37,301 bases of DNA from Bacteroidota bacterium (GTDB taxonomy: Bacteria; Bacteroidota; Bacteroidia; Bacteroidales; UBA4417). The DNA lies in the NCBI GenBank assembly GCA_013376995.1, contig JACAAZ010000030.1, forward strand, positions 1 through 37,301, given 5' to 3'. Below the pieces are notes generated by a model. That model searched no databases. It worked only from the letters and a program-made list of their open reading frames with translations, and had not been told where the DNA came from. A program made the position numbers and the translations under genes. Below, piece by piece: positions 1 to 37,301 of the stretch; position 1 is the first letter of the stretch; each line of letters starts with the position of its first letter.

Positions 1-110
1 AAAAGATAAAAGACAAAAGATAAAAGACAAAAGACAAAAGACAAAAGATAAAAGACAAAAGGAAAAAGATAAAAGTGAAATAATAAATGAACCAGGAACA
101 AGAAACCCTG
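1..110. repeat. Heptanucleotide array, AAAAGAY type, with GGAAC-type words at its right edge
   Basis: Positions 1-77 are exactly eleven 7-bp units of the form AAAAGAT, AAAAGAC or AAAAGGA, without a phase slip. The array probably continues to the left of the window. Positions 90-109 then contain words like GAACCAG and GAACAAG, which match the GGAACNN type seen in larger arrays near 8540 and 13100. It lies upstream of the nitroreductase gene. No coding potential is credible here. Confidence 0.9.
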
Positions 111-120
111 AAAGTTTTTA

Positions 121-132
121 AGGCAAGTGCCT
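121..132. repeat. Short perfect inverted repeat beside the left array
   Basis: AGGCAAGTGCCT is a 5-bp perfect stem with a 2-nt centre, 46 bp before the nitroreductase start. It is one of a set of small hairpins that sit in or beside the heptamer arrays. On its own it could be chance. Confidence 0.45.
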
Positions 133-177
133 GTTAACAGTAATATTTCTAAAGCTAAACTAATAATTGACTGAGAT

Positions 178-693
178 ATGGATTTTAAAGATGTAATTCT
201 GAAGCGTGAAAGTGTACGCAACTTTGACCCAACCAAGCCTATTCCCCGTGAAATTCTGGACCGGATCATGGAAGCCGGGAGGATTGCCCCTTCTGCCTCG
301 AACTATCAACCCTGGGAATTCTGGCTTGTTTCAAGCCGCGAAATGCTCGAAAAGATACACCCATGCTATTCAAGGCAATGGCTTCATGACGCGCCCCATA
401 TCCTGATTGTTACCGGTGACCTGGAACAGGGATGGGAAAGGGAAGATGGTTTCAATTCATTGCAGACCGATCTTGCAATTGCGATGCATCAGATGATCCT
501 GGCAGCCACCAACGAAGGAGTAGGAAGCTGTTGGGTTACCAACTTCAAAATTAGCACACTTCGCAATGCATTAGGGCTGAAAGACAGCATGCAGGTTTAC
601 GGAATTTCACCTCTAGGCTATCCCCGGGAAGGCTTTATAAGCAGGACTGCTATTATGCGCAAACCATTGCATGAAGTTGTGATTTACAAATAA
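178..693 (+). CDS. Nitroreductase family protein (FMN-dependent oxidoreductase)
   Basis: A 171-residue protein of the nitroreductase fold, a family of FMN enzymes that reduce nitro compounds, quinones or flavins with NAD(P)H, usually as cytoplasmic dimers. The N-terminus carries the FMN-phosphate contact motif RESVRNFD (residues 10-17), followed by the PSASNYQPWEFW segment (about 38-49). The helix TDLAIAMHQMILAATNEGVGSCW (roughly 98-120) and the C-terminal GYPRE (about 147-151) are also family hallmarks. The length is normal for the short subfamily. It starts at the first ATG after the repeat array. It is convergent with the next gene, so it is probably monocistronic. The physiological substrate cannot be told from sequence. 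Confidence 0.9.
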   Translation: MDFKDVILKRESVRNFDPTKPIPREILDRIMEAGRIAPSASNYQPWEFWLVSSREMLEKIHPCYSRQWLHDAPHILIVTGDLEQGWEREDGFNSLQTDLAIAMHQMILAATNEGVGSCWVTNFKISTLRNALGLKDSMQVYGISPLGYPREGFISRTAIMRKPLHEVVIYK

Positions 694-816
694 CTCTTGA
701 AAGTTGGTGCACGGTACCTCCGAAAGAATACTTACTCTGAACAGCCTGGAGCAGGGGTGAAAGAACACAGGTCTGCGATAATCTTCCTGTTTCTGTTTTG
801 ATAAGAGTTAATCGAA

Positions 817-1194
817 TTACCTGCTTGCGCCGAAGACCATTCCGCTTACCATGGGAATAAGCCATATCAGCCAAACTACAATGCTGAAGCGGTGGAAATT
901 CAGAATTAGTTTATCGTTCTTCCTTGCTAGTACAACGGTTGCCCAAATGGCATGAAACAGCATCAGCAGAATTGCTGCGAGGCCCGTCATACCGTGAAAA
1001 TTGAACTTGATCAGAGACCCTGAAAGCATGCTCATTTCGGTGGTTCCTATGGTATCGAACGTGAGCCCTAACCAGAAAACAGCCGCATGCCAGTTTTTTA
1101 GTTTTCCCTGTATCTTTTCTGCCCAAACTCCAATGGTGTAGGCGAGGCAGGCAAGGTTAATGAACAAGATGGCATAGAAAAGGGTTGTATTCAT
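817..1194 (-). CDS. HsmA-like four-helix integral membrane protein
   Basis: A 125-residue protein made almost entirely of four hydrophobic helices (about residues 4-22, 37-54, 69-90 and 101-121). Conserved-looking features are WHAAVFWLGLTFDTIGT in helix 2 and the histidines in FHGMTGLAAILLMLFHAIWA in helix 3. The pattern resembles the small HsmA-like / TIGR03987 family found in Bacteroidota and Firmicutes, whose biochemical role is unknown. The histidines inside helices could be cofactor ligands, but that is inference. It diverges from the gene at 1264 with only 69 bp between starts, so both promoters must lie in that gap. Confidence 0.75.
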   Translation of the reverse strand: MNTTLFYAILFINLACLAYTIGVWAEKIQGKLKNWHAAVFWLGLTFDTIGTTEMSMLSGSLIKFNFHGMTGLAAILLMLFHAIWATVVLARKNDKLILNFHRFSIVVWLIWLIPMVSGMVFGASR

Positions 1195-1263
1195 CTATCG
1201 ATCGCAATTGTATAGTGACCTCATCAGGATATCTGTCACAAATATCTTAAAAAATAGCAGGAC

Positions 1264-1734
1264 ATGGAAAAAGTTGATAAAGCTGTCCAATATTTCACGG
1301 AAGGATTTAACTGCTCACAGGCTGTATTTACTGCAATAGTTGAAAATTCAGGGATTGAGAAAGAATCAGCCTTAAAGATAGCTGCAGGCTTTGGAGGAGG
1401 AATCGCACGCATGCAGAAAACCTGCGGTGCTGTTACCGGTGCCGTGATGGCCCTTGGATACCTAAACGGCAATACAAGTCCTTCTGATGATGAAAAGAAG
1501 GAAAAAGTTTATGAGCAAGTGCAGGTTTTCGTAAAGCATTTCACAGAAAAGCACGGCACCATTAAATGCAGCGAACTTCTTGGCTGCAGTCTGCAAACCG
1601 CCGAAGACAGGCAAAAAGCCAAAGAGTTGAAGCTATTTGAAACAGTCTGCCGAAAATGCGTTGCAGATGCAGTAAATATCCTGGAAGAAATTACCGGTGA
1701 CCCTGGCTTGCCGTCCTCAAAGGAAGCAAGTTAA
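1264..1734 (+). CDS. C_GCAxxG_C_C family protein (possible redox protein)
   Basis: A 156-residue protein with the features that define the C_GCAxxG_C_C family. These are an early Cys in GFNCSQAVF (residue 17), the central TCGAVTGAVMALG motif (about 53-65), a Cys pair in KCSELLGCSL (about 100-107), and CRKCVADAVNILEEI near the C-terminus. The ordered cysteines suggest metal or redox chemistry, and members often occur beside oxidoreductases, but no reaction has been firmly established. No signal peptide is present, so it is expected in the cytoplasm. About 20 charged residues follow the last helix, which is usual for the family. Confidence 0.85.
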   Translation: MEKVDKAVQYFTEGFNCSQAVFTAIVENSGIEKESALKIAAGFGGGIARMQKTCGAVTGAVMALGYLNGNTSPSDDEKKEKVYEQVQVFVKHFTEKHGTIKCSELLGCSLQTAEDRQKAKELKLFETVCRKCVADAVNILEEITGDPGLPSSKEAS

Positions 1735-1784
1735 ACGCTATCGACTGACAAGGATTCGCTGCAGAATGCTCATCCTTTTAATGG

Positions 1785-2708
1785 CTAATGTGCATCAATC
1801 CCATGCAGCATCATGATGCTATGCCGCAATGTTGGGAGTATCTCTGAACAGTACTCTTCGACAGCCTTAACACTACCCGGCAAAGTGTAAACAAGTGTTT
1901 TCCCGGACATACCGGCCACGGCCCTCGAAATAAGCGCATTTGGCTTTATACTTCCATATTTATAACGGATCAGCTCCATTATGCCAGGGATTTCCAGTTG
2001 TAGTAAAGGCTTAATAACATCTACCGTAATATCTTTCGGACCAATGCCTGTCCCCCCCGTAGTAAAGATCATATCTACTCCCTGGTTAACAAAGGCGTTG
2101 AACAAGGTCTCAAGTTCATCTTCATCATCCGGGATCAAGGTGTTGTCGACCTCTGCATTCCAACCTTGTTGCTCCATAAATTTCTTCAACAGTTCTGTGA
2201 TCCTAGGACCGGATTTATCTTCGTACTCCCCGGCACTGGCGCGGTCGCTGAGAGTGATCACCTGAATTGAAAATATCTTGGGGTGATAACTAAATTCAAA
2301 GCCCGCACTCAGTTTTCCCGGGCTGAGAACCCGGGCAAAGATCCCTTCCTTTGGCATCACACAATTGCCAACTTCGTTGAATATAGCACAGCTTGTGCCA
2401 TGACATTCCTTCCCTATCTGTGTTACTTCGAGTTCAATTTCACCAATCCTGATACGGTCAAGGGGATGTGTATTCCAGAGTTCCAGGCCCTCGGTAGTAA
2501 TGTTCTCGGCAAATTCTCCAAAGTTGATCTTCCTTCCGGCCTGAACTGAGAACTTATCAATGCTTTCCTTTGCCAGAAGGCTGACCTGCCTGTGCCAGGT
2601 ACCGGAATGGGCATCCTGCTCTACGCCTCTGTTGTTAAGGTATATGGCTTCAACCGGCTTTTTAATCGTGCCTTTTTTTTCTGAAATATTAACTGAAAGT
2701 ATCTTCAT
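1785..2708 (-). CDS. MOSC domain fused to MogA/MoaB-type molybdopterin adenylyltransferase
   Basis: A two-domain protein of about 307 residues. Residues 1-145 form a MOSC domain (VEAIYLNNRGVEQDAHSG, then a CHGTSCAIF segment with a family-typical Cys). Residues 148-307 form a MogA/MoaB domain, with ITLSDRASAGEYEDKSGP, the molybdopterin-binding TTGGTGIGPKD and the PGSVKAVEEY loop. The second domain adenylylates molybdopterin before metal insertion by MoeA; MOSC domains handle Moco sulfur or bind pterin. The ATG at 2708 is preferred over an in-frame TTG one codon upstream. It lies in the same strand run as moeA, moaA and moaC, last in order, 111 bp after the preceding membrane gene. Confidence 0.9.
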   Translation of the reverse strand: MKILSVNISEKKGTIKKPVEAIYLNNRGVEQDAHSGTWHRQVSLLAKESIDKFSVQAGRKINFGEFAENITTEGLELWNTHPLDRIRIGEIELEVTQIGKECHGTSCAIFNEVGNCVMPKEGIFARVLSPGKLSAGFEFSYHPKIFSIQVITLSDRASAGEYEDKSGPRITELLKKFMEQQGWNAEVDNTLIPDDEDELETLFNAFVNQGVDMIFTTGGTGIGPKDITVDVIKPLLQLEIPGIMELIRYKYGSIKPNALISRAVAGMSGKTLVYTLPGSVKAVEEYCSEILPTLRHSIMMLHGIDAH

Positions 2709-2819
2709 CAATTTTACGTATTGCTTGCTATTACTGAACCTAATGCGTTTAGCTTATTAAATCATTATTAACATCCTTTCAACTTATACCAAATTGCCTG
2801 GAATTAATAACTAATTTTC

Positions 2820-3347
2820 TCATTCCCGTTCATTTTCACCCCTTATCGTCGAAGAAGTCGCCCGGGTCATTCGTTCATCGGACAACTCATTTCTGCCTTT
2901 TATAAATTTTACACCTTCAACGATATAAAAAACTGCCGAAGCGAGTAAAGAAAGTCCGAGTGAAATAAAGAAAGTACCCTTATAGATGGCAGGGATTACC
3001 TCCCACCTGCTCACCATGATACCCATAGTGATCATGAAAGACATAAGGATATATCCCCGCAGGTCAAAAAAACCAAATATGCATGGACGTTCATACTTAT
3101 GGTGAATGATCCGATTTACATATCGTTTGCTTACTTTCCTGAATACCAGGAGAAAGAATGGGAAAAAGCCGGCGAGTCCGATCAGGTAATTCATATAATG
3201 GTTCAGAGCATGCATTTCGATCATAATGATTCCCAGTTTCAGAATGCGATAAGCAGCAAATGCCCAAAGAGATGCACCCATGATGATCAGCACAATTTTG
3301 GGAGCTCCAGGTTTATATTTCGTGAAAAAATTACTCATAGTTGTCAT
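2820..3347 (-). CDS. Four-helix membrane protein overlapping the PrsW-like gene
   Basis: About 175 residues from the ATG at 3347, or 172 from a second ATG at 3338. It has four hydrophobic segments: GAPKIVLIIMGASLWAFAAY, MNYLIGLAGFFPFFLLVF, YILMSFMITMGIMVS and a final helix ending in YIVEGVKFI. The C-terminus is charged and polar (ELSDERMTRATSST). I do not recognise a family. The start lies inside the 3' end of the upstream protease gene (8-17 bp overlap), which implies translational coupling and suggests a partner role. An upstream in-frame ATG at 3398 would add a His-run encoded by the GGT repeat of the protease gene, and is not believed. Confidence 0.7.
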   Translation of the reverse strand: MTTMSNFFTKYKPGAPKIVLIIMGASLWAFAAYRILKLGIIMIEMHALNHYMNYLIGLAGFFPFFLLVFRKVSKRYVNRIIHHKYERPCIFGFFDLRGYILMSFMITMGIMVSRWEVIPAIYKGTFFISLGLSLLASAVFYIVEGVKFIKGRNELSDERMTRATSSTIRGENERE

Positions 3348-4035
3348 GTCCGGGTTGTGGTGGTGGTGGTGCGATACGGAAAAAGGAAGAATCCACATGC
3401 AGTTTCATTCTTTTCAAGCCGGTCCTCCACATAATGAACAGGAATGGAATAAAAACAAGCAGAAATAAAAGATGCTTTGAAAGAAGCAGAAAATCGTAGG
3501 TTCCATGAAAAAGCCAGGGAACAAGAATAGCTTTCCATAGGAAACCTCTTCTTCTATCTGTTTGAAATTTAGCCATTCCAAGGTAATAACCCATCAGGAT
3601 TCCAAAAATCATATGTGCCGGTACAGCTGTGAAGGCCCGAAGCAGTCCCACCTGGTACGATCCCTTATATACATAAAAAATGTTCTCTACAGCAGCAAAG
3701 CCCAGGGATACAGATACGGCGTATACAATACCGTCGTAGCGTTCATTGAAATTCCGGTTCCTCCAGAAGAGAAAAAACAGGACCAGGAATTTGAACACTT
3801 CCTCAGTAAATCCTGCAACGACAAAGCCATCATAAGCTGCCATACCGATGCCCTGAAATGCAGGGACAATGGTTGACAATCCTTGTTCTATAGCAGCAAC
3901 CGGGAAAAGTAAAATTCCTCCTGCAAAAACGCCCTCAAATAGCAGGCGCAGTGGTTCTTTCTCATACTTGTCGCGCATGTAAACATATGCGAGCAGGATG
4001 AATACCGGAGCCAGGGAAAGAAGTAGCAATGACAT
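3331..4035 (-). CDS. PrsW-family intramembrane metalloprotease
   Basis: A 234-residue polytopic protein with the PrsW / CPBP-like active-site set. The motifs are GFTEEVFKFL (E78-E79), FAAVENIFYVY (E117, N118), AVPAHMIFG (H141) and LFHGTYDF (H177). PrsW of Bacillus cleaves an anti-sigma factor; here the substrate is unknown. The C-terminal tail has a short proline run encoded by a GGT-type trinucleotide repeat at about 3356-3371, a possible in-frame slippage site. It starts 42 bp downstream of moaC, so it is probably in the same transcript although it has no known role in cofactor synthesis. No sigma or anti-sigma gene is visible nearby. Confidence 0.87.
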   Translation of the reverse strand: MSLLLLSLAPVFILLAYVYMRDKYEKEPLRLLFEGVFAGGILLFPVAAIEQGLSTIVPAFQGIGMAAYDGFVVAGFTEEVFKFLVLFFLFWRNRNFNERYDGIVYAVSVSLGFAAVENIFYVYKGSYQVGLLRAFTAVPAHMIFGILMGYYLGMAKFQTDRRRGFLWKAILVPWLFHGTYDFLLLSKHLLFLLVFIPFLFIMWRTGLKRMKLHVDSSFFRIAPPPPQPGHDNYE

Positions 4036-4077
4036 TAGAATACCATTAATTTCATTCTTAATTTCGTAAGAATTTTA

Positions 4078-4530
4078 TTAAATATCTGTTTTTGTCTTTT
4101 CCAGAAGCCGGATTGCATAAAGGGTCATATTTTTATCAACTGCCTTACACATATCATAAACAGTCAGGAGAGATACGGTAACAGCAGTAAGTGCTTCCAT
4201 CTCAACACCAGTAGGCCCTACACAATGGACTTCACTGCTGGCTTTAATACCAGCAGGTATGATTTCCATCCTCACTTCCACTTTTGTTATGCTTATCGGA
4301 TGGCAGAGCGGGATAAGACTTGAAGTCTGTTTTGCAGCCTGGATACCGGCAATTTGAGCTACAGTCATCACATCCCCTTTTTTCAGGGAGTTTTCATTTA
4401 CTAGTCGAAGGGTATCTTCTTCGAGATGTATCATCCCTTCAGCCCTGGCAACCCTTAGCTGGTCTTTTTTGAAGCTGACATCAACCATGTTGGCTTTGCC
4501 CTGCTGATCGGTATGGGTTAGTTTTGACAT
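4078..4530 (-). CDS. moaC: Cyclic pyranopterin monophosphate synthase MoaC
   Basis: A 150-residue MoaC, which with MoaA converts GTP to cyclic pyranopterin monophosphate, the first step of molybdenum-cofactor synthesis. MoaC acts on the 3',8-cyclo-GTP product of MoaA. Visible signatures are NMVDVSFK, the long motif from GDVMTVAQIAGI through SSLIPLCHPI (His 77), EVHCVGPTGVEMEALTAV and the catalytic-region YDMCKAVDK. Lys 51 and His 77 match the numbering of the well-studied E. coli enzyme. The protein ends shortly after LLEKTKTDI and lacks the common GGKSG tail, a minor variation. It begins 337 bp after the preceding gene, so it may have its own promoter. Confidence 0.96.
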   Translation of the reverse strand: MSKLTHTDQQGKANMVDVSFKKDQLRVARAEGMIHLEEDTLRLVNENSLKKGDVMTVAQIAGIQAAKQTSSLIPLCHPISITKVEVRMEIIPAGIKASSEVHCVGPTGVEMEALTAVTVSLLTVYDMCKAVDKNMTLYAIRLLEKTKTDI

Positions 4531-4867
4531 TTTGTTGTACTTATTATTAGTTTCAACTTGCTTAAATGCTCAGCAGATATTTATGCATTCCCCAAGAAAA
4601 CACTATAGCTAAAAGATTTTTCAGAATCCGATATCGCTTTCTGTGAGTTTAGAACCCCGGCAAGGTTTATCCTAATAAGTTAGAATGAGGACACAATACT
4701 TCAATGATTAATTACAATTACCGGAAAAAGATCGTTGCAGCAAAATGAAATCTAAAGAGATTGATTACCATTAACTTTTACACTGTGATTAGAAGAAAGC
4801 ATTACTGGCAGGCTTGCTTTCCTCATCAATTCTTTAATTCGGCAATTAGATCTATCCCGGCAATTGG
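4531..4867. other. Intergenic stretch, no gene seen
   Basis: The 337 bp between the AT-rich secreted-protein gene and moaC hold no convincing reading frame, RNA gene or heptamer array. Any moaC promoter should be here on the minus strand, but I find no exact TAnnTTTG. No structure resembling a Moco riboswitch was recognised by eye. Confidence 0.6.
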
Positions 4868-5716
4868 TCAGAAATTCGCTATTTTAGCAAATTGAAGTAC
4901 TTTTTTTGTGCTAATTTCTTCAAGCTTAAGCGATTCATCAGAATTAAATAGCACTTTATATTCTATTTTCAAATCATTTAAGACAAAAATTATTTTGTCT
5001 GATTCAATTGACCAATTCCCTTTACTTATTTTAGGTTTTCCTTTCTTCATTCTCTTTTCCATTGAACCTGTTTCAGATAAGCTGATAGAAAAATCATCAG
5101 ATTGCCAGCTTCCTGCAAGTCCCTTCATCGTTAATTTCTTTGATGTTAATAACTGCAAAGTAATTTTGTTCTCATCGACACATTTTTTCAATAATTCACT
5201 CTTTATTCTCTTTAATTCAATTTCAGACAGATTATCATAATCTCTTTTTGTAAAGGTCTTCGTGATCTCATTAGTATAACAAAGACTTAACATTTCCCTC
5301 TGTTGCTGTGTGAGATCATACCTGTTAAAATAGTTTTGTGCTTTATTGTACAAATTTGTTCTGGTTTCTTTGGACCAACTATCTATTTCATTAGGCTCAA
5401 CATAGAAATCGTGATCACCTAATTTAATACCTGATTTTTTTGAACACTCGTGTATAATTGTATTCTTGATACTTTTTAATTCAAGATCAACAAATAACTG
5501 ATATTCTGTCATCGAATATTTATCAACAACATTATTTAGACAGCATAAAGCCAATGTTTCCTTTTGACCGGCCAAAATAGCATCAAAAGTTGCAAGATCA
5601 CTCTTGAAATCACTCAGCACCTTGGCTTTGGCTTCATTTGTCCAGGGAGTTACCTGAGCATTAGTTTTTAAAATGAAGAGAGTAATAAAAACTGTAAAAA
5701 GAAGTATGTGTTTCAT
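4868..5716 (-). CDS. Secreted protein with duplicated N-terminal repeat and lipocalin-like C-terminus
   Basis: About 282 residues from the ATG at 5716; a TTG two codons upstream is unlikely. An N-terminal signal peptide (MKHILLFTVFITLFIL, ending near TNAQ) predicts export. Two copies of a roughly 80-residue unit follow. Each runs from a Trp-Xaa-Xaa-Glu start through a Q...L.LCC/LCY Asn motif to E-L-K-x-I-K and a terminal Cys. The last 75 residues (LAGSWQSDDFSISLSETG onward) look like the beta strands of a lipocalin-like domain. No function is recognised. The gene is visibly richer in A+T than the Moco genes around it and interrupts their order, which suggests later insertion. Confidence 0.75.
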   Translation of the reverse strand: MKHILLFTVFITLFILKTNAQVTPWTNEAKAKVLSDFKSDLATFDAILAGQKETLALCCLNNVVDKYSMTEYQLFVDLELKSIKNTIIHECSKKSGIKLGDHDFYVEPNEIDSWSKETRTNLYNKAQNYFNRYDLTQQQREMLSLCYTNEITKTFTKRDYDNLSEIELKRIKSELLKKCVDENKITLQLLTSKKLTMKGLAGSWQSDDFSISLSETGSMEKRMKKGKPKISKGNWSIESDKIIFVLNDLKIEYKVLFNSDESLKLEEISTKKVLQFAKIANF

Positions 5717-5986
5717 TTCCAATGAATTGTTTATGTTTTCTAATTATTATTGTGAATTTAGTACAAATCTTTCAAACCTTCTCAACTGTGAGAATTCATT
5801 TCCAAAATCCTTAAAAGTATTAATAGTTCTGAATAGGAAATACATTCCCATCCGCCTACGTTCCTTTCAGTCATTTGATCAATAAGAGCGAACATTGCAA
5901 TTGGGAAGCACATCTTTTTCATATCCAGGCAAATAAACATTCATTCTTTCGTCCAGACCTAATCAATTCCTTTATTAATTTGATCA

Positions 5987-6787
5987 TTATCCCCCAATAT
6001 TGTAAAATTCCCCTTTCAGGTTAACGGTCCCGCAGGCAGGCTTATTTTGCAGGGCAAGTTGTAATGATTCTCTTGCTCCGAGCTCACGGACGTTGTATTC
6101 CATGTCGTTGAATAGGCAGGGTTTGATCATGCCATTGGCGGTCAACCTCAGTCGGTTGCACCTTGAACAATCGCCGCCTGTTCCGCCATGTACGACATAA
6201 AACTCTCCGTTTTCAAGGTCCATCTCCCTGATATACCTGAGTTCAAGCTCTTTCTTTTCACAAAAATCCTTTATCAGCATGGCGTCCGGTTCAGATGGAG
6301 TGTTTTTTATCACGCAATTAATCTTAACAGGTTCCAAGCCAGCCCCAATAGCCGCATCAATTCCTTCCACTACTTTGCCGAGGCTTCCTCCGCGGGTAAT
6401 CCTGCTGTACCTTTCTTCATCCATAGTATCCAGGCTTATATTAACCCTGTGCAAACCAGCCTTCTTTAAAGCTATAGCGTATTCTGAAAGCAGTTGGCCA
6501 TTCGTAGTCATACCGAGGTCATGAATACCTTCTATTTGGGAAATCATACTTACCAATGAAATAATACCTTTTCGAACCAGGGGCTCTCCTCCTGTTAACC
6601 GGACTTTATTCACCCCGAAATTCACTGCCGTTCTCACCACATCCACTATCTCCTCGAAGCTGAGAATATCAGCATGTTGCATCCGGCTAACTCCTTCCGC
6701 TGGCATACAATATTCACACCTAAGGTTGCAGCGATCTGTAACCGAAACTCGTATATAGTTTATATGCCGGTTAAAGGAATCGTACAT
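5987..6787 (-). CDS. moaA: GTP 3',8-cyclase MoaA, short form
   Basis: A radical-SAM enzyme that starts molybdopterin synthesis by cyclising GTP. The N-terminal cluster motif is CNLRCEYC (Cys 20, 24, 27), followed by the SAM-binding VRLTGGEPL and the TTNGQLL and NISLD segments. The second cluster motif is CSRCNRLRLTANGMIKPC (Cys 207, 210, 224), and the protein ends in the essential Gly-Gly (FYNIGG). It has 266 residues against about 320-340 for typical MoaA. The difference lies almost wholly between LRYIREM and GDCSRC, where about 45-50 residues are missing. All catalytic motifs remain, so I expect it to be active. It overlaps the 3' end of moeA by 17 bp, implying coupling. Confidence 0.93.
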   Translation of the reverse strand: MYDSFNRHINYIRVSVTDRCNLRCEYCMPAEGVSRMQHADILSFEEIVDVVRTAVNFGVNKVRLTGGEPLVRKGIISLVSMISQIEGIHDLGMTTNGQLLSEYAIALKKAGLHRVNISLDTMDEERYSRITRGGSLGKVVEGIDAAIGAGLEPVKINCVIKNTPSEPDAMLIKDFCEKKELELRYIREMDLENGEFYVVHGGTGGDCSRCNRLRLTANGMIKPCLFNDMEYNVRELGARESLQLALQNKPACGTVNLKGEFYNIGG

Positions 6788-7946
6788 CTACCAAAGTGCC
6801 TTTATTAATTACATTGCTTCCTATTTCAACGGAGATTATGCCTTCGGCGAAAATGTAGGAATGTATATGGGCTGATCCATGATATTCAATGGGGCCAACA
6901 CTTCCATCTTCAAGAAATGCTACCGGTATGAATGCTTTCCGGTCGGTCCGCTTTCGGGTATAATCAAATCCCATAGTGAGTTTCCGAAGCTTTGCTGAAT
7001 CGAAATTGCCACTCATATGATTCAGCAAGTGCCTTACCAGGAGTTCGAATTGAACAAAGCTGGACACCGGGTTGCCTGGAAGGGCAAATAAATAGGTGGA
7101 CCCCCGGGTAGCAAAAATGGATGGTTTTCCGGGTTGGACCGCAATAGACCTGAATTTAAGATCAAAACCAGCCCTGGCAAGAACAGCCGGAACGAAATCA
7201 AAATCACCGACTGAAACTCCACCTGTCAAGATAACAATTTGATTTTCAGCACAGGCTTTTTCAATCAGCGATAAGGTTTCAGCCTCATCATCAACAGCAA
7301 TACCATAATAATTTGGAATGCAACCGGCCTTCTTTACCTGGATTATCAATTGCCAGGCATTGGAATTACGTATTTGTGAAGGACCAGGCGATACCCCCGG
7401 TTCTACAAGTTCATCACCGGTGGTTATGATCCCAATTTTAACCTGTTCATATACCTCAGGACTGGCTTTCCCAACCGATGCAAGAATAGCTACTTCCTGG
7501 GCCCTGAGTAAAGTCCCTTTTTCAAGCACTTTATCTCCTTTGTGAATATCTTCTGCCCTGAAGCAAATATTAGGAGCCGTTTTTGAACCGGTAAACCTGA
7601 TACGGTTCAGTTCCAGCACCTCCACTTCTTCCACCATGATTACTGTATCTGCTCCTTTTGGCACCATCCCTCCTGTCATCAGTTTGGCGCATTCATCCTT
7701 GCCAATTTCGAATTGTGGCTCTTTCCCCGCTGCAATAACTTCCTTAACCTGCAACTCAGATCCCAGATCTTCCCTCCTGCATGCATACCCATCGACAGCA
7801 GATTTGTCAAAAGGTGGCATATCCATATCGGCAAACACATCTGTGGCAAGAATCCTGCCCAGGCAATCGGATAGTCCTATCCACTCAAAAGAAAGTGGCT
7901 TAGCCTCATGAGCAACAATATCAAGCGCTTCCTCAAAACGGATCAT
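6771..7946 (-). CDS. moeA: Molybdopterin molybdenumtransferase MoeA
   Basis: A 391-residue MoeA of normal length, the cytoplasmic enzyme that inserts molybdate into adenylylated molybdopterin. The N-terminal domain shows DMPPFDKSAVDGYA (about 42-55) and MTGGMVPKGADTVIMVEE (about 90-107). The MoCF-binding domain shows IGIITTGDELVEPG (about 171-184), ILTGGVSVGDFDFVP (about 239-253) and FALPGNPVSSF (about 287-297). A C-terminal domain follows. It is the first gene of the minus-strand Moco run and overlaps moaA. An exact minus-7 element sits about 20 bp upstream of its start. A molybdate transporter is not present in the window. Confidence 0.96.
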   Translation of the reverse strand: MIRFEEALDIVAHEAKPLSFEWIGLSDCLGRILATDVFADMDMPPFDKSAVDGYACRREDLGSELQVKEVIAAGKEPQFEIGKDECAKLMTGGMVPKGADTVIMVEEVEVLELNRIRFTGSKTAPNICFRAEDIHKGDKVLEKGTLLRAQEVAILASVGKASPEVYEQVKIGIITTGDELVEPGVSPGPSQIRNSNAWQLIIQVKKAGCIPNYYGIAVDDEAETLSLIEKACAENQIVILTGGVSVGDFDFVPAVLARAGFDLKFRSIAVQPGKPSIFATRGSTYLFALPGNPVSSFVQFELLVRHLLNHMSGNFDSAKLRKLTMGFDYTRKRTDRKAFIPVAFLEDGSVGPIEYHGSAHIHSYIFAEGIISVEIGSNVINKGTLVDVRFL

Positions 7947-7963
7947 AACATTTCAGCTTGCTG

Positions 7964-7971
7964 CAAAGATA
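7964..7971 (-). promoter_or_regulatory. Probable minus-7 element for moeA-moaA
   Basis: On the minus strand this reads TATCTTTG, an exact match to the Bacteroidota TAnnTTTG element, 18-25 bp before the moeA ATG. No clear TTG minus-33 box is found 17-21 bp further upstream, which lowers confidence. Confidence 0.45.
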
Positions 7972-8044
7972 TGAATACCTTGGGACAGGAGTGAAGAATA
8001 TGAAGATGAACTAGTAGGGGGAGGAGAAAAGTGGGTGTACGAGG

Positions 8045-8143
8045 GTCATTCAATGGTCATTCAATGGTCATTCAATGGTCATTCGGTGGTCATTCGGTGG
8101 TCATTCGGTGGTCACTCGGTGGTCACTCGGTGGTCACTCGGTG
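8045..8143. repeat. Tandem 11-bp array, 3+3+3 organisation
   Basis: Nine perfect 11-bp units with no phase slip. Three are GTCATTCAATG, then three GTCATTCGGTG, then three GTCACTCGGTG. Each block differs from the previous one by one or two bases, so variants were fixed and multiplied stepwise. A degenerate GTCAGACATTG follows to about 8154. The array sits between the divergent moeA and AraC genes. Confidence 0.95.
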
Positions 8144-8160
8144 GTCAGACATTGGTATGA

Positions 8161-8503
8161 GGCATAGCGCATAGGGCAGAGCGCTTAGGGCGGAGCTCTT
8201 AGGGCAGAGGGCATAGGGCGGAGCGCTTAGGGCAGAGTGCACAGGGCAGAGCGCATAGGGCGGAGCGCTTAGGGCAGAGCGCTTAGGGCGGAGCTCTTAG
8301 GGCAGAGGGCATAGGGCGGAGCGCTTAGGGCAGAGTGCACAGGGCAAAGCGCATAGGGCGGAGCGCTTAGGGCAGAGCGCATAGGGCGGAGCGCCTAGGG
8401 CAAAGCGCTTAGGGCGGAGCGCTTAGGGCAGAGCGCTTAGGGCAGAGGGTATAGGGCGGAGGGCAGAGGGCGGAGCGCTTAGGGCAAAGCGCATAGGGCA
8501 GAG
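8161..8503. repeat. Heptanucleotide array, NGCNNAG type, 49 units
   Basis: Forty-nine consecutive 7-bp words, every one ending in AG, with no insertion or deletion. Most alternate between GGCRRAG (GGCGGAG, GGCAGAG, GGCAAAG) and CGCWTAG (CGCTTAG, CGCATAG). A higher-order 98-bp period (14 heptads) is visible: the block at 8181-8278 is repeated almost exactly from 8279. Frequent TAG triplets close the forward frames. It follows the 11-bp array directly. Confidence 0.95.
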
Positions 8504-8506
8504 TGT

Positions 8507-8516
8507 GGGGGGGGGG
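8507..8516. other. Homopolymer of ten G
   Basis: A run of ten G at the end of the heptamer array, about 100 bp upstream of the AraC gene promoter element. Such tracts are prone to slippage in replication and sequencing. Confidence 0.8.
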
Positions 8517-8533
8517 TGAAACGAAAAGGGAGA

Positions 8534-8582
8534 AGAACCCGGAACACGGAACCCTTAACGCCGAACATCAAACGCCGAACTC
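8534..8582. repeat. Heptanucleotide array, GGAACNN type, 7 units
   Basis: Seven 7-bp words: AGAACCC, GGAACAC, GGAACCC, TTAACGC, CGAACAT, CAAACGC, CGAACTC. They share a central AAC at a fixed position. It completes the order 11-mer, NGCNNAG, GGAACNN, which recurs at 12866-13194. Confidence 0.8.
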
Positions 8583-8616
8583 CTCCATTCACATTCATAA
8601 TTCACATCTTCAGTCC

Positions 8617-8624
8617 TATCTTTG
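8617..8624 (+). promoter_or_regulatory. Minus-7 element for the AraC-family gene
   Basis: TATCTTTG matches TAnnTTTG exactly. Transcription would begin near 8630, so the ATG at 8646 is the usable start; an in-frame TTG at 8622 lies inside the element and is rejected. No good minus-33 box was seen. Confidence 0.55.
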
Positions 8625-8645
8625 TCATTCAAAAGTGGTACTGCA

Positions 8646-9767
8646 ATGGAGAAGTTCAACATCGAGATAAATTCACTGATTGTTATCCTCATCTTCGGAT
8701 CGCTGGTATTGCTTTCATTCCTAATCATTGTTAATCCGCTGCAGGTAAACAGGAAAGGTAATTATTGGCTCGGGACCACTATCCTGCTTTGGGCTTCCTA
8801 TTGGATCGAGGAGATCATTTCCCTCGTCGCCATTATTCCTTCTGATAGTTTATTCTTTAACCTTCTGCGATTTTTCCAGTACTTCACTCCAATCATTTTT
8901 TATTTCAGTGTAGTGTTCTTCACCAACCCGTCCTATTGTTTCAAAAGAAATGACCTGAAATATATCATCCTGCCTGTAGTCTACACATGCCTCCTGCTTT
9001 ACAAGTATACCTTACCAGGTCAAGGGTCACATATTTTCGACCTGCTTCTCACCTTGTTGGTAATACTTCAGATCCCTGTTTATACAATCGCTTCCTATCT
9101 CAAGATCAGGAAACATCAGAAAAGAATTCAACTATTTTCGTCCACTACCCATGAGATCGATCTATCCTGGCTTGAATATATTATAATTTCAGTCCTGGTA
9201 ATCAGTTCTTTCACCGTCATTTATAACATACTTTTTGCGCTAACTTCCCTTAATCTCTTCATGAACCTGATGTTCCTGCTGGTGATTTACAATGTTGCCT
9301 ATTTTTCGCTCCGGCAGAAACAAATTTTCCCCCGTGACGAATGGCAACGTTCTGAAATCATCTTACTTGAAGAAGATGAAACCATCGGAGAAGGCAGGAA
9401 GAAACTTATACCTGATGAAGAACTAAAGGCCTACAAATCAAGGCTTGAAACCATGATGGAAACCCTGGAACCATATTTGAACTCAGAACTGAACCTGATC
9501 CGCCTGTCAGAACTGATGAACATGACACCCCACCAGTTATCATACCTTATCAATACTGCTTTTAACGAAAACTTCTTCCAGTTCATCAACAGGTACAGGG
9601 TGGAAAAAGCAAAAGAACTATTAATCAAAGAGTCCATGAACCAGTTCTCCATCCTGGGTATCGCCTTCGAATCAGGCTTCAATTCCAAAACTTCCTTCAA
9701 TACTACATTCAAGAAATTCACAAATCAAACACCCTCTGAATACAAGAAAAGGAGTTCCAGCTTATAA
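8646..9767 (+). CDS. Membrane-embedded AraC-family transcriptional regulator
   Basis: About 373 residues. The first 220 or so form around six or seven hydrophobic helices (for example LIVILIFGSLVLLSFLIIV and YIIISVLVISSFTVIY). A charged linker follows, then a C-terminal AraC-type double helix-turn-helix: IRLSELMNMTPHQLSYLINTAF, the linking helix FINRYRVEKAKELLI, and FSILGIAFESGFNSKTSFNTTFKKFTNQTPSEYKK. The FESGFNSKTSFN and TPSEY segments are AraC hallmarks. The layout implies a sensor in the cytoplasmic membrane that binds DNA directly. It is followed 129 bp later by the SDR gene and is its likely regulator, though this is by neighbourhood only. Confidence 0.88.
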   Translation: MEKFNIEINSLIVILIFGSLVLLSFLIIVNPLQVNRKGNYWLGTTILLWASYWIEEIISLVAIIPSDSLFFNLLRFFQYFTPIIFYFSVVFFTNPSYCFKRNDLKYIILPVVYTCLLLYKYTLPGQGSHIFDLLLTLLVILQIPVYTIASYLKIRKHQKRIQLFSSTTHEIDLSWLEYIIISVLVISSFTVIYNILFALTSLNLFMNLMFLLVIYNVAYFSLRQKQIFPRDEWQRSEIILLEEDETIGEGRKKLIPDEELKAYKSRLETMMETLEPYLNSELNLIRLSELMNMTPHQLSYLINTAFNENFFQFINRYRVEKAKELLIKESMNQFSILGIAFESGFNSKTSFNTTFKKFTNQTPSEYKKRSSSL

Positions 9768-9896
9768 TCTGATAAATTTTGAGTTTTATCTATCTCTAAT
9801 TCAACTGTTTAATCAAATTAATTAATAGGTTCTGATTTAGAAACCCGAACGTTCTATTGAGCGGAGAGTACTACTTTTACCCCGAAATTTTATCAT

Positions 9897-10691
9897 ATGA
9901 AGGCAGTACAGGAACCTGAAAACATATATGCAGTCGTTACCGGGGCAAGCCAGGGATTAGGAAAAGCCTTTGCCAGCGAATTGGCTGAACAAGGCTTCAA
10001 CCTGGTCCTCGTTAGCCTCCCCGGCCAGCAGTTGCAGGACTTATCACTCAAATTAGCCAACCTGCACGGAATCAAAACAGCCTATTACGAAACGGACCTG
10101 GCTGTCAGCAAAAATGTTATAGATCTGGGAAAGTGGATAAATGAAAACTTTCAAGTTTTCATGCTGATCAATAATGCAGGAACCGGTGGCTCAGGCAAAT
10201 TTGCAAATGCAAGTGTCGAATACCTGCAGTCTGTTCTCCAGTTAAATGTGATGGCCACATCCATACTCACCCATGAGCTTCTTCCAAACCTATCAGCAAG
10301 GAAACAATCTTATATTCTCAATGTCTCCAGCATGGCTGCATTCACTCCAACAGGGTTCAAGACAGTCTACCCGGCATCCAAATCCTTTGTACATTCATTC
10401 TCACGAGGATTATATGAAGAACTAAAGCACTCGAATGTGTTTGTAAGCGTTGTTAATCCAGGGGCAATGAAGACAAGTGAAGATATCGTTGCAAGGATAG
10501 AAAAGCAGGGGATTTTAGGCAGGATAACCCTCCTGGAACCCTCAAAAGTAGCCAGGAAATGTATCCGACAGTTGTTCAGAAGAGATACGGTGATCATGGT
10601 TAATCCAATCAGCTGGTTGGTTCTTAAACTAATTCCAATCTGGATAAAACTCCCTCTAATGACCAATGCAATCAAACGCGAACTCGCATGA
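9897..10691 (+). CDS. Short-chain dehydrogenase/reductase
   Basis: A 264-residue classical SDR. It has the nucleotide-binding VVTGASQGLGKAFA (about 13-26), the LINNAG motif, the catalytic Ser in LNVSSMAAF and the YPASK active-site pair. The length is normal. The C-terminal 40 residues are hydrophobic and basic (PISWLVLKLIPIWIKLPLM), suggesting membrane association as in reductases of lipid substrates. Its stop overlaps the start of the next gene by 4 bp (ATGA), so the two are translationally coupled. The substrate is not determined; lipid or isoprenoid is favoured by context. Confidence 0.92.
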   Translation: MKAVQEPENIYAVVTGASQGLGKAFASELAEQGFNLVLVSLPGQQLQDLSLKLANLHGIKTAYYETDLAVSKNVIDLGKWINENFQVFMLINNAGTGGSGKFANASVEYLQSVLQLNVMATSILTHELLPNLSARKQSYILNVSSMAAFTPTGFKTVYPASKSFVHSFSRGLYEELKHSNVFVSVVNPGAMKTSEDIVARIEKQGILGRITLLEPSKVARKCIRQLFRRDTVIMVNPISWLVLKLIPIWIKLPLMTNAIKRELA

Positions 10692-11662
10692 AGAAGAAAG
10701 TATTTGTCACTGGGATCAGCGGGCTATTAGGGACCAACACTGTTATTGAATTGCTGGAACAGGGCTATAAAGTAAAGGGCTTGGTAAGGGATGCATCAAG
10801 ATACCATGGACCGGTTCATAAGGATTTGGAACTATTGGAGGGGAAGCTGTCTGATGACCTTACGCCCATGATGACAGGAGTAGATGTGGTGGTTCACATT
10901 GCTGCGGAAACCAGCCAGGATTTGACCCGATACTATTATTACTGGAACAATAACTACTTTGCAACCATACAATTGTATCAATCAGCCATACAAGCCGGGG
11001 TGAGAAGGTTCATTTTTGTCAGCACTGCAAATACCATAGGGAATGGGGTCATGCATAATCCGGGAACCGAACGGAACCCAATGCGATATCCATTTTCTGC
11101 CTCCTGGTATGCTCAAAGTAAAGCAACAGCTGAGAATTACCTGTTGGAGCATGAAAGCACAACCGGGGTAATAATCCTCAATCCCTGCTTTATGCTGGGA
11201 GCCCATGATTCGAAGCCGAGTTCAGGCCGGCTGATTCTATCGGGCTTAAATAAGAGGGTTGTTCTCTACCCATCCGGGGGAAAGAACTTTGTTCATGTGA
11301 GGGATGTTGCTTCCGGAATTATGAAATGTATTGAGGCAGGCAGGAATGGAGAAAAATACTTGCTGGGCAATGAAAACCTGAGTTATTATGATTTTTTCAA
11401 AAAGCTTAACCTGATTTCAGGGCAAGACCCGCTGATGATCCGGATCCCGAGGGGACTTATGGTAGGTTTAGGGGTGATCGGAGACCTTATGAGGGCACTC
11501 AGGATCCGGACAGGTTTAAGCTCTGTCAATATGAAGATTCTCAGTTCCGAAAATTATTATTCAAATCAAAAATCCAGGACCGAACTTGGACTCGAATACA
11601 GGCCGGTAGAGCAGGCCATTATCGATGCTGTCAGCTATTTCAGGGAAACAGGAATGAATTGA
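10688..11662 (+). CDS. NAD-dependent epimerase/dehydratase (extended SDR)
   Basis: A 324-residue extended SDR. It starts with FVTGISGLLGTNTVIELLEQG (Rossmann glycine motif), then VDVVVHIAAETS and the catalytic YAQSK at about residues 138-142. An NPCFMLGAHDSKPSSG segment and FVHVRDVASGI follow. It resembles dihydroflavonol-4-reductase / 3-beta-hydroxysteroid-dehydrogenase-like proteins more than sugar-nucleotide epimerases, but the exact reaction is open. It is coupled to the SDR upstream and lies 24 bp before the PagL-like gene. Confidence 0.9.
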   Translation: MKKKVFVTGISGLLGTNTVIELLEQGYKVKGLVRDASRYHGPVHKDLELLEGKLSDDLTPMMTGVDVVVHIAAETSQDLTRYYYYWNNNYFATIQLYQSAIQAGVRRFIFVSTANTIGNGVMHNPGTERNPMRYPFSASWYAQSKATAENYLLEHESTTGVIILNPCFMLGAHDSKPSSGRLILSGLNKRVVLYPSGGKNFVHVRDVASGIMKCIEAGRNGEKYLLGNENLSYYDFFKKLNLISGQDPLMIRIPRGLMVGLGVIGDLMRALRIRTGLSSVNMKILSSENYYSNQKSRTELGLEYRPVEQAIIDAVSYFRETGMN

Positions 11663-11686
11663 CATTTAAGAAACTTTATTATCTGT

Positions 11687-12838
11687 ATGAAAAGAAGTAT
11701 TGCGCTTATATTTCTATTGTTCACCATAACTACATCTTACGCTCAGACTGAAAGTATTGCTCAGACAAAGCGCCAGTATCCATCGGTATCCTTTAATTAT
11801 GAACAAGGAAGAATCATTCCTACAACAAAGTTTGTAAAAGGAGAAAACCTGCTAAATCACCCCCTGGAACATTACAGTTCATATTCGCTGAAAATTCTCT
11901 GGCAAAACCCGGGCTATAAAGAATGGCAGCGAGTTTATAAGATACCCTATTATGGCGGTGGAATATCAATGAGCGACTTCGATGATTCGAAGGAAATAGG
12001 CCGGCCTGTTTCGGTTTACGGCATATTGGGCATCCCGGTTTTCAGGCTGAAGAGATTGCAACTCTATACCGAGATGCAGTTTGGAATGGCTTGTAACTGG
12101 GTCAAATATGATAGCGTTACTAATCCAAAAAACCTTGTGATTGGAGGCAGATTTACTGTCCACCTGAATTTGGGAATGACTGCTTTTTATTCTTTCAGCG
12201 ATCATTTCAGCCTCGGTGCTGGCATGTCCTTCATTCATTTTTCCAATGGGGGCATGGAACGCCCAAACAGGGGATTCAACATTTATTCACCCTCTGTGGA
12301 ATTAAAATACCAGTTGGCAGGAAGACCGGCTGTTCATAGCTTCAATCCTGTGAAAAGGAATAAAGCAGTAAATGACCTGTACCTGATGATGGGCTATGGG
12401 AATCATCAATTGGTCGAACATGAGATGGATTCGAATTACTTTGCCATTGCAGGCATATCAGCCATCTTTCACAGGCAGTTTTCCAATGCCATTAGGCTGG
12501 GCATAGGCACTGACCTCAATTACTGGATGGGACTAACCGCTAATCCAGATGGTACCATGGGCCGAAGAGATTTCAGAAATACAACCATCGGAATTATCCT
12601 CCAGCCTGAAATGGTCATTGATCGCTTAACACTTGTGGGAGGAATCGGGATTTATGCTGTACATCTGAACTATGGAAATTTCCGGCAAACCTATCAGAGG
12701 CTGGGTGTAAGGTATAATATCTATAAGAACTTATCACTGGGATTAAATGTACGGGCTATCAACTTTATGCTGGCGGAGTTTCTGGAGTTTAACCTGGGGT
12801 ATACGGTGAAGGGCAAATCGCTGAGAGCGAAGCGCTAA
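11687..12838 (+). CDS. Outer-membrane acyloxyacyl hydrolase, PagL-like lipid A deacylase
   Basis: A 383-residue protein with a signal peptide (IALIFLLFTITTSYAQ) and alternating amphipathic strands typical of an outer-membrane barrel. The central FIHFSNGGMERPNRGFN contains the His-Xaa-Ser-Asn motif (H184, S186, N187) of lipid A 3-O-deacylases of the PagL / acyloxyacyl hydrolase family. At about 380 residues it is longer than PagL (about 170), as usual for Bacteroidota members, with an extra C-terminal barrel half. With the two reductases upstream it suggests remodelling of envelope lipids. The final residues GKSLRAKR and the stop codon are encoded by heptamer-repeat DNA, so the true ancestral C-terminus may have been different. 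Confidence 0.85.
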   Translation: MKRSIALIFLLFTITTSYAQTESIAQTKRQYPSVSFNYEQGRIIPTTKFVKGENLLNHPLEHYSSYSLKILWQNPGYKEWQRVYKIPYYGGGISMSDFDDSKEIGRPVSVYGILGIPVFRLKRLQLYTEMQFGMACNWVKYDSVTNPKNLVIGGRFTVHLNLGMTAFYSFSDHFSLGAGMSFIHFSNGGMERPNRGFNIYSPSVELKYQLAGRPAVHSFNPVKRNKAVNDLYLMMGYGNHQLVEHEMDSNYFAIAGISAIFHRQFSNAIRLGIGTDLNYWMGLTANPDGTMGRRDFRNTTIGIILQPEMVIDRLTLVGGIGIYAVHLNYGNFRQTYQRLGVRYNIYKNLSLGLNVRAINFMLAEFLEFNLGYTVKGKSLRAKR

Positions 12839-12846
12839 GCGCATAG
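12812..12846. repeat. Heptamers overlapping the 3' end of a gene
   Basis: Five heptads: GGCAAAT, CGCTGAG, AGCGAAG, CGCTAAG, CGCATAG. They run from the last eight codons of the PagL-like gene through its stop (TAA at 12836-12838, inside the fourth heptad) and beyond. Confidence 0.8.
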
Positions 12847-12865
12847 AGGGCTGGGGAGAGGAGAG

Positions 12866-13030
12866 GTCACTCAATAGTCATTCAATGGTCATTCAATTGT
12901 GATTCAATTGTCATTCAATTGTGATTCAATAGTTATTCAATAGTCATTCAATGGTCATTCAATAGTTATTCAATAGTTATTCAATTGTGATTCAATAGTC
13001 ATTCGATAGTCACACTGTGGTCATTCAACA
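12866..13030. repeat. Tandem 11-bp array, 15 units
   Basis: Fifteen 11-bp units in unbroken phase, same family as 8045-8143 and same strand. The units are variants of GTCATTCAATG such as GTGATTCAATT and GTTATTCAATA. The array is more diverged between units than the 8045 array. It lies between convergent genes. Confidence 0.93.
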
Positions 13031-13031
13031 G

Positions 13032-13059
13032 GGCGTAGCGCTTAGCGCAGAGAGCATAG
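13032..13059. repeat. Four NGCNNAG heptamers
   Basis: GGCGTAG, CGCTTAG, CGCAGAG, AGCATAG in phase, placed between the 11-bp array and the GGAACNN array as in the region near 8500. Confidence 0.8.
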
Positions 13060-13071
13060 AACATTGATCCC

Positions 13072-13194
13072 GGCACCCGGTCCGCCTGAGGCGGAGAACA
13101 CAAAACACGGAACCAGGAACACGGAACACGGCACCTGGTCCGCATGAGGCGGAGAACATGGAACCCGGAACATGGCACCCGGAACGCGTAACTT
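13072..13194. repeat. GGAACNN heptamer array with two embedded 16-bp hairpin cassettes
   Basis: Heptads such as GGCACCC, GGAACCA, GGAACAC and GGAACAT. Two 16-bp cassettes interrupt the phase: GGTCCGCCTGAGGCGG at 13079-13094 and GGTCCGCATGAGGCGG at 13137-13152. Each is preceded by GGCACCC/GGCACCT and followed by AGAACAC/AGAACAT. The core TCCGCCTGAGGCGGA is a perfect 7-bp stem; the second copy has one mismatch. Confidence 0.88.
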
Positions 13195-13199
13195 CCAGT

Positions 13200-14474
13200 C
13201 TATTCCTTTAGTGAATCAAACCACATGATCGAACTGATGCCCCATGGGATGAGACCGGAATCGTGTGTGGCACCTGGAATGGGGATGAGGGTTAGCTGGG
13301 AAGTACCCAGGCCTTTAGCCAGAAATTCATTGTATATAATTGCTGACTGAACCGGGGGTACGTTTAAATCAGAAGTGCCATGGTAGAATCTTAGCAAAGA
13401 AGTTGTATTGAAGGCATGAACGCTATTTACAACCATAGCCTGACGCAACGATGTAAAGTCTGTATCAGTATTCAATGCTAACCTCAGAGAATCAGTTACA
13501 AGGCTGCTGATGGTATCGGTCAGGTGATCATCCACTTCGGCATTGGTATAATTCCCGTTAAACAGCCCGGGAATATTGGAGGCGAAAGGTTCTTTAAAAA
13601 AGGCACTCAATGGTTGGGTAATATCACCGGCAGTGATCTTGGAATAGATAAAGTAAGGAAGATATAAAGGGCCGGGGTAGATTTCCTGGGCAAGCACATA
13701 ATCCGACATGGCAGTTATATCGTATGCCCCGGCACCACAGGATGTGGCTGAAACCCGGATCTGGGTTGGATAATCGGCCTCTGCCCTTTGCAATTCAGCC
13801 AATGTAGCCCATCCGCCCTGCGAATAGCCCATAAGGTAATGCTTTCCATCACTTTCAGCATCTACGCTTTTATCATCCAGCAATTCATGAACTGCAAGGA
13901 TCATATCAGAAACGGCATCCGTTGTAGACACCTTGTCATAATAGGGATGCATCATATCCGCCGAAGATCCGAATCCCAGGTAATCGGCAATGGCCACTAC
14001 ATAACCATGACTTGACATCATCTCCATCAGGGTATATAAGGGATCGGCCGGATTCACCGTAGGAGCATTCTGCTTGAACGTATTGGTCCCGTTCTGAAAG
14101 CTAAGTATGGGGAAGCTGTTGGTAGAAGACGGTATACAAACAAGCCCGGAAGCAATCTTTGGATTTCCTTTGAAATGGGTATTATAAGTGATGGTATAGA
14201 CATCAATTCCATATTTGACATTAGTCAATAGCGTGTCTGTCCCGGGATACACTTTATTCATCGATGTAAGCATTAGCTTGATGAAGGAACTGCTATAGTT
14301 GTTCGTTTTTTTGAAGCTTACAAGGTATTTAGTGTTAGTGGGAGTTACAGTAACATCCTTCTGACAGGAAGATACCATCATGGAAATCACTGCAAAAAAT
14401 ACAAGCCGGGTTGATAATCCAGCCAATCGGAATCTCTTTCTCAACTTAATATGAAGTGCGATTGCGTTTTCCAT
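13200..14474 (-). CDS. Lipoprotein alpha/beta hydrolase, secretory-lipase type
   Basis: A 424-residue protein with a lipoprotein signal ending in MMVSSC (Cys 37), so probably anchored in an outer or inner membrane. The mature part has the alpha/beta-hydrolase nucleophile motif GYSQGGW (Ser 218), a candidate Asp 369 in GTSDLNVPP and His 404 in GATHDSG, in the correct order. The pattern AIADYLGFGSS before the nucleophile and the overall length resemble bacterial secretory lipases / feruloyl-esterase-like enzymes. The substrate is unknown; esters of fatty acids or plant aromatics are possible. It is divergent from the next lipoprotein gene. A heptamer array ends 6 bp after its stop codon. Confidence 0.85.
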   Translation of the reverse strand: MENAIALHIKLRKRFRLAGLSTRLVFFAVISMMVSSCQKDVTVTPTNTKYLVSFKKTNNYSSSFIKLMLTSMNKVYPGTDTLLTNVKYGIDVYTITYNTHFKGNPKIASGLVCIPSSTNSFPILSFQNGTNTFKQNAPTVNPADPLYTLMEMMSSHGYVVAIADYLGFGSSADMMHPYYDKVSTTDAVSDMILAVHELLDDKSVDAESDGKHYLMGYSQGGWATLAELQRAEADYPTQIRVSATSCGAGAYDITAMSDYVLAQEIYPGPLYLPYFIYSKITAGDITQPLSAFFKEPFASNIPGLFNGNYTNAEVDDHLTDTISSLVTDSLRLALNTDTDFTSLRQAMVVNSVHAFNTTSLLRFYHGTSDLNVPPVQSAIIYNEFLAKGLGTSQLTLIPIPGATHDSGLIPWGISSIMWFDSLKE

Positions 14475-14663
14475 TTTATTATATTTTTCTACTTTAAACA
14501 GTTTCTATTTTCTTTTGTTTTCATGATAAAGTTACACAAATTTCCCGTCGATTGGTTGTACCGGCATTCAATGACACTTTTATCCTATTTACATTCAACC
14601 ACTTAGAAGGCAAACAATTTGCAATTACTTTTGTCGTTATGTGTAAAGTATGGAATGGCATTA

Positions 14664-14693
14664 TTGACACCATACCGTTTAGCCATAAATTTG
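14664..14693 (+). promoter_or_regulatory. Promoter for the lipoprotein gene at 14725
   Basis: TTG at 14664-14666, 19 bp spacer, then TAAATTTG at 14686-14693. Both elements match the Bacteroidota consensus (TTG, 17-21 bp, TAnnTTTG). The start codon follows 31 bp after. Confidence 0.65.
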
Positions 14694-14724
14694 TATTAAA
14701 GTAACCAACCTTAAAAACGCTCAT

Positions 14725-15546
14725 ATGAAAACGATGAAGTATTATTCAATCTTAAAGCTTGCTTGTATTCTTATCCCGGGGATTTTTGCTTTATCCGGCT
14801 GCAAAAAGGACAGCGCTGTTGAAAAGGCCCCTGCCCTTCCACCACAATCAGGTTTTGTAATGAACTTCGGTGATTTCTCGAACCCCGGCGATACCCTAAA
14901 ATCAGCTGCTGTCGCAGATACTTATACTAATTGGGGATATGCCTACCTGAATGTTGCGGCATGGAATGTTACCCTTGCTGCAGGCCTTGCCATTCCAACT
15001 GCTTCCTTTGCTGAAGCCTTTAATCATGAGGCTGTGTACCATCCCAATGATCATAACTGGACCTGGACGTACAATTTCTCATCAGGATTTATAAGTTATG
15101 AAGCTGTCCTGACCGGTGCAATTGTCGGCGACAGTACCTCCTGGGAAATGAGGATAACAAAAGCTGGTGCATACAGCAATTTCCTTTGGTATTACGGAAA
15201 ATCAGCCATAACACAAACAGGTGGCAACTGGACATTGATGGAGAGCCCGGAAAGCCCGAATACCATTATCCGCATCAACTGGAACAAATATTCCGACGGG
15301 ACTTCCGATATAAAATACACCAATATCAAGCCCGGGGCTGCAGCAAATGGAAGTTATATTTATTACGGGACTACACTTGCATCATTTGACCGCTATTACA
15401 AAATCTACAATACAAGCCTCTCAAATCTTACCGAAATTGAGTGGAGTTCAACCCTGCATAATGGCCATGTGAAGGACCCACACCATTTCAACGACAGTTC
15501 ATGGCATTGCTGGGATATCAGCCTGCAGGATGTAGTTTGTCCGTAA
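14725..15546 (+). CDS. Lipoprotein of unknown function
   Basis: A 273-residue protein with an N-terminal lipoprotein signal ending in FALSGC (Cys 26) followed by charged KKDS. The mature region is rich in Trp, Tyr, Asn and Gly, with phrases such as HNWTWTYNFSSGFISYEAVLTG and NNTIIRINW-like strands. This suggests a beta-sandwich surface protein. No catalytic motif is evident. It resembles lipoproteins of unknown role common in Bacteroidota. It has its own promoter and a strong hairpin after the stop, so it is a single-gene unit. Confidence 0.85.
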   Translation: MKTMKYYSILKLACILIPGIFALSGCKKDSAVEKAPALPPQSGFVMNFGDFSNPGDTLKSAAVADTYTNWGYAYLNVAAWNVTLAAGLAIPTASFAEAFNHEAVYHPNDHNWTWTYNFSSGFISYEAVLTGAIVGDSTSWEMRITKAGAYSNFLWYYGKSAITQTGGNWTLMESPESPNTIIRINWNKYSDGTSDIKYTNIKPGAAANGSYIYYGTTLASFDRYYKIYNTSLSNLTEIEWSSTLHNGHVKDPHHFNDSSWHCWDISLQDVVCP

Positions 15547-15604
15547 ATACTTTTTAATCGATCGTTACCAGCAAATTCACAGGTAAAGAATCAGCAAGTT
15601 TATC

Positions 15605-15650
15605 AAGGCTCACTTACCTTTTAAAAGGTTTTGTGAGCCTTAATTGTTTC
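15605..15650 (+). terminator. Hairpin terminator after the lipoprotein gene
   Basis: AAGGCTCAC at 15605-15613 pairs with GTGAGCCTT at 15633-15641. The loop between them holds a second palindrome, ACCTTTTAAAAGGT. A T-rich stretch (TTGTTTCTTCTT) follows on the plus strand. It may also stop ppk1 transcripts from the other side, but that strand lacks a T-run. Confidence 0.65.
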
Positions 15651-15695
15651 TTCTTATTTCGAAACCAGGTATTTTAACTGCATTTGGGGGGAGAT

Positions 15696-17759
15696 TTATC
15701 CTTTGCAGTTAGTAAGAAAATAGGAGTATGTTTCAAGTTGAGATTGGTATTTGACTGCACCGGCAGGTCTTGGCAAATACTCGTTAGTATTTTGCTCTCC
15801 CAGGAGCCGGGCTTTGGAATTGTCTTTCATCTGCATTTCCAGTATAGCCAGAATTTCTTTCTGAATATTGACATCATAAATAGGGCAGGCTGTTTCAATA
15901 CGATAGTCGAAGTTCCTGACCATCCAGTCAGCCGAAGAAATATAAAATAAAGGGGCATTATTATTACAAAATACAAATACCCTGGCATGTTCCAGGAAGC
16001 GGTCAACAATGCTGATGGCATTGATATTCTCGCTAAGTTTTGGAATCCCTGGAAGCAATACACAGATACCCCGGATAATAAGCTGGATTTTCACGCCTGC
16101 TTTGCTGGCTTCATAGAGTTTCCTGACCGATTTTTCATCAACCAGGCTGTTCATTTTCAAAATTATCCAGGCGTCCTTTCCTTTTTTTGCATTCTGTATC
16201 TCGTTATTTATCAAGCGGATAAACTGATTCCTCATACTGAATGGCGCAACAAGCAAATGCTTGAATTTCGGAACGGAATACTTAGAATCAAACAGGTGGA
16301 AAACTGAATTTACTTCGGAAGTTATGGATTTATTGGATGTAAAGAGGGTAAGGTCGCCGTATATCCTTGCCGTAGTCTCGTTGAAATTACCGGTTCCGAT
16401 GGCTGCATAGTAAACATTTTTTTCTGCTTCCTTCCGACGTATCAACAATAACTTTGCATGAACCTTGAAACCCGGGATGGATTGGATAACCCTGACACCC
16501 TCCTGCTGCATTTTTTCGGACCAGTAAATGTTGGCTTCTTCGTTGAACCTGGCCTGCAATTCCAGGAATACCGTCACTTCTTTCCCGTTCCTCGCGGCAT
16601 TGATCAGTGCATTAACAATACTTGAGCTGGTTGCAACCCGGTATAAGGTCATTTTAATGGTACGAACTTCCGGATCGAGGGACGCCTCACGCAGCAGATC
16701 GATAATATGCTGAAAAGACTGAAAAGGATAATGAACCATAATATCCCGCTCCTTCATATTAGCCATAATGCTTTCCTTATTGGAAAATGAAGGATGGCTT
16801 AAAGGGGGCATCGGCTTATATTCCAGCTGTGGATTTCCGAAATTCGGAAATGACATAAAATCCCTGAAATTATGGTACCGGCCACTGGCAATGATTGTAT
16901 CGCTTTTGGTGTACTGAAGTTTCTCCAGCAGTTGTTCAAGGAGCCTGACTGGGATATTCCTGTCATAGGTAAACCTCACTGTTGTTCCTGCATCTCTTTG
17001 TTTTATACTCTCCGACATTATCTCCAAAAAACTTTTGGAGACATCGTTATCCATATCAAGTTCTGCATCACGGGTAAACTTAACTGCGTAAGCCTTGAAG
17101 TAGTCAAATCCAAACACGGCGAAAATATCTTCCAGGCAATACCGGATGACATCATCCAATATCATGAAGTATTGCTTTGAATCTTCTTTCGGAAGGATGA
17201 GAAACCGGGAAAGCAAACCAACCGGAACTTCGATCAATGCAAATTTCTCTAATGCAGGATTCCTCTTAACTTTCAGGACAACCGCCATGTACAGTGAATG
17301 ATCCTTTAAGAAGGAGCCTTTCAGGTTATTCAGTATAATCGGGAACAAGCGCGGCCGTACATGATCCTGGAAATACTTTTTCACGAATTCTCCCTGGGAA
17401 GGGCTAAGATCGGCTTCATTTAAAATAAAAATCTGGTTATCTGCCAGTTCCTTGATGAGTAGCCGAAATACCTTCTGAAATTCCTTTTGCTTTTCCCGGT
17501 CAAACCTGGTTATCTCTTTGAGCGTTTTGCGGGGATTGATATAGGCATCATGGTACAGCTTCTTATTCATTCCTTTCATCCGGCTCAAAGTAGCAACACG
17601 TATCCTGAAGAATTCATCCAGGTTATTGGAATAAATCCCAAGGAAACGGATTTTCTCAATGAGAGGAGTATCGGGATCTGTAGCCTCCTGCAGCACACGG
17701 GCATTGAAATTCAGCCAGGAGATTTCACGATTCAATATAACAGGTTTGCTATTTGCCAT
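15696..17759 (-). CDS. ppk1: Polyphosphate kinase 1
   Basis: A 687-residue PPK1, full length, which polymerises the gamma-phosphate of ATP into polyphosphate. The N-terminal domain begins with REISWLNFNARVLQEA and YSNNLDEFFRIRVA. The catalytic C1/C2 domains contain the phosphorylated-histidine motif FKVHAKLLLI (His 434) and the second histidine in FLEHARVFVF (His 591), one residue off E. coli numbering (435 and 592). GTGNFNETTARIYGDLTLF and ISSADWMVRNFDYRIE are also present. It is peripheral or cytoplasmic. sixA lies just upstream on the same strand, a pairing commonly seen in Bacteroidota phosphate metabolism clusters. An exopolyphosphatase gene is not in the window. Confidence 0.97.
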   Translation of the reverse strand: MANSKPVILNREISWLNFNARVLQEATDPDTPLIEKIRFLGIYSNNLDEFFRIRVATLSRMKGMNKKLYHDAYINPRKTLKEITRFDREKQKEFQKVFRLLIKELADNQIFILNEADLSPSQGEFVKKYFQDHVRPRLFPIILNNLKGSFLKDHSLYMAVVLKVKRNPALEKFALIEVPVGLLSRFLILPKEDSKQYFMILDDVIRYCLEDIFAVFGFDYFKAYAVKFTRDAELDMDNDVSKSFLEIMSESIKQRDAGTTVRFTYDRNIPVRLLEQLLEKLQYTKSDTIIASGRYHNFRDFMSFPNFGNPQLEYKPMPPLSHPSFSNKESIMANMKERDIMVHYPFQSFQHIIDLLREASLDPEVRTIKMTLYRVATSSSIVNALINAARNGKEVTVFLELQARFNEEANIYWSEKMQQEGVRVIQSIPGFKVHAKLLLIRRKEAEKNVYYAAIGTGNFNETTARIYGDLTLFTSNKSITSEVNSVFHLFDSKYSVPKFKHLLVAPFSMRNQFIRLINNEIQNAKKGKDAWIILKMNSLVDEKSVRKLYEASKAGVKIQLIIRGICVLLPGIPKLSENINAISIVDRFLEHARVFVFCNNNAPLFYISSADWMVRNFDYRIETACPIYDVNIQKEILAILEMQMKDNSKARLLGEQNTNEYLPRPAGAVKYQSQLETYSYFLTNCKG

Positions 17760-17938
17760 AAACTTAGAAGATGTTCAGATTTTCCGAATAATCTTAACTA
17801 CAACAGAGGCTTATTTTACTGAATCCTGACAGGTTTGCAATCCGTAAACTGATGGAAGCTGGTAAGATTGAGTTATACTGAGCATGTTATCATGATTGTG
17901 ATTCGCAAACTTGTTCAGCCGAAGTATAACTGAAATCA

Positions 17939-18430
17939 TCATAACATTTTGGGATAGATTAAAAATTTCAACTTTGAATTTGCAGCAGCTATTTCAGTCC
18001 AATCTTTCACATTATACTCTAAACAAGCAATACCTGAAGTGGACATAGGATCAATTTTATCCTGAAGGAAATCATTTACCAGGTTTGTTACTGCCGGGTT
18101 ATGGCCGATGATCATCAGCGACTTTATGCCTGATGGCAGGTCATAGAAAAGATCGTAGAATTTATCTTTATCAGAAGTGTAAATCGATTTCTCAACCCTA
18201 ACATCTTCTTCTTTTAAGCTAAGTCCATGAGCCATTATCCAGGCTGTATCCAGGGCTCTGAGTGCAGGGCTTGACAGGATAAGGTCGATTTTGGTTTCTT
18301 TCTTCAGGAGATAATCAATAATAGTGCGTGTACGTTTCTTTCCCTTTTCCAGTAAGGGGCGATCAAAATCATCCATGCCGGGTTCGCCCCAGGAGGACTT
18401 GGCATGCCGCATGATGTATAAGGTCTTCAT
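17939..18430 (-). CDS. sixA: SixA-type phosphohistidine phosphatase
   Basis: A 163-residue histidine phosphatase of the small SixA branch of the phosphoglycerate-mutase superfamily. The catalytic RHAKSSW (R8, H9) is at the N-terminus. The second conserved region is LILSSPALRALDTA, and MIIGHNPAVTNLVN supplies the second histidine. SixA of E. coli removes phosphate from the histidine of phosphotransfer proteins. Its position 179 bp upstream of ppk1 suggests a link to polyphosphate or phosphohistidine turnover, which is inference. The length is normal. Confidence 0.9.
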   Translation of the reverse strand: MKTLYIMRHAKSSWGEPGMDDFDRPLLEKGKKRTRTIIDYLLKKETKIDLILSSPALRALDTAWIMAHGLSLKEEDVRVEKSIYTSDKDKFYDLFYDLPSGIKSLMIIGHNPAVTNLVNDFLQDKIDPMSTSGIACLEYNVKDWTEIAAANSKLKFLIYPKML

Positions 18431-18455
18431 AGGTTTAGTGCTGATAATGCTAAAT

Positions 18456-18463
18456 CAAAACTA
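18456..18463 (-). promoter_or_regulatory. Probable minus-7 element for sixA(-ppk1)
   Basis: On the minus strand TAGTTTTG matches TAnnTTTG, about 26 bp before the sixA ATG. The minus-33 region contains only near matches (GTTGGTTGTTG), so this is moderate. Confidence 0.45.
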
Positions 18464-18543
18464 TTCATTTCAGTAATTCAACAACCAACCTTCTAAAGAG
18501 TTAACAAAAAGATAATAGTTAAGAAATTTTATGACCGAATAAT

Positions 18544-19473
18544 TCAGGGTGAAGCAAGGATTTCTGAAACCAGGCTATTCCATTCGTCCTCTGATTTAAC
18601 CCGGAAAAGCTGCAGTTGCCGTTCATCACCTAACTTCATGAATGTGCCATAGTATTTCCAGTATTCTTTCATTTTGCTCATCCAGAACTTCCTTGAATGC
18701 CGTGTAGCCGTTTCAAGTTCAGTATAGAAGTTAATAAACCTGGCTTTTGCATCAGCAGGTAAAACTTGGGTTTCCGCCTTTATCATTTCAGGAAGAAAGG
18801 GATTGTAAAAAACACCTCTTCCCAGCATGAAGTCACCAAAAGAAAACCTGTTCCTGATGGAGACATAATCATCAAATGAATGAATGTCGCCATTGTAGAT
18901 TATCGGATGCTTTACATATGGTATCATCCTCTCCAGGTCATCCAGCAGCACATTCCCTTCATATTGCTGTATCCCGATCCTGGGGTGGATCGTGATATTC
19001 TTCAGCGGGTAGTTGTTCAGGACTTCCGCCACGGCAGTGAATTCTTCTGTTGTTTTTAATCCCAGCCTGAGTTTAATGGATAAATCCATGGAAATACCAG
19101 GAATGATCTTCTCCAGCAGCTGATCTATCATTTCGGGGAATGGCAGTATACCGGAGCCCCTTTTCTTCCTGACTATCCCATTGATCGGGCAGCCCAGGTT
19201 CCAGTTCACCTCCTTATATCCAAGCTCATCAGAAAGAAAGCGGCAAAGCAGGATAAAGTCATCCGAATCATTGCCAAGCACCTGGGGTATAACAGGTACC
19301 TGGGCATTTCTTTCAGGCAGCACATCCTTCACCTTTAGTGCGGTTATTTTATCTCCATGCGTTAGTGAAATAAACGGAGCCATAACCTTGTCAATCCCCC
19401 CGAAATGCCTGAAATACACCTCCCGGAAGGTGACTTCTGTAAATCCGTGAAGTGGAGCAAGGATGAGGTGCAA
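18544..19473 (-). CDS. tRNA-dihydrouridine synthase (DusC-like)
   Basis: An FMN enzyme that reduces uridine to dihydrouridine in tRNA. Visible are LAPLHGFTE at the N-terminus, VNWNLGCPI with the catalytic Cys, the RKKRGSGIL segment, LSIKLRLGL, ITIHPRIG, IIYNGDI and MLGRGVFYNPFL. From the TTG at 19473 the protein begins M(TTG)HLILAPLHGFTE and has about 310 residues, exactly where homologues begin. No in-frame ATG exists further upstream; the reading frame that continues to 19545 is heptamer repeat and translates to a Ser/Leu/Pro-rich stretch. I therefore choose the TTG start. The array begins only 25 bp upstream, so promoter and leader lie in or beyond the repeats. Confidence 0.88.
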   Translation of the reverse strand: MHLILAPLHGFTEVTFREVYFRHFGGIDKVMAPFISLTHGDKITALKVKDVLPERNAQVPVIPQVLGNDSDDFILLCRFLSDELGYKEVNWNLGCPINGIVRKKRGSGILPFPEMIDQLLEKIIPGISMDLSIKLRLGLKTTEEFTAVAEVLNNYPLKNITIHPRIGIQQYEGNVLLDDLERMIPYVKHPIIYNGDIHSFDDYVSIRNRFSFGDFMLGRGVFYNPFLPEMIKAETQVLPADAKARFINFYTELETATRHSRKFWMSKMKEYWKYYGTFMKLGDERQLQLFRVKSEDEWNSLVSEILASP

Positions 19474-19498
19474 GTGGGTCGGGGGTTGTGGGGTTAAA

Positions 19499-19858
19499 GG
19501 CGAAGCGCTAAGGGGTAAAGATAAAAGACAAAAGGAAAAAGACAAAAGGAAAAGACAAAAGGCAAAGAGCTAAGCGCTAAGGGCATAGAGCTAAGAGGTA
19601 AAGATAAAATATAAAAGACAAAAGGAAAAAGACAAATCCGTCAACTGACGGAAAAGACAGAAGGAAAAGGACAAAAGGAAAAGGACAAATCCGTCAACTG
19701 ACGGAAAGGACAAAAGGAAAAGACAAAAGGAAAAAGACAAAAGGCAAAGAGCTAAGCGCTAAGGGCTTAGAACTAAGGGGTAAAAATATAAGATAAAAGA
19801 CAAAAGGCTCTAAGCGTTAGGGTCATAGGGCGAAGAGGTAAAGATAAAAGAGAAAAAG
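19499..19858. repeat. Composite heptamer array: four cycles of NGCNNAG then AAAAGAY, with two hairpins
   Basis: Four cycles begin near 19499, 19560, 19741 and 19807. In each, NGCNNAG words (CGCTAAG, GGCATAG, AGCTAAG) lead through a junction of type GRGGTAAARATA into GATAAAA/GACAAAA/GGAAAAA words. Heptad phase is kept across the word change. Two identical 16-bp palindromes, TCCGTCAACTGACGGA, lie at 19637-19652 and 19690-19705. The array is upstream of dus and downstream of the propeller gene. Confidence 0.93.
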
Positions 19859-20219
19859 GAAAGTGCAAATTGCAAAAAGTTAATATCAAAATGCAAATGG
19901 CAGAAGGTAAATGGCATATTTCTAAAAAAGAGCAAGTAGCTACAGGCTTAAAAAAGCTAAACAAACAACGTGTATTTAACCTTGATCAACTTCCTGCAGA
20001 AGCACTTTGCAGTTTCTAATCTGCACTTTGAATTTTGGATATTGCCATGCACATTTTGAGCTAAAAGCTTCCGTTCAATGCATATCGAATGTTTTGCAAA
20101 TTTGAGATGGGCGGGCTTTTCACCATAAATGATTAGGTGGAGCACGAAATCCTGCATATTGCAAATGTGATATTACCTGTTGCCGTTTTTTTGTACTATG
20201 CATTGGATGTGCAGGTTTG
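19859..20219. repeat. AAWKGCA heptamers in both orientations, then an unexplained AT-rich stretch
   Basis: Positions 19861-19916 are eight heptads (AAGTGCA, AATTGCA, AAAAGTT, AATATCA, AAATGCA, AATGGCA, GAAGGTA, AATGGCA). At 20001-20049 the same family appears on the other strand (AGCACTT, TGCAGTT, TGCACTT, TGAATTT). The next 170 bp (20050-20219) hold no credible gene. A small frame there (19957-20157, minus) includes the repeats and is not believed. Confidence 0.7.
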
Positions 20220-21326
20220 CTATTCAGAATAGTTGGTAAATGTTATTCCATCGTATTTATACAAACCTGTATTTCTTGTCCCGATCCAAATATTTCCAGT
20301 TCTGTCTTCAAGCATAAACCATACAAAGTATTTGCTCATACCATCACTGGTATTATAATTTTTAAATGTATGTCCATCGTAACACCAAATTCCACCTTCG
20401 CTTTCTACAGATGATTGTTTTTCTTCCCCGCTAAACCAAATGTTACCATGCTTGTCTGCTAAAACAGGATTTCCAATTCCAACCTTCTGTGTGAAATTAG
20501 TAAAGTTCTTCCCATCGTATATGAAATTACCGTGCAGCCTCCCACCAAACCATAAGTTTCCATTTTTATCTTGTTTTATATAGCGAATCCAACCATCGCC
20601 ATTTGGTTTATAACTGCTTATTGATTTTCCATCATAACAACAAATGCCTTCTTCTCCAGGTGGCATTCCGGATGCAAACCAAATATTTCCACTTTTATCT
20701 TCCAATATACAGTCAATCATTTTAAGACGCAGGCTATCTTTATTTATCACTCCGTCATTATCTAAAAAACGATTAAAGTTGAAACCATTATAACAATAAA
20801 CTCCATCAGCTGTGCCTAACCAAATTTTACCACTTTTGTCCTGCAACATACTCCAAACAGTGTTTTCCGTTGACCTTTCCGTATAATAATTATTATCTGT
20901 TACCGGCCTTATATAAAATGGGATTGAAAGGGGGAAAATACTTTTTCCATTATAACAACATACTCCGTCAGTCGTGCCGAACCAAATGTTGCCTGATTTC
21001 TCTTCCAAAATGGAATAAACACTATTGCTACTTAATCCGTCTTTCTTTGTAAATTGAGTAAACAGCTTACCGTCAAAGCGATAAACGCCTTCTCCTGTAG
21101 TTCCAAACCAAAGATTGCCTTCATTGTCCTGAAGACCACACCAAACATTATCACTTTTGGTTGAACCTTGTGTCTTTACAAGTTTCGATTGCCCGACAGA
21201 AATTCTCTTCGATTCAGTTTGATTGTCCGTTAGAGAATTTGTTCTGGTCTGTCCGTAGCCGGAAGTCAAAAACACAAAAGTTACTAGCAGAGCGTAAATT
21301 GGTTTTAGAAAGTAATTGTTGGTCAT
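20220..21326 (-). CDS. Exported stand-alone seven-bladed propeller (two-component regulator propeller repeats)
   Basis: A 368-residue protein with a signal peptide (YALLVTFVFLTSGYGQ) followed by seven repeats of about 40-50 residues. Each contains a core like DxxGNIWFGTxxGVxxYDGKxFxxF. This is the two-component-regulator-propeller repeat found in the periplasmic sensor half of Bacteroidota hybrid histidine kinases. Seven copies are enough to close a beta-propeller. No Y_Y_Y domain, transmembrane helix, kinase or HTH follows, and no such gene is adjacent. The product is therefore predicted to be a free periplasmic or secreted ligand-binding propeller. The gene is more A+T-rich than its flanks. 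Confidence 0.85.
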   Translation of the reverse strand: MTNNYFLKPIYALLVTFVFLTSGYGQTRTNSLTDNQTESKRISVGQSKLVKTQGSTKSDNVWCGLQDNEGNLWFGTTGEGVYRFDGKLFTQFTKKDGLSSNSVYSILEEKSGNIWFGTTDGVCCYNGKSIFPLSIPFYIRPVTDNNYYTERSTENTVWSMLQDKSGKIWLGTADGVYCYNGFNFNRFLDNDGVINKDSLRLKMIDCILEDKSGNIWFASGMPPGEEGICCYDGKSISSYKPNGDGWIRYIKQDKNGNLWFGGRLHGNFIYDGKNFTNFTQKVGIGNPVLADKHGNIWFSGEEKQSSVESEGGIWCYDGHTFKNYNTSDGMSKYFVWFMLEDRTGNIWIGTRNTGLYKYDGITFTNYSE

Positions 21327-21427
21327 TAGTTATTGATAATAATAGTCAATGTTAATATTTGTCTTTTAAAGTTAGCAATGTCCCCAAACTTTACAGGTAA
21401 CTATGTGCTATATGCTATGCACTCAGA

Positions 21428-21555
21428 CCCGAAGGCTTCCCTTCGGGAGAAGTCAGAAGTCGAGCAGAAAGATTCCCATCGGGAGATGTCGGAAGTCAGA
21501 AGCCGGAAGTCAGAAGCCGGAAGTCGGAAGCCGGAAGTCAGAAGTTGGAAGAAAC
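21428..21555. repeat. Hairpin plus RGAAGYC heptamer array
   Basis: CCCGAAGG (21428-21435) and CCTTCGGG (21440-21447) form a perfect 8-bp stem with a 4-nt loop. From 21491 there are four exact 14-bp units made of two heptads: GGAAGTC AGAAGCC twice, then GGAAGTC GGAAGCC and GGAAGTC AGAAGTT. The sequence between (21448-21490) holds looser copies and a TCCCATCGGGA palindrome. Confidence 0.85.
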
Positions 21556-21699
21556 TCAGGCTATGGTTTGTTTAAATCTTTCCCCATCAGTGTAAATCAC
21601 GGACTTGATATAGCCAAGAGTATATTGTGCAAGGGCTTACCTCCACCTATCCATGCCGGCACGGTCTTAATTATCCGATTTTTATTTCTTCGGCTAAGT

Positions 21700-21734
21700 C
21701 ATAGTTTTAGCCTTTATTGATCGCAAAAACTATG
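21700..21734. repeat. Inverted repeat, 9-bp perfect stem
   Basis: CATAGTTTT at 21700-21708 pairs with AAAACTATG at 21726-21734. An alternative stem, GGCTAA (21692-21697) with TTAGCC (21707-21712), is mutually exclusive with it. It lies downstream of the VOC gene, but no T-run follows on that strand, so it is not a typical terminator. The rest of 21556-21764 has no gene I recognise. Confidence 0.5.
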
Positions 21735-21764
21735 AAAACTGTAAGTTGTTTTTACTGCTTAAAT

Positions 21765-22196
21765 TTACCAGGTATAGTTTGGGTCAAAATCTACCATCCA
21801 TTCAATACCGTATTTATCTCTGAACATGGCAAAATAAGATCCCCATGGGCTGTCACCAATTGGCATTTCAATTTGACCGCCTACCGATAGTCCATTAAAT
21901 ATTCTATCCGCTTCTTCTTTGCTTTCAGCACTTATTGAAATCTTACTACGGTTTTCGTTTTCATTTGTCCGTCCCAAAATTTCCGGAACATCATTAGCCA
22001 TTAAAACATTTTTCCCAATAGGTAAAGCAATGTGCATTATTTTATTTGCTTCATTCTCTGATACCGGAAATCCAGGACTTGACAGGTCTTTGAAACGTTT
22101 AATTATTGCAAACTCTCCGCCAAAAACAGATTTGTAAAATATAAATGCTTCTTCGGCATTTCCGTTGAAATTGATGTGAGGATTGATTTGTGCCAT
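21765..22196 (-). CDS. VOC family (PhnB-like) protein
   Basis: A 143-residue single-chain vicinal-oxygen-chelate fold protein of the PhnB / 3-demethylubiquinone-methyltransferase-like group. It shows INPHINFNGNAEEAFIFYKSVFGGEF at the start, GDSPWGSYFAMFRDKYGIEWMVDF at the end, and SISAESKEEADRIF between. Despite the PhnB name these proteins have no confirmed enzymatic role; some bind small molecules or metals. Full length. It is transcribed toward the propeller gene, with repeats on both sides. Confidence 0.9.
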   Translation of the reverse strand: MAQINPHINFNGNAEEAFIFYKSVFGGEFAIIKRFKDLSSPGFPVSENEANKIMHIALPIGKNVLMANDVPEILGRTNENENRSKISISAESKEEADRIFNGLSVGGQIEMPIGDSPWGSYFAMFRDKYGIEWMVDFDPNYTW

Positions 22197-22293
22197 CTTA
22201 GTATTATTTCAGTAAGTTAATTTCATATTTTTCTATTTATCATACAATCTGCATGTCACTTTGTTCAATCACCGCTGACAATACTATGATGCT

Positions 22294-22413
22294 CTATGCG
22301 CTTCGCACCTAGCCCTTAGATCTTTGCCCTTCGCGCTTTGCCATTTGAGCCAAAGGCTCCCCTTAAAGGAACTTTGCTGTTCGCGCTATGCGCTATGCCC
22401 TAAGCCCTTCACT
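22294..22413. repeat. NGCNNAG heptamers on the minus strand with two small hairpins
   Basis: Read on the minus strand, 22294-22342 is seven heptads (GGCAAAG, CGCGAAG, GGCAAAG, ATCTAAG, GGCTAGG, TGCGAAG, CGCATAG), and 22372-22413 holds further heptads such as GGCTTAG, GGCATAG and CGCATAG. Between them are two palindromes: GAGCC AAA GGCTC (22347-22359) and CCTT A AAGG (22361-22369). It is the same family as 8161-8503 but inverted. Confidence 0.88.
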
Positions 22414-22422
22414 CAAAGGTAC

Positions 22423-22450
22423 AAAAAAGGCGCCCTTTTTACAGGCGCCC
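22423..22450 (-). terminator. Rho-independent terminator of glyA
   Basis: On the minus strand GGCGCC (22444-22449) and GGCGCC (22429-22434) form a GC-only stem with a loop TGTAAAAAG, followed at once by six T (22423-22428). It lies about 25 bp after the glyA stop. Confidence 0.85.
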
Positions 22451-22473
22451 TCTCGCTCGTGCTTGGGGTTGAC

Positions 22474-23754
22474 TTAGTAAGCAAAAAGCGGGAATTCCTG
22501 CATCATTTCATTTACCTGGGTCTTAACTTTCGCAATGAGGTCTTCATTTTCAAAATTACTGATCACCTGGTCGATGAGGTCAACGATAGCCGGCATATGA
22601 TTTTCCTTCAAACCACGGGTTGTAACGGCCGGGGTCCCGACACGTATACCTGAAGTTGTAAACGGGGTACGGCTGTCGAATGGAACCATATTTTTATTTA
22701 TGGTAATATCGGCTTTCACAAGGGTATTTTCAACAACCTTTCCTGTAATATCAGGGAATTTGGAACGGAGATCGATCAGCATAAGGTGGTTATCGGTACC
22801 GCCTGAAATAACCTTGTAACCTTTATCGGTAAAGGCTTTTGACATAACCAGTGCATTCTTCTTCACCTGCATGATGTAATCCATGTATTCATCACTCAGG
22901 CATTCACCGAAAGATACAGCCTTGGAAGCGATCACATGTTCAAGCGGGCCACCCTGTATCCCCGGAAATACAGCACTATCCAATAAAGCAGACATCATCT
23001 TGGTTTCACCCTTCGGGGTTTTCAATCCCCATGGATTTTCAAAGTCCTTACCCATCAGGATCATACCTCCACGCGGACCGCGAAGTGTCTTGTGGGTAGT
23101 GGTGGTGATAATGTGGCAATAAGGCACAGGATCGTTGAGCAATCCCCTGGCTATCATACCTGCTGGATGAGCAATGTCCGCCATCAGGATAGCCCCGATT
23201 TTATCAGCGATCTGGCGCATACGCTTGTAATCCCAATCGCGGCTGTAAGCGGATGCACCTGCAATGATCAGTTTTGGCTTCTCAGCAAGAGCAACAGCTT
23301 CCATGGTATCGTAATTGATGGTACCGGTGGATTCTTCAACGCCATAAGCTACAGGTCTATACAGGATACCTGACGAATTCACAGGTGATCCGTGCGATAG
23401 ATGCCCTCCATGCGACAGGTTCAATCCCATAAAGGTATCACCTGGTTTCAGAATGGTCATCAATACAGCCATATTGGCCTGTGCACCGGAATGAGGCTGA
23501 ACATTAGCCCATTCGGCTCCGAACAATGCCCTGGCACGGTCAATGGCTATCTGTTCCGTCTGATCAACAATCTGGCAGCCACCATAATAACGCCTGCCGG
23601 GATATCCCTCAGCATACTTGTTGGTGAGAACTGAACCCATGGCTTGCAATACCTGCGGGCTGACAAAATTCTCAGAAGCAATAAGTTCGATACCGTGCAT
23701 CTGCCTGGCTTGCTCTTGCTTAATCAAGTCGAAAATGACTTTATCTTTCTGCAT
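22474..23754 (-). CDS. glyA: Serine hydroxymethyltransferase
   Basis: A 426-residue PLP enzyme that interconverts serine and glycine with tetrahydrofolate, the main source of one-carbon units. It has [21 protein letters not shown] at the N-terminus, [14 protein letters not shown] and [13 protein letters not shown]. The lysine that binds PLP lies in [16 protein letters not shown], and GTPAVTTRG is near the C-terminus. The length is normal. It is a single-gene unit with a recognisable promoter upstream and a strong terminator downstream. Base use is like the conserved genes elsewhere in the window. Confidence 0.98.
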
Positions 23755-23816
23755 ATATATATCTTTTGTAATATGTTGTTTTTAAATCAATTACCCACCT
23801 ATTTCCAACATCGTGG

Positions 23817-23847
23817 CAAAGGTATAAATTCATTTGAAACCAGCAAA
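23817..23847 (-). promoter_or_regulatory. glyA promoter
   Basis: On the minus strand TTTG (23847-23844), a 19-bp spacer, then TACCTTTG (23824-23817). This is a full match to the Bacteroidota TTTG / TAnnTTTG promoter. The leader to the glyA ATG is about 55 nt. Confidence 0.75.
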
Positions 23848-23936
23848 AGTACAGGGTAATTTGACTTTTGTCTTAATAAGGTGAAACCCTTTTCAGGAAC
23901 CTGATTTAAGCATTTGCAGATTTTACATTTATCTTT

Positions 23937-26372
23937 TTAGGGTAGAATGGCAGCAGTCCCGGCCCTCATGTTATTGTCGATAATGATCTCATCGGATGTA
24001 TCTGCCAGTCCGTCTCCATTCAGGTCTGTAAGCAGGTAACCTTCAGAAAAGGCATGAACAGAACTTTCCGTAAGGGTTTTGTCTGCAGCATTTACAAACC
24101 CGTCCTGGTTTACATCACCGGAATAAATGCAATACTTTCCGGCGATATTCTTCAGGTTTGAGCCAAATGCCTTTGAAGCTGCAGATGTAAAATCATAGAT
24201 TGCAGGGCTCGTAGCCAGCGAAACTACAGTTGCAGAGGTCGTAGTGATAGAGTTTCGATGCCTGATGGTTACAAAGTAGGAAGAATTAAAAGTTGCCGGA
24301 ATATTGCTAAGAACAATGGTTCCATCCACGTTCAAAACTGCTGCGGTATCCGAATAAACAACAGTCGCATAACTGGATTGGCTATGCAATTCAACGGTCA
24401 CTTTATCAGCAACAGTGCCTGTAAATTGATCCCCGGCAGCATTTTGTGCCTTGCGCATGGTGGCGCCGCCGGTATAAAGACCTTCAATAAAAGCTGTGAC
24501 AGTCAGGCTCCGGGTTGTAGTGGCAGGCGTTACTGTGAGTGTACCAGACACATTGGTCGTCCCGTTCCAGAAACCTCCGTTGTAACCGCCGTAGAATAAT
24601 GGCCCTGCCCCTGCCTGGAACCTGCTTGCATAATAGTACGTCCCTGCTGAGGTTATAACTGCTCCAAGATTTGCCATATACTCATCACTTGTGCCGGATA
24701 CCAAATTATAAACTGCCGGCACCCAATTGGTCCAGGTAGTTGGATCCGAGGCAACTGTGCTGTATCCGATCCATGCATGTATTCCATAAGCACCTCCGGC
24801 AACACCGGTTCTGCCATTGGGTATGGTAACATGGCCATATACATTGAAAGCATCCCCGGCTACAATACTGCCGATTGCAGGCCATTGGAGGTTGGCGTAA
24901 CTGATTTCACCTCCCCAAATGCTATTGACAGTGGTATTGCCATTAACTGAAATTGATCGGTTTGTTCCTGCAGTCCATTCTCCGCCGGCCCATCCGGAAT
25001 TTTTAAAGTGCTTGAATTCATAGGTACCATTGGCTAAATACAACACAAGCGAGAGGTTGCCATATCCTGAGGAACTCATCTGCAAAGCGGTGTTCATTCC
25101 GGGTTCGATCCAGCTCATACCGGTAAAACTCCCGGATAGGTATACCAGGTCTGAAGCTGAATTATAACCACTGGCTGTAGTCATATCCAGGAGGAAAGTT
25201 ACAGCGGAAAGGCAGGTAAACTGAGCGTCAGATCCATAACCGGTTCCTGAGCTATTCGTTGCATAAGCCCTGATGTGGTAAGTTGTACCTGGAGTCAGGC
25301 TGTTGAGAACAGAAGTGAATGCTCCTGAGCCTGTCCCTGCTGTAGAAATATTATCTCCTGGTCCGGGGTTTGCAGCAGTGCCCCAGTAAAACCCCCTGGC
25401 TGTAACTGCTGAGCCACCATCTGCCAGGACTGTACCAGCTGCTGTAGCTGTATTCCCGCCAATTGCAGTTATTGCACCTGTTGAAACAGTTGGCAGGGAG
25501 CCCCCGACAGGAATGCTGTAATTGGTTCCACTGTTATTATTGATCCGGATACTTTTCATATCAAAATCAGTGGCAATTCCATTTATTGTAGAAGAAAACA
25601 CATAACAGGAAACAACTCCAGCCGAAGATTGGGCAGGAATAGTTGCTGTTCCGGATATTCCTGACATGCTAAAAGAAATGGCGGTTGAGGTAGCCCATGA
25701 ATCGGTTGAATATCGAAGGTAGAGGATCTCTTCGGTACTTAGGTTTGCTGAAGTTAAAGCATTTACTACGATCGGGGAACCAATTGTGGCAAGGGCCGGG
25801 ACTGTCACTGAAGTTATATTTACAGGCTGGGCAGAGGTCTCCATAAAAATCGCCTGGGTGCTGGCATACCCATTATCCTTCCAGTTCATGGTGTACCATT
25901 TCCCATTGGTTATGGTAATCTGGTTATCTGAACTTCCGTTGTAGGTGTAAGTTTGAAGGGTATTCATTGCGACGGTAACGTTCTTCCAGGTATTCCCCCA
26001 GGGATTTGAAGAAGAACCGCTGCTAAAGACAAATCCGTAAGCCCCCCCGGTAAGGTCCCCGCCGCTGGCTGCTACGCTGAAAATGGTCTGCCAGCGGGTA
26101 GTTCCTGTTGCGATCTTCACTACTCTCCCGTTTGTTACCTGGGTTGAACTTGCAAGTGCTAGTTTATTGGAAGGCGGATTTACCCATGTGTTCCAGGCAC
26201 CAGGCATATTGAGGCCTTCCGGTTCCCAAATTTGCGCATTTGTTTTTGATGCTTGTAAGAAGCACAGCAGGAAAATAAGAACCGACAGGTAGTTTATTTT
26301 ACCTGAAAACCTGGATAACAGTTTCGGTGGAAGGTTTTCAATTGTCGGGATAGTAAGTATTGTTGGTTTCAT
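23937..26372 (-). CDS. Secreted multidomain protein with carbohydrate-binding-like domain, FnIII-like domain and dockerin-type tail
   Basis: An 811-residue exported protein with a signal peptide (hydrophobic INYLSVLIFLLCFLQA, ending near TNAQ at residue 47). Residues 50-180 are a Gly/Trp-rich beta domain. About 295-385 is a fibronectin-III-like unit (TPGTTYHIRAYATNSSGTGYGS). Residues 390-490 look like a starch-binding CBM20/48-type fold (VYLSGSFTGMSWIEPG, then YEFKHFKNSGW). Residues 621-811 are the tail shared with the neighbouring protein, ending in two calcium-loop motifs, DVNQDGFVNAAD and DLNGDGLADTSD. No catalytic domain is seen. It lies 41 bp after the GH57-like gene and is surely in its transcript. 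The likely role is glucan binding on or outside the cell. Confidence 0.82.
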   Translation of the reverse strand: MKPTILTIPTIENLPPKLLSRFSGKINYLSVLIFLLCFLQASKTNAQIWEPEGLNMPGAWNTWVNPPSNKLALASSTQVTNGRVVKIATGTTRWQTIFSVAASGGDLTGGAYGFVFSSGSSSNPWGNTWKNVTVAMNTLQTYTYNGSSDNQITITNGKWYTMNWKDNGYASTQAIFMETSAQPVNITSVTVPALATIGSPIVVNALTSANLSTEEILYLRYSTDSWATSTAISFSMSGISGTATIPAQSSAGVVSCYVFSSTINGIATDFDMKSIRINNNSGTNYSIPVGGSLPTVSTGAITAIGGNTATAAGTVLADGGSAVTARGFYWGTAANPGPGDNISTAGTGSGAFTSVLNSLTPGTTYHIRAYATNSSGTGYGSDAQFTCLSAVTFLLDMTTASGYNSASDLVYLSGSFTGMSWIEPGMNTALQMSSSGYGNLSLVLYLANGTYEFKHFKNSGWAGGEWTAGTNRSISVNGNTTVNSIWGGEISYANLQWPAIGSIVAGDAFNVYGHVTIPNGRTGVAGGAYGIHAWIGYSTVASDPTTWTNWVPAVYNLVSGTSDEYMANLGAVITSAGTYYYASRFQAGAGPLFYGGYNGGFWNGTTNVSGTLTVTPATTTRSLTVTAFIEGLYTGGATMRKAQNAAGDQFTGTVADKVTVELHSQSSYATVVYSDTAAVLNVDGTIVLSNIPATFNSSYFVTIRHRNSITTTSATVVSLATSPAIYDFTSAASKAFGSNLKNIAGKYCIYSGDVNQDGFVNAADKTLTESSVHAFSEGYLLTDLNGDGLADTSDEIIIDNNMRAGTAAILP

Positions 26373-26413
26373 TACTCTTCAATTAATTTTCTTTGGCAAT
26401 TCAGGTTCAGCAT

Positions 26414-29400
26414 CTATTGAGGCAATACAGCAATTACAGACCGGGTAGCATTATTATCCAGGATAATCTGGTCAGCTGCATCGATGATCCCATCTCCGTC
26501 CAGGTCGGTTGCCAGGTATCCTGTATTAAATTGTACCGCATCAGCATCAACCAGAGCCATATCACTGTCATTGATCACTCCATCCTGGTTAACGTCTCCG
26601 CAATAGATGGCCCAGTTTCCGTCAGGTAGTTGTTTCAGGTTACCCCCGAATGCTTTTGAAGCATTGTCGAATGAATAATTAAGGCTGGAACCGGAACAAA
26701 CCAGTGGCAATGCACTTGCCGTGAGGATAGAGTTCCTGTGCCGCACAACGAGGTAATAGGTGCCTGAAAATGCGGAAGGGAGGCTTACCGAAATACTGCC
26801 GTCAGTTTTCAGTTCAGCAGCTTCAATAGTATAAAGAATGTGGCTGAAATTTGCCGGATCATGAAGTTCAAGATTTACCTTATCTGCAACATCTGCTGTC
26901 CAATGGTTCCCGGAAGCATCCCTGGCCGGCCGCATCTGGGCATATCCTGCGTAAAGGCCTTCAAGGAAAAAGTGAACTGCCAGGGGACGAAGCGTACTTC
27001 CATTTTGAACAAGGGTAAGAATTACATCAGGCAAACCAGCTGCACTAACAGTAATGGTGGCAGTTCTTGAAACCGAACCCAGGTTTGCAGAACAAGATGC
27101 CAGGAGTATAGCATTTCCAAAACCTGAAGATGTAACGGAACACCAGGCCTGATCAGCATGGGCAGTCCATGATGTACTGGAACTGACTGTATAAGATGCT
27201 GAACCTTCTGCTTCAGAAATGGTCTGCAGTTGCGGGGAAACAGACAACAACTGGGAAGCATTCAGAACATTATTGTCGCAATTGCTGTAGCAGTTTGCAA
27301 CATCAGTAAGCAGCGCAGTGTTAACCTGGTTGATGTACTGGCTGATCCTGGTGGGATAGGGCCTGGTAGCGAATGTGAATGCCAGGTTAGGTTGCGCCTG
27401 TCCGAATGCAACGGTATTGGTAAGTCTTACCCTGCACAAGCGGGTGGGAGCAGCTGAATTAACCGACAATACTGTTCCATTTCCTGCACCTGGCGGGGCT
27501 TTGGTTACAAGGCGGATACAATTTCCAGCAGATACAAAACTGATGAATGCCGGTGCCTGGGAAACATTTAAGCCGGAAGAGTCTGGAACTATAGATGCAG
27601 TTACAGTCCCCCCGTTCAAAATGGCAGGATTGAGGGTGATGGCAGCCTGTGCACTTCCTAGTTCAAAGACATCTGCTGCATCCATATCCTCCAGTAACAA
27701 ATCAAATTCCAATGTCCTGTCGGATGTTTGCTGGTCATTTGCCAAAATGAACCCGAAGGTATGTGGTACCAGGGATGCATCCTGGTTTATAGTAAGCGTG
27801 ACAGTTGAAGCTCCTGGGCCGCTTACCAGGATATGGGCTGTACGGGGACTCATCTGAATATTGGCAGCAACATTCACCAGGATAGAGCCATTGCCGGATC
27901 CGGTAGAAATCGTTGAACACCAGCTTTGGTCACTGCTGGCAGTCCAGCTTGTATTTGATGTTACAATGAACGAAACACTTCCGCCGGCAGAAGCAACGGA
28001 CTGGCTGGCAGGACTGGCCTGCAGCACAGTGTCCGCAACATTTGATATGGGGATATGGAAATTCTGTCCGGAGTTGTTATTCCAGGTATTGTTGGTATAA
28101 TGCATTACAAAATCAACCCCGGAAACAGCCTGTGCTGTATTGTTGAATGGGCCGATCTGGATGCTGATCGTTCCAAGGTTGTCAGGACCACTCATTACAG
28201 ACTCCAAAGCAGGGCCGGTTCCATTAAACAACGTAGAATTCTGGGGCCAGTAAGCTGCATTTGGCGATTGCCAGCTCGAACCGACAGCATTGACCCCCCA
28301 ATGCAACTTTGCCCCAACCGTTACATTGGTTTCCGTAATTGTAATTACATCATTCTTAGCAGGATTTTCAGGGCTCCATGAAACCCCGGCAGTCTGGTTA
28401 GAACCGGAAGTCCCCACATACACATGCTGGATAGGGGTTTTGGCAATATTACCTTTGGTATCGGTAACCTCCACATAATAATCAACCAACTTTTCAGTCA
28501 AGCCGGAAATTTGAGCATAATACTCATTGGCAATATAATCAGGAAGAATGAAAAAGTTGATATCCGGGTTATTGGTCACATTCCCTGTTGGGAATACTCT
28601 CATGTTCATGCTCAAAGATTGCCAGGCCTGCACACTGCTGCCACCTGCATAGGTTTCATTATCATTATTATCCGAAGCATTTACCCCGTCATTATCAAGG
28701 CGGTACTTTAACACAGCCGTTTGAACCCCCGAAACATCGTAAGCAAAAGTCCAAACCGAGAAATCTGTTGAATTCTGATGTTGCTGGTATGCATAGGTTG
28801 GCCCGAAACCGGTTCCCCCAGGATTATAAGGATAGCGTTGTGGAATAAATACCGTTGGAGCTGTTTGATCGGTTGAAGGATGGGCATTGATAACCTGGTT
28901 AGCATAACTGCAGGCAATGTTGCAGGCCAGCGATTGCTTTACTTCCATGTCGAGGGAAGTGCCATAATACATATAACCGCTATTGTAGGCAGGAAGCAGG
29001 TAATGCCAGGCCTCTTCAGCGGCATTGGAAGCTGCACCCGGATTGACGATATTCGCAATATTCAGGGTTCCCTGCAAGTCTTCAGACATCTGTACCCTGT
29101 TCTCTGCTGCAACCAGCACGGCCCAGTTCCTGGCATCTTCGGTCCAGCCGTTGGGATTGAACTGATAGCCTGAAGTATACATCGGCCACAGCCAGTTGAT
29201 GAATTGCGGATGCCCCCAGTCGTTGGCGGCATTGAACCATGAACCGTCTTCCACATGTACAACATCCGTTTCGGGGACGGGATGCTGAGTCAGGAATTGC
29301 TGAATAGTAGTCGGAACATATCCTTTGGATGCAGCCTCATTGGCGAATCCGGGTACTGATGAAGAATAATAATCATACCCCCCGCCCCAGGCATTGTCGC

Positions 29401-30433
29401 CATCGTGTGCCAGCAGGACAAGGGAGGGATGGGAATTATCGTTATAAGGAGCAATATGGCTGTCAATATCGCCGGTCCCCATCAGGGAATAACCATTCTG
29501 GTAGCTAAGCAGGTCATCCATTGGCACAACCGTTATCTTGTATTCAGTACCAGTTGAAGGATCAACATACTTTGCCTTATGTGCCTGGTAGCAATAGGGC
29601 GCTGCGAATGTCCCTCCCCTTCCATCGATCTGCCCGCTCCACCAATGATTCCCGGTGGCAGTTACTTTGTCGGCAGGATTTGGCGGATCGATATTGCATC
29701 CCGAAGTACCGTAATTCAGGGGATAATCACTGAGGGTCCTGGCCAAATGACTGTTTGCTATAATCGACCATTCAAAACCTTCTTCCACCAATGCTTTGAT
29801 AATACGTTCAGAGAAAGCGCATTCCGCAGGCCAGTAGCCTTTGGAATAATTTGGAGATGTGCCGAAATTCTGATTATACAGGTAACGATGTGCCTGGATC
29901 TGTCTTCTTAGTACTTTATCGCTCACAAGAGGAGAAAGTGCATGGTCCATCGAAAAACCTACCATATCCATTCGAGGTTTCCCGGCTGACGTTGTCCAGT
30001 TGCGTGCGGTAATAAAGTTATTCTGCCAACCCTGTGAATATCCCCATTGGCCTGCATCAGCAAGGCTTTTGACGTTCTCCATGAGGCAACCGGAATAGCT
30101 AACCTGCGCGCCGGCTTCAGGCAAACCCAGCAAGGATTGAACTGCATCTTTTGCACGGTACTGGTAGACCGCCTTACGGTCATCGTTGCCAAAAATTTCC
30201 TGGAGATTATTCAGCGGATGCTGCAATCCATCACTATAAAAATTCCCGTTATTCCACTTGAGGTACTGTGACTCCCAGGCTTTCTGGTACTGGTAAGTGA
30301 TCCAGGTGCTGGTAGCAGGCCAGTAATTAGGCTGTTCAAGATGCCAGAGATAGGTAGTATGGACTTGTGCGAAAACGATGCATCCCATCGACCATAACAG
30401 AATGGTCAACAGGAGATTCCTGTTAAAAATCAT
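26414..30433 (-). CDS. Secreted GH57-like glycosidase with BACON domains, cohesin-like domain and dockerin-type tail
   Basis: A 1339-residue exported protein (signal LLLTILLWSMGCIVFAQ). Residues 25-460 resemble glycoside hydrolase family 57. GYWPAECAFSERI (Glu 204 as candidate nucleophile) and LLAHDGDNAWGGGYDY (Asp 344/346 as candidate acid) are spaced as in that fold. About 680-800 resembles a CBM25-like starch-binding module (VDFVMHYTNNTWNNNSGQNF). BACON domains cover about 805-887 and 1063-1145. A cohesin-like beta-sandwich lies between (892-1030). The tail 1149-1339 matches that of the protein at 23937. The expected activity is alpha-glucan hydrolysis outside the cell. GH57 homology is inferred from motifs and not from alignment. 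Confidence 0.82.
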   Translation of the reverse strand: MIFNRNLLLTILLWSMGCIVFAQVHTTYLWHLEQPNYWPATSTWITYQYQKAWESQYLKWNNGNFYSDGLQHPLNNLQEIFGNDDRKAVYQYRAKDAVQSLLGLPEAGAQVSYSGCLMENVKSLADAGQWGYSQGWQNNFITARNWTTSAGKPRMDMVGFSMDHALSPLVSDKVLRRQIQAHRYLYNQNFGTSPNYSKGYWPAECAFSERIIKALVEEGFEWSIIANSHLARTLSDYPLNYGTSGCNIDPPNPADKVTATGNHWWSGQIDGRGGTFAAPYCYQAHKAKYVDPSTGTEYKITVVPMDDLLSYQNGYSLMGTGDIDSHIAPYNDNSHPSLVLLAHDGDNAWGGGYDYYSSSVPGFANEAASKGYVPTTIQQFLTQHPVPETDVVHVEDGSWFNAANDWGHPQFINWLWPMYTSGYQFNPNGWTEDARNWAVLVAAENRVQMSEDLQGTLNIANIVNPGAASNAAEEAWHYLLPAYNSGYMYYGTSLDMEVKQSLACNIACSYANQVINAHPSTDQTAPTVFIPQRYPYNPGGTGFGPTYAYQQHQNSTDFSVWTFAYDVSGVQTAVLKYRLDNDGVNASDNNDNETYAGGSSVQAWQSLSMNMRVFPTGNVTNNPDINFFILPDYIANEYYAQISGLTEKLVDYYVEVTDTKGNIAKTPIQHVYVGTSGSNQTAGVSWSPENPAKNDVITITETNVTVGAKLHWGVNAVGSSWQSPNAAYWPQNSTLFNGTGPALESVMSGPDNLGTISIQIGPFNNTAQAVSGVDFVMHYTNNTWNNNSGQNFHIPISNVADTVLQASPASQSVASAGGSVSFIVTSNTSWTASSDQSWCSTISTGSGNGSILVNVAANIQMSPRTAHILVSGPGASTVTLTINQDASLVPHTFGFILANDQQTSDRTLEFDLLLEDMDAADVFELGSAQAAITLNPAILNGGTVTASIVPDSSGLNVSQAPAFISFVSAGNCIRLVTKAPPGAGNGTVLSVNSAAPTRLCRVRLTNTVAFGQAQPNLAFTFATRPYPTRISQYINQVNTALLTDVANCYSNCDNNVLNASQLLSVSPQLQTISEAEGSASYTVSSSTSWTAHADQAWCSVTSSGFGNAILLASCSANLGSVSRTATITVSAAGLPDVILTLVQNGSTLRPLAVHFFLEGLYAGYAQMRPARDASGNHWTADVADKVNLELHDPANFSHILYTIEAAELKTDGSISVSLPSAFSGTYYLVVRHRNSILTASALPLVCSGSSLNYSFDNASKAFGGNLKQLPDGNWAIYCGDVNQDGVINDSDMALVDADAVQFNTGYLATDLDGDGIIDAADQIILDNNATRSVIAVLPQ

Positions 30434-30453
30434 AGGGTACTTGGGTTTGAAAG

Positions 30454-30485
30454 CAAATATAGGGCAAAATATTATTCTGTGACAA
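30454..30485 (-). promoter_or_regulatory. Probable promoter of the GH57-like operon
   Basis: On the minus strand TTG (30485-30483), a 21-bp spacer and TATATTTG (30461-30454), 20 bp before the ATG at 30433. The elements match the consensus with a slightly long spacer. Confidence 0.6.
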
Positions 30486-30881
30486 GCTGTATTATCGTTC
30501 AGTGATAAGATGATTGTTGAAAGCTGAATACTATCAAGAATAGAAAATCATTCAACATTCAGCAATAATCTGTTCATAAACTGGCTAGTTTTTTAAGCTA
30601 ACATATGACACATAAATTTATCCCAAAAAACAATTTAACAGTGGTTTTGCAATGTAAAGAAGTTTTACCAAATTTGGCTTGCTTCCATTCAGAAAGTACT
30701 CCAGCACTAATCTTAATTTCACCTTTTCAGCTAACATTAAATGAATTCAATCGTTTTTCATTCTATTCAAATAGGAATATTTGGAATCAGGCAATTTCCA
30801 ATTATAAAAAAGGTCGCTTGATGTAATTATTTTACTCTGAGCTTTTTCTTCTTAACATTTCTTCATTAAACATCAATTCCT
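30486..30881. other. Intergenic stretch, no gene seen
   Basis: An AT-rich region between divergent genes. A 73-codon frame at 30605-30826 has no recognisable composition or homologue and is not supported. No heptamer arrays here. No exact TAnnTTTG was found for the lipase-like gene at 30882. Confidence 0.55.
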
Positions 30882-32357
30882 ATGTCAACAACCGTCGTTT
30901 TTGTTCATGGTTACAGTGTTACAAACATGAATACCTATGGAGAACTGCCTCAGCGCCTGCAAGCTGAAGCCCAGCCCAATGGCTTGGATATCAAGGTTGA
31001 AGAGATCTTCCTAAGCCGTTATATCAGCTTTAATGATGCCGTTGGTCTTGATGATATTTCCAGGGCTTTTGACACTGCAGTGCAACAGCAGCTAAAAGAT
31101 GCCGGGAGGTTCGTATGCATTACCCATTCTACTGGCGGGCCTGTGATCCGCGACTGGTGGAACCGGTTTTATAAAGGCAGCACTCCACCCCTTTCACACC
31201 TTATCATGCTGGCACCTGCCAATTTCGGTTCAGCACTTGCAAGGCTGGGAAAAAGCAGGCTGAGCAGGATCAAAACCTGGTTTGAAGGTGTTGATCCCGG
31301 ACAAAGAGTTTTGGATTGGCTTGAGTGCGGAAGTTCGCTTGCCTGGGAACTGAATTCTGAATGGATCAGGAGTGATGGAAGCCAGATCGGACCTGACGGA
31401 GTTTTTCCCTTCGTCATCACCGGGCAATCCATCGACCGGAAATTGTACGATCACCTGAACTCATACACAGGGGAACTAGGATCTGACGGTGTGGTCAGAA
31501 CAGCAAGTACCAATCTGAATGCTACCTATATCAAACTTGTGCAGAAAAAAACTATTGACTTTGGCCAAATCTCTATTTCCGACACCCTCGAAGAGACAGA
31601 ATACCAGGAATCTCCTGTAATACCTTTGAGAATTATCAAAGGAAAATCACATTCAGGTGATACGATGGGTATCATGAAAAGTGTTAAAAAAGAGACTACA
31701 GATGCAAACAGTTCTGATACTGTGAAAGCTATTTATGAGTGTATCAAGGTTTCTGACCTGCTGCAATACCGGTCGGTAATTGATCAGTTCAAAGCTAAAA
31801 CTGCCGCTGTGCAAGCTGATGAACTTATCGAAACCGACACTGAACTCTTTTTTGTCAACCGGAAATTCTACCATGACAAGTTTTCGCAGGTCATATTCCG
31901 GGTTAAGGATTCTCAGGGCTACTCTGTTACGGATTATGACCTGATATTCACAGCGGGTCCCGATGATGATGCAAATCACCTTCCACCCGGCTTTGCCGTT
32001 GACCGTCAGCAAAATAAACTGAATCCTGAAACTATCACATACTTTTTCAATTATGATGTGATGGATGGAACTTCACCTACACTGGATCCGGATATGAAAG
32101 TAGAAGCCAGCCTGGGATTGAAAGTAATTCCACGCCCGGATAAAGGTTTTGTGAGATATGCAGCTTGTGGAATTAAAGCTTCAGATGATTTTTTCGACAA
32201 AATCCTGAAACCAAATTCAACAACCTTAATAGATATAGAATTGCAGCGCATGGTCAGTACGGAGGTTTTCAGGCTTGAAAAGATTGATGATTACTCTCCT
32301 CACATAGTTGATGGTTATTTTGACAAAGTAACTGAAGGATCAGAAATAATAGAATAA
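30882..32357 (+). CDS. Cytoplasmic alpha/beta-hydrolase (lipase/phospholipase-like) with C-terminal beta domain
   Basis: A 491-residue protein without signal peptide. The hydrolase part has VVFVHGYSV (oxyanion hole), CITHSTGGPVIRDWW (nucleophile Ser 83), a candidate Asp 202 in GSDGVVRTAS and His 257 in GKSHSGDTMG. The combination THSTGG plus SDGVV is typical of lipase / PGAP1-like acylhydrolases. Residues from about 300 form a separate beta-rich domain (LFFVNRKFYHDKFSQVIFRV and following) that I do not recognise. Lack of an export signal distinguishes it from the lipase at 13200; it could act inside the cell or leave by a non-Sec route. It is followed 78 bp later by a glycosyltransferase gene. 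Confidence 0.82.
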   Translation: MSTTVVFVHGYSVTNMNTYGELPQRLQAEAQPNGLDIKVEEIFLSRYISFNDAVGLDDISRAFDTAVQQQLKDAGRFVCITHSTGGPVIRDWWNRFYKGSTPPLSHLIMLAPANFGSALARLGKSRLSRIKTWFEGVDPGQRVLDWLECGSSLAWELNSEWIRSDGSQIGPDGVFPFVITGQSIDRKLYDHLNSYTGELGSDGVVRTASTNLNATYIKLVQKKTIDFGQISISDTLEETEYQESPVIPLRIIKGKSHSGDTMGIMKSVKKETTDANSSDTVKAIYECIKVSDLLQYRSVIDQFKAKTAAVQADELIETDTELFFVNRKFYHDKFSQVIFRVKDSQGYSVTDYDLIFTAGPDDDANHLPPGFAVDRQQNKLNPETITYFFNYDVMDGTSPTLDPDMKVEASLGLKVIPRPDKGFVRYAACGIKASDDFFDKILKPNSTTLIDIELQRMVSTEVFRLEKIDDYSPHIVDGYFDKVTEGSEIIE

Positions 32358-32435
32358 GTAAAATTGCAAGGATAAATCATCCAGAAGAAAGATTTTGTCA
32401 ACCCGATAAATTATTGGACTTTTGAGTAGCAGCAA

Positions 32436-33887
32436 ATGGAATTTGATATTTTGCTAAAACTACCTGCTCAAGTTCAAATGTTAAAAGGAAGGAAATTAGT
32501 GCCTATCCTTGGTGATATCCGATTCTGGATATTGCTGTTCTTCTTTTTCCGGCTGGTTGGGATAACAAATGCGCCTTTAGAATCAGGTCATAGCTGGAGG
32601 CAGTGCCTTACGAATATGATTGCGAGGAATTTTTCAGAGGGAGGCCCGGATATATTATATCCAAGAATTGATATGGCGGGCGATAGGACAGGTATTATCG
32701 GTTCTGAATTCCCTTTCTACAACTACCTGATTTACCTGCTTTCCAGTCTTTTTGGCTATGCACATTGGTATGGAAGGATTATCAACCTCCTAATCTCAAG
32801 TATCGGAACGTATTATTTCTTTCTTCTAGCCGGGAAGTTAAGCGACCGCAGGATTGCGTTCAGCTCAACCATCATATTGTTATGTTCGATCTGGTTTGGT
32901 TATTCTAGAAAGATAATGCCGGATACATTAAGCGTTTCACTTGTCATCATTGGTTTGTTTTACGGCTATCAATATCTCTATTCCAATTCACTGAAAAGCC
33001 TGCTGCTTTTCATGATTTTCTCAGGACTGGGGGTACTTTGCAAGATTCCGGCAATGAGTTTGATGGCAGCCATTCCTGTTATCTTACTTGTAAAGGAAAT
33101 CCCGGCTAAGAGAAAGCTCATTGTTGCAATTACAGGATTACTCTGCCTCTTTCCTGCTTTTATGTGGTATTTCTACTGGGTTCCCTACCTGGTTCAGACC
33201 TATCATTATCAACTTTATTTCCCAAAAGGATTGATGGAGGGAATTCGTGAGATCCTCCCTCTGACCTGGCAGCTATTTGAAAAATTTTATTTCAGTTCTT
33301 TGTTTTCATACCTGGCATTTGGATTCTTCGTTGCTGGTGTGTATTACATCAGCCGAAGCAAAACACTTTGGCTGAAGCTTGGATTGGCGATGATATCGCT
33401 TATTTTTTTGGCCTTCATAATTAAGACCGGGGCTGTGTTTCCTTTGCATAGCTATTATATAATTCCTTTTACTCCGGTTATGGCTTTTATCGCAGGACAT
33501 GGTATTGCAAAACTGCCCCTGAAATTTCAATATATTCCGCTACTTATCATTGCACTGGAAGGCATAGGCAACCAACAGCACGACTTCTTCCTCAAACCCT
33601 CGGAGTTGTATAAGTTGCGCCTGGAAAGCAAAATGGAAAAGTGGGTAGGGAAGAATGAAAAAATCGTGATAAACGGAGGGCCCTCCCCTCAGGAAATCTA
33701 CTTTGCAAATCGCAAAGGCTGGACGATAAACAGTGAGCAAATCAACCTCAATAACCTTGAAGAATATCGAAAAAAGGGTGCCAGGTACCTGGTTATTGAC
33801 AAACATTTATCTGAAGCTCTAATTCCAGAATTTCCTGTTATCTATTCAGATCCGGATTTCAGCATATCTCTCCTTGAGCGCAAGTGA
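32436..33887 (+). CDS. GT39/ArnT-like integral membrane glycosyltransferase
   Basis: A 483-residue polytopic protein with about ten hydrophobic helices and the fold pattern of GT-C glycosyltransferases. These use polyprenyl-phosphate sugars to modify proteins, lipid A or surface polymers. The first periplasmic loop carries LESGHSWRQCLTNMIARNF, where acidic E and the WRQ motif match a subfamily common in Bacteroidota. RKIMPDTLSVSLVIIGL is a second conserved loop. The C-terminal 100 residues are a soluble domain (KWVGKNEKIVINGG, YLVIDKHLSEAL). Acceptor and donor are unknown. Confidence 0.85.
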   Translation: MEFDILLKLPAQVQMLKGRKLVPILGDIRFWILLFFFFRLVGITNAPLESGHSWRQCLTNMIARNFSEGGPDILYPRIDMAGDRTGIIGSEFPFYNYLIYLLSSLFGYAHWYGRIINLLISSIGTYYFFLLAGKLSDRRIAFSSTIILLCSIWFGYSRKIMPDTLSVSLVIIGLFYGYQYLYSNSLKSLLLFMIFSGLGVLCKIPAMSLMAAIPVILLVKEIPAKRKLIVAITGLLCLFPAFMWYFYWVPYLVQTYHYQLYFPKGLMEGIREILPLTWQLFEKFYFSSLFSYLAFGFFVAGVYYISRSKTLWLKLGLAMISLIFLAFIIKTGAVFPLHSYYIIPFTPVMAFIAGHGIAKLPLKFQYIPLLIIALEGIGNQQHDFFLKPSELYKLRLESKMEKWVGKNEKIVINGGPSPQEIYFANRKGWTINSEQINLNNLEEYRKKGARYLVIDKHLSEALIPEFPVIYSDPDFSISLLERK

Positions 33888-33982
33888 ATTTCGCCTGGTG
33901 TACGTTCTTTTGAAGCTATTAAGTCTAAACAAAAATTAACAGAAAAGAAATTTGGACTGATATTCCGATTTCAGGAAATCAG

Positions 33983-33990
33983 TATCTTTG
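33983..33990 (+). promoter_or_regulatory. Minus-7 element deciding the start at 34021
   Basis: TATCTTTG matches TAnnTTTG. Transcription would begin near 33997, so the in-frame TTG at 33988 cannot be the start and the ATG at 34021 is used. A TTTG 28 bp upstream is too distant for a good minus-33. Confidence 0.5.
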
Positions 33991-34020
33991 GCATATATCG
34001 TTGATATTGAACACCAAAAA

Positions 34021-34533
34021 ATGCAGGACAACATAAACCAACTGGTTGCAGAATTGCGTTCGGTATACAGATCCATGCTGCCAGGCACTGATGGCTCTGG
34101 TTCTGATGGCGATCAGGCGCAGATTGAAGCAATGGCATTTGCCGACGATTATATTCCCGGAATACCGGAAAAACTATCAGATATCACCGGCATTAGCCAG
34201 GAAAAACTACCATTTCCTGTTAAGTTAAAAGCTGAAGAATCTGCTTTACTGGCTAAAGAATTGGAACTTCTGCTGAATCATTTTAATTTTTATACCATTT
34301 TTCCAGAGAAATGCCCCCTTGAAATGCGCTATTTCTTCATCCGGAGTATTTGGAACAATGAGTATGTTTCCGTTGCATTCGGCAGATCCAATATTGAATT
34401 TTGCGAAAAAGATATCGACACTTGTCCATTCCCTGAATTTTGCAACGACTGTGAGGCTAAAGATTCTAATGTGAAAGCCTCCACTAGCCGCCGCTCAGAG
34501 TATGATTTTGATCCCGGCGAAATGTTTGGCTGA
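34021..34533 (+). CDS. Small Cys-containing protein of unknown function
   Basis: A 170-residue protein that I do not recognise. The first half is acidic and helical (NINQLVAELRSVYRSMLPG, then KLKAEESALLAKELELLLNHF). The second half has RYFFIRSIWNNEYVSVAFG followed by four cysteines spaced C-x6-C-x5-C-x2-C (EFCEKDIDTC...EFCNDC), with a fifth Cys earlier in EKCPLEMR. The cluster suggests a small metal site. There is no signal peptide. The stop codon TGA is immediately followed by a hairpin and a heptamer array. It has its own promoter element. Confidence 0.7.
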   Translation: MQDNINQLVAELRSVYRSMLPGTDGSGSDGDQAQIEAMAFADDYIPGIPEKLSDITGISQEKLPFPVKLKAEESALLAKELELLLNHFNFYTIFPEKCPLEMRYFFIRSIWNNEYVSVAFGRSNIEFCEKDIDTCPFPEFCNDCEAKDSNVKASTSRRSEYDFDPGEMFG

Positions 34534-34667
34534 GCCTCGAAGGCTTAGCGCATGGGGCGTAGTGCGAACGGCATAGCACGAACGGCATAGCGTGAAGGGC
34601 GGAGCTTATAGGGCAGAGCTAGAAGGGCTAGGCTCGAAGGGCAGACCGCGAAGGGCGTAGCGTGAAG
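34533..34667. repeat. Hairpin and 18 NGCNNAG heptamers after a stop codon
   Basis: AGCCT CGA AGGCT (34533-34545) overlaps the last base of the stop codon. From 34542 there are 18 heptads in phase: GGCTTAG, CGCATGG, GGCGTAG, TGCGAAC, GGCATAG, CACGAAC and so on to CGTGAAG. It is a diverged member of the family at 8161. Confidence 0.88.
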
Positions 34668-34808
34668 GCAATCTGACTGCGGCAAATTAATTCCCAGGTA
34701 AAAAACATGAAATGATTCACAGGGAACTATAGGCTCAAATTCCAAATCATAATGCATTGGGCACCAACTCATTAGCTGGCAGATGAATGTATAGGGCCCA
34801 GCTTTCGC

Positions 34809-34844
34809 CAGATCAGATTCAGAATGCTGATCTGCCATCTGGCA
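34809..34844. repeat. Stacked inverted repeats
   Basis: CAGATCAG (34809-34816) pairs with CTGATCTG (34827-34834), followed by TGCCA TC TGGCA (34833-34844). Function unknown; no T-run follows directly. The remaining sequence between 34668 and 34970 has no gene I can support. Confidence 0.5.
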
Positions 34845-34970
34845 GACCTGTCTGAAACAAGCAGAATTCAAGATGACTTTTTTATCATTAAGCTATTAAT
34901 ATTGTTGATGATACGATAATTATTGTCATCCGCTATTGCAACTCATACATCCTTGTAAACTCCTCGCTCT

Positions 34971-36845
34971 ATGAAAGCCAGACTGCTATTCTACATTTCC
35001 TGCCTGCTACTGCTTTCAGAATGCCTTAAACTTCCTGACCAGGCTCCTGCAACTATGAAAGCCTTAGTTGCTCCGGATAATTTCGATTGGAGCGTTTCTA
35101 AACCTGTTACAATACATCTTTCCAATCTGCCGGCCGGGGTGATACGCATTTCATCTGCTGACGAATCCGAATTATACATGAAAGCCATGGATGATGGCAT
35201 TTCCAAAGAGATGGATCTCAGCATTTCCTTACCCGCCTACATCCAGCAATTGCGAATAAATGAACAATTACTAAGCATCAACTCGGGATCGATAAATTAT
35301 AGTTTGAAGACAGGATCCTATAAAAGCATAAATATTAATACGTCTCTTAACCTTAATGGAACTAACTCTTGGGTAAAGGTAGCAGGTGGAGCCACCCTGG
35401 CTTTTACCAATAAATACAGTATGTCTGCTTGGGTGAAGGCTAGCCGGCAACAAACAGCGAAAATAGTTCAGAAAGGAGACTGGGATGGACTTGGCCTTGG
35501 CCAGGATCTTTGGAATGGATGGCAAACAAGTGTAGCATTCAGTGACGGTACCTCCGCAGTACTGAATTGGGGTGGCGGCAGGCCTGTTCTTAACCAATGG
35601 TACCACCTGGTGGGAACTTATGATGGCACTATTTTAAAAATTTATGTCGATGGTGTACTTAAGAATTCAGTAGCTGAGTCAAAGAACATCAGAGCTAATG
35701 GCAGGTTTGTCTCAATCGGCTCTGATGCCGGTTCCCAGAAATTCTTCCAGGGACTGCTTGATGAAGTCTCCATCTGGAATGAAGCAATGAGCATCAACCA
35801 AATCACCACCGCCCGAACCATAGGATTAACAGGTGGTGAATCCGGGCTAAAAGCTTATTGGAAGTTCAACGAAGGAAGCGGGAATACCTCACTTGATCAG
35901 ACAATTTCGCACCTGGATGGAACTAATAACAGTATTTCCTATTCAACAGAGGTAGGATATGCCCAGACAGTTGACATGGATGGTGACGGAGTGCCTGACA
36001 GCTATGATGATTACCCTCTGGATAGCCAACGGGCTTTCAATAATTACTTTCCGGTTTCGGGATATGGAACCCTGGCTTTTGAAGATCTCTGGCCGAGCAA
36101 GGGAGACTTCGATTTTAACGACCTCGTGGTAGGCTATCTCTTCAATACGATTACCAATTCACAAAACAAACTGGTTGAGACCAAGGCAAATTTTCTGGTC
36201 CGGGCAATTGGTGGAAGTTTTAAAAATGGGTTTGGGGTACAACTGAGAGGCACAACCATTCCATCCTCCGAAATTACCTGTTCCGGTTATAACCTCCAGG
36301 AAAAGTATATTACTCTTTTGCCGAATGGCCTGGAGGCTCAGCAGGCTAAACCCACATTTATTGTATTTGACAACGCGTTTCGAATCCTTAGCGGAAACAG
36401 TGGTACTTTTGGTGTAAATGTTCAAAGCGGAGAAACCTTTATCCCGTCGGATACAGTTAAAATCCGCCTTAATTACCCGATAAACAAGTATACATTAACT
36501 CAACTTGATCAAACAGAGATAAATCCATTCCTTATCGTAAACAAGGACAGGAGCAAAGAAATTCACCTCGCTGATCAACCTCCCACTTCACTTGCTGATA
36601 TCTCGTATTTTGGTACGGTAAATGACAACAGTATTCCGTCAGCAAACCGGTACTATAAATCCAAAAACAATCTTCCATGGGCGCTGAATATTCCCGGCAA
36701 CTTTGATTATCCCCTGGAAAAGCAGGATATACTAACAGCACATCTGAAAATGAGCAGCTGGGTTCAATCAGGAGGTTCCGAATATGCTGACTGGTATATG
36801 AACCAACCTGGATACCGTAACCAGGCCTTTCTCTACCATCATTAG
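34971..36845 (+). CDS. LruC-domain lipoprotein with LamG (concanavalin-like) domain
   Basis: A 624-residue protein with a probable lipoprotein signal (LLFYISCLLLLSEC, Cys 18). Residues about 120-310 are a LamG/concanavalin-A-like beta-sandwich: SMSAWVKASRQQ, WYHLVGTYDGTILKIYVDG, GLLDEVSIWNEAM, AYWKFNEGSG. A calcium-type loop DMDGDGVPDSYDDYPLDSQRAFNN leads into an LruC domain with its signature GTLAFEDLWPSKGDFDFNDLVVGY (about 365-388), through to PWALNIP and the Trp/Tyr-rich end. LruC proteins are surface lipoproteins of Bacteroidota and Leptospira with no known enzymatic activity. The LamG domain suggests binding of sugar or matrix. Confidence 0.9.
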   Translation: MKARLLFYISCLLLLSECLKLPDQAPATMKALVAPDNFDWSVSKPVTIHLSNLPAGVIRISSADESELYMKAMDDGISKEMDLSISLPAYIQQLRINEQLLSINSGSINYSLKTGSYKSININTSLNLNGTNSWVKVAGGATLAFTNKYSMSAWVKASRQQTAKIVQKGDWDGLGLGQDLWNGWQTSVAFSDGTSAVLNWGGGRPVLNQWYHLVGTYDGTILKIYVDGVLKNSVAESKNIRANGRFVSIGSDAGSQKFFQGLLDEVSIWNEAMSINQITTARTIGLTGGESGLKAYWKFNEGSGNTSLDQTISHLDGTNNSISYSTEVGYAQTVDMDGDGVPDSYDDYPLDSQRAFNNYFPVSGYGTLAFEDLWPSKGDFDFNDLVVGYLFNTITNSQNKLVETKANFLVRAIGGSFKNGFGVQLRGTTIPSSEITCSGYNLQEKYITLLPNGLEAQQAKPTFIVFDNAFRILSGNSGTFGVNVQSGETFIPSDTVKIRLNYPINKYTLTQLDQTEINPFLIVNKDRSKEIHLADQPPTSLADISYFGTVNDNSIPSANRYYKSKNNLPWALNIPGNFDYPLEKQDILTAHLKMSSWVQSGGSEYADWYMNQPGYRNQAFLYHH

Positions 36846-37003
36846 CCTTTGTTTATAAATTGTCAGATCGCAAGCTGATGGCAGATTTAACAATAAATAG
36901 ATAAATCAATTAACAGATCAGCCTTTCTGTATTCTCTTATATTTACTTTCAGCTGAATCTCTTTGAAATTCAAATGGTTACTTGCAAAATGAATATCGAA
37001 TGA

Positions 37004-37018
37004 TCCGCCCCAGGCGGA
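37004..37018. repeat. Short perfect hairpin before the right 11-bp array
   Basis: TCCGCC CCA GGCGGA: 6-bp stem, 3-nt loop, similar in ends (TCCG...CGGA) to the hairpins at 13081 and 19637. An isolated 11-bp unit (minus strand, GTCATTCGGTG) lies at about 37026-37036. Confidence 0.7.
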
Positions 37019-37095
37019 AATTGCCACCGAATGACCATTTCATCTCTCACAAAGTCGCATAGCACTTTCACAAGGCCACCGAATAACAATTGTTT

Positions 37096-37301
37096 GACCA
37101 TTGTATGACCATCGTATGACTACCGATGACTATTGTATGACCATTGTATGACTACCAATGACTATTGTATGACAATTGTATAACTACCGAATGACTATTG
37201 TATGACCATCGTATGACCATCGTATGACTACCGAATGACTATTGTCTGACCATCGTATGACCATCGTATGACCATCGTATGACCATCGTATGACCATCGT
37301 A
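37096..37301. repeat. Tandem 11-bp array on the minus strand, cut by window end
   Basis: Nineteen units of GACCATCGTAT and variants such as GACTATTGTAT, GACTACCGAAT. On the minus strand they read GTCATACGATG, one or two bases from the 8045 unit. Two units are 10 bp; the rest keep 11 bp. The last unit is truncated by the window. The stretch 36846-37095 between the LruC gene and the array contains no gene. Confidence 0.93.

Follow-up and report, generated by a model that had tools for sequence, protein, structure and literature searches.

Several spacers in the 37,301-nt stretch of DNA analyzed here (hereafter, the window) carry arrays of different heptad words, some directly following one another, which raises the question of whether these arrays are modules of one code or whether their layout reflects the way in which such repeats form. 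Two array detectors were used on the window, Tandem Repeats Finder and a word HMM. The former reported a period of 7 or a multiple thereof at 1-75, 8161-8503, 13096-13185, 19517-19750, 21488-21551, 22312-22350 and 34555-34668, and 11-mers at 8044-8147, 12865-13028 and 37095-37301. The arrays described in the first-pass annotation are real, since the word HMM placed each of its word types where it had been reported; the word AAWKGCA corresponds to a GCAAANT family at 19857-19926, which also occurs inverted at 20002-20058. Scans of the window with Rfam (gathering scores) and for tRNAs gave no matches. The features are as follows.

1..87, + strand: AAAAGNN heptad array, found by Tandem Repeats Finder and the word HMM; extends past the contig start
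88..112, + strand: short GGAACNN module, found by the word HMM
8044..8156, + strand: 11-mer array GGTCATTCAAT (E11)
8157..8514, + strand: heptad array of NGCNNAG words (GC), longer than any other heptad array in the window
8535..8580, + strand: GGAACNN and then AAACGCC modules, beside a divergent gene start at 8622
12797..12861, + strand: NGCNNAG array, overlapping the stop codon of a + strand gene that ends at 12838
12862..13028, + strand: 11-mer array E11
13029..13059, + strand: NGCNNAG module
13060..13192, + strand: GGAACNN array, interrupted by near-palindromes at 13081-13095 and 13139-13153
19493..19856, + strand: NGCNNAG and AAAAGNN modules in alternation, read as local amplification
19637..19652, no strand: palindrome TCCGTCAACTGACGGA within the AAAAG array
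19690..19705, no strand: second copy of palindrome TCCGTCAACTGACGGA, in the same register as the first
19857..19926, + strand: GCAAANT module
20002..20058, - strand: GCAAANT module, facing the one at 19857-19926
21485..21551, + strand: GGAAGNC array
22289..22414, - strand: NGCNNAG array, sense, 59 bp past the stop of the - strand gene at 22474-23754
34542..34668, + strand: NGCNNAG array, beginning 8 bp past the stop of a + strand gene that ends at 34533
37076..37301, - strand: 11-mer array E11; extends past the contig end

Among tandem repeats with periods of 4-13 in 1.47 Mb of this genome, 7-mers were the most frequent (4.0 per 100 kb), followed by 11-mers (1.6) and 8-mers (0.6), with periods 4-6, 9, 10, 12 and 13 at 0.2 or less each. 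Period 7 was dominant across many words, about 10 in this one genome. The word HMM delineated 211 modules in the sampled 1.47 Mb, and 76 modules were found in 0.63 Mb of held-out genome sequence versus none in its letter-shuffled copy (100-bp blocks). Seven of the 211 lay well within called genes, each of them 17-35 bp long, and arrays detected without a word model were inside genes in no case in this genome (G000) and in two cases in other genus members. These constant-length tandem units (5-11 nt) beyond chance expectation, located between genes, correspond to the heptanucleotide long simple sequence repeats (LSSR/STRR), as does a change of copy number between close relatives, for which two orthologous arrays were comparable. 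A quadruplex explanation was rejected because the motif G3+N1-7 was present in only 4 of the 211 modules.

The first-pass annotation had read the words as a heptad grammar, one system with several parts, which in functional terms would mean that proteins bind the modules in order. The transition-matrix check that it proposed gave a weakly non-random result (clumping 70 versus 48.3 expected, p = 0.02), the over-represented transitions being E11 to GC (8 loci versus 2.6 expected), GAAG to GAAC (4 versus 0.7) and GAAC to AAACG (3 versus 0.2); the asymmetry of the transitions (37 versus 33.2, p = 0.25) was within chance, so a fixed direction was not upheld. The order 11-mer, NGCNNAG, GGAACNN does occur twice, but at the second locus NGCNNAG also precedes the 11-mer (12797-12861). 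Likewise, NGCNNAG passes into AAAAGNN four times at 19493-19856 through GRGGTAAARATA, and there the words are in phase as claimed, all four junctions having one register; elsewhere they generally are not, since that register was absent from the four other loci with the same transition and only 8 of 36 pairs of loci with a common transition had equal register (5.1 expected, p = 0.13). Because this register is private and two of the four junctions sit in near-identical stretches, we interpret the modules at 19493-19856 as local amplification. Across loci, both the letters and the register of module junctions vary, and block copying, judged by the same register count, was rejected.

We derived a five-tier module order on training contigs (837 kb) and tested it on untouched contigs; counts of clusters, order and transitions excluded the TAACT and GGGAC words. 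As long as C-rich words were counted, 13 held-out loci followed the order, 2 opposed it and 1 was a tie (p = 0.0074). The order was concordant in five of five antisense loci (held-out C34:69720, C34:102032 and C39:92043; training C40:84265 and the window locus at 19492) and in two of three divergent loci. Once the C-rich words were removed, the held-out count fell to 7:3 (p = 0.34), and the order was rejected as a separate rule. That the C-rich word comes last is a consequence of the facing-strand rule described below, and is therefore no evidence for a grammar. Genus members share part of the lexicon, which would suit a grammar; the orthologous moaA-moaC spacer varies in word and even in period, which would not. 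Thus, mild non-randomness of transitions is what stands of the proposed grammar, while direction, register and held-out word order fail, and ordered protein binding is, in our judgment, very unlikely indeed. The related claim that these are not unrelated microsatellites agrees with the data, as period and strand layout are common to the arrays and some words are common across species.

The strand layout follows a simple rule: the G-rich strand of an array begins at the gene edge and runs 5' to 3' into the spacer, and two-sided arrays face each other. In this genome, the 5' edge of the G>C strand was the one nearer to the gene boundary in 49 arrays versus 15 (p = 2.4e-5). The same bias, a prediction recorded beforehand, was obtained in other species (57:19, p = 1.5e-5, from the nine genus members with scorable arrays among 12 tried), and by spacer type the counts were 77:26 in codirectional, 14:3 in convergent and 15:5 in divergent spacers. 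Words faced each other in 22 of the 24 two-strand spacers of this genome and in 9 of 10 elsewhere (AAACG and TAACT words excluded). In each of the three gene arrangements (n = 49, 8 and 9), GC skew fell across array spacers from near +0.3 to final values of -0.15 to -0.31, whereas in array-free spacers it was flat save at start-codon edges, and a general composition gradient of spacers was accordingly rejected. The 11-mer E11 has no G-C excess, and its strand is therefore fixed by its neighbors only. The rule was not seen in the sampled sequence of one relative, G003 (7:10). Control of array strand by replication domains was also rejected, as adjacent arrays agreed in 35 of 66 cases (p = 0.32).

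Selection on transcripts might produce such a layout: arrays would arise in both orientations, and the harmful ones would be removed, namely C/pyrimidine-rich RNA just past stops, which would load Rho, and G-rich RNA immediately ahead of starts, which would block initiation, leaving the facing pattern. Consistent with such a sieve, codirectional arrays were sense in 45 cases versus 22 (p = 0.0067; training 26:16, held-out 19:6), array-free spacers were poor in G ahead of starts (skew -0.29 over the final 10 bp), and of 18 start-facing occurrences of the C-rich word AATAACC, 10 ended at most 40 bp from the following start, compared with 0 of 75 for the six stop-side word families. However, convergent spacers, in which polar effects on a gene downstream do not come into play, follow the rule as well, the skew gradient covers the entire spacer and not its edges only, and no G excess was observed past stops in array-free spacers. 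Moreover, array RNA was less stable than shuffled letters in only 23 of 66 comparisons, which speaks against the sieve and led us to reject a function as unstructured RNA. Two separate transcript-level selection rules would yield the same picture, and we regard the sieve as a tentative possibility, less probable than the formation mechanism proposed below. Another idea is that transcription itself drives expansion, R-loops on G-rich non-template DNA past stops favoring slippage. The sense bias agrees with this idea, as does the position of 5' edges within -20 to 30 bp of stops (36 of 60, versus 4 of 37 for 3' edges); but it leaves unexplained the G-rich antisense arrays that, in other species, start within 50 bp of start codons (17, versus 0 for 3' edges), and we consider it highly improbable.

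Repetitive extragenic palindromes and their BIME mosaics are likewise extragenic, composite and dispersed, but are palindrome-based and tied to REP-associated transposases. A comparable dispersal of ready-made composites, as mobile or gene-converted blocks that decay later, would account for the palindrome TCCGYYRGCTRRCGGA, which cuts E11 words at one constant point in five loci and AAAAG words at one constant point in five sites of four loci, and for array pieces from one contig of G002 that match dozens of sites in G013. On the other hand, module junctions are not alike between loci, and palindromes are minor here rather than the core of the element: those of the single type searched numbered 23 in 1.47 Mb versus 211 modules, 12 of them within 30 bp of a module. 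Y1_Tnp domains occurred in all 16 genus genomes searched, and of the four G000 copies, the two that fall in sampled sequence (C43:129202 and C40:116195) had no module or palindrome within 10 kb; no link to arrays was seen at these two. Dispersal of this kind is improbable, in our view.

Comparison with relatives, which the first-pass annotation had also proposed, showed that related species carry arrays in the same slots, in part with the same words. Period-7 arrays were found in 11 of 13 sampled genus members, with words partly different and often with period 8 as well; periods 7 and 8 lead among these members, and others are scattered (e.g. 6 and 12 in G012, 9 in G011). Several of the G003 arrays are grouped in one cluster (C13:8492-10485). 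Two orthologous arrays could be aligned, and the differences were in copy number and unit mix: between sister species (88% nucleotide identity), an 8-mer array was called at 106 versus 60 bp with the flanks aligned, and a 7-mer array had a different unit mix. The moaA-moaC spacer contains arrays of differing word or period in G002, G007, G008 and G011, and in G005 no array, with two matches 41 bp apart. The 75 kb of G005 sampled looked free of arrays, yet about two dozen short matches to one G003 stretch were present, and therefore no presence/absence contrast is claimed. Word sharing between genus members exceeded expectation (18 versus 5.3), and within the class AACCAAT was found in 40 of 198 genomes, compared with 3 and 10 for permuted control words. 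AACACAT, a control word seldom found in the class, was abundant in a single genome (G085).

These observations lead us to favor, with roughly even confidence, the view that the arrays are slippage-born simple repeats set strand-polarly from gene edges and are not modules of a code. The arrays would be long simple sequence repeats, with a unit of mostly 7 bp (also 8 bp in a number of sister species, and 11 bp in a single family here), that arise and turn over as strands slip and segments duplicate locally, persisting almost exclusively in spacers between genes. Slippage alone leaves the class-wide recurrence of AACCAAT and the sharing of words within the genus unexplained. We infer that the common layout results from strand-polar growth, the G-rich strand entering the spacer 5' to 3' from each gene edge, and that the cause of this polarity is most likely at the DNA level: units would be added where a 3' end sits in the spacer, as a break is repaired or a fork restarts and slips again. 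Addition at 3' ends, as proposed, would make the 3'-ending strand G-rich on each side, like two telomeres meeting. By geometry alone the arrays resemble telomere-like end addition, the G-rich strand being the 3'-ending strand on both sides; the presence of a templating reverse transcriptase did not track with them. Ku was found in none of the 16 genus genomes, and reverse transcriptase (PF00078) was present in nine of 16, none of them the array-bearing G003, G012 or G013, so that no dedicated end-extending enzyme was identified and both candidates were rejected as array makers.

Several heptamer words per genome have reportedly been described as STRRs in cyanobacteria (Mazel et al., 1990), and we know of no layout rule for them. 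The cited parts of PMC4692102 mention three Calothrix heptanucleotides and present the G-rich heptamers GGGNATC of Xanthomonas and GGGGAYT of Nostoc, studied for quadruplex formation by Rehm et al. (2015). These G-rich heptamers lie sense within 50 bp of a stop or antisense in the 50 bp that precede an ORF, a placement very similar to that found here, with degenerate, mostly intergenic 7-bp units; those of Xanthomonas are closer to the 5' neighbor (28 versus 160 nt) and form convergent pairs. Our arrays thus have sense positions at stops, antisense positions at starts and facing pairs in common with them, but for the most part lack quadruplex-capable G-tracts. Each of the two genomes has one G-quadruplex word type, in contrast to about 10 words here; sense and antisense are about equal in Xanthomonas, and Nostoc has more antisense and few facing pairs, whereas a sense excess was found here; and periods 7, 8 and 11 and mixed-word spacers distinguish the present genus. 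Mrazek et al. (2007), as cited in PMC4692102 and PMC4679880, found that units of 7 nt outnumbered others in most of the genomes they examined and proposed slippage over a 7-nt polymerase contact; the citing passages give no strand or facing rule. The TAACTGA heptamers of Beggiatoaceae, cyanobacteria and some Bacteroidetes (MacGregor, 2015; PMC4679880) are, in the cited portions, also intergenic, accompanied by other heptamers within the same Bacteroidetes spacers, missing in any obvious form from relatives with shorter spacers, and different between close cyanobacterial strains mostly by 7-nt-step indels. Unlike the present arrays, they concern one studied word, mostly just upstream of starts in the main genome, and were read there as a possible translational regulator site.

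More broadly, and with less confidence, heptad arrays in several phyla might be scars of one unrecognized DNA repair behavior. At a spacer break or stalled fork, each 3' end would gain a reiterated 7-8-nt, G/purine-biased synthesis, and two telomere-like arrays would face each other and then be joined, the words varying and the geometry remaining constant. We consider this extension unlikely.

An excess of heptamers was recognized in bacterial genomes by 2007, and the sole explanation given in PMC4692102 is the 7-nt polymerase contact hypothesis. The layout rule is common to most words here, to other words in relatives and, judging from published counts, to the quadruplex heptamers of two other phyla, and is therefore not based on quadruplexes or on a single word. 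Repeat annotation could use it as a simple test of strand, and the arrays suggest a possible cause of breaks in short-read assemblies. The facing rule makes the origin of such repeats testable, as strand-biased extension of DNA ends within spacers can be set against a transcript sieve acting on both sides of a spacer, and the layout is better read as a trace of the way in which these repeats form than as a code.

The window corresponds to contig C24, one of the 43 contigs that make up a 5.05-Mb genome (G000), and all arrays described in it by the first-pass annotation were present at or near the positions assigned to them. Of seven loci in named genomes matched by the polyphosphate kinase of the window, six belong to metagenome genomes of Bacteroidota (41–51% identity), so the host is probably a member of this phylum. 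A hidden Markov model of ten 7-bp word families and an 11-mer (E11) was trained on 837 kb of this genome. It called 135 modules, each a stretch of one word family, in the training sequence. Applied unchanged to 630 kb of contigs outside the training set, it called 76, compared with 0 in a copy of the 630 kb shuffled in 100-bp blocks. With N runs masked, period 7 was the most frequent in the 1.47 Mb (4.0 arrays per 100 kb), followed by periods 11 (1.6) and 8 (0.6); each remaining period between 4 and 13 gave ≤0.2. Several contigs start or finish within arrays (window 1–87 and 37076–37301; C40:1, C42:1, C34:1, C27:1 and the ends of C36 and C37); therefore, the assembly was probably broken by arrays, and the longest arrays may be missing. 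We also observed 21-bp tandem arrays without clear heptad substructure at C40:65761–66125 (with an assembly gap inside) and C43:90659–90889, and two tandem copies of a ~116-bp unit containing an NGCNNAG (GC) module at C41:130058–130208.

Sense arrays tended to start at stop codons. With AATAACC taken as plus and genes flanking both sides of 95 of the 104 clusters, the 5' array edge lay within –20 to +30 bp of the stop that it faced in 36/60 cases, compared with 4/37 for 3' edges facing a stop (Fisher test, P = 1.6e-6). Words starting near the upstream stop were GC (16/25), E11, AAAAGNN (AAAAG) and GGAAGNC (GAAG) (6/12 each), GCAG (6/10) and GCAAANT (GCAAA) (4/9), and in these six families the 3' end finished near a start in 0/75 cases. 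The C-rich AATAACC family (AACC) finished near the next start in 10/18, and GC modules in antisense began near a start codon in 6/25. GC and E11 words, as read from the words themselves, often contain stops on both strands; stop codons within words were ruled out as the cause of the pattern, as the 5' edges of these two families were at stops in 16/25 and 6/12 cases and the 3' edges in 0/32 and 0/10. Since the opposite strand of AATAACC is G-rich, this family together with a published placement rule suggested a single rule for all words, namely that the G-rich strand begins at the gene edge and runs into the spacer.

We noted this rule as a prediction before testing it on arrays detected independently of the word model, at a time when the letters of many test arrays, although not their gene distances, had been seen. 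In G000, 49 arrays had the 5' edge of the G-rich strand nearer the gene boundary and 15 had the 3' edge nearer (P = 2.4e-5); the corresponding ratio in other genus members, mostly with different words, was 57:19 (P = 1.5e-5). The bias was strongest in G011 (19:1) and did not show in G003 (7:10). Scoring by the purine strand instead of the G-rich strand gave a weaker prediction (47:27). The rule held whether the spacer was codirectional (77:26), convergent (14:3) or divergent (15:5). Moreover, where modules occupied both strands of a G000 spacer, the G-rich strands entered from both gene edges and faced each other in 22/24 spacers (one mixed, one reversed), as they did in 5/5 spacers of G000 and 9/10 of other genus members (one mixed) when arrays were detected without the word model. 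Inverted pairs within one family were facing in a ratio of 12:1, counted as pairs, some of which share a locus. GC skew along array spacers ran from +0.32 to –0.31 in codirectional (n = 49), +0.28 to –0.15 in convergent (n = 8) and +0.28 to –0.22 in divergent spacers (n = 9), and was flat in array-free spacers, start-codon edges excepted.

Several readings at the DNA or RNA level fit these data. The one that we adopt is that slippage would add repeats at 3' ends located in spacers, so that the strand ending 3' in the spacer would turn G-rich; we infer this step and judge it the simplest, as it is one geometric rule that spans the whole spacer and is independent of transcription direction. The chief alternative is that selection on transcripts sieves the arrays at both sides of a spacer. 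Ku was found in 0/16 genus genomes, and reverse transcriptase in 9/16, with none in the array-bearing G003, G012 and G013.

Period-7 arrays were present in 11/13 sampled genus members, with period 8 in several; they were not seen in the 75 kb sampled from G005 or the 9 kb from G009, and 140 kb sampled across three further families of the order contained none. Spacers behave as slots for arrays. The moaA–moaC spacer holds 7- and 8-mers in G002, an 8-mer in G007 and 7-mers in G008 and G011; the two matches of G005 are separated by 41 bp. The sister species G002 and G013 (87.9% over 15.1 kb) have two alignable arrays in common: an orthologous 8-mer array called at 106 and 60 bp, with flanks aligned, and a 7-mer array that differs in unit mix, with one flank only aligned. 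Canonical words common to different species numbered 18, compared with 5.3 for letter-shuffled words (P ≤ 0.0004), and 14 compared with 4.9 when the words of one orthologous array were removed (P ≤ 0.001). In G011 (L144, L156, L157, L171–L174), 8-bp arrays were about as common as 7-bp arrays (9.6 and 10.4 per 100 kb). At G003 C13:9527–10006 (L085), CAATGGA/CAATTGA heptads alternate with a recurrent ~41-bp interval that starts with cctgcctgc and finishes with ggggcaggtg, at a unit spacing of 78–123 bp.

The first-pass annotation had proposed that the word families follow one another in phase and in a fixed order, as a grammar. A specific order was fixed before further contigs were examined: E11 and GC, then AAAAG, GAAG, then GCAG, GCAAA and GGAACNN (GAAC), and finally AAACGCC (AAACG) and AACC. 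Of the loci on untouched contigs, 13 followed it, 2 departed from it and one was a tie (P = 0.0074), or 22:5 when counted by pairs, and training contigs gave 17:2; without the two C-rich families the ratios were 7:3 (P = 0.34) and 13:2, respectively. With each transition scored once per locus, words were clumped (P = 0.02), and directionality was within chance (P = 0.25). Junctions did not keep phase across loci, the register being common to 8/36 compared with 5.1 expected. The four GRGGTAAARATA junctions are present, and we read them as local amplification. As the held-out order fails without C-rich words, transitions are not significantly directional and registers are unshared, only a weak sequence preference is left. 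Among the readings considered, the least supported is a functional order that proteins would recognise.

A palindrome, TCCGYYRGCTRRCGGA, occurs in 23 copies in the 1.47 Mb (~0.3 expected by shuffling), two of them in the window:

19637–19652, palindrome TCCGYYRGCTRRCGGA
19690–19705, palindrome TCCGYYRGCTRRCGGA

None of the 23 copies lies inside a called gene, and 12 are within 30 bp of a module; the palindrome interrupts E11 words at 5 loci and AAAAG words at 5 sites, in each family at a fixed position. For a search of the class we chose AACCAAT, which is frequent in G000 and G011. Nine copies of it matched 40/198 genomes, own included, compared with 3 for the control AACACAT (Fisher test, P = 5e-10) and 10 for AAACCAT (P = 7e-6). 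Among 13 such loci from other families, judged by eye without gene calls, the array reaches the start codon in four (L182, L183, L184, L189); the locus L193 lies inside a coding sequence. E11 matched 3/198 genomes, own included, and in the middle of L192 (genome G083, from another family of the class) it carries identical ATTG/ACCG/ATCG variants.

An excess of heptamers was already known (Mrazek 2007, as told in passages of PMC4692102 and PMC4679880), and Bacteroidetes spacers with several heptamers are described in part of MacGregor 2015 (PMC4679880). Very nearly the same placement is described for quadruplex heptamers of Xanthomonas and Nostoc in sections of Rehm et al. 2015 (PMC4692102), where facing pairs occur in Xanthomonas and are few in Nostoc. 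Searches of an open-licence library found no facing rule for non-quadruplex arrays of many words. In G000, just 4 of the 211 modules contain a quadruplex motif; therefore, the strand and facing rule extends beyond quadruplex repeats.
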